This document shows positions 1 to 59,496 of a stretch of DNA of 59,496 bases, piece after piece. The position numbers were made by a program, and so were the translations under genes. Source of the DNA: a virus. Position 1 is the stretch's first letter, and each line of letters opens with the position of its first letter. The stretch spans positions 1 to 59,496 of IMG/VR virus record IMGVR_UViG_3300035670_000232. One strand, given 5' to 3'. The notes beneath the pieces were generated by a model. It was not told where the DNA came from and ran no database searches. It was given only the letters and a program-made list of their open reading frames with translations.

Positions 1-162
1 GGCGAGCCTAGTAGACTCCTCAATCGTCTCACCGGGCGCGCCCCGTTCAAGCCATCGGGCGTAGGCCTCGCTCGCGGAGTCTTGGGAGTCTACTGCCTTG
101 CCAGCCCTCGCCATGGATTCCAGACGCGCCCATACTTCGGCGTGATACTCGCTCGTTTTCAT
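1..162 (-). CDS. Partial copy (first 54 codons) of the terminal-repeat gene
   Basis: ATG at 160-162 is preceded by a good GAGGG ribosome binding site. The reading frame runs off the window at base 1. Its 54 residues are identical to the N-terminus of the complete gene at 58823-59422 although the DNA differs at 11 sites. It is most likely the same gene seen twice because of the terminal repeat, not a second gene. Function unknown. Confidence 0.75.
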   Translation of the reverse strand, partial: MKTSEYHAEVWARLESMARAGKAVDSQDSASEAYARWLERGAPGETIEESTRLA

Positions 163-236
163 CGTTCTACCCTCACTAGGTTGGCCCCGGTTCCGAAGCG
201 GTTCCGATCGCCACTAGTAGGTATATCGGCCCGTCA
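1..236. repeat. Left terminal direct repeat
   Basis: Bases 1-236 match the last 236 bases of the window without gaps, with 11 mismatches (positions 49, 61, 67, 77, 78, 82, 85, 86, 87, 108, 109). The repeat covers the 5' part and upstream region of a minus-strand gene that is complete at the right end. It fits an untrimmed circular overlap or terminal redundancy. All mismatches fall inside the coding part and are synonymous. Confidence 0.9.
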
Positions 237-240
237 TGCC

Positions 241-264
241 GGTTTCAATAGCAGTATTGAAACC
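241..264. promoter_or_regulatory. Perfect 10-bp inverted repeat, operator-like
   Basis: GGTTTCAATA and its exact complement are separated by a 4-base loop (GCAG). No T-run follows on either strand, so a regulator binding site is more likely than an intrinsic terminator. Confidence 0.5.
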
Positions 265-286
265 TTGCCAAATTGGAAGTTTTCGG

Positions 287-330
287 GTTTTCGGGGCCGT
301 TGCCCGTTGTCAGTGTCGGCGGGATGGTTT
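287..330 (+). repeat. Early-region GC-rich repeat, copy 1
   Basis: Begins GTTTTCGGGGCCGTTG, continues CCCGTT, then after a short variable stretch GGCGGGATGG. It shares this layout with the copies at 368 and 739, all upstream of plus-strand early genes. Role unknown; operator or promoter element is an inference. Confidence 0.7.
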
Positions 331-367
331 CCGGTTTTCCGGTTTTCGTTCCGCTTCCCCGGATTAG

Positions 368-406
368 GTTTTCGGGGCCGTTGCCCGTTAGTGGTGGCGG
401 GATGGT
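368..406 (+). repeat. Early-region GC-rich repeat, copy 2
   Basis: Same GTTTTCGGGGCCGTTG core followed by CCCGTT and, 5 bases further, GGCGGGATGG. It lies about 70 bases before the first early ATG at 474. Confidence 0.7.
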
Positions 407-473
407 CGCTTCCCCCCTCGCAGTGTGCGATGGAGTGTAGGGAGCGACGAAAACGTTCTCGGAGGGCAGCACT

Positions 474-644
474 ATGCCACCGCTCTTTGTCGGTCGATAC
501 CTTTTCGACGGCGAGCTAGATTCCGTTGAACCGGGCGATATTCGCTCGGCGCTGGCGGATTTTGAGACTGGCTACTACGCCAGAGTCGTCGTGCGAACCA
601 GAACCGGCGTCATTGTTGCCGAGTTCAACAATCCGGTCGTGTGA
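474..644 (+). CDS. Small hypothetical early protein (56 aa)
   Basis: ATG at 474 follows a GGAGG ribosome binding site at 461-465, and the frame stays open for 56 codons. The product (MPPLFVGRYLFDGEL...) is an acidic-to-neutral small protein with no motif I recognise. It is the first gene of the rightward early block and follows two copies of the GC-rich repeat. Codon use resembles its neighbours. Function unknown. Confidence 0.65.
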   Translation: MPPLFVGRYLFDGELDSVEPGDIRSALADFETGYYARVVVRTRTGVIVAEFNNPVV

Positions 645-738
645 TCCCGAGCGACCATACATGAGGACTGGCCTACCGCGACCTAGGAAGCGCGACTAGG
701 CAATCGGGACTACCGTACACTTTCGGCCTTGAAATTTA

Positions 739-773
739 GTTTTCGGGGCCGTTGACCGTATATGTCGGCGGGC
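739..773 (+). repeat. Early-region GC-rich repeat, copy 3
   Basis: GTTTTCGGGGCCGTTG followed by ACCGT, then GGCGGG after 7 bases; one base differs from the other copies within the first 20. It sits 35 bases upstream of the ATG at 808. Confidence 0.65.
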
Positions 774-807
774 AGTTTTGCTCGCCGGTTTCCCTGAGGG
801 TGTAACC

Positions 808-1104
808 ATGTTTCGGATTACGGACGGGAAGGGTTTTCAAATAACCCTCCCGAACGGCTACACAGTCTCCGTGCAATTCGGCAGGCATAACTACTGCGAC
901 AATCGGGACGTTCGGCCAGAAACCGACGAAGCCCGACTCAATACAGAATGTGCCAACGCCGAGACGGGCGTCTGGCATGAGGCCAGCGGGGAGTGGGTTT
1001 CTCCTCATCCGCAGAACAGCGGCGACGACGTTTGCGGGCATCAAAACTCTGGCGATGTGCTGGAGTTGCTCAATATCGTTGCTGCGTATCCTCCGAGGGT
1101 GTAA
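808..1104 (+). CDS. Hypothetical early protein (98 aa)
   Basis: Starts at the ATG in GAGGGTGTAACCATG, a ribosome binding sequence repeated almost exactly in front of the next gene (identical 20-nt blocks at 796-815 and 1095-1114). The product begins MFRITDGKGFQITLPNGY and is polar, with three Cys and several His residues scattered through it. No domain recognised. It directly follows the third GC-rich repeat. Confidence 0.7.
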   Translation: MFRITDGKGFQITLPNGYTVSVQFGRHNYCDNRDVRPETDEARLNTECANAETGVWHEASGEWVSPHPQNSGDDVCGHQNSGDVLELLNIVAAYPPRV

Positions 1105-1106
1105 CC

Positions 1107-1298
1107 ATGTTTCGCCTCAATACGCTCACCGAACGGGATTTTCGTCTCGGGCGGCGAGAGTTCACCGGACAAGTGGTAGTCGGATATTCCTCCGGTTTCC
1201 GCATGTATTTCGTGCGCCGCGATGGGCAGCGTATCGAATGGTTCAAGGGTATCCACGCTGCTCGCGCTGCGGCAGCTAGGAAGCAGGTGTACGCATGA
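1107..1298 (+). CDS. Hypothetical early protein (63 aa)
   Basis: ATG at 1107 lies two bases after the preceding stop, with the GAGGGTG site inside the preceding gene's end. The product (MFRLNTLTERDFRLGRR...) is basic and ends in an Ala/Arg-rich helix. It shares the MFR start and initiation region with the gene before, which suggests a small duplication of the initiation region. Function unknown. Confidence 0.7.
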   Translation: MFRLNTLTERDFRLGRREFTGQVVVGYSSGFRMYFVRRDGQRIEWFKGIHAARAAAARKQVYA

Positions 1299-1519
1299 GA
1301 CGCTTGACAGCAAAATCGAAGAACGGCAGGCATCCACGATGGAAGCATCTAATCCTCGTGGAGTGCGACCGGCACTACGGCATGTGGATCGTCACGACGC
1401 CAGCACTGCCGGGCAAGTCGATGCTGGTTTCCAGTGACGATCTCGCGCACATGAATCCAGACTTGGCCGAACACGAGTACGGCTACGTTCCCGATGACTA
1501 TTTGGAGTGCTTTGAATGA
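1295..1519 (+). CDS. Hypothetical early protein (74 aa)
   Basis: Overlaps the previous gene by ATGA, implying translational coupling. The basic N-terminus (MRRLTAKSKNGRHPRWKHL) is followed by an acidic C-terminal half rich in Asp, Glu and Tyr. No recognisable domain. Confidence 0.7.
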   Translation: MRRLTAKSKNGRHPRWKHLILVECDRHYGMWIVTTPALPGKSMLVSSDDLAHMNPDLAEHEYGYVPDDYLECFE

Positions 1520-1902
1520 GCGAACCGATGCGGGAGTGTGCCGATGGGCGCATGATCCCAGAAAGCCAAGCCGTCCAGACCGCTGATGGTAGATGGTGGC
1601 CCGAGGACGAATGTGGCCGAGACGACGACGACAACCTCGTCTGGGACCATATCAAAGTCCTAGAGTCGAAAGCCCGCGAGGAATCGCGACTGAGCGACAT
1701 TCTTTACGACAAAGTGAAGCAACTCAGCGGCGACGTAGAGCGTCTTCTTGCCACAAACAAAAAGATCAACTACGAAAACGACGAGCTAGAGATGGCCGTC
1801 GCTATCAGCGAGGTGACGATTGCCACGCTCAAAAAGGAAATCTGCTGGCTCAAGCAGCTAGTGCGCCGCCTTGATCCCGAATTCGGGCAGGGAGGGTGCT
1901 AA
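1516..1902 (+). CDS. Hypothetical early coiled-coil protein (128 aa)
   Basis: ATGA-coupled to the gene before. The N-terminal ~50 residues are acidic and Trp-containing; residues ~50-118 form a long amphipathic heptad-rich helix (KQLSGDVERLLATNKK..., NDELEMAV...), a probable coiled coil. There is no DNA-binding motif I can name. A hairpin follows its stop codon. Confidence 0.7.
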   Translation: MSEPMRECADGRMIPESQAVQTADGRWWPEDECGRDDDDNLVWDHIKVLESKAREESRLSDILYDKVKQLSGDVERLLATNKKINYENDELEMAVAISEVTIATLKKEICWLKQLVRRLDPEFGQGGC

Positions 1903-1910
1903 CCGCACAA

Positions 1911-1931
1911 GCAGCCTCGCGGTGAGGCTGC
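1911..1931 (+). terminator. Stem-loop between early genes
   Basis: GCAGCCTC and GAGGCTGC form a perfect 8-bp stem with a 5-base loop, 8 bases after the stop at 1902. No U-run follows, so it may slow or process the transcript rather than end it. Confidence 0.4.
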
Positions 1932-1946
1932 GATTCTGGAGGGTGT

Positions 1947-3281
1947 ATGAGTACAGAAACCGACGACGAAGAGACAGTTGTATGTGCGGACGGCGAAACC
2001 CGTCCGGCATCCCTTTGCGTGGAGATTGACGGCGATTTCTACCAGTCCGATAGCGAGGATATTATCCTCTGCGATGACGACGAGTGGCGATTGCTGGAGG
2101 ACTGCGTGGAGACTGTCAACCATGGTTGGCGTCACCGCGACGAGTGCCACAACATTCCTCGCAATTCGCGGGAACAGCGATGGTACTACGAAGACGACGA
2201 AGATATTGTCTGCTGTCACGACGGCGAATACCGTATGCGTGACGACTGTACCTACGTCGAATGCGAGGGCGAATACTACCACTACGACGAGGTGTTTCAC
2301 TGCGAACACTGTGAAAACAGTTATCCAGACAGCTACTCGTCTCATATGGTAACGAATCGCCGTGGTTATGAGCAGACATGGTGCGAAACCTGTTTCCATG
2401 AGGACGGGTTTTGCTGCGAGAGTTGTGGCGAATGCTTCCACAACGACCACTATAACGAGGGTTGCTACTGCAATGACTGTGCCGGTGATAGCGAGGAGGA
2501 GCCTGAGGATCAAGGCGGTATTGAGTGCTACTCATGCCGCAAGTCCGACCGACTCCAGCCCGAGTCCACCGACAAGCAGTTGCTGGGCTACGAGTTGGAG
2601 GTGGTCAGTCGCAACGGATCGGTGAGCGATGCGGTGAAGTTCGTCAGGCAGCACCTGGCTACCGACTACGTTACCCTCAAATCCGATGGCAGCATCTGCG
2701 GCCCCGGCTTTGAGATCGTGTCACGGCCAGACAGTCTGGCAGTCCACAAGAAAAAGACTGAGGCCTTCCTCGCAGAGGCCAAGGATCACCTCAAATCGTG
2801 GCCAGCGAACCTGGACTGCGGGATGCACGTTCACATAACACGATCAGCACTCTCGCCCCTGCAACTTGGCAAGATGCTAGTCTTCCTCAACGACCCCGGC
2901 AACGAGCGATTCGTTACCGATGTGGCCGGGCGGGGGCCGATTGAATGGTGCAAGCGTAGTCCGAAAAAGCTGACCGATGGCATCAAGCGTAGCGACGAAC
3001 GTCGGGCAGCACTGAATCTCACCAACGACCGCACCGTGGAAGTAAGAATCTTCCGTGGCAACGTGGCCCGCGATGGGTTCATCAAAAACTTGGAGTTTGT
3101 GCAGGCTCTCGTAGACTTCACTGCTCCAGCCGAACAGTCTATCGGCAACTCGTGCCGCCACGACGAGTTCTGCAAGTGGCTCAATCCAAAACAGTACCCA
3201 ACACTTCACGCCTTCCTCCTGCGTAAGGGCTATGGCGTGAAGAAAATCAATCTCAAGAAGGGAGAGGACGAATGTGCCTAG
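1947..3281 (+). CDS. Putative amidoligase with Cys-rich N-terminal domain
   Basis: A 444-residue protein. The first ~205 residues are very acidic and hold many CxxC pairs (CEHCENS, CCESCGECF, CYCNDC), a probable multi-zinc region. From ~213 the pattern GYELEVVSR, DGSICGPGFEIVS (~240), CGMHVHI (~290) and EVRIFRG (~365) matches the amidoligase family (COOH-NH2 ligases of glutamine-synthetase-like fold). Such enzymes form amide bonds, presumably ATP-dependent, on peptides or small metabolites. The start has the site GGAGGGTGT. The next gene is a class II glutamine amidotransferase overlapping its end, a known pairing for this family, so the two probably work together. Substrate unknown. Confidence 0.8.
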   Translation: MSTETDDEETVVCADGETRPASLCVEIDGDFYQSDSEDIILCDDDEWRLLEDCVETVNHGWRHRDECHNIPRNSREQRWYYEDDEDIVCCHDGEYRMRDDCTYVECEGEYYHYDEVFHCEHCENSYPDSYSSHMVTNRRGYEQTWCETCFHEDGFCCESCGECFHNDHYNEGCYCNDCAGDSEEEPEDQGGIECYSCRKSDRLQPESTDKQLLGYELEVVSRNGSVSDAVKFVRQHLATDYVTLKSDGSICGPGFEIVSRPDSLAVHKKKTEAFLAEAKDHLKSWPANLDCGMHVHITRSALSPLQLGKMLVFLNDPGNERFVTDVAGRGPIEWCKRSPKKLTDGIKRSDERRAALNLTNDRTVEVRIFRGNVARDGFIKNLEFVQALVDFTAPAEQSIGNSCRHDEFCKWLNPKQYPTLHAFLLRKGYGVKKINLKKGEDECA

Positions 3282-4072
3282 CAGTCTACAAGCCAGCGAA
3301 TGTGCTGCCCAACTGGGAAGCCTACGAGCATGGCTTTGACAACAACAAAGACGGTGCGGGTTTCGTGGCGGCAGTCAATGGCCGTATCGAAATCCACAAG
3401 GGTTTCTTCACATTCGATGAGTTCAAGGCAGCGTTTGAGCCATACGCTGCTGCTCAGGCGGCCATTCACTTCCGACTGGCTACGCATGGCAACACCGACC
3501 ACGGTAATTGCCATCCGTTCCGCGTGTCGGACGAGACGGCGATGGTTCACAATGGCATCTTGAACATCGACTGCAACGTGAACAAAGAGAAGTCCGACAC
3601 CTGGCACTACTGCGAGCTAGTCTTGGCCCCGATGGCGAAGCGTGATCGCGGTTTCTTCAGGCGAGGAGCGATCAAGTTCATGGGCGAGGCTGCGATCAAG
3701 GGCAGCAAGTTCATCTTCCTCCGGGCAGATGGAGCCCATTCAATCTGGAATGAGAACGACGGGCTATGGGAGAACGACCAGTGGTGGAGCAACACATCCT
3801 TCAGGGTGCCACGCTACACCGCTGGCTACTTCGCCAAGGCCTTCTCCTCTTCCAAGAAAAAGGAAAAGGCCAGCGACGACTGGGGCTGGGATGTGCGGGA
3901 CTACGGCAAGGCCAGCAGCGAGAGCGAATACTACGACTTCCTCACTGGCGAAGCCAAGTGGGCGTACGACGAACTCCGCGACGTAGGCTTTGACGACTAC
4001 GAGATTGACAGACTGTACCGCGAAGAGGGTATCGACGCGGTGATTGCAACTGCGGAAGAAACCTACGAGTGA
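3272..4072 (+). CDS. Class II glutamine amidotransferase-like Ntn hydrolase
   Basis: 266 residues beginning Met-Cys (MCLAVYKP), so Cys2 would be the nucleophile after Met removal, as in class II glutaminases. Other family marks are GAGFV near residue 28, HFRLATHGN near 66, CHPF near 80 and VHNGIL near 92. The C-terminal ~90 residues are acidic and family-specific. It overlaps the amidoligase by 10 bases and probably supplies ammonia, or cleaves or transfers an amide, for that enzyme. It is too short to carry a synthase domain of its own. Confidence 0.8.
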   Translation: MCLAVYKPANVLPNWEAYEHGFDNNKDGAGFVAAVNGRIEIHKGFFTFDEFKAAFEPYAAAQAAIHFRLATHGNTDHGNCHPFRVSDETAMVHNGILNIDCNVNKEKSDTWHYCELVLAPMAKRDRGFFRRGAIKFMGEAAIKGSKFIFLRADGAHSIWNENDGLWENDQWWSNTSFRVPRYTAGYFAKAFSSSKKKEKASDDWGWDVRDYGKASSESEYYDFLTGEAKWAYDELRDVGFDDYEIDRLYREEGIDAVIATAEETYE

Positions 4073-4082
4073 AAGGGCAACG

Positions 4083-4301
4083 ATGGATAAACCGATAGCG
4101 ACACTGACAATCACACTGACTGCGGCACAGGTGGCTACGATCACCGACGTTCTCAAGACTGCATCACTGGCTGCCTCACTCTGGGAGAGCATAGGTGGAG
4201 AGCCGAACCCAGTATCGGGGATGGATGCACTGACCAGCGTGTCCAGGGTGCTGGCTGAGGCGGCTAGTGCGGATATGAAACGACGCGCGGAGATGAACTG
4301 A
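4083..4301 (+). CDS. Hypothetical protein (72 aa)
   Basis: I chose the ATG at 4083 (MDKPIATLTITLTAAQV), 10 bases after the preceding stop and behind GAAAGGG. An in-frame upstream start would overlap the amidotransferase. The product is mostly helical and Ala-rich; function unknown. Its stop overlaps the next ATG (TGATG). Confidence 0.65.
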   Translation: MDKPIATLTITLTAAQVATITDVLKTASLAASLWESIGGEPNPVSGMDALTSVSRVLAEAASADMKRRAEMN

Positions 4302-4498
4302 TGGACCCAGAAGCAAACATGAAGCGGCAGATTGACCTGGCTCGTGAGATCGTCGCCATCTACAGTGTCGGCTCCGAGAGCCACGACCTTGGCGAGGCGA
4401 TAGTCTGGCGGGCAGAGGAACTTGCTGAGTTGGTCTTGGCAATGCACTATTGGAAGACGAAGGGAGGGGGCAATGCGACGACTGATAGAGTGGGTTGA
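4301..4498 (+). CDS. Hypothetical protein (65 aa)
   Basis: Coupled by TGATG to the gene before. A small helical protein with EELAELVLAMHYWKTKGG near the C-terminus, vaguely like MazG-type helices, but too short to assign. It overlaps the next gene by 26 bases. Confidence 0.6.
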   Translation: MDPEANMKRQIDLAREIVAIYSVGSESHDLGEAIVWRAEELAELVLAMHYWKTKGGGNATTDRVG

Positions 4499-4688
4499 CA
4501 AGGCACTGAACCGCCAGGTCTATATCCGAAACGGTCGGAAAGAGGGGTGGGTTGATGTGTTCTTTGAGGATGAGGATGACACCACGATTCGGGTGGAGTT
4601 GAACACGAAGCACGACCAGAACTATGAGGAGGTTGCCATGCGGGAGTGGCAGCGAATGAAGGACGTTGACGCTGGAGGTGCCGGATGA
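4473..4688 (+). CDS. Hypothetical protein (71 aa)
   Basis: ATG at 4473 is preceded by GGGAGGGGG within the previous gene. The product starts MRRLIEWVDKALNRQV and has a central acidic stretch (FFEDEDDTT). No domain recognised. The end is ATGA-coupled to the next gene. Confidence 0.6.
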   Translation: MRRLIEWVDKALNRQVYIRNGRKEGWVDVFFEDEDDTTIRVELNTKHDQNYEEVAMREWQRMKDVDAGGAG

Positions 4689-5065
4689 AGGAGGACATCG
4701 CAAACCTATGGACGCAAGCCCTTGAGTCTGGCAAGTACGATCAGTGCAGGGGTGCGTTGAAGCGAGTGGAGGAGAGCGGCTACGGCTGCGGTTACTGCTG
4801 CCTCGGCGTACTGTGCGAACTGTACCGCGAGGAGAATGAAGATGCAGTGTGGGTGCATGACGACTACGGCGATGGCGAGCGGTTCTTCGTTGAAGATGAG
4901 GCGGAAAGTGCAGTGCTACCTCATGTCGTTCGTGAATGGTCTGGCTTAGCCCTGCCTGACGGGTGGATTACGTCTGAGGGCCGCAGCCTGGCGAGCCTGA
5001 ACGATGAGGGCGCCAGCTTCTTGCAGATCGCAGAGTTGATTCGCAAACACCGGGAGGAATTGTAA
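4685..5065 (+). CDS. Conserved phage protein, CCLGVLCEL family (126 aa)
   Basis: Carries the pattern W..ALESGKYDQCRGALKR ... YCCLGVLCELYRE ... WI ... LNDEGASFLQIAELI seen in many phage proteins of unknown function. The Cys cluster near residues 35-43 could bind a metal. A shorter relative lies at 6378-6731. It is coupled by ATGA upstream and TAATG downstream. Confidence 0.7.
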   Translation: MKEDIANLWTQALESGKYDQCRGALKRVEESGYGCGYCCLGVLCELYREENEDAVWVHDDYGDGERFFVEDEAESAVLPHVVREWSGLALPDGWITSEGRSLASLNDEGASFLQIAELIRKHREEL

Positions 5066-5436
5066 TGGGATACTACGTCATTATGGATTTGTATGCCGAG
5101 ATCGAAGGCAAGCACGATGAGGCCGCGCTCTCAGCCATCAACGGGCTGGGCTGCGGCGACTGGGTTGATGGCGGCGGCAAGTTCACCGACCTCGTTGATG
5201 CCATCGACAGTTGGCGGTACGCAGCCAAGCGATTGCGAGGCGGCATGGTGGAAATCAGCGAGTTCGTTGGCCAGAAGTGGGGCGATGACGAGAAGTTCTG
5301 GCAGGCACTCGCACCGTACATTACCGATGGCGGGTGCGTCACCTGCCACGGCGAGGACGGCGAGCAGTGGCAGTACGTCTTTGCCAATGGCAAGATGAAG
5401 ACCTATCGCCGCAGTGCGGAGTGGGTAGAGGAATGA
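5065..5436 (+). CDS. Hypothetical protein (123 aa)
   Basis: Coupled by TAATG. The product MGYYVIMDLYAEIEGKHD... has an N-terminal beta-alpha layout and a C-terminal segment with CVTCHGEDGEQWQYVF. It resembles small phage proteins of unknown function. No catalytic motif seen. Confidence 0.65.
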   Translation: MGYYVIMDLYAEIEGKHDEAALSAINGLGCGDWVDGGGKFTDLVDAIDSWRYAAKRLRGGMVEISEFVGQKWGDDEKFWQALAPYITDGGCVTCHGEDGEQWQYVFANGKMKTYRRSAEWVEE

Positions 5437-5438
5437 CC

Positions 5439-5467
5439 TTGACTCCACACCAGACTGTCGTTAGGAT
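5439..5467 (+). promoter_or_regulatory. Candidate sigma-70 promoter inside the early operon
   Basis: TTGACT, 17 bases, TAGGAT, in the only sizeable gap of this operon (5437-5499). The predicted start would lie about 25 bases before the ATG at 5500. The match is 5/6 and 4/6; untested. Confidence 0.4.
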
Positions 5468-5499
5468 TGCATAGCAGGATACACACCAGGAGGGATGGA

Positions 5500-5862
5500 A
5501 TGTTCACGCGATTCATGGATATGCACAGTGGCGGCGGTACTAAGGAGCCGCCGTACGAGTACATCTACATCGAAGCCCCTGAAGCGGAGGCCAAGGTGAT
5601 CTTCTACAATCGCTTCGGCCACAACCCGGAGCGGGTCACTTGCACCTGCTGCGGCGAGGACTATTCGATTGACTCGTACGAAACGCTGGAGGATGCGACT
5701 GCTTATGACTGCCGCCCGCCGTGGGGTGCCGTGGATTGCAGGGCGGTTTCCCTTGAGGACTACCTCGCCCGCAAGGATGTGCTTGTGATCCGGGCCAGTG
5801 AGATTACGGATGCCGACCGGGAGGGCAGCGTGCCAGCCCAAGGCTATGTGTGGGTAGGGTAG
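5500..5862 (+). CDS. Conserved phage hypothetical protein (120 aa)
   Basis: ATG at 5500 follows AGGAGGG with 5-base spacing. The sequence FTRFMDMHSGGG, IYIEAPEAEAKVIFYNRFG, RVTCTCCGEDYSI and VLVIRASEI is characteristic of a widespread phage family of unknown function. The CTCC group near residue 47 may bind zinc. A possible promoter lies just upstream. Confidence 0.75.
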   Translation: MFTRFMDMHSGGGTKEPPYEYIYIEAPEAEAKVIFYNRFGHNPERVTCTCCGEDYSIDSYETLEDATAYDCRPPWGAVDCRAVSLEDYLARKDVLVIRASEITDADREGSVPAQGYVWVG

Positions 5863-5873
5863 TGGAGAAAGAC

Positions 5874-6239
5874 ATGGCAACGATAGAGTTCCGCCCGCAC
5901 CACACCACTAAGGGCAAGGCCAAGAAGCCCGAGCCTGCGTGGCTGATAGCACGAGGCGAGCGTATTGACCTGGTGTTCAGAGCAAGAGAAGCCGCCGATG
6001 CTGGTATTGACCTGGCTTCGCAGGTTATCGCTGGCTACAACGACGACCTGAAACAGTGGAGCCTGCTGCCCACGGGTGACGGCTATAGGGTCCACCAGTA
6101 CGGCAGGACAGGGGATATGCTGTACGTCCGCATCACAGTACCGCAGCAGTTCCGCGAGCGTTTCAAGATCAAGGACCGCATGGCCTTCACCGCTACCGGA
6201 GTGAAGCATGGTCGGTTCGTCATGGCAGGTGTGAAGTGA
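5874..6239 (+). CDS. Hypothetical protein (121 aa)
   Basis: ATG at 5874 behind GGAGAAAG; an in-frame GTG at 5850 would overlap the previous gene and lacks a site. Basic N-terminus (FRPHHTTKGKAKKPEPA), then mixed alpha/beta. It contains VRITVPQQFRERFKIKDRMAF, reminiscent of a small beta-barrel such as an AbrB-type swapped hairpin, but I cannot assign it. Confidence 0.6.
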   Translation: MATIEFRPHHTTKGKAKKPEPAWLIARGERIDLVFRAREAADAGIDLASQVIAGYNDDLKQWSLLPTGDGYRVHQYGRTGDMLYVRITVPQQFRERFKIKDRMAFTATGVKHGRFVMAGVK

Positions 6240-6427
6240 AGATCGAACTGGACATCACGTTTGACCAAGCCGTTGAGCTTGAGGCGTTGCTGTACGGAGA
6301 GAGGGATGGTGAGTTCGCTGCCACCGTGGCAGTGATTCATGAGCAGGTTGAGCGGGCCTTAGACGAGGAGGAGCGGCATGGACAGAGCGATAGCATTGCG
6401 GTGGGCAGAAAATCTGGAGGCCGATGA
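6236..6427 (+). CDS. Hypothetical protein (63 aa), GTG start
   Basis: GTG at 6236 overlaps the previous stop as GTGA. The product is MKIELDITFDQAVELEALLYGERD..., an acidic helical protein. The gene at 6953 has a similar opening (EIKVTYEEAELLMSLVRGEL), so the two may be distant paralogues. Overlaps the next gene by 50 bases. Confidence 0.55.
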   Translation: MKIELDITFDQAVELEALLYGERDGEFAATVAVIHEQVERALDEEERHGQSDSIAVGRKSGGR

Positions 6428-6731
6428 GGACAAGCAGTGCCGCCGAGGGCTGAGGGTTGGCGATGAATACTGCGCACTGGGATTGTTGTGCGAGCTTCAC
6501 CGCAAGGAAACTGGCGAAGGCCAGTGGGTACACACACTTGAGGATGCGTGGGAATACCGGGCCGGGATCGTTACGAAGGCCATGTTCCCGCCAGTGATGG
6601 TATTCAAGTGGGCCGATTGCGGCAGCGACAAAGACCTGCATTTTCTGGAGGAAGTTGCCCAGCGAAACGACAATGGTGACGGGTTCGGTTTGATTGCCAA
6701 GAAGATCAAGGAGTATGTCAACGATGCCTAA
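6378..6731 (+). CDS. CCLGVLCEL-family paralogue (117 aa)
   Basis: ATG at 6378 behind GGAGCGG. RWAENLEADEDKQCRRGL ... YCALGLLCELHRKETGEGQW parallels the protein at 4685-5065, and the C-terminal QRNDNGDGFGLIAKKI parallels its SLNDEGASFLQIAELI. An ancient duplication within the early operon; function unknown. Confidence 0.7.
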   Translation: MDRAIALRWAENLEADEDKQCRRGLRVGDEYCALGLLCELHRKETGEGQWVHTLEDAWEYRAGIVTKAMFPPVMVFKWADCGSDKDLHFLEEVAQRNDNGDGFGLIAKKIKEYVNDA

Positions 6732-6933
6732 GTTTCTGTGCGTTGGTGGGCTGCATGACGGCCAATGGATGACAGTCAAGCAGGCCAAGGCTACCAAAGA
6801 GTATGCCCGCATGCCGATCCGTGCGTGCGGCAAGGGCTTCATGGTATTCCGCGCCAAGTATCTATCGGACCTTGAGACGGTGATGATTCTGCTGGACGGG
6901 TATCGTGCCGCGTCCACAGCCAGGAAAGATTGA
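6724..6933 (+). CDS. Hypothetical protein (69 aa)
   Basis: ATG at 6724 has AAGGAG about 10 bases upstream; the ATG at 6715 is too close to that site. The product starts MPKFLCVGGLHDGQWM, a G-G-x-x-D-G pattern common in small phage proteins of unknown role. Overlaps the previous stop by 8 bases. Confidence 0.6.
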   Translation: MPKFLCVGGLHDGQWMTVKQAKATKEYARMPIRACGKGFMVFRAKYLSDLETVMILLDGYRAASTARKD

Positions 6934-6952
6934 CCTATTCACGGAGGGTGAT

Positions 6953-7165
6953 ATGCAAGTAGAGATCAAGGTGACATACGAGGAGGCTGAGCTTCTCATG
7001 AGTCTCGTTCGCGGTGAGCTTGACTACCTGAACCAGGGCATGGCCTGCGGACTGGATCACCTGGCCGGTGAGGAGCAGCGAATGAGAAACCTGCAACGTC
7101 GCATCGGCGTAGCCATGATGGCGACCGAGATAGTAGAGGGGGTGGTTCATGGACCCGTGGCTTGA
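6953..7165 (+). CDS. Hypothetical protein (70 aa)
   Basis: ATG at 6953 behind GGAGGG. Two predicted helices; no motif. Its start resembles that of the 63-aa protein at 6236-6427. Confidence 0.6.
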   Translation: MQVEIKVTYEEAELLMSLVRGELDYLNQGMACGLDHLAGEEQRMRNLQRRIGVAMMATEIVEGVVHGPVA

Positions 7166-7217
7166 CTTTTGCTTGGCGTTGTTTTGTTTCTATGTTCTCA
7201 TGGGATGGGGGGAGTAG
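7149..7217 (+). CDS. 22-aa membrane peptide
   Basis: ATG at 7149 has GAGGGGG about 7 bases upstream. It encodes MDPWLDFCLALLCFYVLM and four more residues, essentially one hydrophobic span with an acidic start and end. It overlaps the preceding gene by 17 bases and ends 2 bases before the next ATG, so it fits the operon's spacing. Possible small membrane regulator or holin-like peptide; existence inferred from start signal and fit only. Confidence 0.45.
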   Translation: MDPWLDFCLALFCFYVLMGWGE

Positions 7218-7219
7218 CT

Positions 7220-7429
7220 ATGTGGATTAGACGCAAGACCTACGACAAGATGCTGAACGACAACCTAGCTATGAAGATGGAGCGAGACGAGGAGCGAGGA
7301 AAGAGGGAGCGGGTTGAGGCGGAGATGCTTGAGGCACACCGCCAGAACGCTACCCTCATGGTTGCATTGCGTGCGTTGCGTGATGTGAACGCGGACCTGG
7401 ACAGGAAGCTACAGGATGCCAACAACTAG
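7220..7429 (+). CDS. Small coiled-coil protein (69 aa)
   Basis: ATG at 7220 behind GGGGGAG. After MWIRRKTYDKML, the rest is a charged amphipathic helix (ERDEERGKRERVEAEMLEAH..., RALRDVNADLDRKL), a probable coiled coil. It overlaps the recombinase start by 14 bases. Confidence 0.6.
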   Translation: MWIRRKTYDKMLNDNLAMKMERDEERGKRERVEAEMLEAHRQNATLMVALRALRDVNADLDRKLQDANN

Positions 7430-8228
7430 ATGCTACGTCCGTGTGTCTACCGACAAGCAGGAGAATTCCTTTGAGGTACAGCAAGCTCGCCTCATTGAGG
7501 CAGCTAAGAAGCTGGGCCTGCCGGTCAAGGTGTACGCAGACTTCGATGTGTCGGCACGGAAGATTGCCTTGCACAATCGGCCCGAGGGCAAGAGGATGTG
7601 CGAAGACTTGGAGCCGGGGGATCATGTGTTCTTCACCTCTATCTCCCGTGGTTTCCGCCGGGCAGCCGAGTGCATCCAGCGGTTCCAGACATGGTGGGAG
7701 ATGGGCATCACCGCCCACATGCTGGACATGAACGTGGACATGAGTACCCCCTATGGCCGTGCCATCCTGGGGTACATGGCAGTGGGTGCGGAGCTTGAGT
7801 CCGACCTGAACTCCGAGCGAAGGAAGGAGATAGTAGCCCACAAGCGGAAGACAGACCAGCCATACAACCAGATCCGACCGTGGGGATGGATCGCCACCAA
7901 GGATAAGCGTGGCAAGCTCAAGGGCTGGGCTATCTACGAGCCCGAGCGTCAGACCGTGAAGCTCATCCGCTCGCTGCGGGAAGCGGGTGCCTCATACCGG
8001 GACATCGTGTTCGATCTGTCCATCAAGTACAAGATCAAGAAGCCCCACGCGAAGGGCGGCGACACCTACTACCAGCTTGTGGATGTTGTCTCTCTTCTGA
8101 AGGCGGCGGCAAATGGGTATCCAAGGCTGCCGCGAGCCTTTTGGCAAGCTCGCGACTACGCACAGAAGCTAGACGAGTTGAGGTTGAATGGCGACCTGCG
8201 ATTGCGCGAAGAGTGCATCCATTCTTGA
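7416..8228 (+). CDS. Small serine recombinase / resolvase family protein
   Basis: 270 residues with the resolvase N-terminal domain: YVRVSTDKQ near residue 7 gives the nucleophile Ser11, FFTSISRGFRR (~70) holds the conserved arginines and TPYGRAILGYMAVGAELESD (~110) the end of the catalytic fold. After ~150 comes a short DNA-binding part, PWGWIATKDKRGKLKGW, then a helix-turn-helix-like REAGASYRDIVFDLSIKY. It lacks the long zinc-ribbon and coiled-coil C-terminus of large serine integrases. It may resolve genome multimers or invert or integrate DNA. The last 194 bases overlap the opposing sigma-like gene. Confidence 0.85.
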   Translation: MPTTRCYVRVSTDKQENSFEVQQARLIEAAKKLGLPVKVYADFDVSARKIALHNRPEGKRMCEDLEPGDHVFFTSISRGFRRAAECIQRFQTWWEMGITAHMLDMNVDMSTPYGRAILGYMAVGAELESDLNSERRKEIVAHKRKTDQPYNQIRPWGWIATKDKRGKLKGWAIYEPERQTVKLIRSLREAGASYRDIVFDLSIKYKIKKPHAKGGDTYYQLVDVVSLLKAAANGYPRLPRAFWQARDYAQKLDELRLNGDLRLREECIHS

Positions 8229-8637
8229 ACCGATCCTCGGCCAACGCCCGGTCCTCCTCGTCCAGATCGCTGATGGCCAGGCCCAAGTAGTCGGGATGCT
8301 CAAAGATTGGGCATAGTTCCTCTGCCTCTGAGAGGGAAATCTTCCAGTCGCCAGGAGCTTTCTTCGCCTTGTTCATCCACTTGTACATGGCGTTCATGGT
8401 GGCCATGACGAAGTACGGCTTGGGCGTTGGCTTCCTGCCTGGAGGGGCGGCGCTTACTCGGTAGCGACGGGCAGCTTTGCATATGGCAAGGAACCCCTCG
8501 GCCTCAAGGTCTGGTATCAGTTGAGCCCGCTGCCATCTGGCCCGCTTGCTGACGAACCACTTCGCCATCATGGGCGCGAGCCAAGCCCAGTCGTTGGCCA
8601 GGTCACGCTGTCTCTTGTTCAATCGCTCGCTTGGCAT
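8035..8637 (-). CDS. Sigma-70-family-like transcription factor (200 aa)
   Basis: ATG at 8637, two bases past the preceding stop; a GTG further upstream would overlap that gene. Residues ~40-92 look like sigma region 2 (LIPDLEAEGFLAICKAARRY then YFVMATMNAMYKWMNK). Residues ~125-172 look like region 4 (LDEEDRALAEDRFKNGCTLRAIAG then SVRSRELAKRL). With no room for region 3 it is ECF-like. It lies at the far end of the leftward transcription unit. A link to the ten GGACAAT motifs in front of late genes is my inference. Its region 4 coding sequence overlaps the recombinase gene antisense. Confidence 0.65.
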   Translation of the reverse strand: MPSERLNKRQRDLANDWAWLAPMMAKWFVSKRARWQRAQLIPDLEAEGFLAICKAARRYRVSAAPPGRKPTPKPYFVMATMNAMYKWMNKAKKAPGDWKISLSEAEELCPIFEHPDYLGLAISDLDEEDRALAEDRFKNGCTLRAIAGRHSTSTRLASVRSRELAKRLAAALDTHLPPPSEERQHPQAGSRCRRPSRGAS

Positions 8638-8639
8638 GG

Positions 8640-8864
8640 TCAAAGTGTAGCGTCTTGACACTGGCGAATGAGTCGAAAAAGTATCAGCCCCGCATACGGA
8701 TCACACTTGCCTAGCTCAACATCATCCTTGACATGCATCCTCGCAAGAGAGGACTGACTGCGGCGGTACTGGTAGATGTAGGTGTGTCCATCCATGGACA
8801 CATTCAATCGTATGAGCGGGTCTAATCCGCACCCCTTGAAGTGCTGGGCAATATCATCTCTCAC
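8640..8864 (-). CDS. Hypothetical protein (74 aa)
   Basis: GTG start at 8864, overlapping the previous gene's end by 11 bases. The product MRDDIAQHFKGCGLDPLIRL... is mixed alpha/beta with no motif. The start is uncertain because the ribosome binding site is weak. It sits between a membrane coiled-coil protein and the sigma-like gene. Confidence 0.5.
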   Translation of the reverse strand: MRDDIAQHFKGCGLDPLIRLNVSMDGHTYIYQYRRSQSSLARMHVKDDVELGKCDPYAGLILFRLIRQCQDATL

Positions 8865-9207
8865 CCTTTATTGCCCCGATGGATGGGTGTCCCTGCCTGA
8901 GCGTGTCCTTGATGTCTTCTTGGTTGTCAGCGATCTCGCTAAGGATCTCGGTCTGCTTCTTCTCTGCGTCGGCGTGTGTTTCTGCTGCGTCTGCCAATGT
9001 CTTCAGCGCCTCGGCCTGCTTGGTCTGGTTCTCAATCGACCGCTGCAAGTAGTCGGTGTGGCTCTTGACGGCAGGCACCAGCACGGAGTCGTGCAGCCCA
9101 GAAATCACCCACCACAAGCCGACGAACATCACGGCCAAGATGGCGCTCGGAACGCCTAGCTTTTCACCTACCCACTTCACGAGATCATTGCGTTCTGAGT
9201 CCGTCAC
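8854..9207 (-). CDS. Membrane-anchored coiled-coil protein, holin/spanin-like candidate (117 aa)
   Basis: GTG at 9207 overlaps the previous stop as GTGA and has AAAGGA 8 bases ahead. One membrane span (PSAILAVMFVGLWWVISGL, ~18-36) is followed by a long helical domain rich in Glu, Ala, Lys and Asp (SIENQTKQAEALKTLADAAE...), a likely coiled coil. The shape suits a lysis accessory protein and the neighbours are peptidases and other membrane proteins. Function not proven. Confidence 0.55.
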   Translation of the reverse strand: MTDSERNDLVKWVGEKLGVPSAILAVMFVGLWWVISGLHDSVLVPAVKSHTDYLQRSIENQTKQAEALKTLADAAETHADAEKKQTEILSEIADNQEDIKDTLRQGHPSIGAIKGER

Positions 9208-9539
9208 TTCGGCGTTCCTTTCATGCTGTGCCACCAGCGGCGTATGAGGTACTGGACGATGGCCGAGATGGCCCACGAAAGAATGAATGTAGTGAACGCG
9301 CTGCTGCACTTCTCGCCGTATATGGCAGCCACCCGCTCGTTCATAGACAGCCTGGCCTCGTCGCCATGGGCGTTGTCTTGACCGCCCAACATAAGCTCGT
9401 GACCGGCAGTGCAGTCATACGCTATGCGGACAAGCCGGTCGCAACGCTTGCGCCCTAGCATGAACCGACGAACGGGATTAGAGGCAAGGACTTCCCATGC
9501 CTCGTCTTGTAGACGGGATAGACTCAAGGCTTCCTGCAC
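9204..9539 (-). CDS. Small membrane protein (111 aa)
   Basis: Probable GTG start at 9539 inside the end of the protease gene; a TTG 15 bases upstream is the alternative. The N-terminal ~75 residues are soluble and basic; one hydrophobic span near the C-terminus (AFTTFILSWAISAIVQYLI) is followed by RRWW. Unknown role in the lysis-like block. Confidence 0.5.
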   Translation of the reverse strand: MQEALSLSRLQDEAWEVLASNPVRRFMLGRKRCDRLVRIAYDCTAGHELMLGGQDNAHGDEARLSMNERVAAIYGEKCSSAFTTFILSWAISAIVQYLIRRWWHSMKGTPK

Positions 9540-10294
9540 TTTCCATCTGGGCAAGCGTCCAAATTTTTTGGACCGTTCGCCATCGGCTTCTCCTCCAAGA
9601 ACTTGCGAAGCCGGTCGGTTCTCGTGGCCCTGGCGTGGCCGTCAAGCGACCCCCAGATAATGCCCGATAGCTCGCCCTTGGAGTTGAACACTGGCCCGCC
9701 AGAGTCACCATTCCTGGCCTCGGTGGATAGCACCATGAACTCAGGCTTGCGATGCCCTTTCGGCGTCGTCCAGTAGAGAACCCTGCCCTCAGCTTCCCTG
9801 AACTTGGAGGGGATTGGGCCGAACCCCATGACTGTCAGTGTCTCGCCGAGAAGGGCAGTCTCATCGGCCACTGGCACTGGCTGGGCGTGGGCAGACTCTA
9901 CCTCCAGGGCGGCAAGGTCAAACGGATCGCTGCTTGCCACCACCTTGGCCTTGCTCACCGACCCATCCTGCCAATGAACAGTGACCGGCCCGCCGTCTTC
10001 GATAACATGATGGGCAGTCAGCACCAAGCCGCCTTCAATCAGCACCCCAGACCCATGGTCTTTGTGGTCGCCGTTGTGCTGGGTGATTCGCACTACCGAC
10101 TTGCGAGGGTCTGGCTTGTGGGAAATATGATCCGTTTTTCCTACACCAAAAACTGTCGCATCCCGCCCACTCCCATCGCAAAGCGGGCAGGCGTAGGCAG
10201 CAGAGCCGACACGCACCAGGCCATCCTCGCAGTTGGCGCAGTCGCCAGCTAGGGCAGAGGCTGTGAGCAGAAGGGCAGCGATGAAGGCTTTCAT
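9524..10294 (-). CDS. Secreted trypsin-like serine protease (256 aa)
   Basis: ATG at 10294 starts a clear signal peptide (MKAFIAALLLTASALAGDCA). After a Cys-rich segment with CxxCxGxG-like elements (CANCEDG, CPLCDGSGRD) comes a chymotrypsin-fold domain with His96 (TAHHV), Asp126 (DPFDLAAL) and Ser198 (NGDSGGP). The triad is intact, so activity is likely. It overlaps the papain-like gene by ATGA and lies among small membrane proteins. An exported protease could attack a proteinaceous envelope or act in lysis. The family also includes HtrA-like housekeeping proteases, but no PDZ domain is present. Confidence 0.85.
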   Translation of the reverse strand: MKAFIAALLLTASALAGDCANCEDGLVRVGSAAYACPLCDGSGRDATVFGVGKTDHISHKPDPRKSVVRITQHNGDHKDHGSGVLIEGGLVLTAHHVIEDGGPVTVHWQDGSVSKAKVVASSDPFDLAALEVESAHAQPVPVADETALLGETLTVMGFGPIPSKFREAEGRVLYWTTPKGHRKPEFMVLSTEARNGDSGGPVFNSKGELSGIIWGSLDGHARATRTDRLRKFLEEKPMANGPKNLDACPDGKCRKP

Positions 10295-11181
10295 GATGCG
10301 GGCTTGCTCCAGTCGTCGGGCTTCGTGGTGGTCACAATCGCAAACGATCCACGCCATGCGGACTTCATGGTCCGCTCGGAATCGTAGCGGAGTACGTCAT
10401 ACGAATCCGGGTAACACGCAAGCCTTTCGCCAGCCATGTACTTCGCCCACGGCACCGCATGGCCATCCCTGCCAACGCTCACGACCATGCCGCGCAGCAA
10501 GCAGCACACAGCCTCTTCGTAGCTGGCCGGGAAGATGATCTCTAACGGGCGGAACAGCTTGGCCGTCTCCTCCCAGCCATCGGGCAGGCGAGACTTGGAA
10601 ACCCACGGGCCACTGGCCTGGTTCAGTCCTCCCTTGCCGGTCGTTCCATGAATGGCGTGCTTGAACTGGTAGTCGTATGGCTGCACTGTCTCGGGCAGCA
10701 TCCCTCTGCGGACTGCAATCTCCAGCACGGCACGCACATTGGCACCACCCCACTGCCTCGGATTCGCCTCGCAGTAGACGCTCAAAGGGGACAGCCAAAC
10801 GGACCCGGCCTTGCCAGACTCGGGGTATCGGAACCCCTTCTTCGGACCCTCTGCGTACGACACCGCACGCTCTCGGTTGCGGGCCGCTTCAAAGTTTGCC
10901 CGAAGAGAATGACAGGTGCATTCATGGGTGGGCGTCTGGTTCGTGAACCTGTCTATGTAGTTCAGGCCCCATGTTCCGCACTTGTCGTTGTCTCTCGCGG
11001 CGTCGTCCCAATCCTTGGGGTCGATCATCCACGAGGCAGGCATCGAACGGGCGGCGTCACCGCACACATCTTGCAGGACATCGCGGGTATCCTCGGCAGC
11101 AAGATGTGCCGGGTAGCCGTCATGCTCGGGCAGGCGAACGTCGATGAGCGACGGGTCGATCTTGGAGAAGGAGTCAATCAT
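10291..11181 (-). CDS. Putative papain-like cysteine peptidase (296 aa)
   Basis: NQTPTHECTCHSL at residues 81-93 resembles the papain N-Q-G-x-C-G-S-C-W motif, with C90 the likely nucleophile. GRDGHAVPWAKY supplies a candidate His241. The third catalytic residue is unclear (Asp or Asn near 259-262). No signal peptide is visible. The size fits a C1-type fold with insertions. It is ATGA-coupled to the secreted trypsin-like protease. A virion or lysis peptidase is possible; the assignment rests on motifs only. Confidence 0.5.
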   Translation of the reverse strand: MIDSFSKIDPSLIDVRLPEHDGYPAHLAAEDTRDVLQDVCGDAARSMPASWMIDPKDWDDAARDNDKCGTWGLNYIDRFTNQTPTHECTCHSLRANFEAARNRERAVSYAEGPKKGFRYPESGKAGSVWLSPLSVYCEANPRQWGGANVRAVLEIAVRRGMLPETVQPYDYQFKHAIHGTTGKGGLNQASGPWVSKSRLPDGWEETAKLFRPLEIIFPASYEEAVCCLLRGMVVSVGRDGHAVPWAKYMAGERLACYPDSYDVLRYDSERTMKSAWRGSFAIVTTTKPDDWSKPAS

Positions 11182-11551
11182 TGGCCGCCTCCAAGACCTC
11201 AGCCTCGGTCTTCACCTTGACGACGCGAATAACCTTGCCGCCAGCCATCACAACCAGGGCGGGGACGCCAGCCTTCTCTGCCGCCGCCTCGGCAAGCTTG
11301 TATTGCTCGGGCGTTTCACCCGTGCCGTCCGTGCCGCCCATCTCGTGGGCCGACGCCTTGATGGTGGTGTTGAGCTTTGCCAATCCTGCCCGCACAGCAG
11401 GCGGGACAGGCTCACCATCCTTGTCCCACACATACACCACCCGGTCAGCCACCGTCACTGGCTGAACCACTGCCCACTTCGACAGGTCTGGCAGATCGGG
11501 AATCCCGAACGCCATAATCAGCCCGCCGAGAATGAACAGCCAGGGCTTCAT
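11174..11551 (-). CDS. Signal- or membrane-anchored hypothetical protein (125 aa)
   Basis: N-terminal hydrophobic segment MKPWLFILGGLIMAFGI, then a soluble alpha/beta domain ending in PALVVMAGGKVIRVVKVKTEAEVLEAA, which looks thioredoxin-fold-like at its C-terminus but has no CxxC. Overlaps the peptidase gene by 8 bases. Function unknown. Confidence 0.55.
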   Translation of the reverse strand: MKPWLFILGGLIMAFGIPDLPDLSKWAVVQPVTVADRVVYVWDKDGEPVPPAVRAGLAKLNTTIKASAHEMGGTDGTGETPEQYKLAEAAAEKAGVPALVVMAGGKVIRVVKVKTEAEVLEAAND

Positions 11552-11554
11552 CGC

Positions 11555-11812
11555 CTACTCCTTCACGGACTTCTCGGCCAGCATGGCCTGGAGCAGGGAC
11601 TGTGCAATGTCGGCAGCCTTGTTCTTGCCGTCCTTGCGCAGGCGGCGGGTAATATCCACCACCGTCTTCTCATCATCGACCGCACCCAGGGCCGGTTGCC
11701 CGGCACCGGGAGTCCGCTTGGGAACGTACTCCTGCCACAGCAGGTAGAGCCCGTACCCAGTGAGGCCCACGGCGATGCCAACCTGGATGGCGGTTTCGAT
11801 GATGTCTTTCAT
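11555..11812 (-). CDS. Small membrane protein, holin-like candidate (85 aa)
   Basis: ATG at 11812, ATGA-coupled to the gene before. One hydrophobic segment (IQVGIAVGLTGYGLYLLW, ~8-25) is followed by a basic soluble tail. Size, single span and position beside peptidases are compatible with a holin, but other roles are equally possible. Confidence 0.5.
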   Translation of the reverse strand: MKDIIETAIQVGIAVGLTGYGLYLLWQEYVPKRTPGAGQPALGAVDDEKTVVDITRRLRKDGKNKAADIAQSLLQAMLAEKSVKE

Positions 11813-12072
11813 TTCTTCTCCTGAACCAGAGTCGCAGCGTGTTCGACGCAATACCGCAGAAGATCCTCGCCCTGCGGAGTACGCAGCACTGCGTCAATCC
11901 GCGACACCAGCCCGTCGTCGAACGTGGTCTGGGTGCGATTGGCCAGGAATTCCAGGGCATCCATGACAGCCAGAGACTTGGAGTGAGAGTCTGGTTCCGA
12001 GATGATCTTCTGGCCGACGTTGATGAGCGGGAGCCACTCGTTGTAGAGGGCGATCTTCTGCCAAAGGTTCAT
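11809..12072 (-). CDS. Hypothetical protein (87 aa), first gene of the lysis-like block
   Basis: MNLWQKIALYNEWLPLINVG... is helical with no clear membrane span. A GGACAAT motif lies 31-47 bases upstream, so the 12072-to-8035 block may be transcribed from it. Confidence 0.6.
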   Translation of the reverse strand: MNLWQKIALYNEWLPLINVGQKIISEPDSHSKSLAVMDALEFLANRTQTTFDDGLVSRIDAVLRTPQGEDLLRYCVEHAATLVQEKK

Positions 12073-12102
12073 GCGTTTCTCCGTACTTTGAGGGGGCGGG
12101 GC

Positions 12103-12119
12103 CTACAATACCATTGTCC
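12103..12119 (-). promoter_or_regulatory. GGACAAT late-promoter-like motif 1
   Basis: Reads GGACAATGGTATTGTAG on the minus strand, 30 bases before the ATG at 12072. Shares the core and the final GTAG with six other copies. Heads the lysis-like block. Confidence 0.65.
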
Positions 12120-12136
12120 CGCAGCCCTGTCACAAG

Positions 12137-12475
12137 TTACGGATTGGGCAGATCCCCAGCTATTTCCCGCACGAAAGCAGGGGCGTCGTCAAGCTCAACA
12201 ACGAGCAGCCATTTCTTCTTGTTGCGCCTGTATAAAACCACGGGGATTTTCTCCCCGCATTCGGCCTTGGCCTGGGCCATGAACAGGTACGGGTTGCCGC
12301 TCTCGGTACGCTTGACCTCAACGTGGATGTTCTCGTGGCCGGTCACAATGTCCGGGGCTTCCGGCCCACCGTGATACTGTACCCCCCGCCGAGCCGGGAC
12401 GCAGAACAAACGGGACCATTCGCCCGCAGCCTCCCGCTCTCCGGCCTTACCCTTCTCACGCTGGCTTCGTCCCAT
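12137..12475 (-). CDS. PD-(D/E)XK nuclease, Holliday-junction-resolvase-like (112 aa)
   Basis: MGRSQREKGKAGEREAAGEW gives the conserved Glu helix; later APDIV supplies the Asp and IHVEVKRTES the E-x-K. The layout and length match archaeal Hjc-type and phage resolvase-like nucleases. It probably cuts branched DNA during recombination or before packaging. The start at 12475 overlaps the previous gene by 20 bases; an upstream in-frame start would lengthen this. Confidence 0.7.
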   Translation of the reverse strand: MGRSQREKGKAGEREAAGEWSRLFCVPARRGVQYHGGPEAPDIVTGHENIHVEVKRTESGNPYLFMAQAKAECGEKIPVVLYRRNKKKWLLVVELDDAPAFVREIAGDLPNP

Positions 12476-12941
12476 CCCTGGACTCCTTTGCTTCGGATAC
12501 CGCCCGGTCAACGCAGGCAATGGCAACAATCGCATGGCCCGCTATGTCTTGGAGGGTCTTGCGAATCTCCCTCCACTCCGCAGCACTGGCCCGCAATCCA
12601 TCCAGTCTGCCGACCTTCTCTCCGATCCTGGCAAGCTGGTACACCCACGGCTCAATGCCCTGGTCGCGGACCCGCATTGCGTTCTCAAGCGGATCTTGCG
12701 AGCAGGAATAGTAACTACGCTTATGGTCCAGCAGCCGCTGCATCTCATTGCACAGAGGCGGCCACGGCGATGACGTTGCCGTGCGAACAAACTCCTCAAT
12801 GCCGCGAATCTTTCCGGTGGCGTTCACCTTGGCGTACCATTCCTCCAGTGTTACTGGAGTGGAGTACGGGTCGCCATCGTCTTTCGCTGCCATAACAAAC
12901 CGCACGTTAGCGGACACCTCATCATCGTCTTCTAGTGGCAT
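12456..12941 (-). CDS. Nmad1/DUF1599-like or MazG-like protein (161 aa)
   Basis: The C-terminal two thirds (DHKRSYYSCSQDPLENAM ... GIEPWVYQLARIGEKVGRL ... EIRKTLQDIAGHAIVAIA) matches the helical pattern K..YY..., P.EN, .i.eK..RL, t..DiA.y of nucleotide-modification-associated and MazG-like phage proteins. These act on or near nucleotides. The N-terminal ~55 residues are acidic. Overlaps the neighbour by TAATG. Medium-low confidence without a profile search. Confidence 0.5.
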   Translation of the reverse strand: MPLEDDDEVSANVRFVMAAKDDGDPYSTPVTLEEWYAKVNATGKIRGIEEFVRTATSSPWPPLCNEMQRLLDHKRSYYSCSQDPLENAMRVRDQGIEPWVYQLARIGEKVGRLDGLRASAAEWREIRKTLQDIAGHAIVAIACVDRAVSEAKESRDGTKPA

Positions 12942-13597
12942 TACTTAATCCTATAGAGTGGTTCGATCCGGCCGCCATGCTCAGTCACCACCTTCTGCAA
13001 GGCGGCCTTGTCGAAGGACAGAGAGTGTACCTTGGTGTCCGAGGGGTCTGTCATGGCAATGCAGTAGGCGACTGGCTCGCCATTCAATGGACACATCTCA
13101 CGCAATCGCAATGTTGCGATAGTGTTCTCCTGCTCAGTAACTTTGTCATACGCATCACGCAGCTTGCGATCCAGGTATTCTAGCTGCGAGAAATCTCTGG
13201 CCTGTCTGTCCCTGAGAACCTTAAGGTCGGACTCCACGCTGTCCTGAGCCTTGTCCTTTTCTGCGATCTTCTCTAGCAGCCTTGATTTGTGGGCTCGGCA
13301 TTCATCCAACTCGGCCTTCAGCTTGTCGATGTCCTTCTTCAGCGACTTGTTGGTTGCCTGCTCAACCTTCAGTTCAAAGCTCGCCTGACCAAGTTGCTTT
13401 ACCAGATCAATCTCCGCGACTGGCTGGGATGGCTTTTCCTCAACGCGGTTCGTCTCGCTCCAGCACCCACAAGTTGCGTATGGCTCGGTGCGGTACTCAT
13501 TCCCTGGCACAGTCCATCGGTTGCACTTGCCGGTTGAACCAGGCTCCTTGCCAGCCTTCGGCCACCAGAACACGCATGTCTTGCACACCTGACTCAT
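12941..13597 (-). CDS. Zinc-binding coiled-coil protein (218 aa)
   Basis: The N-terminus carries paired cysteines (CKTCVFWWP ... GKCNRW ... CGCW), a probable zinc knuckle common in phage hypotheticals. Residues ~65-165 form a long charged coiled coil. The C-terminal ~50 residues (EPVAYCIAMTDPSDTKVHSL ... EPLYRIK) resemble a small beta-alpha domain found at the ends of phage proteins. Role unknown. Confidence 0.6.
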   Translation of the reverse strand: MSQVCKTCVFWWPKAGKEPGSTGKCNRWTVPGNEYRTEPYATCGCWSETNRVEEKPSQPVAEIDLVKQLGQASFELKVEQATNKSLKKDIDKLKAELDECRAHKSRLLEKIAEKDKAQDSVESDLKVLRDRQARDFSQLEYLDRKLRDAYDKVTEQENTIATLRLREMCPLNGEPVAYCIAMTDPSDTKVHSLSFDKAALQKVVTEHGGRIEPLYRIK

Positions 13598-13953
13598 CGC
13601 ACCCTCCTCTGTATGTAGTAATCGGCCAGCGGCTCGGGATCATATCCTAGCCACTTCTTCCTGACAAGACTGGCAAGAAACTCGGGGTCATAGTTCTTTG
13701 GGTCTACCTCCTGCTTCACCGTAAGGAGCATACCCTTGGTGAGGTCTGGCACTCCGTTCGGTGGGCCGAAGTGCAGTGTGTCGTGGCAGTCACCACATAG
13801 ACGCAAGAGATTCCTGCGGTCATGCTTGCGGCCAGCCGCGCCAACAAGATGATGGAACTGCAACCCCCTCCATCCTCCTGGTGAATGGCACACGGCACAC
13901 TTCGGCCAGAGGATAGAGAGCTTGCCAAACAGGATGGCTTCGTTCGGCTTCAC
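13594..13953 (-). CDS. HNH endonuclease (119 aa)
   Basis: CAVCHSP (~19) and CGDCH (~53) frame a zinc site; LQFHHLVG holds the HNH His pair and DRRNLLRLC the Asn, with the final His in DTLH. A complete small HNH fold. GTG start at 13953 overlaps the previous stop (GTGA), and the end is ATGA-coupled to the next gene. It may help terminase cut DNA or act as a general nuclease; it is far from the terminase genes. Confidence 0.75.
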   Translation of the reverse strand: MKPNEAILFGKLSILWPKCAVCHSPGGWRGLQFHHLVGAAGRKHDRRNLLRLCGDCHDTLHFGPPNGVPDLTKGMLLTVKQEVDPKNYDPEFLASLVRKKWLGYDPEPLADYYIQRRVR

Positions 13954-14450
13954 TCAGATACCCCTTGAACGTATTTCAGAAATGACTGAGGCAATAGCAC
14001 CGACGAGAGAGTCGAACAGGGTCGGAGGTGCGACTTCGGTGCGGTCAGGATCCCCATGGCGTGGCCTCGGGTATTGTCTCGCGTTTCCTCTTCTCGCCAT
14101 GTCTCGTCCCGGTCTAACGTGCAGAGCCACACCCATTGGCCGGTTGGCTTTGAAAGAAAGACGTAGGCGAACTTCGTGAATCCCTCTCGCCGCAGCCCCC
14201 GCAAATCGTCCACAAACACGCGGTCGTAGGGATAGTCTTCCGGGCAGGTGAACCGCAGCGACCGCTCCTTGATTTCGATAGCCACCAATGCCGCTGCGTC
14301 CGGGGCGTCGGTGTGGTCCCGGTACTTGCAGTGGTTTTCCGCAACGATCTTCACGCCATCGAACACGCATAGCCCGGCCTCCTGCTGATTATGAACCCAG
14401 CGGCTTTCAGTCTGATGGCCCGCAGTCAGGGATGATTGAAAAGAACGCAC
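13950..14450 (-). CDS. Putative PD-(D/E)XK endonuclease (about 166 aa)
   Basis: Core residues include QQEAGL, HTDAPDAAALVAIEIKERS (Asp then E-x-K) and RVFVDDLRGL ... YVFLSKPTGQWVWL, a pattern of small phage nucleases. The start is uncertain: GTG at 14450 or a later GTG. A different frame opens with a better ATG at 14370 behind AGGAGG, but its product is Arg/Gly/Pro-rich and looks non-coding except at its extreme C-terminus (PPTLFDSLVGAIASVISEI). A frameshift near 14020-14050, real or from sequencing, is possible. Confidence 0.5.
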   Translation of the reverse strand: MRSFQSSLTAGHQTESRWVHNQQEAGLCVFDGVKIVAENHCKYRDHTDAPDAAALVAIEIKERSLRFTCPEDYPYDRVFVDDLRGLRREGFTKFAYVFLSKPTGQWVWLCTLDRDETWREEETRDNTRGHAMGILTAPKSHLRPCSTLSSVLLPQSFLKYVQGVSE

Positions 14451-14943
14451 GGAACCTGCCGTCCCACGAGAACGAACGGATGGAACATAGCTCCCAGATG
14501 GTGCCGCAAAATCTTGGAGGGCCATCCCAGTTAGATCGGATACGCTCGCACTCATACTGGATCTCCAAGGGCGATGGGTCTTCGGGTGTGTGCCAGCCAC
14601 GCAGCTTCTCAAGGTAAAGCGGGATGGGCTCCTGGATGCGGAGCCGCCCTGCGTTCATCTTGATCTCAAACACCCAGTCCTCGGACTCACCGAACATCTC
14701 AGCGATGTCCTCGTTGTCCAGGCCAATGTCGATCATGGCGACAAGGGCAAGTCGCTCCTTAGATGGAACCCATCCGAGGGCAGACAACAGGGAAACTACG
14801 CCGCGAAGCTGGTCACGATCCAGCTTCATCTTCCTTGCGACGTTTCCGATCCCCTCCCTGTTCACAATGCAACGACGATGAATCTCGTCGGCGTGGGCCA
14901 AAGCATGACGCAATACGAAGCCACAGTCTTTTGAAGAATCCAT
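14407..14943 (-). CDS. Helix-turn-helix-like hypothetical protein (178 aa)
   Basis: Two stretches resemble helix-turn-helix units: GIGNVARKMKLDRDQLRGVV (~31-50) and LDNEDIAEMFGESEDWVFEI (~76-95). The C-terminal half is Trp-rich and has no motif. It lies between the SF2 helicase and nuclease genes, so a DNA-related role is reasonable. No strong ribosome binding site precedes it. Confidence 0.5.
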   Translation of the reverse strand: MDSSKDCGFVLRHALAHADEIHRRCIVNREGIGNVARKMKLDRDQLRGVVSLLSALGWVPSKERLALVAMIDIGLDNEDIAEMFGESEDWVFEIKMNAGRLRIQEPIPLYLEKLRGWHTPEDPSPLEIQYECERIRSNWDGPPRFCGTIWELCSIRSFSWDGRFRAFFSIIPDCGPSD

Positions 14944-15049
14944 TCTTCTTTTCTACTGGGAGGAAGGTTGTCGGGAATGCATGAGCCACATCGAACGTAA
15001 CGACTATCTCATCGACTGTCTCAGGCAAGAGCCCGTCTGTGTTTGGCAC
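14813..15049 (-). CDS. Possible small gene overlapping its neighbours (78 aa)
   Basis: GTG start at 15049 inside the helicase gene's end; the frame covers the 77-base gap after the helicase and then overlaps the next gene by 131 bases. The first ~50 residues (PETVDEIVVTFDVAHAFPTT) look protein-like, the last ~25 are Arg/Lys/Asp-rich. It may equally be a non-coding shadow. Confidence 0.25.
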   Translation of the reverse strand: MPNTDGLLPETVDEIVVTFDVAHAFPTTFLPVEKKNGFFKRLWLRIASCFGPRRRDSSSLHCEQGGDRKRRKEDEAGS

Positions 15050-16550
15050 GACGATCCTGCTCCTTTCTAAAGGTGGATCTGATCCACGGTTTCAGGGTTG
15101 TGTTACCAGCCCCCCACTCCAGATACCAAGGAGGGAGCTTGGACATTTCCACGCCGCCGTACTTGCCGCGCAGTGGATTGCGGTATGTTCCTACACTCCG
15201 CTTGCCGTTGGCGTCAAGTTCAAAACTCTCGCTCGTGACGTTGCCCCTCGCCCGGCCCGTCATCATCTCGCGGCGACGTTGTATTTCCTCGGCAATCATT
15301 CGTCGCTCAAGCTCTTGCTGGGCGAGTGCGTCCATCTCGGCCTGCGTGAGAGGCTCACCGGCCTCGGCCATTTGCTTCTTCACTGCCTCTCGGATGCCAG
15401 GCTTAGTGTCGCTGACGAACATATCCACAGCGGTCACGAGCCGGTGATCCAAGGAGGCGTCAGTGCAGTCGATGATCTGGAAGTCTGGCTTCCCGCTGGC
15501 GGCGATGGCTGCGATGCGGGACTCTGGAGTGGACCCGTCGAAGTCCACTGTCCCGGCAAGCGGGCGGGTCGCACGGCCCACACACTGGAGCCAGAAGCTG
15601 CGAGAGCGAGTGGGCCTGGCAAGGATCATGGTGCGAATCTTCGGGTGATCGAACCCAACCGCCACCACAGCACAGTTCACAAGAACAGTAGACTCACCAG
15701 ACTTGAACTTCTGAATGGCTACCTGCCTCTCCTCCTCGGGCTGGGTTCCCCACACCACCTCGGCCTTGACCCCGTAGTTGTTGGCGAGGTAGTGGGCGAC
15801 CCCCTTGGCCGACGCTACCGATGGCGTGAACACCACAGTCGGACCCAGTGCCTCCTGGCTTGTGATGAGGGCAATGCGGTGGAGGTTGGCTTCCTTCTCA
15901 ATGGCAGCTTGGAGTTGCTGCTGGTTGAAGTCACCGCCCTGCACCTTCACCTCAGACAGATCAAGGCTTTCCACCCTGGCGAGCTTGCACTTCGGCGGCA
16001 CCGCCCAGCCGTTAGCGATGGCCCAGTGAATGTCAAGGTTGCACAGCGGCTCGTAGTAGTCCTTCATGGCGCGGCCATCCATGAGGAATGGCGTGGCGGT
16101 GAACCCTGCAACCATGGCCCCGTGGTCGTTGAACCAGCGAAACATCTCCATGCACGGCTCAGTGAACTGCATGTGTGCCTCGTCCACAATCACAAGCCGG
16201 ATGTCCTTGAACTTCTTGTACCGCCCGCGAATGAGGGTCTGCTTGGATGCAACCACAACGGACGGGCTAAACCATTCGTCGTGATGCACGCGGTACTCTG
16301 CCATCTCCACTCCTGGATCAAGGCCGATCACCTCCCGCACCTTGTCTACTGCCTGCCAGGTCAACTCCCGCAGCGGGGTCATAATGAGAGTGCGGCCCCC
16401 GGTCTGCTCAAGCACACGGCGAGCAAGCTCCGTGAAGATGACCGTCTTGCCAGCCCCAGTGAAGATGCCGGATAGTGTGGCCTTCGTGCCTAGCTCCATC
16501 TCCAAGAGGTGCTGGTCGATGTTCGATTCTTGGTAATCGCGTGGCTTCAT
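15021..16550 (-). CDS. Superfamily 2 DEAH-type DNA helicase (509 aa)
   Basis: N-terminal RDYQ (Q-motif-like), Walker A TGAGKT at 31-36, DEAH at 123-126, TATP motif III at 151-154 and QCVGRATRP motif VI at 322-330. This matches the phage UvsW/RAD25-like SF2 group. The C-terminal ~130 residues are a family-specific extension. Likely roles are branch migration, recombination or origin opening. It is the only helicase seen. Upstream are three TGCTAAGT repeats, probably its control region. Confidence 0.9.
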   Translation of the reverse strand: MKPRDYQESNIDQHLLEMELGTKATLSGIFTGAGKTVIFTELARRVLEQTGGRTLIMTPLRELTWQAVDKVREVIGLDPGVEMAEYRVHHDEWFSPSVVVASKQTLIRGRYKKFKDIRLVIVDEAHMQFTEPCMEMFRWFNDHGAMVAGFTATPFLMDGRAMKDYYEPLCNLDIHWAIANGWAVPPKCKLARVESLDLSEVKVQGGDFNQQQLQAAIEKEANLHRIALITSQEALGPTVVFTPSVASAKGVAHYLANNYGVKAEVVWGTQPEEERQVAIQKFKSGESTVLVNCAVVAVGFDHPKIRTMILARPTRSRSFWLQCVGRATRPLAGTVDFDGSTPESRIAAIAASGKPDFQIIDCTDASLDHRLVTAVDMFVSDTKPGIREAVKKQMAEAGEPLTQAEMDALAQQELERRMIAEEIQRRREMMTGRARGNVTSESFELDANGKRSVGTYRNPLRGKYGGVEMSKLPPWYLEWGAGNTTLKPWIRSTFRKEQDRRAKHRRALA

Positions 16551-16566
16551 GTAGGTTCCGTAATCT

Positions 16567-16613
16567 GGGTGCTAAGTCGCTGCTAAGTGCCACCGCAACC
16601 CGGTGCTAAGTGG
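16567..16613. repeat. Three TGCTAAGT direct repeats upstream of the helicase
   Basis: TGCTAAGT occurs three times between 16569 and 16611, the outer two as GGTGCTAAGT. They lie 20-60 bases before the helicase start. They could be an operator, an iteron set, or the direct repeats of an attI-like integrase site, since a GTTAGGC core follows at 16655. Confidence 0.6.
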
Positions 16614-16655
16614 CCGAAAGCGGCTTATCGGCGGGCAACCGGGACTAATAGGTAG

Positions 16656-16952
16656 TTAGGCGAAGGCCGGAAGGTCGGAATCATGAACCCACTCAAACAC
16701 ATGCCACACGAATGGATTGATGACGGCTGTTCCGATAAAACGCCGAGACGCCTCATGGTTTGGACTGATCGGATTGCCGGTCCCGATGATCTCAATGCAA
16801 CGCGTCTTTGTCGCGTTCGCTGTAGGCACCAAAGCCCACAGGCATAGCTCGCCGTTCTGGTTGGCAACGCTCAATATCCTGGCGCCCGACGGCATCTCAA
16901 TGTCCTGCGTGTCGGTGATTGCCAGAGTGTATTTCCATATCCGGTTGTCCAT
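16656..16952 (-). CDS. DUF7352-like protein, cassette-borne (98 aa)
   Basis: IWKYTLAITDTQDIEMPSGA ... LCLWALVPT ... IEIIGTGNPIS ... FIGTAVINPFVWHVFEW matches a small widespread family of unknown function known from phages and bacteria. ATG at 16952 is preceded by a strong AGGAGGT. The stop codon lies inside a GTTAGGC sequence at 16655-16661, and an attC-like site begins 22 bases from the start. It thus occupies one integron-type cassette in reverse orientation. Confidence 0.75.
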   Translation of the reverse strand: MDNRIWKYTLAITDTQDIEMPSGARILSVANQNGELCLWALVPTANATKTRCIEIIGTGNPISPNHEASRRFIGTAVINPFVWHVFEWVHDSDLPAFA

Positions 16953-16973
16953 CGTCTACCTCCTATGTGAAAC

Positions 16974-17062
16974 GCCTAACAAAGCCTTGCAGCAGAATCG
17001 CGTCGGCGTCTTTTCTCATGGTTCGTCCTTTGGCTGCGATCTGCTGAAGGCAGCCGTTAGAA
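16974..17062 (+). other. attC-like integron recombination site 1
   Basis: 89 bases bounded by GCCTAAC (16974-16980) and GTTAGAA (17056-17062). The inner arms GCCTTGCAGC (16984) and GCTGAAGGC (17043) pair with one unpaired G, leaving short unpaired spacers of 3 and 4 bases next to the outer arms. This is the R''-L''-L'-R' plan of integron attC sites with an extrahelical base. Site 2, 488 bases further on, has the same length and ends. No integrase gene is present in the window. Confidence 0.75.
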
Positions 17063-17076
17063 AACAGGAAACCAAG

Positions 17077-17148
17077 CAGCCCCACGGGGAGTCGAACCCC
17101 GACTCTCGGAACGAAAATCCGATTTCCTAACCATTAGAAGATGGGGCC
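17077..17148 (-). tRNA. tRNA-Glu (UUC)
   Basis: Minus strand begins GGCCCCATCTTCTAATGG. The acceptor pairs with TGGGGCT (G-U at the first pair) and the D-arm is UUCU/GGAA-like. The anticodon stem TCGGA/TCCGA holds loop TTTTCGT with anticodon TTC, and the T-arm is CGGGG-TTCGACT-CCCCG. Discriminator G73; CCA is not encoded. It sits inside a cassette delimited by two attC-like sites and may supply GAA/GAG decoding to the phage. Confidence 0.92.
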
Positions 17149-17175
17149 GTGCATTCGCCGCAGACTTTGCGGCAA

Positions 17176-17244
17176 TTAGCCGATGTATTCGCCGCCGTAG
17201 TATTTCAGCCCCGGCTCGCTCTCATACCATTCGTCGAAAGTCAT
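17176..17244 (-). CDS. 22-aa acidic peptide in the tRNA cassette
   Basis: ATG at 17244 overlaps the stop of the upstream ORF (ATGA) and has GGAGGAC just ahead. Encodes MTFDEWYESEPGLKYYGGEY and two more residues. The coupled start argues that it is translated; function unknown. A small CCGCA/TGCGG hairpin follows it, before the tRNA. Confidence 0.45.
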   Translation of the reverse strand: MTFDEWYESEPGLKYYGGEYIG

Positions 17245-17507
17245 TTGTCCTCCAGTTCTCGCAGCCTCGCAATCGCCTCAATCATCCGCAGGTGGCACTC
17301 CTCGGTCGCCGCCATTATCGCGGCATCTCTCTCCGCTCGTATCGCTCGCATGTCGCGATCAAAAACGTGAACGCTCCAGGCAACGCCAAAGCCGACCACA
17401 ACGACCAACACCCCGAAGAGCATCGCCTCGTCGTTCCAGAATTTACAGAGCCGCACAAAAGCCCTAACAAAGCCTTGCAGCCGACTCCTAGCAGCGTCTG
17501 TCATCAT
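17241..17507 (-). CDS. Small membrane protein, cassette-borne (88 aa)
   Basis: ATG at 17507 behind GGAG; both lie within the second attC-like site. One strong membrane span (AMLFGVLVVVVGFGVAWSVHVF) is followed by a charged helix (DRDMRAIRAERDAAI...). Orientation is opposite to the usual cassette gene direction. Function unknown. Confidence 0.55.
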   Translation of the reverse strand: MMTDAARSRLQGFVRAFVRLCKFWNDEAMLFGVLVVVVGFGVAWSVHVFDRDMRAIRAERDAAIMAATEECHLRMIEAIARLRELEDK

Positions 17508-17550
17508 TGATACTCCATTGGCTGCGATCTGCTGAAGGCAGCCGTTAGAA
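17462..17550 (+). other. attC-like integron recombination site 2
   Basis: 89 bases from CCCTAAC to GTTAGAA. It is identical to site 1 for the first 18 bases after the first base and for 34 bases at the right end, while the middle differs. The same fold with arms GCCTTGCAGC and GCTGAAGGC is possible. Conserved ends with a variable centre are typical of attC families. It lies immediately beside the SSB terminator. Confidence 0.75.
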
Positions 17551-17570
17551 AAACCCCCGTCTCTCCGGGG
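17549..17570 (-). terminator. Intrinsic terminator after SSB
   Basis: Minus strand CCCCG-GAGAGA-CGGGG stem-loop followed by GTTTTT. It lies 52 bases after the SSB stop and directly abuts the attC-like site, as if cassettes had inserted just behind it. Confidence 0.75.
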
Positions 17571-17621
17571 CGTCAAGCCTAATGTCGCTGGCTTTCGCGG
17601 ACTGGCGGGAGGGTGGACCGC

Positions 17622-17975
17622 TCAGTCAAAGTCACCAAAGTCGTCGTCGCGGGACGGTGCCTTCTTGGGCTTGTCACCGCCACCCTTGCCGCACAGCTTC
17701 ACGCATCGCGTGTTGACTACCGTGCGCCGGTGAGTGACACCATCCTTTTCCCACGACTGGTTCTCCAGTTCCCCTTCGATGAGGACGGGAGTTCCCTTGG
17801 AGATGTAGTCCAGGCCGCCCTTCGGCTCCCACCAGACCACATCCATAAACGTCACCTTGTCGTCGTAACCATTGATGGCAATGCTGAACTTCGCCAGCGT
17901 CTTGCCGCCCTTGGTTTCGTGAACCTCGGGATCCTTGGTCACGTTACCCATCGCAATGTACTTCTGATAACCCAT
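17622..17975 (-). CDS. ssb: Single-stranded DNA-binding protein (117 aa)
   Basis: OB-fold layout with YIAMGNVTKDPEV, GKTLAKFSIAIN, DVVWWEPKGGLDYISKGTPV and VLIEGELENQSWEKDG. It ends in the acidic tail SRDDDFGDFD used to recruit partner proteins. Length is close to bacterial SSB cores. ATG at 17975; the GTG just before is also in frame. It is the last gene of the exonuclease-ERF-SSB operon and is followed by a terminator. Confidence 0.92.
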   Translation of the reverse strand: MGYQKYIAMGNVTKDPEVHETKGGKTLAKFSIAINGYDDKVTFMDVVWWEPKGGLDYISKGTPVLIEGELENQSWEKDGVTHRRTVVNTRCVKLCGKGGGDKPKKAPSRDDDFGDFD

Positions 17976-18133
17976 CACTCACCCTCCTTCTTTAGGGAAA
18001 CAAACTCTTTCAACGCTTCATCATACCGTCGCCTGCGGTCAATCTCCTCACGGACCATGACCGTGGCTATCTGAACAAACGAACGCAAGTCCTGGGCAAG
18101 CTCAACGAATGCTCTGTCTGCATTACCCTGCAT
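17975..18133 (-). CDS. Small hypothetical protein (52 aa)
   Basis: ATG at 18133 inside the ERF gene's end; starts MQGNADRAFVELAQDLRSF. A single charged helical protein lying between ERF and SSB, translationally coupled to both. Function unknown. Confidence 0.6.
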   Translation of the reverse strand: MQGNADRAFVELAQDLRSFVQIATVMVREEIDRRRRYDEALKEFVSLKKEGE

Positions 18134-18800
18134 CCTCGGCCTCCCACTTCTTCTTGTACTCGGCCTCGCACCGCTTGTAGACGCCAGGGGTAATGGCCTT
18201 CTCCTTGGCACGGAGCTTCACCTTAGCCAGGAACTTGGCCGCAGCCTCAGCATCCTCGGCACTGACAATAGCCTCCTTGGCCGCAGCCTCGTAGGCCAAC
18301 TCCTTTTCCATGTCTTCCGCAACCTGCATGGACTTGGAAGCAGGCTTCGGCTCCGGTTCCGCCCGGTCCTTGTGTTCGCCAAGCCCGTTGCCATCGTCGT
18401 CAGGTTCGCCGCTGAACGCACCAGTCAAGGCCATGAGGAGAGTACGCTTGGCATAGGTGCAAGCGGACCCGAACTCCTGCATATGCTTCTTGCCCATGTA
18501 CAGCGGGGCCATGGCCGAGATGTACTCCCCGCTCATGTGCCTCAGCGTACCGATCATCACCCAATCGCCATTCGGCAGCACGCCCGTCCGGTAGTCAGGC
18601 AGGGCCATGCCGTGCTTCACAAGAGCTTCACGAACCGCAAGGCAGCACGACTGGAATGAGGCGTACTTGCTGCGGAAGTGATCGTTCTTGCTATCAAAAC
18701 CGGCAGTCTTGAACTCAAGCTGTGCAGCACCCAAAGCTGCCGTCAGCTTTGCCGTTGTGCCAGTACCGCTCGGCCCAAGGACTTCGTTATGGTCATTCAT
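18123..18800 (-). CDS. erf: ERF-family single-strand annealing recombinase (225 aa)
   Basis: LTAALGAAQLEFKTAGFDSK, FRSKYASFQSCCLAVREAL, HMSGEYISAMAPLY, QEFGSACTYAKRTLLMALTG and EPDDDGNGLG are the hallmark blocks of the ERF superfamily. The C-terminal ~75 residues are a charged helix, probably for partner binding. ERF proteins anneal complementary strands and circularise phage DNA. It follows the exonuclease with an 8-base overlap and precedes SSB, a standard phage recombination set. ATG at 18800 gives MNDHNEV. Confidence 0.9.
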   Translation of the reverse strand: MNDHNEVLGPSGTGTTAKLTAALGAAQLEFKTAGFDSKNDHFRSKYASFQSCCLAVREALVKHGMALPDYRTGVLPNGDWVMIGTLRHMSGEYISAMAPLYMGKKHMQEFGSACTYAKRTLLMALTGAFSGEPDDDGNGLGEHKDRAEPEPKPASKSMQVAEDMEKELAYEAAAKEAIVSAEDAEAAAKFLAKVKLRAKEKAITPGVYKRCEAEYKKKWEAEDAG

Positions 18801-19662
18801 CACCCTCAAGGTCTACGACCCCCTCCAAGTTCAGAGCCCACTGCGGCAAGGCAAGCTCAGTGATAGTCTCCGATGCAGGCGGAAGGTACTCCCCCGTCTG
18901 CTGCCGCAAGACAACATCTTCGATCACGCTCATGAGTTGTGCGCCTACCCCCTGTACGAAATCTTGCGGGAGCGTGTGTACCCTGCAAGCGTACGGCGGC
19001 ATGGTCTGGACAAAGACGAATGGCATCGCAAAGTCCACAAGACCCTGCACCGCAGCAGCGGCGTGCTGGTAGATGAAGTCCTGCTCCGCATATCCATAAG
19101 ACAGGACTGACCTGGCTAGGTCACTGAATGACTTGCTCGTTGTCTTGAGATCCCACACAAGCTCCCTGGTCACGCCGTCCGGGCGGTACTTCATTCGCAA
19201 GCCGCCAAGCTCATACAAGCCTACGTCCTGTGTTGACACGGTATTGTCCAAGAGATAGCGGGCAGCGGGGTTCTCGTACATATGGTCAAGCATCGTCTCA
19301 AAAACTTCCTTCTCTGACTCACTGACGATGATGCCCTTCTGCTCTGCGGCCCATTCCTTGTAGGCGTTGCCCGACCTGGCCCCGTTCTTGGCCAACACAT
19401 CGACTGGCGGGACCACAACAGAGTCATCGAACGACTTCCCGGAGAGGATGTTCATAACAATGTCGTCAAACGCTGTGCCGATACTTGTGCTTTTTGTGTC
19501 AGCCCGGAGCCGCTTGCCAGCGTCCAGCCACCGCTGCACCTCACCGCCACCCATCTTCACAGCGGTCAGGTAAGACCGGGAAGGCAGGGGGATGTTGAGG
19601 TACTCGTACATCGACATCCCCGTGACCAGTCGGGGCAGTTCGCAGGTCGCGTAATCAATCAT
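18793..19662 (-). CDS. RecB/Cas4-like PD-(D/E)XK exonuclease (289 aa)
   Basis: GTAFDDIVMNIL (~80), RMKYRPDGVTRELVWDLKTT (~170) with Asp and D-x-K, and SYGYAEQDFIYQHA (~200, the QxxxY motif) define the exonuclease VIII/DUF3799-type family. It would resect dsDNA ends for ERF annealing. ATG at 19662 is chosen for GAGGGTGA in front of it. First gene after a terminator at 19677-19698, so a promoter should lie in the 84-base gap or transcription must read through. Confidence 0.8.
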   Translation of the reverse strand: MIDYATCELPRLVTGMSMYEYLNIPLPSRSYLTAVKMGGGEVQRWLDAGKRLRADTKSTSIGTAFDDIVMNILSGKSFDDSVVVPPVDVLAKNGARSGNAYKEWAAEQKGIIVSESEKEVFETMLDHMYENPAARYLLDNTVSTQDVGLYELGGLRMKYRPDGVTRELVWDLKTTSKSFSDLARSVLSYGYAEQDFIYQHAAAAVQGLVDFAMPFVFVQTMPPYACRVHTLPQDFVQGVGAQLMSVIEDVVLRQQTGEYLPPASETITELALPQWALNLEGVVDLEGDE

Positions 19663-19676
19663 CGCTTCACCCTCAT

Positions 19677-19698
19677 AAAGAAGCCCCATCCGTGGGGC
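19677..19698 (-). terminator. Intrinsic terminator at the end of the structural operon
   Basis: Minus strand GCCCCA-CGGA-TGGGGC followed by TTCTTT. It lies 49 bases after the stop of the 1238-aa virion protein and separates structural from recombination genes. Confidence 0.8.
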
Positions 19699-19746
19699 CA
19701 ACGCCATCCGTGACATGAATGACGAGGGAGATAGTAGCGATGGCGG

Positions 19747-22700
19747 TCAGGGTGTCAAGAGGGCTTTCCCAAAAAAAACTTCCAGCGGGTCACGCTCGGC
19801 TTTTTTGCGTTCCCTAGCCCGCTTAGATGCCTCAGCCTGCATGATCCGGTAGTGCATGTACTGCCTACGTTGATCTTCAGAGAGCCGTGCGAGAGCCTCT
19901 TCCGGCACGTTGAGCGTCTCGTAGCTTTGGACGCCAGGCACTGTGCGAAGAAGTTCTGCGTAGGTGTCACGGGCCGCATGCTCCATAGCCTTGTTGCGAT
20001 CAATCGTGCGTAGCCCAGCGCCCACGAGCTTGTTGGCGATGAGCTTCTGCGCTCGCTCCATCGGCGACAGTCGCTCGTCAATAGCAGTGCGAACGATACC
20101 GGCAGCCTGGCCACCCCCTGGAACGTTCACGAGCAGTTGCTCTATATGGCGGCCTAAGGTTCCGAGCCCCGCCTTGTCCTCAAGCATGGAGTAGGTGTCG
20201 CTGAGTTCACGGCCCGAGTAAAGCTGGCGGTCCAGCAGCAACTCAAGCGGCGCCTTGACTGCGGGGTTCAGCATCCCAGCAAAGTTCATCCCGGTCTTCT
20301 GGAGTGCGTCAGTGACCTTCTCGTACAGCGTGCCGCCGATGCCAGGAGAGATGAGATTCACTGGGTCATAGGGCATGGTGATGCCGCTGATGACGTTGGC
20401 AAGGTTCGGGTCACTCCCTGCCGCACCTGGGATTTGGATAGCCGCTGACTTGCGGAGATGCTCTGGAAGGAAGGTGTCCTCGTTCGGGCGTGATGCGTTG
20501 GAGATTGCCCGAATCGTCCGGCCCTGCAATGCACCAGGCCGCTCAAGGATGTTCTCTACCACCGAAGGAATGATGCCACGGGGGTAGGAGTAGAAGGGGA
20601 TGAACCGCTTCAGCTTCCGCTCAAACTCCGTGAATGCGGCTGGACTGTAGTCGATCTGCGTCTTGGCCACTTTGGCAGCAGCGGCATCTGGCACGGCACC
20701 ACGGCGAATCTCACCGAGGTAGGTGCCTACGCGATTGGCGTCTTCCACTCGCTTGCCAAGTCGCTCGTTCCATTGCAGCAGCGGGTTGAGGGTCTCCTTC
20801 GGGGCAGCGCGTTCTTTAGCGATGCCAGCAAAGTCAACTCCGCGAACGGTCAGCCAGTCCATCCACGAACGGTCTTTGTCGTAGAGCTTCGGCCTAGTCT
20901 GGTCGCCCTGCCCAACAATGAATGCTCTGGTGTCAGCCCCCTCATTGATGAAGCCCTGCCCAAGGTCGTGACGACCAGACTCCATGAGGAACTTGTCGAT
21001 CCGCTGCTTGGTGTCCAGGCCCTCATAGCCAGGGGCTTTGGCAAGCCGCTTGGCGATGGCGTTGTAGTTGCCGCTCCCGGCCCGCATGCCAGCCCACCAG
21101 TCGGCCACGCGACCAGGGAGAGCCTTGAGCCCACCCTCGTCCGTGTTCATCATCGTGGACAGCAGGCCTGAGTACAGGTTGCGGAAGTGGTACGCGGGAG
21201 ACGCAAGCGCACCGACCTTGAACGAGCTTGTGTAGCTGTCGTACAGCCTGGTCAGCGGGTTGTCCTTGTTCAGCGCTTGCTGTGGGGCAACCTTCTTGAG
21301 GGCGTTGAGTTCGGATTCCGAGATGGAGTGGCGAGCCACATCCATGCCAGTCAGTTCCTCAAAGCGATTCTTGTTGAAGCCAATGTCCTTGAGGGCTTGG
21401 TCCATCGGGACGTAGCCACCGCCCTCAATCATGTCGGCAAGCTGCGGCCGGGCAGCAGCGGCAAGCCTGTCGCGCAGCATATCGGCCGCACCAACAGACC
21501 TGGCCTCGCCAAGCATGGAGCGAGCCATGTCGCTAACCACGCTGTTGTCGAACAGGCCAATGCCTTCCTGGGCGTGCTGGAGGTCGGCCTGCCTGAGCAG
21601 GTCGCCAAGCTCCGTCTTGAGTTGGCGTTGCTTGCCCGTCAGGAGATCCAGTGCGGATTGAAGTTTGGCTGGCTCGTCAATGTCCGGCGTGGCAAGAGCC
21701 CCCATGAGGGAGTCAATGGTTTGGCCCTCGTGCCGGATGTTCTGATATGGGGCCTCAAGGCCGAGGCTTGCAAACGCCTGGTCGATGATCGCAGGAGTGT
21801 CTGCTGGTGCAGCTTCGATCAGCCTTTGTTGCAGCCCCTCCACCTGCGGGTCCGTGAGGAGGCGGCGGAAGGTTTCCCGTGGGCGAACGATGTCGGTGTA
21901 CTCGCGTCGGCCCTTGCCAACGAGATCGTCAAGAGAGAACAGCCGCTCGCCTCGTTCATACGGAATCTTCTTGCGAGGATCGCGGTTCGGAATGACAGGA
22001 GCTTCTTCAGTGGCAAACCTCTTCACCTGGCGGGCCAGGTAGCTCGTGCCTTCATTGCTACCAAAGGACGCGGCGTTGAGCCCTGCGGCCTCTCGGTTGC
22101 GGAGAGACTCAAGGTTGCGGCGGTGCGACCAGTCGGCGAAGTCACGCCATGCCGGGGTGTTCATCACCAGATCCACAGCACTCTGGTCTGTGATGTTGGC
22201 AATGTTGGCCGGATCCATCCCGGCTTCGATCATGTCGGCAATGGCGTTCTGCACACGCTGGCTGTTGAAGTTGACGGCCTCGCCGCCCAACTCTCCTGTC
22301 ACGCCATCCGATGCACGGTAGACCTCACGGGCCAGTTCCTCGCGGGCATCGCCCATTGCCTTCTTCTGATTGGCGAACGCCTCGCGGGCAAGCCACTGAT
22401 CTGCACGGTCGGTCTGCCCCATGACTGTGGGGTCAAATGCCGCAATAGCACGAGTCGCCAGCGGGCCGGTGTACCTATTGGAGGCAAGTCCTTCGCCGAG
22501 CTTGTCGAATGCTCGTGCAATCGGGCGGCCAGCCTCGCCCGTGAGGATCGGAAGCCCGGTCTTCATACCAGGAATGCGGGCCTCCATCACGGCACCCAGC
22601 GTCTGATCCAGGAGGGAGTCAGCATCTAGCCCGGAACCTTGGGCGGCGCGGGTGAAGTTGGACAGTGCATCTTCGCGAGCCTGGCTGATGAGATCCTGCG

Positions 22701-23463
22701 GCGTGTACTGCGACAGGAAATCAGCCTCGTCCATCTCCAGCTTGCGGGCGCGGGCCAGCGACGAACCAAAGGCTTGGTGACGAACCGACTCAGGCAGGGC
22801 GTCAAGTGTGACATCCTCCAGCGGCACCGACGAGAACGGAGATCCAGGTGGGGGTGTGGATTCAGGGATCGCAGACAGCCACTTGTCCTCTGCGTCTCTG
22901 GCGATGTCGTCAATAAGGTCGTTGGGCGTGCGAGTCAGGAACGCCTCGCGAGGCCCGACGCCTGCCTTCCTGGCCTTGAGGGCGAAGTCATCCAGCAGCC
23001 CGGCCTTCTGGGCAACGCGAGCGGGAGCCCGTGTCGCACCACGACCCAGGATGGCCAGCGGGTTGAGGTAGGTTAGGGGGTCTAGGGCAATCTCACCAGC
23101 CAGGCCGCCAATCCAGTTGCCCCAGTTGTTGTCGTCGCCTACGAGGCCGTATTGCCTCAGAAGCTCCCGCCCATCCACCCGTTCGTCTGCTGTCTCCACA
23201 AGCGACGAGAGGGCCTTTCCTGGGCCTCCTGACAGGAGCCCTCGCACCATCGCCCCTGGGGTGTCCAGAATCCACCCGAGCCCTGCCATACCAGAGGCCG
23301 AGGCCCCGGCAACCTGGGCAAGAAGGGACTTCCTTTCCTCCTCGGGCATGAGATCCGCAAGGCCGGGCTTCTTGCGAACACGCCTGCCGTACTCATCGAA
23401 CTCAGGGATCAATGAGTCAAGCGGATCTACCCCGCCGTAGTAGTCCATCAACGGGGAGGACAT
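19747..23463 (-). CDS. Large virion-associated (probably injected) protein (1238 aa)
   Basis: The longest gene. Mostly helical, with hydrophobic Gly/Ala segments near residues 50-75 and 115-140. SSFKVGALASPAYHFRNLYS (~755) and FIPFYSYPRGIIPSVVENIL (~955) are sequence marks of large internal or injected virion proteins of podovirus-like phages. The end is strongly basic (ERKKAERDPLEVFFG). No lytic transglycosylase or protease motif is visible. Last gene of the tail block, next to another large protein; a DNA-ejection role is inferred. Confidence 0.6.
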   Translation of the reverse strand: MSSPLMDYYGGVDPLDSLIPEFDEYGRRVRKKPGLADLMPEEERKSLLAQVAGASASGMAGLGWILDTPGAMVRGLLSGGPGKALSSLVETADERVDGRELLRQYGLVGDDNNWGNWIGGLAGEIALDPLTYLNPLAILGRGATRAPARVAQKAGLLDDFALKARKAGVGPREAFLTRTPNDLIDDIARDAEDKWLSAIPESTPPPGSPFSSVPLEDVTLDALPESVRHQAFGSSLARARKLEMDEADFLSQYTPQDLISQAREDALSNFTRAAQGSGLDADSLLDQTLGAVMEARIPGMKTGLPILTGEAGRPIARAFDKLGEGLASNRYTGPLATRAIAAFDPTVMGQTDRADQWLAREAFANQKKAMGDAREELAREVYRASDGVTGELGGEAVNFNSQRVQNAIADMIEAGMDPANIANITDQSAVDLVMNTPAWRDFADWSHRRNLESLRNREAAGLNAASFGSNEGTSYLARQVKRFATEEAPVIPNRDPRKKIPYERGERLFSLDDLVGKGRREYTDIVRPRETFRRLLTDPQVEGLQQRLIEAAPADTPAIIDQAFASLGLEAPYQNIRHEGQTIDSLMGALATPDIDEPAKLQSALDLLTGKQRQLKTELGDLLRQADLQHAQEGIGLFDNSVVSDMARSMLGEARSVGAADMLRDRLAAAARPQLADMIEGGGYVPMDQALKDIGFNKNRFEELTGMDVARHSISESELNALKKVAPQQALNKDNPLTRLYDSYTSSFKVGALASPAYHFRNLYSGLLSTMMNTDEGGLKALPGRVADWWAGMRAGSGNYNAIAKRLAKAPGYEGLDTKQRIDKFLMESGRHDLGQGFINEGADTRAFIVGQGDQTRPKLYDKDRSWMDWLTVRGVDFAGIAKERAAPKETLNPLLQWNERLGKRVEDANRVGTYLGEIRRGAVPDAAAAKVAKTQIDYSPAAFTEFERKLKRFIPFYSYPRGIIPSVVENILERPGALQGRTIRAISNASRPNEDTFLPEHLRKSAAIQIPGAAGSDPNLANVISGITMPYDPVNLISPGIGGTLYEKVTDALQKTGMNFAGMLNPAVKAPLELLLDRQLYSGRELSDTYSMLEDKAGLGTLGRHIEQLLVNVPGGGQAAGIVRTAIDERLSPMERAQKLIANKLVGAGLRTIDRNKAMEHAARDTYAELLRTVPGVQSYETLNVPEEALARLSEDQRRQYMHYRIMQAEASKRARERKKAERDPLEVFFGKALLTP

Positions 23464-23466
23464 GGA

Positions 23467-25617
23467 TCAGACTCCGAGCGCGGAGCGAATGGCATTGCCG
23501 TCTACGTCTGGATAGCGACCGAGAACCTCGTCAACGGCCGCTTTCTTTTCCTCTGGGCTCAGCCCAAAACCCCAGCTTGTCTTATCGCGAGCGTCCTTGG
23601 CAGCATCATACGCCTCGGCATATCTTGCCATGCGAGTTGCCTCATCCCTTTGCCCGAGAGCAATGGACTCAGGAGTTGGCTGACCAGCAGCGACACCAGC
23701 AGCCTCATGCCTTGCACGCTCGGCGTTGGCGGCGGCAATCCTGGCTTCGCTTTCAGCCTGGAGCCTAGCCTGTTCTCGGCCAAAGCCAGCCAATCGCAAC
23801 TCAATAGCACGAGCGTTCGTCCTTGCTTCCATCAGCTTTGCTTCGCGGTCAAGCTGAACAAGTTGATTCTGGGCATCGAACTGACGGCGTGATTCCCCTA
23901 GGAGAGCGCTCGCTTCCGACTCCCTGGCTCCAGCATTGATCTCAGCCACGCGGATATTGCCAGCGGAGGGATCAACGGGGGCATGGGACGGACGGCTGGT
24001 CATGCGATAGCCATGCCGCGTCTGCTCCTGCGACCACTCACGGGGAGTGAAGTGCTGCTCGGCAACCCGCTGCCGCTGCTCAGGAGACAGCTTGCTGTAC
24101 ATGTCGTAGTCCGCGCGGCTCATGCCAAGACCGCGAGCCATGCCATATTCCTTCACTCGCTGCTTGCGTGCAGCAAGGTCTTGGTCCTTGGCCTGATTGA
24201 TCATGGACATAAGCCCAGCACGATTATTCCGAATCATGTCCTGGTTGTACTGGCCACCATCGCTTTGGCCATTCTCGGTCAACAGGCGAAACACTTCCTG
24301 CTCGGAGAGTTGCCCCCCAAGCTCGCGAGCCTTTCGTCGGGCTTCTCTTCGCAGGTAGCCGTAGTTGGTGTTCATCAACTCGCCGCCCTGGTGCGGGAGC
24401 GAGCCCTTCATGTCGGCAGTGAGGTCTGCTGCGGAGATGGGTTCTTCAACACTGGCCTGGCCAGCCATATCCTCCATGGCGTCCATCTCGCCGATGTCCA
24501 GCGGGGTGTCGCCAACCCCTGCAAGAGCAGCACTCATGGGGTCGCGAGTGGTGTCGTATGGGACCGGGAATGGATCCATGTCCACGGGATCTTCGCCTGG
24601 TCGTGGAGCCGAGTCGATGGCCGCCAGGTTCCCTTCATCGAACATGGCGTTCGGATGGGAGGCAGTGAACGAGTCCATGATAGCCTGTCCGGCGAGGCTC
24701 AAGGCTCCAAGCCCAGCAGCGCCAGCGGCCACCCGACCTGGGTTGCCGTAGATAGCGTCACGGAAGTCCGCGACACGGCTGGCGATAGTCGGCCCTTCAG
24801 GAAGAGTTGAGGCTCGCGGAAGTGCGTCCTCAAGCCACGGCGCACTCTCTCGGATAGAGTTCTGCACAAGGTCTGGATCGTCGGCGGCACTGACCGGAGT
24901 CGGCTGCGCCATCGGATCGCGAGGAGGCATCGCAAGGTCTGCATTGAGGGACGGGTCGTAGCCAAGCCTCGGAAGGTCTGGCTGGCCTGCCGCAGTGGTG
25001 CCGATCCTTCGCTGGCCGGGGCCGGGAAGGTTCAGTGTTTCGCCAAACTCATCAACCTCATCCACGAGAGACGGGGCAGAAGTTCCAAGGCGGCGAGGGT
25101 CACGGAATGGGGGACCGGCAGGAATGAGGTCGCCGCTATCCATGAGGCCGGGGCCGATTGGACCCTTGTACTCAATGGCCGGGAGAGAGCCGGTCGCGGC
25201 GGCAACGTCCACCTTCATGGCGTCAAGCTGATCCGGGCTCAGGTACACGCCAGGCCACTCCCTCCACGAGCGGTCGATACCTGCGTCTGGGCCGGGGGGG
25301 ATCTCAGGGCCGTACTTCTGGGTGAGCTTGCTGGCAATCGCGATGGCCCTGGGGTTTGAGTCGAAGACCTGAGCCCCCAGTAGTGGCCGCTCCCAGTTGA
25401 GCGTCCGCATCGTGTCTTCGTTGGCGATCAAGCCCTCTTGTACCTGCGGCAAAGATGCACGCACAGCCGGATTGGCGAGAGCCCTGTCCAACGCAGCGAC
25501 TCGCTCCAACTGCCTGGCCATGGCCGGATCGGCCATCAATGCGTCAAGAACGCTGGCACCTTTCTTGGCAGCCCGCCCTACGCGACCGAGATTGTTGAGC
25601 CCATCGGGGGTTGCCAT
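23467..25617 (-). CDS. Probable internal virion protein (716 aa)
   Basis: Low-complexity, Asp/Pro/Gly-rich N-terminal half; a short hydrophobic segment near 285-310 (GRVAAGAAGLGALSLAGQAI). From ~400 there is a long helical region rich in Arg, Gln, Ala and Glu (EASALLGESRRQFDAQNQ...). No enzymatic motif. Position just before the 1238-aa protein suggests it is also a virion or ejection protein. Confidence 0.5.
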   Translation of the reverse strand: MATPDGLNNLGRVGRAAKKGASVLDALMADPAMARQLERVAALDRALANPAVRASLPQVQEGLIANEDTMRTLNWERPLLGAQVFDSNPRAIAIASKLTQKYGPEIPPGPDAGIDRSWREWPGVYLSPDQLDAMKVDVAAATGSLPAIEYKGPIGPGLMDSGDLIPAGPPFRDPRRLGTSAPSLVDEVDEFGETLNLPGPGQRRIGTTAAGQPDLPRLGYDPSLNADLAMPPRDPMAQPTPVSAADDPDLVQNSIRESAPWLEDALPRASTLPEGPTIASRVADFRDAIYGNPGRVAAGAAGLGALSLAGQAIMDSFTASHPNAMFDEGNLAAIDSAPRPGEDPVDMDPFPVPYDTTRDPMSAALAGVGDTPLDIGEMDAMEDMAGQASVEEPISAADLTADMKGSLPHQGGELMNTNYGYLRREARRKARELGGQLSEQEVFRLLTENGQSDGGQYNQDMIRNNRAGLMSMINQAKDQDLAARKQRVKEYGMARGLGMSRADYDMYSKLSPEQRQRVAEQHFTPREWSQEQTRHGYRMTSRPSHAPVDPSAGNIRVAEINAGARESEASALLGESRRQFDAQNQLVQLDREAKLMEARTNARAIELRLAGFGREQARLQAESEARIAAANAERARHEAAGVAAGQPTPESIALGQRDEATRMARYAEAYDAAKDARDKTSWGFGLSPEEKKAAVDEVLGRYPDVDGNAIRSALGV

Positions 25618-25844
25618 TACTTCTTACCCTTCTTCTTTGGGAGATCGCACTCAGTAACCTCTACTTCGCGAGGCTTGCCATGCCCCTCTTCGTGGAGGTC
25701 GGCCAGGTCATTCTTCTCGCCTTTGAGAATCTTGTCCACCAAAGCCTGCTCGCCGTCATCGTCTGCCTGGAGAAGCTGCTTCACCAGTTTACGAAGGGCT
25801 TTGGGCGAAAGGTCTTCAAGATCAAGAGCGACTGACTTAGCCAT
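25617..25844 (-). CDS. Small acidic/basic hypothetical protein (75 aa)
   Basis: MAKSVALDLEDLSPKALRKL..., helical, with a Lys-rich end (PKKKGKK). It overlaps both neighbours by one base (TAATG). Position among tail genes suggests a virion or chaperone role; none shown. Confidence 0.6.
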   Translation of the reverse strand: MAKSVALDLEDLSPKALRKLVKQLLQADDDGEQALVDKILKGEKNDLADLHEEGHGKPREVEVTECDLPKKKGKK

Positions 25845-26209
25845 TAGAGAAGTCCTGAGAGTAGTCCGAGGTATTGGTTCTGCTGCTGAAACTGAAGGGA
25901 CGCCAAAGCCTGAGCCATACGTTCCTGGTCTGCCTGTGACTGCATCGCCATGCCCGCAATGCCAGCGTCATCCTGAGTCTGCTGGCTATACGCTTGAGCA
26001 ATGCCCTTGGCAGTAGCGTCAGCACCCTGGATCGCAGCCTGCTGTTTCTGAGCGCCGCCACGAGACATGCCCGGACGATCAAGTTGCTTTTCCTGCCATC
26101 GCTGATCGCCAGCGGCTTTGCCTTGGGCCATGTTCTGATTGAAGATGGCCGGGCCGTACTGATAGTCGTACGTCGGAACTTCTGGCTTGTAGAACGTGAT
26201 GCCATTCAT
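25844..26209 (-). CDS. Gln-rich structural-region protein (121 aa)
   Basis: Gln makes up much of the sequence (GGAQKQQAAIQG, QSQADQERMAQALASLQFQQ). Short hydrophobic end LGLLSGLL. Its close neighbour at 26206 ends similarly (SLLGGLLR), so the two may be paired virion components. ATGA overlap on the left. Confidence 0.55.
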   Translation of the reverse strand: MNGITFYKPEVPTYDYQYGPAIFNQNMAQGKAAGDQRWQEKQLDRPGMSRGGAQKQQAAIQGADATAKGIAQAYSQQTQDDAGIAGMAMQSQADQERMAQALASLQFQQQNQYLGLLSGLL

Positions 26210-26505
26210 CGCAGCAGCCCCCCAAGCAGAGAGCCAACCGTGTTCATGTACGCCGAGTTCTGGCTGCCAACCGTCTGCAACCCAGACAACGCCAAGCCAC
26301 GCTGAAGACCCTGGTTCTGCATCTGATAGTTGAGGTTCGCGTTCTCAGCCTCGCGCTGATAAACAGGAAGATTCAGGCTGACATTGAACACATCGGACGC
26401 AGCATCGTTTTCAGGGGCATACGACTGCATCGCAGCCATACGCTGCCTTTGCGTGTACGGCGAGACTGGCGGCCGGTTAGCGAGTTCTGTCTGGTAGTTG
26501 AGCAT
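26206..26505 (-). CDS. Structural-region hypothetical protein (99 aa)
   Basis: MLNYQTELANRPPVSPYTQR... is Asn/Gln-rich and ends in a Gly/Leu tail like the next protein. No domain recognised. It lies between the 887-aa repeat protein and other small tail-region proteins. Confidence 0.55.
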   Translation of the reverse strand: MLNYQTELANRPPVSPYTQRQRMAAMQSYAPENDAASDVFNVSLNLPVYQREAENANLNYQMQNQGLQRGLALSGLQTVGSQNSAYMNTVGSLLGGLLR

Positions 26506-26514
26506 GGACTACTT

Positions 26515-29178
26515 TTACGCTGCGTAAGATGGACCCGCTGGCCGCATGCCGACACGAATGATTTGAGAAGAAGGCTTGGGCTTACCGACCCAGTGGGAGA
26601 TGTCAGCGTTCGGGCCAAAGAGGCCAGTCTGACGAATCGTGCTATCAAACAGCCCGCCAATCTGGCCAGCAGTCTTGTCCCCCTGCCGGAAAATATCTCC
26701 AACCAGGCCAGACACTGGCGACAGCATCCCGCCCACTTGGTCGTAGAAGTTCTGGTTCCCAAGGCTGGAGTTCCAGAGCGAGTTGAGTTGACCGTAAGCC
26801 TGGCTTGGATCAGACGACGAGCCGCCCTGAATGGAACCAGCCAGAGCGTTCAGTGCCTCTCGGTCACGGTCGAAGTTGGCCCAGTTCTGCGGGTTCAGCT
26901 GCGCGCTGTAGAACTGATTCATGCCATCATCCATGGCACTGCGTCCGCTGGACAGCATCCCATTGAGGCCGGTCAGCGTCTGACCGAGCATCGACTGCGG
27001 GACACCGGCTTGCGACTGGAATCCTCGCTCAAGCTGGCCCCGAGCCGTGGCGTCTTGGTCATTCAACTGCGAGAGCAGTGAGGAAGTCTGCAACCCGATG
27101 CGATCCATGTCGCCGCGAGTGGTGTTGCCTACATCCGCAAGGGACGAGTCAAGTCGGCTGCCGACGTTGTTCATGAGCCCGGTGGTCTGGGATTCGATGG
27201 CAGCACGCTTGGCGTCAGCGGAACTTCCAATCTGAGACACAAGCCCCCGACCAGAAGATGCAAGCTCCCCGGTCTGCCTCGCCATGCTGTCGTCAATGCC
27301 GCCGAGAAGGCCCTGGCCGATTGATCCAATGCGGTCCATCGCGCTGCCCATCTTACTGCCGATGGAGCCCATTCCGGTGGAGGCTTGATTGGCAATGGCG
27401 CCCATGCCGCTCGTCATGGAGCCGCCGATGCTGCCCATGTCTCGGTCGGCGTCAGCGGAAAGCATACCGAGAAGCCCGCGAGTGCTGCCGTCGATTGAGC
27501 CAAGAGTGCTGCCAAGGCGGCTGTCAATCGCACTAGTGCCAAGGCCAGTCTGATTGGCGATGTCGCCCATGCGGCCAGCCATCGAACTTTCAATCTGGCC
27601 AAGGTTCCCAGAGTTCATCCCGCCAAGCTGGCCGAGGGTCTGCCCGAGAGTAGCAGTGTTGTTGCCGTACCCCGAGTTCGCATGACCGGCCACACGATCC
27701 ATGGCGTTGTTCGCCATTGCGGCAAGGTCAGCGCCGTATTGGCCATAGTTGGTGCCGCCGTTGAAGTTGAAGTTGAGCCCGCCGCCACCCAGTCCCCAGC
27801 CGCTTGCAATCGGACCATTGACGCCAGTTGCATTGAATGCGCCGCTGCCGCCCATGCCGCTCAAGGCACCAGAAACCATGCCAGCACGGCCGAGATTCCC
27901 GGAGGCACCAATAGCTGCCTGTCCAAGGAGGGCGTTGGAGTCAAGGGCTCCACGGGCGATTTGGCCCACGTTCGCAAGACCAGCCTGGTTAGTAAGGCCA
28001 GCAGCCTGAAGGCCAGCCTGGGACGATCCGCCCATCGCAGAAAGCCCGGCCTGAGATGCGCCGTTCATGGCGTTGAGGCCAGCCTGCTGCGTAGCCCCCA
28101 TTGCATTCATGCCAGCGTTCGCAGCCCCGCCCATGGCGCTAAGACCGGCCTGCGATGTTCCGCTCATGCCAGCTTGGCGAGCCTGGGCTGCTGCACCCTT
28201 CGCCGTAAGACCAGCCTGGCCGAGCATGCCTGAAGCCTGGAGCCCATTGGACCCCATATTCCCCATGGCCTGGAGCCCGGCCTGCGATGTTGCCCCAAGC
28301 GAATTGGTGACGCCTTGGCCTACAATGCCTTGCGACTGAAGGCCAGCGACATTGGTGTTGCCCATCGCGTCCATCATTGCGCGTGAGGCTTCACTCATGC
28401 CCTGAAGTCCAGCCGTGTTGGTCAGCCCAGCCGACTGAAGCCCGGACTGGCCAATACCGCCCATCGCACCAAAAGCCGACGAGCCAAGCTGGCCCTTTGC
28501 CTGAAGGCCAGCGTTACTCGCAAGCCCCTGAGCATTGAGCCCCGATTGACCGAGAGAGCTTCCGGCCGCCTGGTTTGCAGCCTGCATGTCCGACAGGGCC
28601 TTCATGTAGCCAGCAGTCTGCATGGCTTGAGCCTGCTGCGCTGCACTAGAGGCGCTTCCGAAAGAGGCAAGGCCCTGCCCATACATCTGCGAAGCGCCGT
28701 GCTGACGGGCGGCCTCGGCCATGGCGTTGGCGCCGTAGAGATTGCCTCGCTCGTTTGCTTGAGCCTGAGCGAGATCGCTGTAAGCACCACCAAGCTGCGC
28801 GAGACTTGATCCTCGCATAGCATCTGAGGTCGTGCTTGAACGATAAATGTCAGCGAGCGACTGAGCAAAGCCAACGGGAGCCTGAGCAAAAGAGTTCATT
28901 GCCCCGCCCATGGCATTGGCCATCGCCCCGCCAATCTGGCCAGCCGCCTGGTACTGCCCAGCCGCGTTGCCGCCAATGGCATTGGCAAACATTCCAGGCT
29001 GCTTGTAGAGCGTATCCAGAATCCCGGCCTGTCCCTGGAGTCGCGACTGCTGGGTGGCCTGGTTGGCGTTATTGATGCCGACGAGCCCGGCCACATGCGA
29101 ACTGTAGGCGTCCATCGCTGGACCCCAAGCCGCTGGATTGCCACTAAGCCACGACGGGTAAGCTGGGATTTGAGTCAT
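26515..29178 (-). CDS. Long Gly/Ala-rich hendecad-repeat virion protein (887 aa)
   Basis: Residues ~210-430 repeat an 11-residue unit of the type QAGLSAMGGAS (six near-perfect consecutive units, more degenerate ones before them). Residues ~500-720 hold a second looser repeat of the IGSKMGSAMDRIGSIG type. Both suggest long amphipathic helices, as in a fibre or an internal coiled structure. A complete GGACAAT motif lies 10 bases upstream and includes the ribosome binding site region. Probably a tail fibre or ejected protein. Confidence 0.6.
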   Translation of the reverse strand: MTQIPAYPSWLSGNPAAWGPAMDAYSSHVAGLVGINNANQATQQSRLQGQAGILDTLYKQPGMFANAIGGNAAGQYQAAGQIGGAMANAMGGAMNSFAQAPVGFAQSLADIYRSSTTSDAMRGSSLAQLGGAYSDLAQAQANERGNLYGANAMAEAARQHGASQMYGQGLASFGSASSAAQQAQAMQTAGYMKALSDMQAANQAAGSSLGQSGLNAQGLASNAGLQAKGQLGSSAFGAMGGIGQSGLQSAGLTNTAGLQGMSEASRAMMDAMGNTNVAGLQSQGIVGQGVTNSLGATSQAGLQAMGNMGSNGLQASGMLGQAGLTAKGAAAQARQAGMSGTSQAGLSAMGGAANAGMNAMGATQQAGLNAMNGASQAGLSAMGGSSQAGLQAAGLTNQAGLANVGQIARGALDSNALLGQAAIGASGNLGRAGMVSGALSGMGGSGAFNATGVNGPIASGWGLGGGGLNFNFNGGTNYGQYGADLAAMANNAMDRVAGHANSGYGNNTATLGQTLGQLGGMNSGNLGQIESSMAGRMGDIANQTGLGTSAIDSRLGSTLGSIDGSTRGLLGMLSADADRDMGSIGGSMTSGMGAIANQASTGMGSIGSKMGSAMDRIGSIGQGLLGGIDDSMARQTGELASSGRGLVSQIGSSADAKRAAIESQTTGLMNNVGSRLDSSLADVGNTTRGDMDRIGLQTSSLLSQLNDQDATARGQLERGFQSQAGVPQSMLGQTLTGLNGMLSSGRSAMDDGMNQFYSAQLNPQNWANFDRDREALNALAGSIQGGSSSDPSQAYGQLNSLWNSSLGNQNFYDQVGGMLSPVSGLVGDIFRQGDKTAGQIGGLFDSTIRQTGLFGPNADISHWVGKPKPSSQIIRVGMRPAGPSYAA

Positions 29179-29187
29179 GCAATGCTC

Positions 29188-29204
29188 CTACAGGACTATT
29201 GTCC
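29188..29204 (-). promoter_or_regulatory. GGACAAT late-promoter-like motif 2
   Basis: Reads GGACAATAGTCCTGTAG, the consensus form, followed by GAGC and the ATG at 29178. Confidence 0.7.
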
Positions 29205-29235
29205 CAAACTGGGCCTGGTGGAAACTGGCGAATTT

Positions 29236-30426
29236 TCAGGCCGTTGCTGGCAAATCCGGGACAATGGCCGCCATGTTGTGGACAATCTTCTCGGTCGTGG
29301 TGGTCAAGGCGCATGTGTTCGGGTCAAACGTAGCGCTCGTCACAACATCCGGCGTGAGCTTCAGATTCTTGAGGGCCAGAGAAAGCCTCCTAAGCCCCTG
29401 GTACGCCAGCCCTGCCACCCGCCTGGCCACAGGGTCCATGCCGCCTTGATTTCCGGGGTTGTTGTTAAAAACGCGATTGTCGATGTGCTGGTTGATGACA
29501 GGGCCAAAGTTTGCAGGAAACCAGAAGATTCCACCCGGAGGCCCCTGGGCTCCCGGAATGCCATTCTCGCCATCCTTGCCAGCGGCCCCAGGAGAGCCAT
29601 CAAGCCCTCGGCTTCCCTGGCGACCGGAAGGTCCATTAATGATCGTGTCACCGTTGAACACACGGGCGTCAATGTTGCTCGTGTGCATGTGGTTCGTGTA
29701 GGTGTCGCCAGCAAACAGATTCGTCGTGCTGGTGTTGCCTTCAATGTTGAAGGTATTCCCGGCGTAGTGATTGTTGGCGAAATACTGGTTGAGGTTCTGC
29801 GTCAACTCAGTCCGCATATCGAAGTTCGGCCCGCCGTAGTAGGTGCTGTTCCAGTCGCCGCCACGAAAACCGCCGCCACCAGGCATGTCAATGAACGTGT
29901 CATTGTCGTAGTTCTGAGGGAACAGGTAGTGATTGAACGTCGGGTTCCAGCCTGGTCCGCCGTTGCCATGCGGTGAAGTGAATTCTGGACTCTGCCCATT
30001 TGTCCACGGCGTGTATCCTCCACCCCATGAATCGCCAGGATTGGGATTGGCTGGTATCGGCGGCAGATTGATCGTCGGCCCGCCAGAGATGTAGTCGCCG
30101 TTGTTGTAGATGCTATCGCCAGTGAATGGGCCGATGTTGTTGGTGATGCTTGGCCCAGGACCGTAAGACGGCGGTGGTGTCGAATTGAACGGAAGCCCGC
30201 CAGGCCCGCTGCCGTCTCCGTATCCATCACTCCCCTGATAGCGACCGCCGCCAGGAATAGACTCAGGTGACAGGCCGGACATCCTGCTTGGCGCAACCGT
30301 CATTGGGCCACGATGCTCAAGGGCCTGCCCGCACTGACCAACCGTTGAGAGGAGTGCTGAAATCTGGTTTTGGTTTAGGATGCCCTGGAGTGACCTGCCA
30401 ATCCCTGGGGCGGCGCGTGTAAGCAT
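29236..30426 (-). CDS. Collagen-like tail fibre protein (396 aa)
   Basis: Residues ~262-298 are Gly-X-Y triplets (GPSGRQGSRGLDGSPGAAG...), a short collagen-like stalk. Before this lies an Asn/Gly/Tyr-rich low-complexity region with YNNGDYISGG and NTFNIEGNTSTTN. The C-terminal ~100 residues are a mixed domain. Such proteins are usually trimeric virion fibres. It overlaps the nozzle gene by one base. Confidence 0.65.
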   Translation of the reverse strand: MLTRAAPGIGRSLQGILNQNQISALLSTVGQCGQALEHRGPMTVAPSRMSGLSPESIPGGGRYQGSDGYGDGSGPGGLPFNSTPPPSYGPGPSITNNIGPFTGDSIYNNGDYISGGPTINLPPIPANPNPGDSWGGGYTPWTNGQSPEFTSPHGNGGPGWNPTFNHYLFPQNYDNDTFIDMPGGGGFRGGDWNSTYYGGPNFDMRTELTQNLNQYFANNHYAGNTFNIEGNTSTTNLFAGDTYTNHMHTSNIDARVFNGDTIINGPSGRQGSRGLDGSPGAAGKDGENGIPGAQGPPGGIFWFPANFGPVINQHIDNRVFNNNPGNQGGMDPVARRVAGLAYQGLRRLSLALKNLKLTPDVVTSATFDPNTCALTTTTEKIVHNMAAIVPDLPATA

Positions 30427-32885
30427 TAGGCAACTCCCTCAACGGTGAGTGCGTGAATTTTCGCCTGTGCCGCCTGCGTGCCAGAGAAGGCAATGGCCAC
30501 ATGCCTATCGGCCCCCACCGAGCGGTCGTCGGCCCGGCCCGAGATGTAGAGTGTTGCCTTGCCGTTCGCGTCACCAAGAGAGCTTCGGGTTGCCGCCATG
30601 TCCAGGGTAGCCGCCGTGGAGTTCATGGCAGTCACAAAGCCACCACCGCGATTTGACGCCACGGCGTTGGCGCGGGCGGTCGGCGAGTTGTTGTAGTGCA
30701 ACCCAACACTGATTGGGCAGGACGCGGTTGTTGGCGTGTACAGGATCGAAACGCAGCGAGAAATCGGATCAATTGCAGACGGCGGCTGGCCAGGAGGACC
30801 GGCCTTGCTGTTCACGAGAGTCAAGGGAGGAGTCCGGTATTGGTACGCAACAGCCGTGGTTCCTGCTGACGTAGCATCAACGAGCCCCGACTGCTTCAGG
30901 AAACCGCCAGCCGCATTCCCGTAGATCACATCCTGCCGCCCGTTAATCGCAGATACCACGCCGCACGGCATCTCCTGGGCATACTCCTCTTCCCACCACG
31001 CCTTCGTCACGAGCGAGAAGCACAAGGCTCGCTTGGGGTACGTCCCATCCCCGGACTTGCAGAAATAGAACCGGACCACGCGGTCTTGCGGATTGACCTG
31101 GACGTAGAAGTTCGCACTCTTGGAGAAGTCGATGATCCCGTCTCGCCAGTAGTTATCCACTGCCTGCGAGATCGACTCTTCCTGAGAGCCGTCAAATGCA
31201 TACATGCCATAGTCGTCGGCGATGAACACGCCGCCAGCAAACATATCCCAGCATCTGGAGTTAATGATTCCGCGATACGCCACAAGCTGAATGGACGCAT
31301 CAAAGACAGGCTGGGCAACGTAGGTCAGCCGGTAAGTGTGCCTCCGCTGTGGGATCAAGAGCATCGATCCAAACGGAATCAAGGCGACGATGGCATCGCT
31401 GTCGGCGACGTTCTCTTGGATAATGAGTTCGTTGGATTCGTGAACACTCTCGGGCTCGTCAATCTCAGAGAAGTAGAGCGAGTTTGGCTTCGTGCCGTCC
31501 GTGTTGGCAGAGTACCACGCACGATCCTGAAACATGCAGCCGACAGCCATGTTCGTCGGCGGGACGCCAAACCGGCGAGCGTTGATTTGTCCAGATGGAA
31601 GGACGATTGGCAAGAATCCGTACTTGCTCTCGTGGCCACCGAGCGTGGTGTTGCGGGATGGCTCCAGTAATTCGCGATCTGAAAGCGTGTCCACAAAAGC
31701 AGTCGTCGGAAGGACGCCAGCAACAGCATCGATTCTGGCCACGCGATACAACGCAACAGCCTGGTCTGCCGTGGTGCGCCAAAGCTCAAACGCAACAGCC
31801 CTAGCGTCGGCGCCAGTGTGGTCGAATGTCCAGGTGATCGAAGTCTTGCCGTTGTCGCCGCAGTCCACTTCTTTCAGGTCGCTAATAGACGAAGGGATCG
31901 GCCCGCCCTGAGCAACCGAAGTGTCGTCAATGTACCGAATGGCGCAGCGATACTTGCCCTTGAGGTTGGCCTGAGTGGAAGCAACCGCAATCGCCGGGCT
32001 ATTTACGATTCGGCCAGTGGGAGGAAACTTGTATTCACCACCAGCCAAGACAGTTGCACTCGTCAAGTTTCCTGCCGTACTTGCTTCTGCCCGGACAAGC
32101 GCACCGCCAGAGCCAAAGTCCGCAGCGTTCGGAACAATGGTCACGATTGGCGAGGCGAAGTAGTTCTGCCCAGAGTGAGCGATGGACACCGAATCAACAC
32201 GATACGACATGATCGGCAAGAGCGAGCCTTGCGTCGTCGCGCCGCCACCAGTCAGCGACACAGTGACATTCGACGTTGCCCCTGTGCCGCCGTACAGCAA
32301 ATCGACGCCAGTGAGCTTGCCGGTATCAAGATCAACAATCGGGACGGCATTTAGGCCAGTCAGCCCATAAGAACCTCCGACCACAATGGACGGGGTGCCG
32401 GTGTAACCAGTGCCAGAGTTGACGACCACGAGCCTGGCAACCTGGCCAATTGAGTTGACCGTAAATGCGGCGCTCGTTCCCTGCCCTCCAGAAAACTGAA
32501 TCGTGGGGTTCGCAACGTACCCAACGCCGCCATTTGTCAGCCGAATGCCAGCAACCTGGCCGTTCTGAATAATGGCAACACCAGCAGCCTGCGTCGTCGC
32601 GCCGCCACCAGTAAACGTCACGGTCGGGGGCGCAAAGTACCCAGCCCCGCCGTCAAGAATCTGCACGGCTGCAACAAAGCCTTGGGAGGCTGTGCTTGCT
32701 GTTGGAGCGGTAAGTTGCTGGGGCTTAGCCATGCCGAGCGCATCAACATAGGTCTTTGCCCCATCCCAGCGAAAGCCGCGACCGTAGCCATTGACGCCAT
32801 AGAGAGCATTGAACCGACCCTTGAACATGGAGATCGGTGCGGTCCCGCCCAGGATTGTGACGCCAGTTCCGGCAGAGAGTTGCAT
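30426..32885 (-). CDS. Tail nozzle / tubular-B-like protein with beta repeats (819 aa)
   Basis: Residues ~70-290 contain repeats of the form GGAGYFAPPTVTFTGGG, GGVGYVANPTIQFSGGQ and GTGYTGTPSIVVGG, typical of beta-rich phage tail insertions. From ~330 come blade-like segments (GKYRCAIRYID, AWYSANTDGTKPNSLYFSE, GGVFIADDYGMYAFDG) like those of podovirus nozzle or tail-accessory propeller proteins. Preceded by a small protein and the adaptor, in the order expected at a short tail. Confidence 0.6.
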   Translation of the reverse strand: MQLSAGTGVTILGGTAPISMFKGRFNALYGVNGYGRGFRWDGAKTYVDALGMAKPQQLTAPTASTASQGFVAAVQILDGGAGYFAPPTVTFTGGGATTQAAGVAIIQNGQVAGIRLTNGGVGYVANPTIQFSGGQGTSAAFTVNSIGQVARLVVVNSGTGYTGTPSIVVGGSYGLTGLNAVPIVDLDTGKLTGVDLLYGGTGATSNVTVSLTGGGATTQGSLLPIMSYRVDSVSIAHSGQNYFASPIVTIVPNAADFGSGGALVRAEASTAGNLTSATVLAGGEYKFPPTGRIVNSPAIAVASTQANLKGKYRCAIRYIDDTSVAQGGPIPSSISDLKEVDCGDNGKTSITWTFDHTGADARAVAFELWRTTADQAVALYRVARIDAVAGVLPTTAFVDTLSDRELLEPSRNTTLGGHESKYGFLPIVLPSGQINARRFGVPPTNMAVGCMFQDRAWYSANTDGTKPNSLYFSEIDEPESVHESNELIIQENVADSDAIVALIPFGSMLLIPQRRHTYRLTYVAQPVFDASIQLVAYRGIINSRCWDMFAGGVFIADDYGMYAFDGSQEESISQAVDNYWRDGIIDFSKSANFYVQVNPQDRVVRFYFCKSGDGTYPKRALCFSLVTKAWWEEEYAQEMPCGVVSAINGRQDVIYGNAAGGFLKQSGLVDATSAGTTAVAYQYRTPPLTLVNSKAGPPGQPPSAIDPISRCVSILYTPTTASCPISVGLHYNNSPTARANAVASNRGGGFVTAMNSTAATLDMAATRSSLGDANGKATLYISGRADDRSVGADRHVAIAFSGTQAAQAKIHALTVEGVA

Positions 32886-33154
32886 TACGATGGCCCTTTA
32901 GCAACAAACAACTGCCCAAGAGCGTTGTGGTAGACGATGTTCGGGGCAGTCCCGTTTTGGTAGTGTACGGCACGAATCACTGGGCTCGTGGTTCCGGTGT
33001 GGGTGGCGAAAGAAACACTCGTAAGCCCCTGCCTTGTGCGAAGCTCGCCAGGGATTAGACACTGAAGATTGACCTGGGTAACAGCAGCAGAAGGCGGAAC
33101 CGAGTAGGGAGAAGCGTTTGTAATCAGGCCATCCCATTTGCCTATGACGATCAT
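32885..33154 (-). CDS. Small tail-region protein (89 aa)
   Basis: MIVIGKWDGLITNASPYSVP... is beta-rich and reads like the N-terminal part of a nozzle protein (the W-x-G-L-x-T-N-x-S pattern). It overlaps both neighbours by one base. Possibly a split-off nozzle segment or a separate tail protein. Confidence 0.55.
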   Translation of the reverse strand: MIVIGKWDGLITNASPYSVPPSAAVTQVNLQCLIPGELRTRQGLTSVSFATHTGTTSPVIRAVHYQNGTAPNIVYHNALGQLFVAKGPS

Positions 33155-34278
33155 TACACACCCCTATCTGATTCAAGGGGGATCGTCCATCCGCCGTCAG
33201 CCCAGAGGTAGCGAGCCCGGCCCGACAGTGGGGCGAGTTGCTCCTGCTCAAACGCCAGCCGCATGTCACGCTGGTAGAGCGAATACGCCTCCTCGGTCTT
33301 GCCGCCACGAATCCTAGCAAGCCAATACTCAGAGGCGCTACGCACAACCTGGTGCATGTGTGGCGCAACGTCAATCGGATCAGTGACGAGGTAGTATGTG
33401 CCAGACGCAATGGTCCCGGACGGCGCAGTGATCGCTGTCGTGGAATCGCGATCCGTAATAAGCGACTCAGAAACCCATGGGTTCAGGGACTCCATTGGCC
33501 CCGGAACGGCAGACGTATCGCCAACACGAAGAATCGACCCAACCATCGCGTCCGTGAATAGAGTACTGGTTCCAGTAACCGCACTGCCGGTACGGGCAAT
33601 CGTTCCCGTGCGAGCCACTGCTTCGTGGCCTGAGTACCGCAAGGTTCGCGGAGTGCGGCGATAGGTGAAGTCCAGAGTCTGCACTGTGGACGGGTAGCCA
33701 TAGACCTTGATCGCCCAGCCATTGGAGTCCGGGTCTTTGATGATCGTCCAGTGAAATGGATCGCCAGAGGTCGGCGAGATGCGATCCAGCTTCATGGCTT
33801 CATCTGGCGAGATGTAGCAGCCCATACTAGAGTTGTTCTCGTCGCTCGGAACATCTAGGTTGCGGAAGTCTGAAGGCAATGCGTAGACGCTGCGGTACAG
33901 CGTGTACGACTCGTCAGTCACATCGGCCTTGAGCGTCAGCACGGAGTCCAGGACAATCACCGAGCCGGATGTGCGAGATGCAACGCGGCAGATTTCATCG
34001 TTGACTTTGAGGTACGCACCAGTCGCAGCCCACGAAGGCCAGGTTCCGCCCGTGAGCGTGACCGTCACCCCAGACGAAGTGATGGTTCCCGTGGAATACG
34101 GAGCCGATGTGATGATTCGGCAATGCGTGCTAAACCACCACCAGTCTCGCAGCGTGCAGACTTCCTGGTAGCCGCGAAGAACGGCCTGGCGAACATCTCT
34201 TTGCTCGGCGTCTTGCGCTCCACCAAAGGAGGCAATGACCAGATTCTCTACGGCGTCAAAAAAGGTGAAGTACGGCAT
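33154..34278 (-). CDS. Head-tail adaptor / tubular-A-like protein (374 aa)
   Basis: The N-terminus (DVRQAVLRGYQEVCTLRDWW) matches the helical bundle of P22 gp4-like and tubular-A-like adaptors, in which A..A...v....dW is conserved. The middle is beta-rich, including VTVTLTGGTWPSWAATGAYL. The C-terminal PHMHQVVRSASEYWLARI...EEAYSLYQRDM resumes the bundle. The ATG coincides with position 16 of a GGACAAT motif, so no ribosome binding site fits. Confidence 0.65.
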   Translation of the reverse strand: MPYFTFFDAVENLVIASFGGAQDAEQRDVRQAVLRGYQEVCTLRDWWWFSTHCRIITSAPYSTGTITSSGVTVTLTGGTWPSWAATGAYLKVNDEICRVASRTSGSVIVLDSVLTLKADVTDESYTLYRSVYALPSDFRNLDVPSDENNSSMGCYISPDEAMKLDRISPTSGDPFHWTIIKDPDSNGWAIKVYGYPSTVQTLDFTYRRTPRTLRYSGHEAVARTGTIARTGSAVTGTSTLFTDAMVGSILRVGDTSAVPGPMESLNPWVSESLITDRDSTTAITAPSGTIASGTYYLVTDPIDVAPHMHQVVRSASEYWLARIRGGKTEEAYSLYQRDMRLAFEQEQLAPLSGRARYLWADGGWTIPLESDRGV

Positions 34279-34293
34279 ACTAGGCTATTGTCC
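34279..34293 (-). promoter_or_regulatory. GGACAAT late-promoter-like motif 3 (leaderless)
   Basis: GGACAATAGCCTAGT runs straight into the ATG at 34278, so the conserved A at position 16 is the start codon's A. Confidence 0.7.
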
Positions 34294-34392
34294 CGTAGCC
34301 ACAAATCATACCAGCAATAACGCGATTTACGCGGCTTTTCGCCTACGCCGTAGGCGAGACAACGACGACCGCATCGACCGCAGCGATGGCGG

Positions 34393-34563
34393 TCACAGCT
34401 CGCCTTGCGGCAACGCCGCACTGGTCGCTGGCAACAGGTCGGCAGGCACTGCCGCCAGCACCCGCTGGGCAAGGTGCGTGACGTACTCGCACGGATCGCC
34501 GTGGGTGGCAAGCGGGTAGCACTCCGCCGCAATCCGCCTCAGTGCCTGTTCGTGTTCGCTCAC
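34393..34563 (-). CDS. Small hypothetical protein (56 aa)
   Basis: GTG at 34563 overlaps the previous stop (GTGA) and is preceded by GGAGGTG. Helical, Ala-rich product (SEHEQALRRIAAECYPLA...). After its stop come about 100 bases with a CGCCTAC/GTAGGCG hairpin and then motif 3. Confidence 0.55.
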   Translation of the reverse strand: MSEHEQALRRIAAECYPLATHGDPCEYVTHLAQRVLAAVPADLLPATSAALPQGEL

Positions 34564-34871
34564 GGCGTCACCTCCACCGGGATCATCGCCACGGCGTCGG
34601 CCCATGGCATCACCTCGGTGCCAGCCGCGATCGCCTGCAAGTCCGATGCGGCCCACATGGCGTGGAGCAAGCCGCCGGGATGCACCTCGCTGAGAACGTC
34701 AGCACTGAGCATGTAGCGGCCATCCGTGAGCGTGACCGGCATCGGCACGCAGTTTGTGTTGCCGTGCTGCTGCCACTTGGCGGCGAGGGCTCCGGCAAGC
34801 GAGGCGTCGAACACCAGGGCATACTGGCGTAGCGTAGCGAGGTCGGCGGATAGAAGTTGAGGGAGTGTCAT
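34560..34871 (-). CDS. Hypothetical tail-region protein (103 aa)
   Basis: MTLPQLLSADLATLRQYALV..., mixed alpha/beta with no motif. Coupled on both sides (GTGA right, ATGA left). Lies just after a lectin-like tail protein; perhaps a chaperone or minor virion component. Confidence 0.55.
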   Translation of the reverse strand: MTLPQLLSADLATLRQYALVFDASLAGALAAKWQQHGNTNCVPMPVTLTDGRYMLSADVLSEVHPGGLLHAMWAASDLQAIAAGTEVMPWADAVAMIPVEVTP

Positions 34872-35713
34872 GAGCCAGCCCTACCGATAGATGTCAGGAA
34901 CGGCCTTATGATTGCCTGGTAAGTGTTCACCTGCGCCGCAGTAAGGCCGACGCCGATGGAATATGATGAAAGCCTTGAGGTGGTTGCAGTCAATGCCCCT
35001 GCGGCTGTTCTTGCGGAAAACACGGCAATTTCTCTAGTGGACGCTGGGTCGCTTACCGTCGTGGCGTTGGCTGTCGCTGATGCGTTCGCGTAAAAAGTCG
35101 CCGTGGTTCCCACAACCGAAAGTGCCAATAAGTCACCTGCGGCAGAGGCGTAGTTGGTAACAGCTCCAGTGTTGCGAAGGGCAGCAGCATCGGCCGCAAG
35201 GCCGTAGAACGTCCCCGCCGGGCTGCTACCGGTAATACTGAAAATATCGAAGAAATTAGACGGGTCTGGCTCAATGCCGATAACGCGCCTGAACACATCT
35301 GCCGAATTCTGCTGAACCGTCACAGACAGATGCCTCTTTGCGACGAAGTTGGCCGCCAGTCCTGTGCCGAGCCATTTTGTAGCGCCGCCGCCGAGTGCCG
35401 TTGCTTCGGTGTAATCACCGCTCACAAACGGACCGTTGTTTGTGTCCGTTGCATTCCCAAACGTCGCCCCGCCAAACACCGGCCCCCTATAAAGCGGCAC
35501 CAATGCCGCAGTGAGCCCCGAGCCAGCAAATAGGTTAAGCCGGTAGAAGCGATCCCGAATCCCTGCCGCATCAATGCTCCGGCAGAACCGCGAAACCGCA
35601 TTCATTGTCGCGCCGCTCACCGTCCCGCCATTCGCAATGACAGCCGCACGCCAAGCCACCGCCTCCGGGTGGAGCGTCTGGCGAGGCACCAGCAAGCGGT
35701 TGTTCATCGGCAT
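34868..35713 (-). CDS. Concanavalin/LamG-like tail protein (281 aa)
   Basis: N-terminal VAWRAAVIANGGTVSGATMN and FCRSIDAAGIRDRFYRLNLF form a helical lead-in found in phage tail proteins. It is followed by a beta-rich domain with TKWLGTGLAANFVAKRHLSV and a closing YSIGVGLTAAQVNTYQAII, as in LamG-like carbohydrate-binding domains. Likely part of the host-recognition apparatus. The start overlaps the lipoprotein gene by 10 bases. Confidence 0.6.
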   Translation of the reverse strand: MPMNNRLLVPRQTLHPEAVAWRAAVIANGGTVSGATMNAVSRFCRSIDAAGIRDRFYRLNLFAGSGLTAALVPLYRGPVFGGATFGNATDTNNGPFVSGDYTEATALGGGATKWLGTGLAANFVAKRHLSVTVQQNSADVFRRVIGIEPDPSNFFDIFSITGSSPAGTFYGLAADAAALRNTGAVTNYASAAGDLLALSVVGTTATFYANASATANATTVSDPASTREIAVFSARTAAGALTATTSRLSSYSIGVGLTAAQVNTYQAIIRPFLTSIGRAGS

Positions 35714-35880
35714 GATGGCGACTCCTTGAAATGCCGATGCGAGGCCTCTGCTGTCTCCAGATACTCACCGCAGTTGTGGCAGCGGTCGCAGAAGGTGGGT
35801 TGCTCAATACACCCAGCCACCAGCACGGCGACACCGGCTGCGAAGAGCAGGCAGCAGAGAGTGTCGGTGATGGGGGTCAT
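35704..35880 (-). CDS. Small putative lipoprotein with paired cysteines (58 aa)
   Basis: ATG at 35880 overlaps the preceding stop as ATGA. The N-terminus MTPITDTLCCLLFAAGVAVL is followed by VAGC, a fair lipobox with Cys24. A short soluble part then holds CDRCHNCGEYLE, a possible zinc site. It overlaps the next gene by 10 bases, which fits the operon. It resembles an outer-membrane spanin subunit in size but lies in the tail block, so the role is open. Confidence 0.6.
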   Translation of the reverse strand: MTPITDTLCCLLFAAGVAVLVAGCIEQPTFCDRCHNCGEYLETAEASHRHFKESPSCR

Positions 35881-36542
35881 GGCAGGCCGAGGATGGATGA
35901 GCCGTTGATGCCTTGCGGGATGATGACACCACTAGGGTCGCTAACGCCCAGGAACGTGTCGGCAACCGTGAGTCTCGCATTGAGCACGCCCATTCTCACG
36001 GAGTTCGCCCCGTTGAGGTTGGCACTGGCGGTAGCAAACGAAGAATCGTTGAACACGACATCACCAGACGTGACGGCGCCGGAGTGGTATGACGTATCAT
36101 TGAATACCGCGCCGCCGTTCACGGTGCCTTGGTTGTATGACGTATCATTGAACACTGCGCCGACGTCCACGGTGCCTTGGTTGTATGACGTATCATTGAA
36201 TACCGCGCCGCCGTTCACGGTGCCTTGGTTGTATGACGTATCATTGAATACCGCGCCGCCGTTCACGGCTGTGGCGTTATAAGCAGAGCCGCCAAACGTC
36301 GCCCCATTCGTTGCGGTTACTTCGATTGCAATGTAGCCACCGACATTGCCAGCATCTGGCATTGCCAGTGTATTGCACACCGCCGGATCGCCAGAATTTG
36401 TCGACACGCTCGCCAGCAAAACAGCATCATCACTGGCCGTCGGGATCGTCGTCGCCCCAGTGCCATCGTCATTCAGCCACCAGTTGCCAGCGTCATTCCA
36501 GTCGCCGTTGGCTTCAGCGTCGTTGAAGTATTTGGTTGCCAT
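35877..36542 (-). CDS. Beta-solenoid-like tail protein with 16-residue repeats (221 aa)
   Basis: The N-terminal ~90 residues are unique. Then NGGAVFNDTSYNQGTV repeats about four times exactly or nearly so, with degenerate units on both sides, giving a beta-solenoid-like surface. It ends in an Asn/Gly-rich C-terminus. The repeats are conserved in DNA as 48-bp units, so copy number could vary. Probably a tail fibre or spike accessory. Confidence 0.6.
   Translation of the reverse strand: MATKYFNDAEANGDWNDAGNWWLNDDGTGATTIPTASDDAVLLASVSTNSGDPAVCNTLAMPDAGNVGGYIAIEVTATNGATFGGSAYNATAVNGGAVFNDTSYNQGTVNGGAVFNDTSYNQGTVDVGAVFNDTSYNQGTVNGGAVFNDTSYHSGAVTSGDVVFNDSSFATASANLNGANSVRMGVLNARLTVADTFLGVSDPSGVIIPQGINGSSILGLP
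36088..36279. repeat. 48-bp tandem repeat within the tail protein gene
   Basis: TATGACGTATCATTGAA recurs at 36088, 36136, 36184 and 36232, exactly 48 bases apart, with few differences between units. Each unit encodes 16 residues, so changes in unit number keep the frame. Confidence 0.9.
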
Positions 36543-36545
36543 TGA

Positions 36546-37046
36546 TTAGTACCCCGGTACGAAGGCTACGATGTCCCACTTGGTGTCAGTGGCGTTGTAG
36601 GTTGCCGCCAGAACGTCCATGGCCGAGGCAGTGGTACTCCACGCCAGCGGCGATGTGCCAGACGAAGGAATACGGAAGACCCCGTTGAGGGTCACGGTGC
36701 GGCTGCCGACGCCATCCTGCCGAACTCGCCAGCGAACGGTCATGCCGTCAACTGGATTCGTCGGGGCGGCGAACGTGACGTTGCCTGTGAGCGTCACATC
36801 GAAGATGGTCCCGAGTGAGCAGTCGGTGTTGACCGTGGTGTCCTCTTCACCGAGGGCGGTGACGGTGGGAACATCCTCGGTGCTTTGAACTTCACCCGAC
36901 GGGTTCTTGAAGAACACGCGGCCGTCTGCGGAATTGAGGGCAATTTCCCCCTCCTCAAGCTCAGCGGCGACAGGAACGTCGCCCGACGAAATTGAGGTGC
37001 GGACGCGCACGGGAGTCGCGTTGGGATTCGGAAGACGAAAAGCCAT
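36546..37046 (-). CDS. Tail fibre-like protein (166 aa)
   Basis: ATG at 37046 behind GGAAAGGG. The N-terminus AELEEGEIALNSADGRVFFK has the E-x-A-x-N-x-x-D...F pattern found at the start of many phage tail fibre and appendage proteins. The rest is beta-rich, with NPVDGMTVRWRVRQDGVG. Lies in a run of fibre-like genes. Confidence 0.6.
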   Translation of the reverse strand: MAFRLPNPNATPVRVRTSISSGDVPVAAELEEGEIALNSADGRVFFKNPSGEVQSTEDVPTVTALGEEDTTVNTDCSLGTIFDVTLTGNVTFAAPTNPVDGMTVRWRVRQDGVGSRTVTLNGVFRIPSSGTSPLAWSTTASAMDVLAATYNATDTKWDIVAFVPGY

Positions 37047-37048
37047 GT

Positions 37049-37384
37049 TCAACCCTTTCCTACAAATGTTGCTGCCATTGTCGTGCCGCCCGCAATTACC
37101 GGAACCACAAACGGCGCCGCAAAACAGGCGTCAGGGATCGGGTGATACCCAACCACTACTGAAGTCGTGACCGCAGCGCCAGACTCGTAAACAGGGCGAG
37201 GAGTCTGGTCCTCACGCCATTTCGTGTGCCAGGCAATCTGGGTTGCACTGCCAGTGTTGCCGATAAAGATGCCCCCGCCAGCGTATGGCCCGTAGGCGAT
37301 ATGCCCCGCCGTTGACTGGGCAGACGAGTTAGCCGTGATGGAAACCGGTTGAGGCGGCTCGCGGCGAATGACGATCATGCTCAT
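37049..37384 (-). CDS. Hypothetical virion-region protein (111 aa)
   Basis: MSMIVIRREPPQPVSITANS..., beta-rich with Gly/Ser/Thr; no motif. Coupled to the preceding gene by ATGA. Position suggests a tail or neck decoration. Confidence 0.55.
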   Translation of the reverse strand: MSMIVIRREPPQPVSITANSSAQSTAGHIAYGPYAGGGIFIGNTGSATQIAWHTKWREDQTPRPVYESGAAVTTSVVVGYHPIPDACFAAPFVVPVIAGGTTMAATFVGKG

Positions 37385-37923
37385 GCTGACTTTTCCTTGG
37401 GCTTCCAGGCGTGCTTCTCAATGACCATCTCACGAAGCTCGCCAGCCTTCTTGCCTGGGAACTTCTTCTTGTATTCCTTCACCCGGTCGCGGACGAGATC
37501 CTCTGCCATCACTGTCCGCTTCGGTGGCGGTGCGGATTCTGGGGAGTAGTCCACAGCCCCCTGAACATGGAGCCGACGCTTCTGGGCGACCTTCTTGATG
37601 TCGTCAACGCCGCTAACCCACGCCTCCGGGTCACGCCAACGCCGCTTGTCGGCCAGGCCGCCACAGTAGAACTTGCCCTCAATGGAGATCCCCGCCGCCC
37701 TGGCCTCTTTGGCGAGCCATTTAGCCTGGACGGGGGGCAATGCGTCAAGCTGCTGGTTGTTCATCCGGCCCTGCATGAAAGCACGGTCCAGACCCTTTAC
37801 GCCAGGAGGAGCCTGAAGCGCCAGCATCTCTGCGAAGCGGGGCGAATTGCCAGCCTCTACGAGCTTCCGGTAGCGGGCCTGGATTTCGGGCCTGGCGTCT
37901 TGGATGTCAAACGGGAGTTCCAT
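37381..37923 (-). CDS. Hypothetical protein after portal (180 aa)
   Basis: Highly charged and helical, with Lys/Arg-rich C-terminus (KRTVMAEDLVRDRVKEYKKK). AKWLAKEARAAGISIEGKFYCGGLADKRRW in the middle looks like a conserved core shared with marine phage hypotheticals. The ATG is exactly at position 16 of motif 4, suggesting a leaderless transcript. Role unknown. Confidence 0.6.
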   Translation of the reverse strand: MELPFDIQDARPEIQARYRKLVEAGNSPRFAEMLALQAPPGVKGLDRAFMQGRMNNQQLDALPPVQAKWLAKEARAAGISIEGKFYCGGLADKRRWRDPEAWVSGVDDIKKVAQKRRLHVQGAVDYSPESAPPPKRTVMAEDLVRDRVKEYKKKFPGKKAGELREMVIEKHAWKPKEKSA

Positions 37924-37938
37924 ACTAAGCTATTGTCC
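37924..37938 (-). promoter_or_regulatory. GGACAAT late-promoter-like motif 4 (leaderless)
   Basis: GGACAATAGCTTAGT followed by ATG. The first nine bases are also the codons GGA CAA TAG, the Gly-Gln-stop end of the portal gene. Confidence 0.7.
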
Positions 37939-39918
37939 CTGGGGGGGAGGGGGCGGTGCTTCTTGACCTGGCGGCGGGCCAGGAGGTGGCGGTGGGGGCG
38001 GAGGGATGACGTACTTGGAAACGTCCATCTCCATCGCCTTGCCCCAGTCGGCCATGAGGGAGTTGAAGAGTTGTGGCTGCCCGGCCTGCATAAGACCCTG
38101 AGCAACCGGCATGAGGATCTGCATGGCCTGGTTGAGGTGGTCAATCCTCGTGGCAGCGTTTGGCTTGCGGGTAGAGCCAGCCTCAACGCGGTAGTCGAAC
38201 TCCCGAGCCACTGATTCGATGTCCGCACTCTTGACATGCATTGCCCACGCCTGAGCGCCCAATGGCCCAAGAATGGGAGCTACGTCTTCCGGGTTGATTG
38301 CCCACCTCGCCAGGAGCGCTTCCTTCCTGGCGCACTCAGACATGGCCGTTTCCAGAATGTTGGCGTAGTCGTCGGGCCGGATGGAGACTTGATCCCCCTT
38401 GACCTGAGCCTCCGTGGCAGACCGCATCGAAGCCGATGTCATTCCGTAGATGAGTTCGGTCAAGCCAACGCGACGGTCGAACATGGCCGTCACTTCCGCA
38501 ATGATGTTGAACATCTCTTGCGAAACCTGCGGCTGATCGAACACCTGGATCAACTGCCGGATGTCCAGCCCAATGGATTCAGTCAACTCAACGATCTTGA
38601 GGCCACCTTCACTTGGGGCCTCAAGCTGCTCCTTGAGCGACTTCTCCGCGCTCTTTGCCACACCAATGATCGTGTCGGCAGTCTTCTGGATTCGCGTGAT
38701 GAGATAGCTCATGGCCCAGTTGATGAACCGAAGCTCGCCCATGCCAGCCGAGACGACCGTAAGCGGCCAGGTGTAGTTCGGCTTGCCGTGCCACATCAGC
38801 GGCGTGAAGGGCCAGCCGTTCGGCTCAACCCAAAACGGAACAGGCCACTGAGCCGACATGAACAGATCGTCAGGAACCTGGCCCTCGTCAACTTCCTGCT
38901 TGAGGAGGTCGGGGTGGATGTTCAGCGGGAAGTCGATCCCCTTGGAGACGACGATATAGCAGTTCTGGCCCAGCGAGTCGAATGCACCACGGAGATGCTC
39001 GGGCATGTCCTTGAGCCGGTCGCCGAATCCGGTCTTGGAGTAAATCTCCCAGTATTCCAGAAGGTCGTTCGTCTGCCCGCGAGCCTTGCGGTACTTGTAG
39101 TCGGCACGCTTGGAGTCGGCCTGGGACGAATAGCTTTCCGCATGGCCCTTGAGCCACTCTCGGTCAAGCGAGAAGTCCGCTGCCACATCATCAATCGGAC
39201 GCACCCGGCGACGAGCAACCCAGCGAATGTCATCGAACTTGTCGGCGTCTGGATCCCAGACCAGGTTGTCGATGGAGTCGAAGAACGATCCCGCCAGCCG
39301 GACGTTGCTGCCGGGCGGGGCATACAACTCGTGCCACCAAACGCCAGCACCCTTTATGAATGCTTCTTCCACCACCTCGCGAGACTGACGCTGCAAGCCC
39401 AGTTCGTTCGGGGTGTAGTTGAGGTACATCTCCAATAGCGACGATACAAGCGTGCGATGGTCCATGAGCATCTGTTGATGCCCGGCCATTTGCTGGTACT
39501 GCATCATCTCGGGTGATGGCATCATCACCATCTGCCCATCTGGACCGACCACAGGCTGGCCGTCTGGCCCCATTTGCGGAACCGGCTGATCGACAATGCC
39601 AAGCTGCTGCGGAAGGATCGTCGGCAACGGCTTGGGCGTGGCAACGCGATTCGGGTTCCGGTGGTGGATGACAGCCGCGAAAATGCGGACTGCTTCCCAC
39701 AGACGATTCACCACCATGCGGAATGGCGGAAGACCAACGCCCTTGGCGAACTTATTCTTGGCAATGTCACCCCACACCGCGTCGGCATCGCTGCTGAAGA
39801 ATGTCATTGCCTCGGCAGCATCGTCGGTGAAGGGCTTCTTGTACTCTTCTGCCTTCTTGATGCAGTCAAGCCATCGCTTACAGATTGGCGCAAGTGGTCC
39901 GGTGTCTTTTGGCATCAT
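37930..39918 (-). CDS. Portal protein (662 aa)
   Basis: Length, position next to TerL and blocks such as PPFRMVVNRLWEAVRIFAAV, FDDIRWVARRRVRPIDDVAA and VGLTELIYGMTSASMRSATE fit the large portals of podovirus-like phages. The middle includes the wing-like region around KPNYTWPLTVVSAGMGELRF. It ends in a long polyproline tail, VIPPPPPPPPGPPPG, then QGQ. It forms the dodecameric DNA gate at one head vertex. Confidence 0.8.
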   Translation of the reverse strand: MMPKDTGPLAPICKRWLDCIKKAEEYKKPFTDDAAEAMTFFSSDADAVWGDIAKNKFAKGVGLPPFRMVVNRLWEAVRIFAAVIHHRNPNRVATPKPLPTILPQQLGIVDQPVPQMGPDGQPVVGPDGQMVMMPSPEMMQYQQMAGHQQMLMDHRTLVSSLLEMYLNYTPNELGLQRQSREVVEEAFIKGAGVWWHELYAPPGSNVRLAGSFFDSIDNLVWDPDADKFDDIRWVARRRVRPIDDVAADFSLDREWLKGHAESYSSQADSKRADYKYRKARGQTNDLLEYWEIYSKTGFGDRLKDMPEHLRGAFDSLGQNCYIVVSKGIDFPLNIHPDLLKQEVDEGQVPDDLFMSAQWPVPFWVEPNGWPFTPLMWHGKPNYTWPLTVVSAGMGELRFINWAMSYLITRIQKTADTIIGVAKSAEKSLKEQLEAPSEGGLKIVELTESIGLDIRQLIQVFDQPQVSQEMFNIIAEVTAMFDRRVGLTELIYGMTSASMRSATEAQVKGDQVSIRPDDYANILETAMSECARKEALLARWAINPEDVAPILGPLGAQAWAMHVKSADIESVAREFDYRVEAGSTRKPNAATRIDHLNQAMQILMPVAQGLMQAGQPQLFNSLMADWGKAMEMDVSKYVIPPPPPPPPGPPPGQEAPPPPPQGQ

Positions 39919-41348
39919 TGATCCTGCATTGCGGAGGCGGCAATCGGGGCAGCAATGGCAGCGCCAATGCCGTTCTGGAGAATGTTTCGACGCATGGCAT
40001 CCGACATGATGTAGCGCCGTCCAGGGGCGGGGAGCGGCGGGTCGCCCGTAAAGAAGTTACCGGCATAAAGCCACGCATCCTCCATGGCGTCCTGCCGCCT
40101 TGGGGCAACAGAAGCCAAATGAACCATAGCTGAGTTAATCTCGCTTTCGGACTTCCCTAGCTGGCGAAGGCTGTTCCGAATGCGCTCGCCTTCTCGCACA
40201 GCAAGCCCTGGAATCCCACTCCGTATCGCTTCGCCAAGGTCTATAACGGACATGCGACCAATGCGCGGATCATACGAAGAGTCATAGGCACTTACCTCGT
40301 CCATAAGCCTTGCGTAGTCGGGGTCGGCAGTTGTCCCGGCAACAGGCTTGCCACCGCGAGGGTTCGCAGTGCCTTCCGTAAGCCCGCCCATTTTGCGGCC
40401 TAGCCGCTCTAGCGACCCAGGGATAACCTTGCCATAAAAGTGTTCGTAGTTGTCGATGTTGCCGCCAACCTTATCTGCTATAGACCTTGGGCTGGCAACT
40501 TCAATAGCACGGTGTCCACCTCGTGCGGCCTCTAGGGCAAGCCGCTTGATGAGCATGTCAGCCCATGCGTCCTCAAGCGGGAACGGGGCCGGGCGATTAC
40601 CAACAGGCACGCCAGAAGCTATGTATGGAGCTATCTTTTCGCGAATCTTTCGGTTGTGGATGCCGAGGTCAGACTGAAGCTCATTGATTCGCAGCGCATC
40701 GCCGTGAGTGTCGTACCTTGCATGAGCAACGGCATTGGGCTGATTAGACCAATGATTGCCGAACGATCCTGGGCTGTCTGGTTGCGTCAACAAAAGCTCA
40801 GTGTAGTCTTGGCCGCCCTGCCCGTACTGGTCATACCGCGCCGGACCAGATGGCGTTCCTCGTCCTATCGGCTGTGGCGTGCCGTCAAGGCCCAGGCCCT
40901 GCCTGGAAGCGTCTTGCCCGTGAATCCAAAAGGCGTTGTCGTCACCAAGCGTCGGCCTGCCCCATTCGTCAGGGTGCGGCTCAGTGCGAAGCATGACCTC
41001 CTTGTGCGTGTACACAGGGCTACGCTCTCGCACGGCATCCAGCAAGTCCTGTCGCGGAACCTTCTTGGAGTCACCAACCACACCAGGCAAATTGACGGCG
41101 TTCAACTCCCAGCCAGGGACGCCTTCCTTGTGTCGCTTAAGGAGTCCTGGGATGTCCTGCACTGGGACTGTCGGCGGCATTGCTTCGACGGCACGCTCAA
41201 GCCTGGAGTAGATTCCTGGGCCTGGGTTGTACCCAATACGAAGCGGGACCGTTTCCTCTAGCCGCTTTGCTAGCGCCTCGGCCCTGGCAATCTGCGATGC
41301 AAGGTCGCCAGCGGCAGCAAGACCGGCTATAGCTTTAGGGCTAGGCAT
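39915..41348 (-). CDS. Portal-adjacent polyvalent-like protein, EIQSD-type domain (477 aa)
   Basis: Residues ~215-320 carry INELQSDLGIHNR, AWADMLIKRLALEAARGGHR and NYEHFYGKVIPGSLERLGRK. These match a domain (EIQSD ... W..L..k..l..A...G ... fYdk.lp..l.k..kk) common in large phage polyvalent proteins next to portals. Fold and activity are unknown to me. Ends in Ala-rich IGAAIAAPIAASAMQDQ. The ATG is at position 16 of motif 5. Confidence 0.6.
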   Translation of the reverse strand: MPSPKAIAGLAAAGDLASQIARAEALAKRLEETVPLRIGYNPGPGIYSRLERAVEAMPPTVPVQDIPGLLKRHKEGVPGWELNAVNLPGVVGDSKKVPRQDLLDAVRERSPVYTHKEVMLRTEPHPDEWGRPTLGDDNAFWIHGQDASRQGLGLDGTPQPIGRGTPSGPARYDQYGQGGQDYTELLLTQPDSPGSFGNHWSNQPNAVAHARYDTHGDALRINELQSDLGIHNRKIREKIAPYIASGVPVGNRPAPFPLEDAWADMLIKRLALEAARGGHRAIEVASPRSIADKVGGNIDNYEHFYGKVIPGSLERLGRKMGGLTEGTANPRGGKPVAGTTADPDYARLMDEVSAYDSSYDPRIGRMSVIDLGEAIRSGIPGLAVREGERIRNSLRQLGKSESEINSAMVHLASVAPRRQDAMEDAWLYAGNFFTGDPPLPAPGRRYIMSDAMRRNILQNGIGAAIAAPIAASAMQDQ

Positions 41349-41363
41349 ATAGGACTATTGTCC
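41349..41363 (-). promoter_or_regulatory. GGACAAT late-promoter-like motif 5 (leaderless)
   Basis: GGACAATAGTCCTAT then ATG at 41348; it begins three bases after the TGA of the upstream gene. Confidence 0.7.
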
Positions 41364-41366
41364 GGC

Positions 41367-41684
41367 TCAGCCCTTTTTGCCACCCAGGCTCTCTAGCTTC
41401 TTCTCCAGCAAAGCCACCTTTTCCGCGAGAATTGCGTACTTCGGGTCGGCTGGAGCCTTCTTCCAGATGCCCGACTTCTTCCACTCTGGGAAGTTCTCAA
41501 GGTCGGGGTCTGATTCGTGGTGAACCCCCACCTTCATGACGCCACCTGCTGCACCGCCAAGAGCGTACATTTCCAGAGTGCGGGATCCGAGTCGGGTCAC
41601 GATGGCCGGGACACACGGAGCCCCTTCATGCTGGGCAAAGAGGACGGTTTCGGACAGGACGACTGAAGGCGGAACGTAGCTCAT
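41367..41684 (-). CDS. Hypothetical protein between TerL and portal region (105 aa)
   Basis: ATG at 41684 overlaps the terminase stop as ATGA. Begins MSYVPPSVVLSETVLFAQHE. A beta-rich N-terminus is followed by a helix AILAEKVALLEKKLESLGGKKG. Possibly a minor head protein. Confidence 0.6.
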   Translation of the reverse strand: MSYVPPSVVLSETVLFAQHEGAPCVPAIVTRLGSRTLEMYALGGAAGGVMKVGVHHESDPDLENFPEWKKSGIWKKAPADPKYAILAEKVALLEKKLESLGGKKG

Positions 41685-43384
41685 GACTTTCTCCGGGCTG
41701 GCCCAAGGAGGATGCAAGGATCCTGAAGTTCCTTCTTGCGAGCAAGGGACTTCTCTCTCCAGGTTTTCCACCACGGCTTCGGGCCGATGATCCGTGGAGG
41801 CGGGTGGTATTTCGGTTCGTAGGCAATCGCGTACTCGGCAGCCTGACACGCATGGACTTCTCCACGGGTCTGCGGCTCGTCCGTAACATACACGACGCCG
41901 TTGATTCTTGTGGTCTTTTTCCGGTACTTTTTCATTTCCCGGATCAGATTCGGGCAGCCACCCTCCAGAATCTTGATCTTCGTGGATCCATCGGGCCGGA
42001 TGTAGAGCTTCTCGCGAAAGATGTTCGCCCGGTTCTTCGGGTCGTCGCAGCCGGGGATGAAGCTCGTGCCGCCAAATCGAAACGAGAAGCCCCCCTTTTT
42101 CAGGGCCTCAGAGTACATTTCATGGGGAAGGCGACCGCTGCCTATGTCTCGCAACCTGCCGCCGTGCATGTCGAAGATGCCAGCGTATATCGGCTTCCCA
42201 AGAGCCTTCGCCAAGAATTGGTCGGCCCAGATTTGAGCATTGCAGTCACGGATGTAGAGTTCGTCGTAAAACAGCACGAGGCTTTCGTCGGGCGGGACCG
42301 CAAAGAACAACGTCGCCGCCACGCTCCAGCCAGGGTCAATGGAAACGTATGGCGTCCAGTCGTTCGGGATGTGGCCATTCTCAAACGTGCTGCGCGGCAG
42401 AATGTGGACCGAGGTGTTGAACGTGGGGTACATGAGCGTGGAGCCGGTGTTGAACTCACCCTCCGCTCGCTTCATCAACTCTTCCTGAGAGATGGCAGCC
42501 CAGCGTTCGATGTTCTTCTTCTTCTCTTCCTCGTCTATGTAAGGGTTGTCTAGGTGCCTGAGAATGAACATTCGGATGATTGGGTTAGGATCGCCACTTT
42601 CCTCAGCAGCTATTGCACGATCCTTGAGGCCGATGAGGGCGTCGTTCTCAGAGTGCGGCATTGCAGACCAGACAAAACGACCCTTCCTGTCGCCGAGCCT
42701 GGCCTGCATTTCGCCTACCCACCGCTCGTCGTTGATGTCTTCGTCAATCACAACCAGGTCTGCCTGGAACCCCTGCGGAGGATCGCCCTCGCTGGAGAAG
42801 AAGTGAAGCACCGTCCCGTTGATTAGCTCCACCTTCTGGATGTGGTTCTGGCGACGGTTGAGCCAGGACTTGCCCTTGGGCTTCACAAAGCGATTCGGGA
42901 TCAATGGGGCGGCGGGCTTGGCAAGGTGCTTTCGGGCTTCGTCAGTACTGGGGTTGTACGCCCTCCACTCATTCGTCACCTCATCGCGGATCATCTTGAT
43001 CGCACCGGCACGAAACAACATCGGGTAGCACACGAGCCCGATGTGCCGCCAGTCCTTGCCAACTATCGCAATAATGAGATTTTCTTTCGGGAACTTCTCG
43101 TATGGATCCTGGCCAGTTGCGGCGCGTGCAATTTCCACCATAGATGCAACTGATTTGCCGCTACGATTGCCCCCAATTACAAGGCGTTCGCTCGCCATGC
43201 AGGCGTGAAACGCATCCTGGAGAGGCTGTGGCCTATAGAGCTTGAGAGCCTCCATCTTGCGAAGGAGAATCTCAGCCTGGAGGTCGCGCAGTTCGCCGCG
43301 CTGATGCTGCGACATCCCGAGAGCGGGAGGCAGATTAGCTGGGATCTGGGGCGGCGGTACTGGAGGGTGCTTCTTCTTTGCCAT
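41681..43384 (-). CDS. terL: Terminase large subunit (567 aa)
   Basis: ATPase domain with Walker A GGNRSGKS (71-78) and Walker B LVVIDED (210-216). The nuclease domain begins at YVSIDPGWSVAATLF with Asp350, and later HACQAAEYA. It packages DNA into the prohead with TerS and the portal. The polyproline-like N-terminus (PPVPPPQIPANLPP) is unusual but not disruptive. Overlaps the TerS candidate by 50 bases. Confidence 0.92.
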   Translation of the reverse strand: MAKKKHPPVPPPQIPANLPPALGMSQHQRGELRDLQAEILLRKMEALKLYRPQPLQDAFHACMASERLVIGGNRSGKSVASMVEIARAATGQDPYEKFPKENLIIAIVGKDWRHIGLVCYPMLFRAGAIKMIRDEVTNEWRAYNPSTDEARKHLAKPAAPLIPNRFVKPKGKSWLNRRQNHIQKVELINGTVLHFFSSEGDPPQGFQADLVVIDEDINDERWVGEMQARLGDRKGRFVWSAMPHSENDALIGLKDRAIAAEESGDPNPIIRMFILRHLDNPYIDEEEKKKNIERWAAISQEELMKRAEGEFNTGSTLMYPTFNTSVHILPRSTFENGHIPNDWTPYVSIDPGWSVAATLFFAVPPDESLVLFYDELYIRDCNAQIWADQFLAKALGKPIYAGIFDMHGGRLRDIGSGRLPHEMYSEALKKGGFSFRFGGTSFIPGCDDPKNRANIFREKLYIRPDGSTKIKILEGGCPNLIREMKKYRKKTTRINGVVYVTDEPQTRGEVHACQAAEYAIAYEPKYHPPPRIIGPKPWWKTWREKSLARKKELQDPCILLGPARRKS

Positions 43385-43988
43385 CCTTGGCCTTCCTTAC
43401 CACTTCAAACTCCGCAGGGTCCGGGATGGAGATGGCATCCGGGTCGCTAGACGTAATCATCTTCACTGGCTGGCCGTTGACGTTCATTGCCTGCGCCATC
43501 TGGGCGGCCTCAAGCATGATCCTTCGACGGTACTCGGCCTCAAGCTCTTCCTCAGTCATCGCCTCCAAGGGCTTCACCGCACCGCCCATTGAGGTATTTG
43601 CTGTCACCAGTCCGAGTGCCGCCAAGAGCATCTTCGTCCTCGTGGCACCGCCGCTCGGGGTGTCGTAGAGGTTCTTCATGAAGACGTTCATGTAGCCACG
43701 CACGCCCCCGAAGTACTCCATCATCACTTCCAGGAGTTCCCTGGAGTGAGGAATGTTCCCGCCCCCGATGCGAGCAGAAGCAGTGAAGATGTCTACTGCG
43801 CCTCTCTCTATCTCCTCCAGCTTGGCGTCTCGCTTTTTCTTTACCCTTTCCTCGCGGGTCAGTTTGCGACATAGACGACACTCCGAACGAAGCCCATCGG
43901 GCGCATGGGAGTTGATATTGAAGAACTCCTCCGTGGCCGGTTTGATCTTCCGGCACAGAGTACACGCCTTGGTCTTCTCTTCAGACAT
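43335..43988 (-). CDS. Terminase small subunit candidate with zinc-binding N-terminus (217 aa)
   Basis: CTLCRKIKPATEEFFNINSH followed by ECRLCRKL forms a four-cysteine site like that in phage HNH/endonuclease VII N-termini, but no catalytic HNH core follows. Residues ~70-170 are helical with a Gly-rich turn, and the C-terminus is acidic. The position directly before TerL and the size support TerS; sequence alone does not settle it. Confidence 0.5.
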   Translation of the reverse strand: MSEEKTKACTLCRKIKPATEEFFNINSHAPDGLRSECRLCRKLTREERVKKKRDAKLEEIERGAVDIFTASARIGGGNIPHSRELLEVMMEYFGGVRGYMNVFMKNLYDTPSGGATRTKMLLAALGLVTANTSMGGAVKPLEAMTEEELEAEYRRRIMLEAAQMAQAMNVNGQPVKMITSSDPDAISIPDPAEFEVVRKAKDGKEEAPSSTAAPDPS

Positions 43989-45396
43989 AAGTCTTCCAGA
44001 CAGTGCCTTCGGTCTGATAGAGCTTGAACTTCTCCTTGACCGTTTCTGTCACGCCGGGGAAATGCCCATAGTCATGCCCGGCCAGGATGTACCGCGTCTT
44101 CGGCAGCCATGCGTCGATGTCAGCCTTGAGCGAGTCCGCATCATGCTCAGCGTCCAGATACACAATGTCGAACGACTTATCCTCAAACATCTTGGCCGCC
44201 TTGAGCGAGTCCATAATGAGAGGCTTGATCTTGGGCTGATGGTGCGTGTTTCGCAGGAACACCTCAAACGGAGTTCCTCGCGATTTATCGTACACCTTGC
44301 AGCCATCGTCGTTCTTGTTGCCTTCCCAGTGATCAACGCAGGTCACTTCGGCACCGGCGTTCGCCATGGCAAGAGCAGAAGCACCGGCCCACGAGCCGAC
44401 CTCGCAAACCTTCGGCTCGCGGCCGTACTTCTCTTTGAACCGCTCAACCATTGTGGCGAGTGCATAGAGATCCCCGGCCGGTGTCTGTAGGCCCATGTCG
44501 TCAAATGCTGGCTGATCTTTCTTGGCATCCAAGATCCGCTGGAGTTTTGGATTGGCAGTGATGTTGATGATCTTCGTTGAGGAGTCGTGGCCTGACTTGG
44601 CGGCGTCAGCGAGCTTCTTGCTCACACCGGCAGCATCAATGACCTGAGGCTTCGTGACTACCTTCGGCTTCCAGTGGCCAGCCCACGCATCCCAGTTCAC
44701 CATCACTGGGTTGTACCCGAGCTTCTGGATGCCAACGAGCGAGATGTCACGGGTGTTTGTCACATCTTCTGTGGACTGCTTCTCGGCACCGTAGAGATCA
44801 AACTCGTAGTAGAACCACGGCTTGTCGCCTTCTTCCTTTGGCTCAGTAAGCTCAAAGGCTCTCATGTCATACATGATGAGCCCTGTCGGCAAAGCAGCGC
44901 ACTCCTGAATGCCAGCCATCTTGCTTGCCGTGTGGCGATCAAACATCTCTAGCTGGTAGTCCGGGCCGACCCCGCCAGTCTCGCGATTCTGCCAGCGGAA
45001 GATGTATGGAAGCTCGTGCGGTGGCGGCCCACAGTATGGAGCCCCAATCACAAAAGGCCCCTTGTGGTAGTTCTGGACTATGAAGTCAAAGGACGACTCA
45101 AAGAACGGCTTGGCGCCGGGATCGTTGATGTGGATGTCAGGCCACATATCCGAGTCAACCATAACCAAGATGTCGGCGTTCATCGCCCTGGCTTGCAGCA
45201 CGGCGCGATTACGGGTCATCGTGATCGGCGTGTCGCTGAGCTTGTCGAAGTGGATCCGCTCAATACGCGGGTCGCGAGAAGCATTCACCGCAAGAGGAAT
45301 CATCCACTCGCGAACATCGGGAACCTCTGATGAAGTGCCGCCGTTGCCCCCGTACGGAAAGCTGTAGACAACAACAACAAACTTCTGCTGAGCCAT
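43981..45396 (-). CDS. Glycosyltransferase-methyltransferase fusion protein (471 aa)
   Basis: The N-terminal ~250 residues look like a GT-A glycosyltransferase: VVVYSF start, TRNRAVLQARAMNADI (~61) and VDSDMWP (~80, the DxD metal site). The C-terminal ~150 residues are a class I SAM-dependent methyltransferase: VCEVGSWAGASALA (~330), TCVDHWEG and SFDIVYLDAEHDADSLKADI. It may modify virion or host-surface glycans. It lies inside the head-packaging cluster, between TerS and head genes, an odd place for such an enzyme. ATG at 45396; a TTG two codons upstream is possible. Confidence 0.8.
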   Translation of the reverse strand: MAQQKFVVVVYSFPYGGNGGTSSEVPDVREWMIPLAVNASRDPRIERIHFDKLSDTPITMTRNRAVLQARAMNADILVMVDSDMWPDIHINDPGAKPFFESSFDFIVQNYHKGPFVIGAPYCGPPPHELPYIFRWQNRETGGVGPDYQLEMFDRHTASKMAGIQECAALPTGLIMYDMRAFELTEPKEEGDKPWFYYEFDLYGAEKQSTEDVTNTRDISLVGIQKLGYNPVMVNWDAWAGHWKPKVVTKPQVIDAAGVSKKLADAAKSGHDSSTKIINITANPKLQRILDAKKDQPAFDDMGLQTPAGDLYALATMVERFKEKYGREPKVCEVGSWAGASALAMANAGAEVTCVDHWEGNKNDDGCKVYDKSRGTPFEVFLRNTHHQPKIKPLIMDSLKAAKMFEDKSFDIVYLDAEHDADSLKADIDAWLPKTRYILAGHDYGHFPGVTETVKEKFKLYQTEGTVWKTYV

Positions 45397-45469
45397 TCTC
45401 AAATCCTCGGGGGTTGGATCGGAAACTGTGCCGAAATCCTACCCGCCGAGCGCAGTAGCGTCCAATGGT

Positions 45470-46333
45470 CTAGCTGGCGTTTTCCCACCTTTGAGTGCGA
45501 GGATTGAACTTCCTCGGGCCTGGCTGCGGAGTGCCTGGGACTTCCCATCGCTGAGTACGCTGATTAAAACGCTGTTTTTGAGACTGCGAAGGGCGAGGCA
45601 AGGGCGACCTTGGTAACTGGTCGGCGCGGACAGCAAAAGCTGGATCAATGCCAGAAGGCGGCAAAACCTCACGCACGCTATCGCCAGCACCGCCGTCCGG
45701 GCTCAGCCACGACGGGCGAGATGGCGCAGGCGTCGGCCTTTGCATGAGCCCACTGTCCCAGCCCTGCTCAAGCCAGTTCTTTGCCATCACGGGCTGACGA
45801 TCTTTCCAGCCCTGGACGGTTTGCCTGGCAGTCTGCTGAGCCTGCTGTTGCATTCGGTCGGCGCTTTGCGGATTGCGGATTCTGTCGGCAAGGTCACGCC
45901 TTGGGTCTGGCATCACAGACTGAGAAGGAACTGCTGGCAACGACCTAGCCAACGGCGGTGGCGGCTGAAACCCGCCCTGGTAGATGTCCTGCTGGAAATT
46001 CATCCCAGGAAGAGTGACCTGCTGCGGCTGCGTTTGCTGAACAGGGGCCATCGGCGTGTACTGCGGCGGCGGCTGGTAAGAGTTCGGCTGCTGCGGCCAA
46101 TACGACTGTGGCTGCTGCCACTGAGGAGCCCCGCCCTGCTGAATGTTCTGTCCATGCCGGTTGAAGACACTGTTGATAAAATCAACCTGCTGACTCTGGT
46201 ACTGGCCTGGGTCCATCTGCCCAAACTGGGTTTTGACAGACTGCTCAAAAGGCGCAGGCCGCTGAGACGGGGCCATGTTGGCAAAGTTGCCCTTGTCGGA
46301 CCTCGTTGCAAACGGCTGAGAACCAAAAGCCAT
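45470..46333 (-). CDS. Gln/Pro-rich head-region protein (287 aa)
   Basis: Strong Gln and Pro bias (QQPNSYQPPPQYTPMAPVQQ). The C-terminus holds two copies of the short repeat RFNQRTQRWE / KFNPRTQRWE. No enzyme motif. Located between capsid genes and the glycosyltransferase; a virion component is likely. Confidence 0.55.
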   Translation of the reverse strand: MAFGSQPFATRSDKGNFANMAPSQRPAPFEQSVKTQFGQMDPGQYQSQQVDFINSVFNRHGQNIQQGGAPQWQQPQSYWPQQPNSYQPPPQYTPMAPVQQTQPQQVTLPGMNFQQDIYQGGFQPPPPLARSLPAVPSQSVMPDPRRDLADRIRNPQSADRMQQQAQQTARQTVQGWKDRQPVMAKNWLEQGWDSGLMQRPTPAPSRPSWLSPDGGAGDSVREVLPPSGIDPAFAVRADQLPRSPLPRPSQSQKQRFNQRTQRWEVPGTPQPGPRKFNPRTQRWENAS

Positions 46334-46348
46334 GAGAACACCCTTGCG

Positions 46349-46906
46349 TCAGTAGAACCCGCGCTGCATGGCCATGAGGTTGACGCCAGGAGAAGGCGCT
46401 GGAGCGGCGGGGCGACGTTGTGGCATTGGCGCCATTCGCTGAGGCTGCTGCTGCGCCGACTGGATCGCCCTGTTGGCGTTCGGACTGCCACGGAACTTTG
46501 CAAGCTCGGCGGGAGTCGGAGCCCGGCCGGTCTTGCTCTGGTAATACTGCGACAAGATTTGATCGTTACCAGACTGCATGGCCTTCCAGTCAGCAGCAGT
46601 CCCGCCCATGCGGACAAACTCCTGGCCTGTTGGAGCCCGACCCATCTGCTGCGACAACTGGCTGTAGTCAGCCTGGACTTGATCCATCGGGCGAGCCTGG
46701 CTCCACTGAGCCCGCTGCCGCGCCGTGGGATTGCCGCCCATGGCCTGAACGTCTTGCCCGATCTGCTGGCGATAAGCAGTCATTGGAGCGCCAGCATAGG
46801 TCGCCTTGGCGGCACCGCCGGATCGCTTCGGAAGCACGCTGCGAACTTGCTGGCCATAGGGATCACCGCCGCCAGCCAGGCCAGAAACACCGAGCGCACC
46901 AAACAT
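46349..46906 (-). CDS. Gln/Ala/Met-rich head-region protein (185 aa)
   Basis: MFGALGVSGLAGGG then a Gln-rich helical body and a Pro/Ala C-terminus (QRRPAAPAPSPGVNLMAMQR). First gene after a strong terminator; AGGAGG precedes the ATG at 46906, with TATACT overlapping upstream. Similar in style to the next protein. Confidence 0.55.
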   Translation of the reverse strand: MFGALGVSGLAGGGDPYGQQVRSVLPKRSGGAAKATYAGAPMTAYRQQIGQDVQAMGGNPTARQRAQWSQARPMDQVQADYSQLSQQMGRAPTGQEFVRMGGTAADWKAMQSGNDQILSQYYQSKTGRAPTPAELAKFRGSPNANRAIQSAQQQPQRMAPMPQRRPAAPAPSPGVNLMAMQRGFY

Positions 46907-46924
46907 GATTCACCTCCTAGTATA

Positions 46925-46961
46925 GAAAAGGGCGCCCAGCCTTATCCAGACTGAGCGCCCT
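46925..46961 (-). terminator. Intrinsic terminator after capsid decoration gene
   Basis: Minus strand AGGGCGCTCAG and CTGGGCGCCCT form an 11-bp stem (one G-U pair) with an 11-base loop, followed by TTTTCTATA. It ends the scaffold-capsid-decoration transcript. Confidence 0.8.
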
Positions 46962-46992
46962 CCCCCGATTCCCCCGCGACAAGGGAAATTTC

Positions 46993-47541
46993 TTAGATGC
47001 CACCGACGAGAACAACAGGAGTGCCAGTCGTGCCTGAGATGACCTTGCCGACACGGCCACGCTGCGGAGCCACGGTCACGCTGACCGTCGCGCCATAGCC
47101 ACCCGTACCAGCCGAGTCCGTGCCGTTCGTGGTGTGGGCGGTCACGGCCGCAACCACATCACCAACAGCAACCGTCTGGCTGACGTAGTATTCGCTCGGG
47201 CCGTCCACCGTGATCCAGAACAGATCGTTGGCAGCAACGCCCGTCGAAGGAAGCCACTCGTCTACAACGCCCGCACAGTCGTCATTGGTGATCCGGGTAA
47301 ACCCGGCCACCGTCTTGTAGCTGCCGCTCGTCCACGCCACAGCACGCTTGGCCTTCAGAGTCTGGCCAGACGAGTTGCGAACGCAGATGCACTTCTTCAC
47401 GCGATTGCTGCGGACTGCACCCGTGACTGGGTTGACGTCAGGGAAATCCTTGACGCAGCCTTCCCAGTTGAGCCCTTCCGTAGCCGAAGTCGTGCCGAAC
47501 GTCTTGCCAAGACCGAACGGCGGATCACTCATCAAACTCAT
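46993..47541 (-). CDS. Probable head decoration or capsid accessory protein (182 aa)
   Basis: Directly follows the major capsid gene. Beta-rich, with KCICVRNSSGQTLKAKRAVA and a Gly/Thr-rich C-terminus (GTGGYGATVSVTVAPQRGRV), the pattern of small capsid decoration proteins (DUF2190-like layout). No enzymatic motif. Confidence 0.55.
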   Translation of the reverse strand: MSLMSDPPFGLGKTFGTTSATEGLNWEGCVKDFPDVNPVTGAVRSNRVKKCICVRNSSGQTLKAKRAVAWTSGSYKTVAGFTRITNDDCAGVVDEWLPSTGVAANDLFWITVDGPSEYYVSQTVAVGDVVAAVTAHTTNGTDSAGTGGYGATVSVTVAPQRGRVGKVISGTTGTPVVLVGGI

Positions 47542-47562
47542 TTCATCTCTCCTTGGTTGAAC

Positions 47563-48678
47563 TTAGGCCGTACGGATCTTGAAGAAGTTGCGCGGGCTCT
47601 TGAAGCAGAGGTTCCCGAGCATCGTCACTGCGTAGCGGAACTGTTGCGTTTCCTCGTCGTAGAACGGTCCTTCAACTTCCAGGAGGTTGTCCTGGAGGCT
47701 CTTGAACGAGATGTTCCCGGTGCTGAGGCCGTAAGCCGTATCAGCAGGAACCGCTTCGTCCTTGGTGCATTCCACGCCGTCGAACTCAAACACGTCCTTG
47801 AAGCCGTAGCTTCGGAGGCCGTTGTCACGAGTCACAACAACCCGCTCCTTGCTGTCAAGCGAGTTGAGAGCTTCGATGTAGAGTCGGCGGTTCATGATGC
47901 ACATGTCCACCTGGTCTTCCATCGTGTCGTTCCGTTGGGTCTGGTGAATCGCTTCACGCAGAGCCTTCATGCAGTTGTCCTTCCAGGTCGAAGCCCCGAA
48001 GTACGAACTGACGCCGTTGACGATCACCGGAGTCCAGAAGTCAGTCTCTGGATCGCTGGAGCCGTTCGGCCAGAAGGTCGCACTCGTCAGGCTGCCACCG
48101 TAGTTGGCCAGCACAGTGCTGAGGCCAGCGTAGGTGTCGTTCGGGTAGTAGAACGGGTCGGCCGAGTTGGCAGTCCGAGCCGTTGCACCAGTACCCGTAA
48201 CGTCAATCGTCTGGGTCGCACCGAACATCGTTTCGATGCCAACCAGCCGGTCTTCGTTCCCAGTGGCCTCGCCGTCGATAACCCACTCGGCGCCGAGCTT
48301 CTGGTTCATCGACTTGATGAGCCGGTCCTTCATGCCGCTGGCCACCTTCACGAGAGCCTGAGCGCCACGATTGGCGAGTTGCTCACGGTTGTAGATGGCA
48401 TCCGTGGCCTGCAAGCCTCTCCACCCGAGGGTGGCGTTCTTCCACAGGTTCTCACGAGCGAACGAACGCATCGTTTCGCCAGTGTTGCCGGACACCAGGT
48501 GGTTCCGGTACTGGATCTGCCACTGGAAGGTTTCGCCCGACATGCCGGTTTCAGTCCGGCCATTGTTGACGATCATGCTCCAGAACTTGAAGTTCCTAAA
48601 GCACGCCAGCTCCTCTTCCTTGAGGTAGTTGGTGATGGTCGTTGCGAGACTACGAGCCCAGTTCACGTTCTGCGGCAT
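47563..48678 (-). CDS. Major capsid protein (371 aa)
   Basis: The size, position after a scaffold-like gene and segments SGMKDRLIKSMNQKLGAEWV, RRLYIEALNSLDSKERVVV and GYGFKDVFEFDG-like SYGFKDVFEFDGV fit HK97-fold capsid proteins of podovirus-like phages. The N-terminal region is relatively polar. It starts one base after the scaffold stop. Confidence 0.8.
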   Translation of the reverse strand: MPQNVNWARSLATTITNYLKEEELACFRNFKFWSMIVNNGRTETGMSGETFQWQIQYRNHLVSGNTGETMRSFARENLWKNATLGWRGLQATDAIYNREQLANRGAQALVKVASGMKDRLIKSMNQKLGAEWVIDGEATGNEDRLVGIETMFGATQTIDVTGTGATARTANSADPFYYPNDTYAGLSTVLANYGGSLTSATFWPNGSSDPETDFWTPVIVNGVSSYFGASTWKDNCMKALREAIHQTQRNDTMEDQVDMCIMNRRLYIEALNSLDSKERVVVTRDNGLRSYGFKDVFEFDGVECTKDEAVPADTAYGLSTGNISFKSLQDNLLEVEGPFYDEETQQFRYAVTMLGNLCFKSPRNFFKIRTA

Positions 48679-48679
48679 T

Positions 48680-49732
48680 TCAGATTACTCCATCTTTTTC
48701 AAACTGTCGGGCCAAATGCTCCTCAAAACTCATGCGACCTTTCGGCGCACGAGGCTCGCCAGCACCCGCTGAACGATTGGTCTTGCGTGTCGCTCGTTCC
48801 CGAAGGAACTGGGCCTCAGCACTCATTGGCCGGGCCACTGGAATCGGCTCTTGCACAGGCGGCTGATACATTGGCTGCATCGGAGCCTGGGCCATCATCT
48901 GCCGCTGCATGTTGATGAGGTCGGCACGAAGCATCGAAGTGGCGTATCGCCAACGAGCATTCGGGTCCGTTACGCCCATCTCCGCAGCGTCGGCGATGTA
49001 CCGCTGAATCGCCACACCTTCTTGCGAAGGAACTCCAGGAGCAGCGTAAAGCCAATCGGCATTTTGCTGCTCAAGGTCTTTGACGAAGTTCTGGGTCTGG
49101 TACTGGCTGAGTTGCTCGCGAACAAGCTCTTGGGCAATCCGCTTTGCCTCGCCTTCAACGAAAGGCTTCAGCGTGTTCTCGGGATCAGTGACCAGCTTGC
49201 GAGCAAAGTTCGCCGTGTAGTCCTGGTATCGCTGAATCGCTTCCTTCGCGTGAAGAGGAGCGTTCGGGTCAATCATCTCCCGGCCCGTCTCCGGGTTGCG
49301 GATGATGTACGACTTGAACGTCTCGTCAAGCTGCGGAGGGTTCCACCACTTGGGCTGCTCAGGCTGCGGGGCAGGAGCCTGGGCTTGAGCCTGCGAAGCC
49401 TGCCATCGCTGGAATGCTTCTTGGTTCTCGTAGAATTTCCGGCCGTATTCGGCGTACGGCACCAGTTGTTGATACTGGGCCAGTTGCCGCTGGGCTTCCT
49501 GGTATCCAACGCGACTGGAGTACAGTTCGCGAGCGATGTCCAGGTCTGATCGGCCTTGGAACTCAGGAAGTTCCCGGAATGCTTCGTATGGCGACTGATA
49601 GCCACCGGACTGCGCGGGGGACGAATCGCCAACTGGAGCTTGACTGTCTACAGGCGAGTCGCTAACTGGGTGCGCATCGGCAACCGCAGTCGTGTCAGGA
49701 GAGCCGGAATTGAAGTCTTGTTCGTCGTCCAT
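48680..49732 (-). CDS. Scaffold protein (350 aa)
   Basis: ATG at 49732 (MDDEQDFNSGSPDTT). An acidic, Ser/Pro/Gln-rich N-terminus precedes a long helical region and a basic C-terminal end (RKTNRSAGAG ... MSFEEHLARQFEKDG), the usual scaffold plan with a capsid-binding tail. It immediately precedes the capsid gene. A divergent GGACAAT motif lies 30-47 bases upstream. Confidence 0.75.
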   Translation of the reverse strand: MDDEQDFNSGSPDTTAVADAHPVSDSPVDSQAPVGDSSPAQSGGYQSPYEAFRELPEFQGRSDLDIARELYSSRVGYQEAQRQLAQYQQLVPYAEYGRKFYENQEAFQRWQASQAQAQAPAPQPEQPKWWNPPQLDETFKSYIIRNPETGREMIDPNAPLHAKEAIQRYQDYTANFARKLVTDPENTLKPFVEGEAKRIAQELVREQLSQYQTQNFVKDLEQQNADWLYAAPGVPSQEGVAIQRYIADAAEMGVTDPNARWRYATSMLRADLINMQRQMMAQAPMQPMYQPPVQEPIPVARPMSAEAQFLRERATRKTNRSAGAGEPRAPKGRMSFEEHLARQFEKDGVI

Positions 49733-49761
49733 TGTTCTTGCCTCGGGGGGTGGCAATTCCT

Positions 49762-49779
49762 CTACAAAGACTTTTGTCC
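49762..49779 (-). promoter_or_regulatory. GGACAAT late-promoter-like motif 6
   Basis: GGACAAAAGTCTTTGTAG, one base longer and with one core change; it heads the scaffold-capsid operon. Confidence 0.6.
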
Positions 49780-49807
49780 ATATACCCCTAGTTTTGTTAC
49801 AGCACGG

Positions 49808-50971
49808 TCAACGATTGCCTTGCCAGGCGTTGTACGCAGCGAGCGCTGTGTCGATTCCGTACTCGCCGCCAGCCCACTTAGCGAGCGGAAGTTTTGCCCC
49901 AGCCTTCCACATTGCGTTCGCATTTTTCAGGCCGCTTACCGAGAAAAGAGGGTTCATGGTTGCGTCCATTAACGCACCCAAGACCGGCGCGCCAGGGACT
50001 CCCTCTCGCTCCAAGAACTCGCTGCCAGTCGTGAGGCTGCTCTTGTCTATTGCGTCCGTGATGCCGCCGCGATATTTCAGGCGACCCGCAATTGAAGGAG
50101 CTTCTCCGCCCCAAGCGCCGCCGTCTTTCGGCAGATAGCCATGCATCTCAGAGTCCCACGGCATATCTCCAAACTGCTTGTCGATTGCCTTGAGTGCCGC
50201 ACCGCCACGCGAGAAGGCACTCTCTGGCGAATAGCCTGGGGCGTAGAGGTCAGTGACCGGCTTCACTGCGGCGCTGAATGGGGCAAGTGCTGTGTTGGCG
50301 GCGTCATTGAAGTTGGTGTCGTAGACATCATCTCGCCCGCCAAACGCAGCAGAAGCCTGGTTGCCAAGCACCCGCCCGCCCTCATATGCCATTGAGGGAA
50401 GAGACTGCAACCATGTCAGCCCAGTGCCTACAGCCGACTCAGGCCCGATGATCCCAGTGGACTCGTACCCGCTGCTGATCTTGTCGCGAAAGCCGTCAAG
50501 GTTGTAGGCATATGCCTCTAGGTTCTTGCGGACATGCGGCGGGAGCTTTGACCACGACTCGGGCGGGCGGCCAGAACTATCTGGCGTGCCGTACATCCTC
50601 AGTAAGTTCTGATAAAATGCCTCTTGCTTGGACGACTGAAGCTGGCCCTCGGCAGATTTTTGTCGGCTTGTGGCCCAGCGAAACTCGGGGTCAGTTGACC
50701 AGTTCGCACGAGCAGTCGGTGCAGTGATTCGTTGGTCGATTGAGCTTTTCAATGACCGAATGTCGCTAACTGGATCGTCGGTCGCAACGTACCCAGCAAT
50801 CGGAGCGTTGCCACGACCGGCGACAGGAGCATCCCCTGCATACCTCGCGTAGGCATCCTCGCGGGCCTTGAATTGCCGAAACTCTTCGTCCGACATTTCA
50901 TCTGCCCGCGATGCCCCCATCCATCGCTGGCCTTGCTCAAGCCACTGAAGTTCCTCTTCGGAGAGTGGCAT
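49808..50971 (-). CDS. Hypothetical virion-region protein (387 aa)
   Basis: Starts MPLSEEELQWLEQGQRWMGA. Mixed composition with many Gly, Asp and Tyr; hydrophobic patches near 180-220. No motif recognised. It may be an internal head or ejection protein, since it lies just upstream of scaffold. Confidence 0.5.
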   Translation of the reverse strand: MPLSEEELQWLEQGQRWMGASRADEMSDEEFRQFKAREDAYARYAGDAPVAGRGNAPIAGYVATDDPVSDIRSLKSSIDQRITAPTARANWSTDPEFRWATSRQKSAEGQLQSSKQEAFYQNLLRMYGTPDSSGRPPESWSKLPPHVRKNLEAYAYNLDGFRDKISSGYESTGIIGPESAVGTGLTWLQSLPSMAYEGGRVLGNQASAAFGGRDDVYDTNFNDAANTALAPFSAAVKPVTDLYAPGYSPESAFSRGGAALKAIDKQFGDMPWDSEMHGYLPKDGGAWGGEAPSIAGRLKYRGGITDAIDKSSLTTGSEFLEREGVPGAPVLGALMDATMNPLFSVSGLKNANAMWKAGAKLPLAKWAGGEYGIDTALAAYNAWQGNR

Positions 50972-51270
50972 TAGCGCAAAACCCCGCCGCCCATCGGGTA
51001 GCTGGCCTCGCCAAGTCGCTCAATCAAGCGAGCGAGCCTGGTCTGGTCGTCCTCTCGCCGAAGAAGCTCGCTCTCTGGATCTACGGGTTCTATTGCGGTC
51101 GGGCGAACAGGCTTCTGTCTAGCCTTAATCTCTTCCAGCTTTCGCAGGTGATCGGCATGTGACTGAGTGGCCTTGTTCACATCACTGACCATTTGGCCAA
51201 GCTGGCCGCCTTGCGCTGACGGGCCAAATTGGGCCGCAAACGGGGCCTGAATCTGGTGAATGCCTAGCAT
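50971..51270 (-). CDS. Hypothetical protein (99 aa)
   Basis: MLGIHQIQAPFAAQFGPSAQ..., helical and Gln/Arg-rich with an acidic middle; overlaps the next ATG by one base. Resembles the small Gln-rich proteins at 25844 and 26206 in style. Unknown. Confidence 0.55.
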   Translation of the reverse strand: MLGIHQIQAPFAAQFGPSAQGGQLGQMVSDVNKATQSHADHLRKLEEIKARQKPVRPTAIEPVDPESELLRREDDQTRLARLIERLGEASYPMGGGVLR

Positions 51271-51278
51271 GAGAACTC

Positions 51279-51554
51279 CTAGTTGAAGCCGGGCTGTCCG
51301 AGAGGCAGCGTGCCAAGAATGTCGCGAATGTCGTCTTCGTTTGTTCGCTGGCCGTACGGATTGACCGGCATATTGCGGCCAAAAGGAACTCCAGAGCGAG
51401 TCCGCACTCTGGCGGCCTCAAGCCTGGCCTTGCGGGCTTCCTCGGCCTGCCGCATTCGCATGTCGTAGGCGATTCTGCGAGACTCTTGCTCAGTCAAGCC
51501 CTGCGGAGCAGTGGGTGCTGGCCATGGGTCAAGCAGCGGGTCAAAACCTGGCAT
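51279..51554 (-). CDS. Hypothetical protein (91 aa)
   Basis: MPGFDPLLDPWPAPTAPQGL..., then a basic helix (RMRQAEEARKARLEAARVRT) and a Gly/Pro-rich end. Preceded by AGGAGC and, 18 bases above, GGACAAT motif 7. Confidence 0.55.
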   Translation of the reverse strand: MPGFDPLLDPWPAPTAPQGLTEQESRRIAYDMRMRQAEEARKARLEAARVRTRSGVPFGRNMPVNPYGQRTNEDDIRDILGTLPLGQPGFN

Positions 51555-51572
51555 CGAATAGCTCCTGAATGT

Positions 51573-51589
51573 CTACAGGGCTATTGTCC
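51573..51589 (-). promoter_or_regulatory. GGACAAT late-promoter-like motif 7
   Basis: GGACAATAGCCCTGTAG, 18 bases before the ATG at 51554. Its GGA CAA TAG is the Gly-Gln-stop end of the phosphoesterase gene. Confidence 0.7.
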
Positions 51590-52654
51590 CTTCCCCCTGA
51601 GATCGCGGTCGCAGAACAGCGGGAATGCCCGAGTCACCTCGTTTCGCCCGTGGTCGATCACGAACGCAGCCTGGCAAGGGGGCTCGTAAGTGGCCTTGAT
51701 CCTGACTGCGTAGGCAGAGTGGCCAATCACGGATCCGTTGGTCACATACCGACCAGACCGGCTCCACGAGAACTGGTGCCAGTGGCCGATGCACGTTAGG
51801 TCAGCCTTGTGGGAAACATCCCACGCCGCGATGGCTTTGTGAAGCGGGACATGGATTCCGCCAATGCCCCCCTGGTAGCGGATAGCGTGTCCATGACAGA
51901 AGCGGATGTTGTACCCGTCCAGATCGACGTAGTTTAGATGGCCTTCGCCAATCTTCCACTCCACGTTGTTGTGACGCTCGGCAGCGCGCATCGTGAGGTA
52001 CAGGTGCTGTTCGTAGCTTGTGGCCGCTTCATTGGTGCGCTGCTTCTCAGTTGTCCTTCCGTGGTTGCCGCATGATGTCGCCACAACAACTTCGCTTGCA
52101 TTCTCTGCTGCCAGATCAACGAACGCACGCATCCGTTCCCCGATCCACCTCAAAGCCGGTAACGGATGGAGAGCGTTTTCTTCTTGGAGTTCGGGGTGGA
52201 TCATGCCCGTGATGAGATCGCCTCCGAGCCACATGCACACGCGGTCAATGCGGCAAAGGGATCGCTCATGCTCCAACACCCGCAAGAACCGCTCTTGCAG
52301 TTCGGTGATCCTGCGGTCGCAGATGTCAAGGTTGTACTCGTTGAGTCCGTTCACGCTTTCCGGCTTGACCGTTTCTTCGCAGTGAATGTCAGACAAGAGA
52401 ACGACAAGCGTTGCTGGGTTGCGGCTGTCGGACTTTGTGGCCTTGACCTTGCCCTTCTTGGGCTTGATGTCTTGTAGGGCCAAGAGGGAGGCAGCCTTTT
52501 CCTTCTCCCGATCCACCTGTCCGAGAGCGACCTTGTACTGCCCTCTCAGTCCAGCAATCTCTGCCTTGAGGCGCGCGATCTCTGCGTCCTTGACGAGATG
52601 CTTCTCAAGCTCAACGGCATTGGCGATGTCATTTACAATGTCCTGTCGTACCAT
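51581..52654 (-). CDS. Calcineurin-like metallophosphoesterase (357 aa)
   Basis: N-terminal ~60 residues are a coiled coil (KHLVKDAEIARLKAEIAGLR). The catalytic domain shows LSDIHCEE (Asp89, His91), LGGDLITG (~144), GNHGR (~196), CHGH (~254) and GHWHQFS (~290), the complete two-metal phosphoesterase set. It may act on DNA ends, nucleotides or phosphoproteins. Its position among head-side genes is unusual for a replication enzyme but seen in other phages. Confidence 0.85.
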   Translation of the reverse strand: MVRQDIVNDIANAVELEKHLVKDAEIARLKAEIAGLRGQYKVALGQVDREKEKAASLLALQDIKPKKGKVKATKSDSRNPATLVVLLSDIHCEETVKPESVNGLNEYNLDICDRRITELQERFLRVLEHERSLCRIDRVCMWLGGDLITGMIHPELQEENALHPLPALRWIGERMRAFVDLAAENASEVVVATSCGNHGRTTEKQRTNEAATSYEQHLYLTMRAAERHNNVEWKIGEGHLNYVDLDGYNIRFCHGHAIRYQGGIGGIHVPLHKAIAAWDVSHKADLTCIGHWHQFSWSRSGRYVTNGSVIGHSAYAVRIKATYEPPCQAAFVIDHGRNEVTRAFPLFCDRDLRGKGQ

Positions 52655-52899
52655 CGCTTGACTCCTGTTTCACTGATGTCGGCAATCCCAAGTTCAGAGA
52701 GCATTGCGGCGACAGCACGAGCGGCCGGGCGGACGAGCGGCCCAAACTTTCCTTCGCGCCAGGCCGTGCGAATCGTTTCAAGAACCTTCGCCTGCTCGGG
52801 AGTCACTCGCTTCCACCACGGATACGCTGCGGTGCTGGTGACACGGATGCTGCTTGCAATGCGATCAACGATGTCGGACGGGCTTGGCTTGCTCGGCAT
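52633..52899 (-). CDS. Small helix-turn-helix-like protein (88 aa)
   Basis: ATG at 52899 begins MPSKPSPSDIVDRIASSIRV. The C-terminal half, LSELGIADISETGVKRWYDR, reads like a helix-turn-helix recognition unit. Overlaps both neighbours by 20-35 bases. Possible DNA-binding protein. Confidence 0.5.
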   Translation of the reverse strand: MPSKPSPSDIVDRIASSIRVTSTAAYPWWKRVTPEQAKVLETIRTAWREGKFGPLVRPAARAVAAMLSELGIADISETGVKRWYDRTL

Positions 52900-53170
52900 G
52901 TGTTGGCTCCCGATACTTGAGGATTCGATGAAACACGGACCCGATGATTCTGCCAGCCTCCAGAATCGACTCTTCCGCGATATGCTCACCAACCGCCGCA
53001 TGACACAGTTCGTGGGCGATGGTGTCCATCTTGGCCTGTCCCTTGAGGCGGCTGTCGATGTGGATCATCCTGCGATCCCAGTCGCACCATCCAGCGGCAC
53101 TGCCACGGAGTTGCGTGAACCGAATGGTCCATCGCTTGCCGTAAATCGTAACGTGGTGATCTCGCGGCAT
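52865..53170 (-). CDS. SprT-like zinc metallopeptidase (101 aa)
   Basis: HELCHAAVGEH near residue 54 is an HExxH zinc site, with WDRRMIHIDSRLKG before it; this is the core of SprT/ImmA-type small metallopeptidases. The C-terminal helix (EESILEAGRIIGSVFHRIL) supplies the third ligand candidate Glu. Could process virion or host proteins. Preceded at 33-49 bases by motif 8. Confidence 0.65.
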   Translation of the reverse strand: MPRDHHVTIYGKRWTIRFTQLRGSAAGWCDWDRRMIHIDSRLKGQAKMDTIAHELCHAAVGEHIAEESILEAGRIIGSVFHRILKYREPTHAEQAKPVRHR

Positions 53171-53202
53171 GAGTTCTTCGGGGGAGGTAGAGAACCGAAG
53201 GG

Positions 53203-53219
53203 CTACGAGATTATTGTCC
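53203..53219 (-). promoter_or_regulatory. GGACAAT late-promoter-like motif 8
   Basis: GGACAATAATCTCGTAG, ending on the TAG stop of the upstream gene and 33 bases before the ATG at 53170. Confidence 0.6.
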
Positions 53220-53712
53220 GGCCCGCCAGATTAGTGGCGTGTTTTCCCGCGTTTTCTGCAAAAGCCCATTTAGAGGCTAAGGAAAGAGCAACGGCAGAAC
53301 AGATCAAAACCCTGCCTTTCCAGCGAGAAAACGCCAGTTTCCTCTTTTCGGCCTCGGCTGCCATGACGCCAAGAATCTCGGGCATATTGCGGAGGCACCA
53401 CCACTCCCCCATCTCGTCCATCTTCTTGGCCATCTTGTTGCACTTGCAGCCGTGCTTGGCCACGATGCGGAACCACGAGAGAAGCCACTTTGTCCACGAG
53501 CCTGGTCCGGTCCCGGATACTGGAGGCTCAAGGGCACAGTGAGAGCGAGCCCGGCCATGAGGGGCGCGGAACTCCTTCTTGCATCGGCGGCACTTGGCCC
53601 AGCCGTCGCGAAAGATGAGATCGCATTCAAGTCGTTGTGATGTCTGCACCGGAAACGTCCAGCCCAAGAGATGATGAGGTTGGAATCCCGCTTGCTGCTT
53701 CGTCGCAGTCAT
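53203..53712 (-). CDS. Zinc-ribbon hypothetical protein (169 aa)
   Basis: RDGWAKCRRCKKEFRAPHG has a CxxC knuckle, and GCKCNKMAKKMDEMGEWWC resembles the C-x-C...M...G...C motif of a small phage and bacterial family. The end (RVLICSAVALSLASKWAFAE) is hydrophobic. It overlaps the previous gene by 86 bases in another frame. Function unknown. Confidence 0.55.
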   Translation of the reverse strand: MTATKQQAGFQPHHLLGWTFPVQTSQRLECDLIFRDGWAKCRRCKKEFRAPHGRARSHCALEPPVSGTGPGSWTKWLLSWFRIVAKHGCKCNKMAKKMDEMGEWWCLRNMPEILGVMAAEAEKRKLAFSRWKGRVLICSAVALSLASKWAFAENAGKHATNLAGRTIIS

Positions 53713-54349
53713 AGACAGTCACAGAGCAAAGTGCCGCCGACGATGAATACGGGCCGTCAGTCCTCGTGGCAGTGACAGAGAATGCCGGTGCTGGCATGAA
53801 TCGAAGCTGTATGGTTGCTTGTCGCCCGGCAAGAATCGACGGGAATGTCACCCAGGCTTCGTAGTCCGAGTTTGATGTAGACCACTTGCCGACGTAGTCG
53901 CACGTCGAACCATCCCAGCTACCACCATTACAGCAGTCTCGCGTCAGGTTGTAGGTGTTGTTGAAAACCTCTTCCTGGAGAGCATCGAAAGTCGGGTCGC
54001 CTGTAACGCCAACAAACCCCGATCCGGTCACGGTAGAGTGAAGCGCCGTCCCGTCCTCGCACTGAGGCACATCGTCGGCTGGATTCGGCGTACCGGGAGT
54101 GCAGCTACCCCCAGGACACTCGCTCGCGAAGTAGCCAAACTCGCACTTCGTGTAGGCCGTGTCGCCAGAGTCGTCGATACACGTCTTGCCCTCGCAGCAA
54201 CCATCCGTGCAGTCGTAGTCACCGCAGTCAGTTTGCGGACCCTTCCATGTCCCGCCAGCCCCCTCGCAATCCGCGCACGTCTCCTGAGAACACGAGCCCG
54301 CATTGCAGCACGCACCCTTGCAGCACGAGCATGGTTGAGTGCAGGCCAT
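53627..54349 (-). CDS. Cysteine-rich structural-type protein (240 aa)
   Basis: The first ~60 residues contain about 14 cysteines in pairs (CSCCKGACCNAGSCSQETCA...), then more near CCEGKTC and CNGGSW. The second half is beta-rich and Ser/Thr-rich. The pattern resembles disulphide-rich repeats in surface proteins of planctomycete-like bacteria. A virion surface role is possible. Confidence 0.55.
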   Translation of the reverse strand: MACTQPCSCCKGACCNAGSCSQETCADCEGAGGTWKGPQTDCGDYDCTDGCCEGKTCIDDSGDTAYTKCEFGYFASECPGGSCTPGTPNPADDVPQCEDGTALHSTVTGSGFVGVTGDPTFDALQEEVFNNTYNLTRDCCNGGSWDGSTCDYVGKWSTSNSDYEAWVTFPSILAGRQATIQLRFMPAPAFSVTATRTDGPYSSSAALCSVTVYDCDEAASGIPTSSSLGLDVSGADITTT

Positions 54350-54352
54350 GGA

Positions 54353-54766
54353 TCACCTCGGCCAGTTCTGCGCGGCCCACGCACCCATATTGGCAGCCTG
54401 CTGCATGGCGCCTGGGAAGTTTTGAATGATCCAGTCAAGCCTCTGGATGAGTTGCTGCTGCGGATCAGTCTCGGGCTGTTGAGGCGGTGCTGGAGGCTGA
54501 GGAGCTTCCCAGTCGTTCCATCGGTGATTGCCTTGTGCGCCCCATGAACGCAACGATTGACGGGCTCGCTCTTGAATCAAATCTTTCTGGGCCTGGCTGC
54601 CGGGAGTCACGGCTGCCGGATCTACCCCGGCACGCTCGGCCGAGAAGGTGTCGATGTTCTTTGCCAAACGCTCTCGGCGAATTCGCTCTTGCTGCTCGGC
54701 GCGGGCCTGTTGGTCTTGATACCGCTCTCGCTGAATGTCCTCAGCGGTTTTGCGCATGAATGCCAT
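54353..54766 (-). CDS. Hypothetical helical protein (137 aa)
   Basis: Begins MAFMRKTAEDIQRERYQDQQ; a long charged helix in the first ~75 residues, then a Pro-rich linker (APQPPAPPQQPETDPQQQ) and a C-terminal helix. Likely a small virion or scaffold-type protein. GTAGGAGGAATCAATG gives both the tail of motif 9 and a perfect ribosome binding site. Confidence 0.55.
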   Translation of the reverse strand: MAFMRKTAEDIQRERYQDQQARAEQQERIRRERLAKNIDTFSAERAGVDPAAVTPGSQAQKDLIQERARQSLRSWGAQGNHRWNDWEAPQPPAPPQQPETDPQQQLIQRLDWIIQNFPGAMQQAANMGAWAAQNWPR

Positions 54767-54775
54767 TGATTCCTC

Positions 54776-54792
54776 CTACGGAATCATTGTCC
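54776..54792 (-). promoter_or_regulatory. GGACAATG late-promoter-like motif 9
   Basis: GGACAATGATTCCGTAG then GAGG; the ATG at 54766 is 9 bases after the motif. GGA CAA TGA is the Gly-Gln-stop end of the upstream gene. Confidence 0.6.
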
Positions 54793-55194
54793 AGTGAGAG
54801 GTTCCCAGTACTCAAAAGTCCCTGGGTAATGGCAAATCCCGCGTTCATCCACGACTACCCCTTCAGAGGTCATCATGCCGCGAAACACCAGCTTGTCGTC
54901 TGCCAGCCAGTTGGCCCTCTCGCCAACGCCGGGAAGACGGTCACGCGTCGAAACCTGTACTCCACCCTTGGCCTGCTTGAGTTCGTACTCCGACTCGTAC
55001 TCCTCGGCGGCCCGCTGAGCTTCGCAAAGCTGGTCGTACTCGTTCCCAATCTCATCCTCGGGGAGAATCTCATCGTCCGTGGCCGCCAGGTCAAAAGCGC
55101 CAAGCTCGTTGACGCTCACGCCCCATAGGTGTCCATGGCGAGCTTTCGATTCCGCAAGCCAGGCATGGTCTTCGGCGTCGTATTCCCAGTGCAT
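54784..55194 (-). CDS. Acidic hypothetical protein (136 aa)
   Basis: Rich in Asp, Glu and Trp (HWEYDAEDHAWLAESKAR, AAEEYESEYELKQAK). No domain recognised. It is the most upstream gene of the leftward late block apart from the 67-aa gene at 55609. Confidence 0.55.
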   Translation of the reverse strand: MHWEYDAEDHAWLAESKARHGHLWGVSVNELGAFDLAATDDEILPEDEIGNEYDQLCEAQRAAEEYESEYELKQAKGGVQVSTRDRLPGVGERANWLADDKLVFRGMMTSEGVVVDERGICHYPGTFEYWEPLTGQ

Positions 55195-55608
55195 GATCGG
55201 GTTCCGTGGGGGTGTGTGGAGATCGTATCGTAGCGCGGCGGGTGAAGCAAGCGATGCTTCTCACTTAGCGGCACACCTGTTCGGATGGTGAGTGCAGACC
55301 GACTCCCTGGCAAAACCAGGAAATCGGCCAAATGGCCTGTTCGGACGGAGCCGCGCTGGACCATGACCCCTGGGCTGGTTTTGATTTCGCAGTCGCCCAG
55401 GTTCAACCCTGCACTGCGTCATGGGGAGCTATCCTTCTCGGCATCACTCGGAACCCGCCCGGACAGTCGTACAACCGGCGGCACCATGAAACTACCTGCC
55501 CACCAATGGCTTCGGGGGGGCGTACCCTACTCTCCCGTTTCGGTCGCAACCGTGGCTGGGCAGAACACCACACGCCCCTCCCTGAATGGGGCTATGCACG
55601 CTTCGTCG
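55195..55608. other. Region without a supported gene
   Basis: About 410 bases. Open frames exist on both strands but are Pro/Arg/Ser-rich and lack convincing starts. Seen: two copies of CCTGTTCGGATGG/CCTGTTCGGACGG at 55276 and 55336 (60 bases apart), a CCTGG/CCAGG hairpin near 55305-55320 and the palindrome GGCCAAATGGCC at 55327-55338. It could hold late-operon control sites or a remnant gene. Confidence 0.5.
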
Positions 55609-55812
55609 TCAGAACCGCGCGAACATTTCGGATTCTTGCAGTCGTTCCTTCAACTCCACGATCAAGAGATCGCGAGCATTGACTTGCCCACGGAGGCTCT
55701 TGATTTCGGCCAGCAATCGCTGGATGTATCCATTGTTTTGTGCGTGGGCGAGCTTGAGTGCTGAAATCAGCGACTCTCTGCTCGCCCCCTCTAGTCGGCG
55801 TCGTTTTGGCAT
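55609..55812 (-). CDS. Small coiled-coil protein (67 aa)
   Basis: ATG at 55812 is preceded by GAGGGTGA and, further up, a good sigma-70 promoter. MPKRRRLEGASRESLISALK..., basic start then a long amphipathic helix (YIQRLLAEIKSLRGQVNARD). Possibly a small DNA-binding regulator at the head of the leftward block. Confidence 0.6.
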   Translation of the reverse strand: MPKRRRLEGASRESLISALKLAHAQNNGYIQRLLAEIKSLRGQVNARDLLIVELKERLQESEMFARF

Positions 55813-55837
55813 CGCGTCACCCTCTGTGCGGTGGGTG

Positions 55838-55866
55838 AGTATTGCGTCGTCTCGCAGGGCCGTCAA
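55838..55866 (-). promoter_or_regulatory. Sigma-70-type promoter, leftward
   Basis: Minus strand TTGACG, 17 bases, AATACT, 26 bases before the 67-aa gene's start codon. The best sigma-70 match I found in the window. Confidence 0.5.
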
Positions 55867-55874
55867 GTCTGGGC

Positions 55875-55902
55875 TTCCATTTTTTCTGGCGCCCCATAGA
55901 AT
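55875..55902 (+). promoter_or_regulatory. Possible rightward promoter for the right-end plus-strand genes
   Basis: TTCCAT, 16 bases, TAGAAT, just before the ATG at 55911. The spacing and -10 are acceptable, the -35 poor. The divergent layout makes a promoter here likely even if this exact pair is wrong. The short gap to 55911 would give a nearly leaderless mRNA. Confidence 0.3.
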
Positions 55903-55910
55903 GCCACGCC

Positions 55911-56141
55911 ATGAACATCGAATCGGTGCGAGACTTGATCTGTTCTCTTGAGGCGCTTTCGGCCGCAAGCCAAGATGTGTCCCGCGAGCTTTGGAGGATC
56001 ACAGAACCTCCAAAGCCACCTCTAAAGCCGAGGCAGCGGGAGCTTCCGCTTGACATAGAAAAGGGCGTAGGCGAAAACTTCCATCGCCTTCGCGAGGAGT
56101 TTGTATCCTCGGGCGGAAACCTTAGCGAGTGTCCATTTTGA
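55911..56141 (+). CDS. Hypothetical protein (76 aa)
   Basis: MNIESVRDLICSLEALSAAS..., helical then a Pro/Lys/Arg linker (PPKPPLKPRQRELPL). First gene of the right plus-strand group; overlaps the next start. No family recognised. Confidence 0.55.
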   Translation: MNIESVRDLICSLEALSAASQDVSRELWRITEPPKPPLKPRQRELPLDIEKGVGENFHRLREEFVSSGGNLSECPF

Positions 56142-56350
56142 GCAGCGACCGGCGATGGATCCCAGTTTCTAAAAGCCTGCCAGACTGGGAGGTTCCTGTG
56201 CTTGCATGGGAGAAAACCGATGGCCCGCTCGTGCTGTACCGGTGGGCAATCTCTGGCGGCTGGACGCACTCCATCCTTGACGACAATGCGTTTCCGTTGA
56301 TCGTCACTCACTGGATGCCCCTCCCGGAGCCGCCCAATGCCAAAGGGTGA
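56129..56350 (+). CDS. DUF551-like protein (73 aa)
   Basis: RRWIPVSKSLPDWEVPVLAW and THWMPLPEPP are the diagnostic ends of the DUF551 family, common in phage early regions, function unknown. GTG start at 56129 overlaps the previous gene; a TTG at 56138 is the alternative. Confidence 0.75.
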   Translation: MSILSSDRRWIPVSKSLPDWEVPVLAWEKTDGPLVLYRWAISGGWTHSILDDNAFPLIVTHWMPLPEPPNAKG

Positions 56351-56489
56351 ACGCTGGAGGGAAATCTGCAAGAAGACCGGCAAGTGCGACCGATGCCCTC
56401 CACACGACGGCGAGAACCGGGGCCGACGAGCCAAGAAGGCCAAGCCCAAACCTCCCAGGGAAACCATAAGGAAAAGCAAGGATGGATAA
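56337..56489 (+). CDS. Small basic zinc-knuckle-like protein (50 aa)
   Basis: ATG at 56337 inside the end of the DUF551 gene. MPKGERWREICKKTGKCDRC then PPHDGENRGRR, a C..C-P-P-H-x-G-E-N pattern found in small phage proteins, followed by a Lys/Arg-rich tail. Overlaps the next ATG by 8 bases. Confidence 0.6.
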   Translation: MPKGERWREICKKTGKCDRCPPHDGENRGRRAKKAKPKPPRETIRKSKDG

Positions 56490-56733
56490 CAACGATCCTG
56501 AAGGCACCGAGGTTTACCGCGCCATCGGCTTTGTGCCGGGAAAGCTGGTCGATGAGCGAGAGGCATCTGTGTGCGGCAACTGCCGGTTCTGGTGCCAGGA
56601 TCAGCAGACAAGAGTTGACAGCGGCGACTGCCGAAAGCTACCTCCAACCCGTTTCGGCAATGGGGACAGCGGATTCCCCCAGTCCCACAAGAACTGCTGG
56701 TGCGGGGAGTTCAGGCACAAGGACCGACTATGA
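56482..56733 (+). CDS. Small Cys-rich protein (83 aa)
   Basis: ATG at 56482; VCGNCRFWCQDQ, GDCRKLPPTRF and NCWCGEF give five or more cysteines in a zinc-finger-like arrangement common in phage hypotheticals (C.NC.fw). Coupled to the next gene by ATGA. Confidence 0.65.
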   Translation: MDNNDPEGTEVYRAIGFVPGKLVDEREASVCGNCRFWCQDQQTRVDSGDCRKLPPTRFGNGDSGFPQSHKNCWCGEFRHKDRL

Positions 56734-57035
56734 ACGAGACATCCAGAGCCACCCTTGAACTGTACCGCAAGGCCCGAGAAGAGATCCGCGCGTATCGCGT
56801 CAAGGCCATGGAAGCCGTAGACGCCTGGGTGTTTGGCCTCGGCCCCCGCCCGCCGGCCAGCGACATCCTGGAACGAGCCAGCCAAAGCCTGTCCGAACTC
56901 TACTGCAAGGTCAACCACCATCCCCAGGAAATGGCCGAATCCGAAAGAGTCATCCTCCGATCCATCCTCATCAAGATCGACCCCGAGGGAGGGTGGAAGA
57001 AAGAGATCAAAATCTCCAATGGATATGCTGACTGA
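56730..57035 (+). CDS. Hypothetical helical protein (101 aa)
   Basis: ATG at 56730; MNETSRATLELYRKAREEIR... is all-helical with no motif. Its end overlaps the next gene by 17 bases. Confidence 0.55.
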   Translation: MNETSRATLELYRKAREEIRAYRVKAMEAVDAWVFGLGPRPPASDILERASQSLSELYCKVNHHPQEMAESERVILRSILIKIDPEGGWKKEIKISNGYAD

Positions 57036-57342
57036 CGTTCACGAACTCCTATCCCGGTTGTGTAAGTCAACTGGGAAGTGGGGCATGTACCTTTCCTGGT
57101 ACGCTGAAGACTATGACGCTGGCGAGGAAGTCCCCTTGGCCTGCCCGCTCATAAGCCGAGAAACAGCCATCATCAGCGACTGGGCCTACGTCTTTTTCGA
57201 CACCGAAGCCGAGCTAGACGACGCTTTCGACCTGACCGTTGGAGACGATGGCCCAACGCCATCAAACCGCTACGACGGAGAAGCCCGTGTCTACGCCCTG
57301 ACATGCAGCAACACCGGGCAAATCCTCACTGAGAACACATGA
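57019..57342 (+). CDS. Acidic hypothetical protein (107 aa)
   Basis: ATG at 57019 (MDMLTDVHELLSRLC). Strongly acidic with KWGMYLSWYAEDYDAGEEVP and a beta-rich C-terminus. A DNA-mimic role is imaginable from charge alone but unsupported. Coupled to the next gene by ATGA. Confidence 0.5.
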   Translation: MDMLTDVHELLSRLCKSTGKWGMYLSWYAEDYDAGEEVPLACPLISRETAIISDWAYVFFDTEAELDDAFDLTVGDDGPTPSNRYDGEARVYALTCSNTGQILTENT

Positions 57343-57530
57343 GCGAACCATCCAAAAATCCGAGAGAGTTCATCTGCCCGCACTGCGGATCCAAGGTAGA
57401 CCCCGATGACAGGGAGGAGGCAACCGTAGGCAGTTGGGGAAACCGCTGGCCGCACGTTACCTGTCAAAACTGCAAGGAATGCTGTGGGTGCATCGCCTGG
57501 CGGGAGCCGGTGACAAAAACCCCTGCATAA
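57339..57530 (+). CDS. Zinc-ribbon protein (63 aa)
   Basis: REFICPHCGSKVDPDD and HVTCQNCKECCGC give two CxxC pairs about 28 residues apart, a classic small zinc ribbon. Last plus-strand gene. Possibly a restriction-alleviation (Lar-like) type protein, which share this layout; not certain. Confidence 0.65.
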   Translation: MSEPSKNPREFICPHCGSKVDPDDREEATVGSWGNRWPHVTCQNCKECCGCIAWREPVTKTPA

Positions 57531-57596
57531 AGCAGCAAGTGCATGGGTTTCGTAACAGGACACCCGAATACACCCAGGGTGTACCAGGGAGCCGGG

Positions 57597-57618
57597 AACC
57601 AAAGCATCGGGAGCTACC
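57597..57618. repeat. 22-bp direct repeat, left copy
   Basis: AACCAAAGCATCGGGAGC followed by TACC; 21 of 22 bases match the copy at 58319. It contains the stop codon of the gene at 57614-58303. Confidence 0.8.
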
Positions 57619-58303
57619 AAGAGTTCTTGGTGCCAGCCTGGGATGCCTTGTATTCCTCCCAAGACATGGGTTGCGCGTCTGGAATAGCCTGGGACATCCA
57701 CGGATTCGGCCGTGCTTCTGCGGCCCTGCGGTGTTCCTCAGCCTGCGCGGCGCGTTGCTTGCGGATCTCCTCGTCGCGCTTCCTGGCCTGGGCGACAGCT
57801 TCGTCCTCGGCCTGCCGGTACTTCTGCTTCCGGTACGACCGCGACGAAGTTGGCTCGTCCATCTTCGCCCCACTAGCCGACGCTGGAGCCTGCGGCCACG
57901 CCGGGAGCGGTGCGTTCTTCTCTGGCTTCCCCCAGTTTCCTCCGAACTGATGGCCTAAGTCCTCAAGGAACTCGCCCCTCGTCGGAGGCCGCCAGTTTCT
58001 GGCAACCACACCGCGAGCGTAGGTATCAAGAGCCGCCTGCTTCTCAGGGTTCAATGGCCGATTGTCAGCCAATCTCTCCCTGGCTGCCCGACTCGCGGCA
58101 CTCTCGGAAGGCTGATTGCCCCAACCACCCCAAGAAGACCCACTCCAAGGAGAAGGAACCCCAACCATCTCTGGCATAGGCCCAGCCTCTGGAGCCACCT
58201 CAATCGACTCCGGGGAGTACGGCACCCCACCAACAGTCGAAACAGGGGGAAGCTGGGCATCCAGCCGTGACAGCAACCAAGCAACGTAGTGACGAGCGTC
58301 CAT
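57614..58303 (-). CDS. Hypothetical protein on a repeat-flanked module (229 aa)
   Basis: ATG at 58303, at position 16 of a GGACAAT motif, so probably leaderless. Gly/Pro/Trp-rich first half (SPWSGSSWGGWGNQP), then a long charged helix (KQKYRQAEDEAVAQARKRDE). Similar in style to the small virion proteins of the late block, yet placed apart from them beyond opposing plus-strand genes. The 22-bp repeats at its ends suggest a mobile or moron-like module. Confidence 0.6.
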   Translation of the reverse strand: MDARHYVAWLLSRLDAQLPPVSTVGGVPYSPESIEVAPEAGPMPEMVGVPSPWSGSSWGGWGNQPSESAASRAARERLADNRPLNPEKQAALDTYARGVVARNWRPPTRGEFLEDLGHQFGGNWGKPEKNAPLPAWPQAPASASGAKMDEPTSSRSYRKQKYRQAEDEAVAQARKRDEEIRKQRAAQAEEHRRAAEARPNPWMSQAIPDAQPMSWEEYKASQAGTKNSW

Positions 58304-58318
58304 GAAAGACCATTGTCC
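58304..58318 (-). promoter_or_regulatory. GGACAATG late-promoter-like motif 10 (leaderless)
   Basis: GGACAATGGTCTTTC directly followed by ATG at 58303; it touches the right 22-bp repeat at its upstream side. Confidence 0.65.
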
Positions 58319-58340
58319 AACCAAAGCATCGGGGGCTACC
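58319..58340. repeat. 22-bp direct repeat, right copy
   Basis: AACCAAAGCATCGGGGGC followed by TACC. Together with the left copy it frames exactly one gene and its motif, 722 bases apart. Confidence 0.8.
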
Positions 58341-58667
58341 CGCCGTTGACGGCCAACGCTATGTGAAAATTTCCGGCAAAAACCAAATCAGACAATCGTG
58401 TCCAGTTAGGCCTTCGATAAGGCCCCTAGCGTGCGATATGAGGGCAGAAGTCCTGGGCTCTATGGGGGGTCGGAAAATACGGGAAGGGGATTGACAGCTA
58501 ACGTGAAACGACTTGGGGGCCATGCCGGGGGTCTGTTGTGGGTCCGCGAGTCCCCCCCGCAAGCCAAGCGTTGGCCGGGGATTGGCTGTGAGTTGCAGTA
58601 TCCCTAGCAAAAAACCCCCAAAAACGCGGGGAAAACGCATACTTTACCAGTTTGGTAAGGATTGAAT

Positions 58668-58700
58668 CTCCCCCCCTCCCCTCCCCTCCCCTCCCATCCC
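58668..58700 (-). other. G-quadruplex-prone G-tract (minus strand)
   Basis: Six or more runs of three to six G on the minus strand separated by single A or T bases, made of repeated GGGGA units. It would readily form G-quadruplexes in single-stranded DNA or RNA. Confidence 0.7.
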
Positions 58701-58734
58701 GTATCGTGAATCCCCCTTCGTGAATCCAAATTCC

Positions 58735-58748
58735 CGACAAAATTGTCG
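58735..58748. promoter_or_regulatory. Perfect palindrome CGACAAAATTGTCG, operator-like
   Basis: A 14-base perfect palindrome of the kind bound by dimeric repressors, just upstream of the large hairpin. Confidence 0.45.
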
Positions 58749-58764
58749 CATATTGTCTATAAGG

Positions 58765-58796
58765 GCGGCCCGCCACTGGCAACAATGGCGGGCCGC
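58765..58796. terminator. Strong 11-bp hairpin downstream of the terminal gene
   Basis: GCGGCCCGCCA and its exact complement with a 10-base loop. It lies 27 bases after the stop of the minus-strand gene at 58823. No clear U-run follows, so termination is likely but not of the classic type. Confidence 0.5.
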
Positions 58797-58822
58797 GTGT
58801 CGTTCGGGAGTCTATCGGCGGC

Positions 58823-59422
58823 CTACTGTGCCGCGTGCGCCTTGCTTGCTTCCCTCGCCATCCGCGCCGCTACCCTTGCCGCGCGCTTCCGATCAATGGA
58901 CCGCTGCCGGTTTATGGCCCTTCGCTCCGGGCATTCCCCCCGTGGCCTCCCCCCCTTCGCGCTCCGGGGCGTCTGGACGATAGTAGGCTCCGCCGGACCG
59001 CTGACGCCGCACGCCGCCAGCCACGTTTCGACAATACCGATACCTTCCATGGCCCCTATTGTCGCCAACTCCCGCCGCCGCTCTCCCGATAGGCTTTCCA
59101 GTCCGGTCCAGACTTCCGGCGGTTGGGGAAATCGGCCAAGCGCATGCCGACGGTCCGGCCCGGTGAAGCCTTCCGTAGTCATATCCAAGAATTGAACCCC
59201 CCTGCGCTTATCGGCACGATCCTGGACCGTCGCCAATCGTTTCCCTGCGCTTCCCTGCGCGGCGAGCCTAGTAGACTCCTCAATCGTCTCACCGGGCGCG
59301 CCCCGTTCCAGCCATCGGGCATAGGCTTCGCTCGCGCTGTCCTGACTGTCTACTGCCTTGCCAGCCCGTGCCATGGATTCCAGACGCGCCCATACTTCGG
59401 CGTGATACTCGCTCGTTTTCAT
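58823..59422 (-). CDS. Basic-tailed hypothetical protein at the genome end (199 aa)
   Basis: ATG at 59422 behind GAGGG. The N-terminal half is helical (HAEVWARLESMARAGKAVDS, SASEAYARWLERG). The middle has LESLSGERRRELATIGAMEG, and the C-terminus is strongly basic (ERRAINRQRSIDRKRAARVA), suggesting nucleic-acid binding. Its first 54 codons lie in the terminal repeat. It might be a regulator or packaging-related protein; no family assigned. Confidence 0.6.
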   Translation of the reverse strand: MKTSEYHAEVWARLESMARAGKAVDSQDSASEAYARWLERGAPGETIEESTRLAAQGSAGKRLATVQDRADKRRGVQFLDMTTEGFTGPDRRHALGRFPQPPEVWTGLESLSGERRRELATIGAMEGIGIVETWLAACGVSGPAEPTIVQTPRSAKGGRPRGECPERRAINRQRSIDRKRAARVAARMAREASKAHAAQ

Positions 59423-59496
59423 CGTTCTACCCTCACTAGGTTGGCCCCGGTTCCGAAGCGGTTCCGATCGCCACTAGTAGGTATATCGGCCCGTCA
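59261..59496. repeat. Right terminal direct repeat
   Basis: Pairs with bases 1-236 over its full length at 225 of 236 identical positions. See the left copy for the mismatch list. Confidence 0.9.

Follow-up and report, generated by a model that had tools for sequence, protein, structure and literature searches.

Ten motif copies in the window and the relatives of its phage

The stretch of DNA analyzed here (the window) comprises an entire virus record, 59,496 bases long, on the minus strand of which ten copies of a short motif lie directly before genes; a gene for a putative phage sigma factor is located at 8035-8661 (Table 1). All ten of the copies listed in an earlier sequence-only reading, in which they had been taken for late promoters, were found letter for letter at their places, as was the A at position 16 counted from the first G in nine of them (at position 17 in the tenth, 49762-49779), and in four of the copies (34279, 37924, 41349 and 58304) this A is indeed the A of an ATG. 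As the A of the ATG would then be the +1 itself, the predicted message would carry neither a leader nor a ribosome-binding site. The copy at 49762 appears to serve both 48680-49732 and the major capsid gene. When scored with a 12-column matrix built from them, the ten copies reach 15.6-19.8 bits, the next-best window site (14.1 bits) being on the plus strand, antisense inside a gene, and matches of at least 12 bits number 10 on the minus and 2 on the plus strand, compared with about 1.2 per strand in shuffled sequence; as this matrix derives from the very sites that it scores, the true test lies in the relatives.

Table 1. Putative late promoter elements and the sigma factor gene of the window (position 16 is counted from the first G of the motif; +1, predicted transcription start).
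Feature	Position	Strand	Details
Putative phage sigma factor	8035..8661	-	sigma-70 region 2, region-4-like C-terminus; proposed promoter reader
Putative late promoter core GGACAATGGTATTGTAG	12103..12119	-	predicted +1 12104; 30 nt to ATG of 11809-12072
-35-like GTAAC of the 12103 promoter	12136..12140	-	
Putative late promoter core GGACAATAGTCCTGTAG	29188..29204	-	predicted +1 29189; short leader with GGAG before 26515-29178; orthologous gene carries the promoter in 18 genomes
Predicted leaderless late promoter	34278..34293	-	position 16 (34278) is the ATG A of 33154-34278
Predicted leaderless late promoter	37923..37938	-	position 16 (37923) is the ATG A of 37381-37923; TAG (37930-37932) is the portal gene stop codon
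Predicted leaderless late promoter	41348..41363	-	position 16 (41348) is the ATG A of 39915-41348
Putative late promoter variant GGACAAAAGTCTTTGTAG, 1 nt longer	49762..49779	-	predicted +1 49763
-35-like GTAAC of the 49762 promoter	49796..49800	-	GTAAC/GGAAC kept before the orthologue in relatives
Putative late promoter core	51573..51589	-	predicted +1 51574; TAG 51581-51583 is the stop of 51581-52654
Putative late promoter core	53203..53219	-	predicted +1 53204; TAG 53203-53205 is the stop of 53203-53712
Putative late promoter core	54776..54792	-	predicted +1 54777; leader with GGAGG before 54353-54766
Predicted leaderless late promoter	58303..58318	-	position 16 (58303) is the ATG A of 57614-58303

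The structural region of the window showed no DNA match among annotated phages, and neither DNA nor capsid searches returned cultured relatives; the terminase matched Microbacterium phage Shocker and a Roseobacter phage, though only weakly. Protein searches yielded 26, and later 66, related viral contigs, many of them near 60 kb, so that the phage seems to represent an uncultured group with genomes of about 60 kb that is found in many metagenomes; a search for relatives with an alignment of the sigma family was successful, one with the single sigma sequence unsuccessful. The family set comprised 31 genomes, i.e., the window and 30 retrieved relatives, each whole or nearly whole, in which genes were called with a simple in-house codon-usage caller on which the gene starts rest. 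A gene order of recombinase, sigma, replication genes and then structural genes is common to the relatives. One phage contig and one small contig were also seen in a Pirellulaceae metagenome-assembled genome (MAG), and capsid matches in a Planctomycetia and an Ignavibacteriales MAG, all of these being binned contigs.

Distribution of the motif across the phage family

Each genome was scanned using an 11-column matrix built exclusively from the other genomes (leave-one-genome-out) and a cut-off of at least 10 bits, which gave 133 sites in the 77 kb upstream of late-strand genes, none in the 39 kb upstream of early-strand genes and 273 in the remaining 3.1 Mb of the 31 genomes, the 133 sites comparing with about five expected from the density elsewhere. 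The weight-matrix search that the sequence-only reading had proposed thus places the motif upstream of late-strand genes family-wide, the motif clearly not being equally frequent inside genes or on the other strand, and the promoter reading gains independent support from the 30 relatives. What had to be revised is the extent of the element, as the conserved core is GGRCANTRGTC (with C4, A5 and T7 conserved in 98-100% of the family sites), and not the ACAATA alone that had been likened to a -10 box. The sites precede 40 different gene families, orthologous sites being related by descent, and sit before the structural and packaging operons, most of the replication block, and the genes of the opposite strand, being without them. 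Among Pirellulaceae MAG contigs that had not been used in training, three 16.6-bit sites with both the T-A step and the G at -36 described below were found on a phage contig (C68) and one on a further contig (C178). An unguided MEME-like search of the upstream regions converged on the Shine-Dalgarno signal instead and was abandoned.

The consensus of the window copies, GGAC-N4-GTCC, forms an inverted repeat whose center is about 10 nt away from the start, and in N4 virion-polymerase promoters the start likewise lies about 10 nt from the center of the hairpin, which might hint at an element read by a phage RNA polymerase, be it a single-subunit one or one using N4-like hairpin promoters. The arms of the dyad, however, do not covary, Watson-Crick pairing being equal to expectation at all four pairs, on which ground the N4-type hairpin promoter was rejected; the DxDGD motif is absent from the family proteins, and for the sole giant protein that is conserved (19747-23463), neither PDB nor Pfam gave a significant match, which leaves a phage polymerase as the reader highly improbable. 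That no phage RNA polymerase was recognized is a soft negative, as a Pfam search for T7 polymerase gave no match but was uninformative, its positive control being silent too.

Start-codon distances, the T-A step and the upstream element

The distances from the first G of the motif to the start codon are far from continuous: 12 (one site), 14 (12 sites), 15 (20 sites), 20 (three sites), 24-27 (62 sites) and 30-53 nt, with no start codon at 16-19 or 21-23 nt at any of the family sites in the 31 genomes. Such gaps are what would be expected if transcription started at position 15 or 16, and the genes were either leaderless or preceded by a leader with a Shine-Dalgarno sequence. The leaderless class proposed for the window recurs in the relatives, amounting to 32 sites in 15 gene families and 22 genomes, always with ATG as the start codon, the 5' end of the mRNA being deduced from promoter geometry; a Shine-Dalgarno-like sequence is seen in 16% of this class versus 94% of the 24-27 nt class. 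The gene caller rewards Shine-Dalgarno sequences and is therefore biased against leaderless starts. As for the four window genes concerned, the start methionine of 37381-37923 aligns across 17 orthologues, and 13 members of its family have the promoter at 12, 14 or 15 nt, while most orthologues of 33154-34278 start at the same place or within two residues. Most orthologues of 39915-41348 start some 20 residues later, the leaderless ATG being the only ATG near the N-terminus of the window gene, and 57614-58303 has no relatives within the genome set.

Both the T-A step and the upstream bases lie outside the matrix columns and were never seen by the scoring model. A T-A step at positions 14-15 or 15-16 is present in 59-89% of the upstream sites, compared with 5% of the early-strand matches and 16% of the other late-strand matches; of the non-leaderless sites alone, 50% have it at 14-15 and 26% at 15-16, with hardly any at the next positions. 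The relatives consequently lend support to a start at position 16 as had been suggested from the window, although the start may also be at position 15. These same data bear on whether the element might instead act in RNA, as a translation signal or a repressor site, for which its constant proximity to start codons and frequent overlap with the upstream stop codon could speak; yet the element varies between 14 and 53 nt in its distance from the start codon while keeping a fixed one to the T-A step, nearly abuts the ATG at leaderless genes where there is no Shine-Dalgarno sequence, and exhibits no pairing covariation, so there would seem to be very little chance of it acting in this manner.

The assertion of the sequence-only reading that no common -35 element is visible turned out to be wrong, as in the window a G lies at -21 from the motif in eight of the ten copies, two of which have GTAAC. 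Across 149 family sites, this G is found in 66% (p 8e-19) and a C at -17 in 54%; after the removal of similar upstream sequences, the G remains clearly the strongest of 240 column tests (45/70, p 6e-9), the C being marginal (32/70, p 0.005). With the start at position 16, these two positions correspond to -36 and -32, and G at -36 is present in 61-71% of upstream sites versus 34-37% of matches elsewhere. The full GNAAC occurs at the expected -35 place in 13 of the 149 sites, and many relatives have GTAACAAAA or GGAACAAAA as this element ahead of the 48680-49732 orthologue, resembling the GGAAC-type -35 box of extracytoplasmic-function (ECF) promoters. The -35 signal is weak and displays no trade-off with the -10 score across the sites (Spearman 0.03), but since such an element exists, the promoter would not be of a pure -10-only type.

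The probable phage sigma factor and comparison with known systems

The sequence-only reading had regarded the protein of the sigma-like gene as a possible reader of the motif, and its membership in the sigma-70 family is borne out by the relatives; the assignment rests on the family, as the window member alone is weak (E 0.05 to Sigma70_r2, below the Pfam cut-off). Pfam Sigma70_r2 is found in 10/10 family members (best 6.5e-10) and above the cut-off in 20 of the 22 genomes tested, the PHROG sigma factor matches 9/10 and the PHROG late sigma (phrog_234) 8/10 members, and Sigma70_r4 appears in 3/10 at E<=1 (best 0.0027). The best match of the family profile is FliA (2e-6), T4 gp55 being matched weakly. 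An AlphaFold model of the window protein (pLDDT 78) has C-terminal helices at 127-171, the relative placement of its two domains being unsure, and its top Foldseek PDB matches are almost all sigma factors, many of the ECF type, with SigL and SigH as the first two and sigmaE also included (probability up to 1.00, E 0.0026-0.1, with low whole-chain TM). With some 200 aa arranged in two helical domains, the protein would suit the ECF layout of regions 2 and 4 and no region 1.1 or 3, yet the best profile match is to FliA. Judged by these profile matches, the 8035-8661 family belongs to the sigma-70 family, and one clear copy is present in 22/22 genomes tested (a second, weak match in three), these being the ones of sufficient completeness.

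The -36/-12 layout and the presence of the sigma in every tested genome make it the likely reader of the late promoters. This link draws on co-occurrence and layout only, and real promoters recognized by a sigma of the host, possibly assisted by an activator from the phage, would leave an identical genome pattern. However, the motif is unlike any housekeeping -10 box, and in a 7.2-Mb Pirellulaceae bin that includes one of these phages exact matches are confined to the phage contig (three) and one 4.96-kb contig (one), one-mismatch matches are at or below a reversed control, and no enrichment of the motif was found in the bacterial sequence of the bin; reading by a host sigma is thus deemed unlikely. 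What we consider best in line with the above, at a probability of roughly 0.82, is a set of dedicated late promoters that would be read by the phage's own sigma factor, with transcription starting at the T-A step and some of the messages being leaderless; that they act late is likewise our inference.

Mechanistically, the small phage sigma (region 2 and a region-4-like part, approximately of ECF size and layout) would join the host core RNA polymerase and bind an extended -10 element, GGRCANTRGTC (-15 to -5), in which C-12 and A-11 are nearly invariant, as well as a weak -35 GNNNC, at best GTAAC/GGAAC (-36 to -32). The first base of the RNA would be the A of the T-A step, which lies 15-16 bases from the first G; at about one fifth of the promoters the ATG would fall exactly on this A, giving a leaderless mRNA, and most others would have a leader, in many cases of just 9-12 nt, whose first bases include a Shine-Dalgarno sequence. 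Somewhat speculatively, and at less than even odds, the sigma and its promoter class might even be designed to make transcription and translation begin at the same point. If true, many late virion proteins would be made from leaderless mRNAs by 70S-type initiation, in other late mRNAs the Shine-Dalgarno sequence would lie no more than a few bases from the 5' end, and a single DNA element would fix where transcription and translation begin and, in many cases, also determine the upstream stop codon.

Among cultured phages, a few are known to encode a sigma factor with late promoters of its own; this uncultured group would add a motif recognizable by eye, a conserved late promoter set and leaderless starts that recur among the structural genes. 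Literature searches returned no account in which leaderless late promoters are linked to a phage sigma. The system offers a testable sigma-promoter pair, lets late operons be read directly from metagenomic contigs, and could be used to study, in a natural setting, the reasons for and the timing of leaderless translation in phages.

The T4 late promoter TATAAATA is a -10 element without a -35. The T4 late/gp55 system and the window family would share a short -10-centered element, a small phage sigma and the host core, but the family has a region-4-like helix-turn-helix, a -35 signal, a different motif and, unlike T4, no known requirement for a sliding clamp; a T4-type late promoter was rejected as a candidate, the motif being GGRCANTRGTC with a weak -35 and not TATAAATA. 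The better -35 copies of the family share their spacing and GGAAC/GTAAC form with bacterial ECF promoters having a GGAAC-type -35, from which the family differs in the weakness of this element and in an unusually long, strong -10 region (GGRCANTRGTC).

By analogy, phiEco32/SU10 can be regarded as the closest working analogue, given that, in the passages of the paper drawn on here, phiEco32 gp36 is a phage sigma, about 200 aa in size, with an ECF-type annotation, and a short motif, tAATGTATA, lies 6-8 nt upstream of middle and late gene starts (PMC4281155), so that both systems combine a phage sigma of this size with a short motif near starts; the window portal also weakly matches the SU10 portal model. 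The two motifs are unrelated in sequence, gp36 and the window sigma family show no similarity by hhalign or by hmmsearch (the latter with E 0.15 in a one-sequence search and a negative score), and the same passages describe neither leaderless starts nor a -35 box (PMC4281155), unlike what is predicted for the window family. The late promoters of AR9, AACA-(6N)-TA/G, start at the last base and are read by a phage multisubunit polymerase, with leaders of 26-491 nt, and phage transcripts are, according to the same paper, often leaderless (PMC5312081). AR9 and the window family thus have in common a short element, a fixed gap and then a TA/G start, but AR9 pairs it with a phage polymerase and leaders of that length, whereas in the window family the starts would in part be leaderless.

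Stop codons and base choice within the late promoter

The stop codon of the preceding gene often falls inside the late promoter, as it does at four promoters of the window (see the table), and, among the 149 sites pooled over the window and the related phage genomes, it occupies motif positions 7-9 at 20 and positions 14-16 at 16. At motif position 3, G predominates in three family genomes (G002, G037 and G040), whereas A stands there without exception in four others (G032, G033, G004 and G012), a split that offers a possible lead for sigma-promoter co-evolution.

Features discussed, in window coordinates
Feature	Coordinates	Strand
Upstream-gene stop codons within late promoters	37930-37932, 51581-51583, 53203-53205, 54784-54786	minus
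Early-strand gene pair	1947-4072	plus
Recombinase gene	7416-8228	plus
Sigma factor gene	8035-8661	minus
Gene run ending in the sigma gene	8035-12072	minus
Late promoter heading that run	12119	minus
Large conserved protein	19747-23463	minus

Surroundings of the sigma gene

The sigma gene converges with, and overlaps by approximately 190 bp, a gene for a recombinase of the integrase/DNA-invertase type, and the two also adjoin each other in relatives. As the sigma gene is the last member of a run headed by a late promoter, its product could reinforce its own expression in the window phage; such a promoter-headed run is mostly missing from the mapped relatives.

Other genes and host hints

The large protein (1,180-1,250 aa) is kept in every one of the 21 near-complete genomes, and searches of Pfam, PHROGs and PDB sequences found nothing that matches it significantly. 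The two neighbouring early-strand genes, weakly matching the amidoligase and glutamine-fructose-6-phosphate aminotransferase families, were not found in the relatives examined. A Pirellulaceae MAG contains a 55-kb phage of the same family (L183, contig G041:C68), and capsid relatives are present in one Planctomycetia and one Ignavibacteriales MAG, placements that provide no more than hints of the host.

Follow-up and report, generated by a model that had tools for sequence, protein, structure and literature searches.

Integron cassettes normally depend on the promoter of the integron platform and on their own start signals. In clinical integrons, translational coupling is provided by ORF-11, located in attI1, and by short ORFs of attC sites (Jacquier et al., reviewed in PMC8876359). 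Cassette arrays have also been described in phages. Qi et al. 2023 (PMC9892861) report CALINs, which are arrays of at least two attC sites without the integrase IntI, in virulent phages. According to this source, one phage array lies directly behind a terminator, the cassettes are rich in DNA methyltransferases and typically share the same direction, and IntI1 recombined 5/6 of the tested phage sites.

The window analysed here is the whole stretch of 59,496 bases, which constitutes one IMG/VR virus record. It carries terminase, major head protein and tail-fibre genes; no terminal repeats were found in it, and the record may be a fragment. All evidence given below is inferred from the sequences of metagenomic contigs. 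Model searches of the 59,496-base record returned no match to IntI (TIGR02249) and none to other tyrosine recombinases (PF00589), in agreement with the preliminary description of the locus as a cassette set without an integrase. As it has no IntI gene, the array is not a complete integron; with two attC sites it corresponds to the CALIN, or integrase-less array. The description of such phage carriage as unusual had missed that phage CALINs are already published (PMC9892861), and the bare finding is therefore not new. The window also encodes, at 29236-30426, a protein with a collagen-like stretch of the tail-fibre type. A 296-aa protein without PHROG match (10291-11181) has a counterpart of 66% identity in the siphophage contig G009, and of 52% identity in the contigs G007 and G010, though their structural genes are unrelated.

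Table 1. Features of the insert and its neighbours in the window, and recombinase genes of related phages. The arrow marks the (putative) crossover point.
Feature	Position	Strand	Evidence or remark
DEAD-type helicase gene, left neighbour of insert	15021..16550	-	Pfam Helicase_C/DEAD/ResIII; PHROG phrog_16
attI-like element	16567..16655	+	repeats and core CCGGGACTAATAGGTAG↓TT; same element in G007, G010, G015, G017
Cassette 1 (TTAGGC ... GCCTAAC-attC1-G), gene on minus strand	16656..17056	+	left core fully complementary to its R'' box (4/4)
DUF7352 gene, 98 aa	16656..16952	-	PF24043, E 8.9e-27; phrog_3848
Putative leader ORF MRKDADAILLQGFVRRFT, start in attC1 loop	16963..17019	-	SD AGGA 17029-17026; predicted translation
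attC1	16974..17062	+	covariance model R1 32.4 bits, E 1.9e-5; R2 103 bits
Cassette 2, tRNA-Glu and 88-aa ORF, both on minus strand	17057..17544	+	core TTAGAA against R'' CCCTAAC, 2/4
tRNA-Glu (anticodon TTC)	17076..17148	-	ARAGORN; Rfam RF00005, 57.2 bits
88-aa ORF (MMTDAARSRLQGFVRAFV...), start inside attC2 loop	17241..17507	-	SD GGAG 17516-17513; no family match
attC2	17462..17550	+	covariance model R1 30.6 bits, E 5.4e-5; R2 84 bits
SSB intrinsic terminator, right edge of insert	17555..17570	-	17570-17555(-)
SSB gene, right neighbour of insert	17622..17978	-	PF00436, E 8.6e-16
Xer-like recombinase, G017	L070:1635-2543
Xer-like recombinase, G015	L071:12940-13848
Xer-like recombinase, G010	L062:18429-19352
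Xer-like recombinase, G009	L060:15290-16192

The shared left and right arms recur in the two 89-nt elements without a mismatch, against values of 0.03 and 0.00 expected by chance in the window. A regular-expression scan for attC sites is too insensitive, and covariance models were used in its place. The model R1 was built from nine canonical attCs of plasmid resistance cassettes and included no phage or planctomycete sites, a restriction made to avoid circularity. It matched exactly two sites in the window, while the third match had an E-value of 5.4; its sensitivity is such that only 5 other phage sites were recovered at E below 0.01. Both elements thus combine an imperfect inverted repeat (R''-L''...L'-R') carrying an extrahelical base with recognition by an attC model, and the attC plan and coordinates proposed from the first inspection agree with the arms and the R1 matches. 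It is the left arm that carries the extra base (GCCTT[G]CAGC / GCTGAAGGC), a placement shared with the cmlA1 attC, which makes the plus strand the canonical top strand. The plain folding energy of the elements is weak (z -0.95 to -2.1) and was discarded as uninformative for recognising attC. Judged by their structure and the independent model, attC1 and attC2 are genuine attC sites, with recombination by IntI predicted. By exact-pattern search, further members of this attC family were located in Planctomycetes MAGs, as well as in some ten viral contigs besides the window.

The gap between the SSB and helicase genes measures 78-90 nt in three phages with homologous ERF/SSB/helicase regions, and 1,071 nt in the window; in these three relatives the region contains neither tRNA nor attC. 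By comparison with these phages, the SSB-helicase segment of the window is an insertion. It spans 16567-17550, from the SSB terminator to the attI-like repeats before the helicase gene, and the earlier placement of the set directly behind the SSB terminator is supported by the position of the latter. The left boundary was revealed by the comparison of G015 and G017, whose cassettes differ although they follow one and the same attI-like site. It is conserved in the window too, and consists of CGGTG[AC]TAAGT-type repeats and a core CCGGGRCTAATAGSTAG↓TT. The GTTAGGC core proposed at 16655 is correctly positioned; what had been missed is that it forms the junction of a larger element. In the window the direct repeats occupy 16567-16580, 16578-16591 and 16601-16614, followed by a weaker inverted copy at 16620-16633, and the crossover would take place between 16655 and 16656.

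The element is common to five phage contigs (the window, G007, G010, G015 and G017), and at 5/5 junctions the first cassette opens, directly behind the G, with six bases complementary to its own R'' box. In the phage contigs, clustered repeats are confined to the left boundary, barring single scattered matches. In all five, an entry site before the first cassette is thus present, with repeats and a core ending in G↓TT. An attI also adjoins its IntI and is bound by it; the window phage has no IntI. Recognisable copies of the element number 0 in 22 planctomycete genomes, and no shared repeat motif was found next to 15 host IntI genes; its attribution to a host attI was rejected on these grounds. 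As it has neither a host match nor a phage IntI, the element is named attI-like only. Its position and architecture suggest that it acts as attI.

Both cassettes are units bounded by G↓TT cores, with a start complementary to their own R'' box, fully in cassette 1 (4/4) and in part in cassette 2 (2/4). The limits proposed earlier hold, with the correction that the match of the R box of cassette 2 is imperfect. The tRNA-Glu claimed in cassette 2 is found by ARAGORN and Rfam in agreement, accompanied by one likely ORF instead of the two small ORFs first described; the gene of cassette 1 belongs, as had been suggested, to the DUF7352 family. DUF7352 is a phage family that occurs outside cassettes too (L231-L233), and no flanking attC was found at its relatives. 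No tRNA was present in the other phage arrays scanned, and one tRNA-Cys was found in one chromosomal region scanned, where the cassette is only putative. The matches listed between the insert and the DNA of published phages concern almost only tRNA-Glu genes. All cassette genes are coded on the minus strand, and the NKALQ-type tails mentioned in the preliminary description are translations of the non-coding strand.

The cassette genes are antiparallel to attC and have start signals inside it, an arrangement overlooked in the first reading. On the strand of the gene, the loop contains a Shine-Dalgarno (SD) motif and an ATG in 21/24 phage sites, most of which were detected with patterns resembling the sites of the window, compared with 2/121 chromosomal planctomycete sites (Fisher p 5e-20, which overstates independence as the phage attCs are partly related). 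Counted by locus, the values are 11/11 and 2/23, and shuffling of the loops gave a mean of 1.9 and a maximum of 6. The best-scoring chromosomal relatives have identical arms and no SD and ATG. The longest ORF is antiparallel to attC in 11/13 phage cassettes and parallel in 75/94 chromosomal ones. The frame from the loop ATG is open to the R box in 22/23 sites; in the single exception, the annotated methyltransferase uses the following ATG. The N6_N4_Mtase (MSKDDDAILLQGFV...), Dam, MT-A70 and DUF4326 genes begin inside attC, and ahead of the domain their frame offers no further Met. Other cassettes carry short leaders that stop at or near the next start codon. An example is the DUF7352 gene of the window, where the stop of the attC1 leader overlaps the AGGAGG ahead of the ATG. 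Translation from the attC start codons is predicted from these features, and in the window phage and about ten other phage contigs a single attC element appears to be used for cassette swapping as well as for translation. As a separate observation, L204:3731-3819 and L209:2165-2253 are the sole chromosomal attCs with a bottom-strand loop SD and ATG, and are possibly phage-derived cassettes.

The family model R2 detects the attC family in 42/72 genomes of one planctomycete family, that of G002. IntI is present in 16/20 examined genomes of those bearing the attC family, and in one MAG a family attC lies about 1 kb from IntI. Within 127 chromosomal sites the stem covaries, with 95.2% paired and a covariation of 0.371 vs 0.104 in shuffles. 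This type of attC belongs natively to the integrons of planctomycetes. Since the family occurs in planctomycete genomes with IntI, the host of the window phage is likely a planctomycete, and the likely cassette enzyme is the planctomycete host IntI acting in trans, which is the simplest account. Two further observations concern the chromosomal regions. In this planctomycete family (G328:C6, G341:C9 and G322:C42, corresponding to L194, L207 and L206) the IntI gene points to the array and lies on the same strand as the attCs, by which class 1 integrons differ. In addition, the chromosomal planctomycete cassette region L206:3113-3663 holds two overlapping small ORFs, toxin-antitoxin-like and parallel to attC.

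The insert is probably an integrase-less phage cassette array served by a host IntI in trans, in which the attCs double as translation-initiation modules. It consists of an attI-like element, the putative entry site, followed by two cassettes, each closed by a planctomycete-type attC. While the phage DNA is single-stranded, an integrase supplied in trans, most likely that of the host (IntI), would act on the folded bottom strand of attC and thereby add or remove cassettes at G↓TT. The phage adaptation would lie in the gene being antiparallel to attC, so that the loop gives the Shine-Dalgarno motif and ATG and the recombined hairpin strand is the sense strand too. The peptide coded by attC would then either form the N-terminal part of the cassette protein or remain a short leader that stops at or near the next start and allows translational coupling. 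Such a cassette could be translated wherever it is placed in a phage operon, without an integron promoter or a start signal of its own. Points against this explanation include the mismatched core of cassette 2 (2/4), the lack of a recognisable match to the attI-like element beside host IntI genes, the partial relatedness of the phage attCs, the low recovery of other phage sites by R1, and the possibility that single-cassette differences arise by homologous recombination between attC repeats.

An enzyme of phage origin has also to be considered, as a Xer-like tyrosine recombinase (~300 aa) adjoins the arrays in the siphophages G009, G010, G015 and G017, and as a fragment in G006. In G010, G015 and G017 its stop codon is closely followed by a half-attC, the family is common to array-bearing phages (34-94% identity), and the attI-like element is itself phage-specific. 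Such a recombinase could recombine the cassettes at the attI-like site, as part of a phage-encoded integron; the window phage would have lost the enzyme or would use that of a coinfecting phage. This is unlikely: the enzyme does not have the insertion of the aligned host IntIs (seven sequences minus L213 and L217, which did not align), its score is far below the IntI cut-off, and it may be a plain lysogeny integrase. Its identity with IntI was rejected on these model scores and the missing insertion. Furthermore, the window phage has no recombinase, and none was seen in G007, whose contig is a fragment. Apart from this question, the recombinase region beside the array is replaced between the near-identical G006 and G010 (L017:7652-8888 vs L062:17708-19406), and G006 retains only the C-terminal part of a G017-type recombinase.

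The exchange of cassettes can be followed among the related arrays. G007 and G010 are phages, with terminase, portal, head protease/MCP and tape-measure genes; their structural genes differ from those of the window phage, with which they have an exonuclease, a protease and a few other genes in common. Outside the array, the identity between G006 and G010 reaches 98-99.97%, and the two differ by exactly one attC-to-attC unit. G014, an unrelated phage contig, shares with G010 one 376-bp cassette stretch at 90%, with nothing else detected. Such differences, together with the unlike cassettes of G015 and G017 at their common attI-like site, fit site-specific exchange and suggest that the cassettes are mobile, with homologous recombination between attCs as the alternative. 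The attCs could have been acquired once and the cassettes spread among phages by homologous recombination only, the sites being kept for their start signals. The retention of SD and ATG in 21/24 sites, attC repeats up to 100% identical and the location of the G006/G010 difference between directly repeated attCs would all agree with this scenario. However, R'/R'' complementarity varies by cassette and stays perfect in 20/23 phage cassettes (chance 1/256 each), a state that would not persist if conserved arms were exchanged by homologous recombination, and the extra base and stem are kept as well; homologous recombination alone is thus given little probability. That the repeats are a structural RNA or regulatory hairpin resembling attC, as the weak folding z-scores and the SD and ATG in the loop (suggestive of an mRNA role) might indicate, is extremely improbable and was rejected, since the independent attC model matches both sites, the same family occurs in arrays near IntI, the cores show cassette-type complementarity and no Rfam family except tRNA matches.

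With the host IntI acting in trans as the preferred reading, the recombination hairpin as a portable translation-start module would explain cassette expression in phage operons. A cassette pool, with DNA methyltransferases that likely guard against restriction, would move between unrelated planctomycete phages, and this raises the question whether bacterial integrons serve phages as a means of exchanging genes. A more far-reaching and doubtful proposal is a phage-evolved cassette system without IntI, in which a phage attI, attC as translation start and the siphophage Xer-like recombinase would allow unrelated phages to swap counter-defence genes and to express them from whichever operon receives them.

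Several properties of the locus are shared with known systems. Like the CALINs of Qi et al. (PMC9892861), one of which lies behind a terminator, the array is situated in a phage without IntI and behind a terminator, with methyltransferase cassettes in phages with related arrays. The shared attI-like element, the start signals inside attC and the antiparallel gene rule are unreported in the sections of that source considered here. Beyond the prior finding are the attI-like element, the in-attC starts, the one-cassette differences and the planctomycete-native attC family. For start signals inside attC serving their own antiparallel gene, no report was found in a literature search conducted mostly without subscription journals and preprints. 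With the sedentary chromosomal integrons of planctomycetes, whose genomes have IntI, the array has the attC family (R2) in common; these integrons differ in their parallel genes (75/94), in the rarity of the loop SD and ATG (2/121) and in the other sequence beside IntI. The closest likeness in translation is to ORF-11 and the attC short ORFs (PMC8876359), where the translation of a cassette gene is likewise coupled to a short ORF lying within a recombination site. Those ORFs are coded on the top strand of attC and help the following cassette, whereas the phage attC ORFs are located on the bottom strand and would serve the gene of their own cassette, in many cases by forming its N-terminus.
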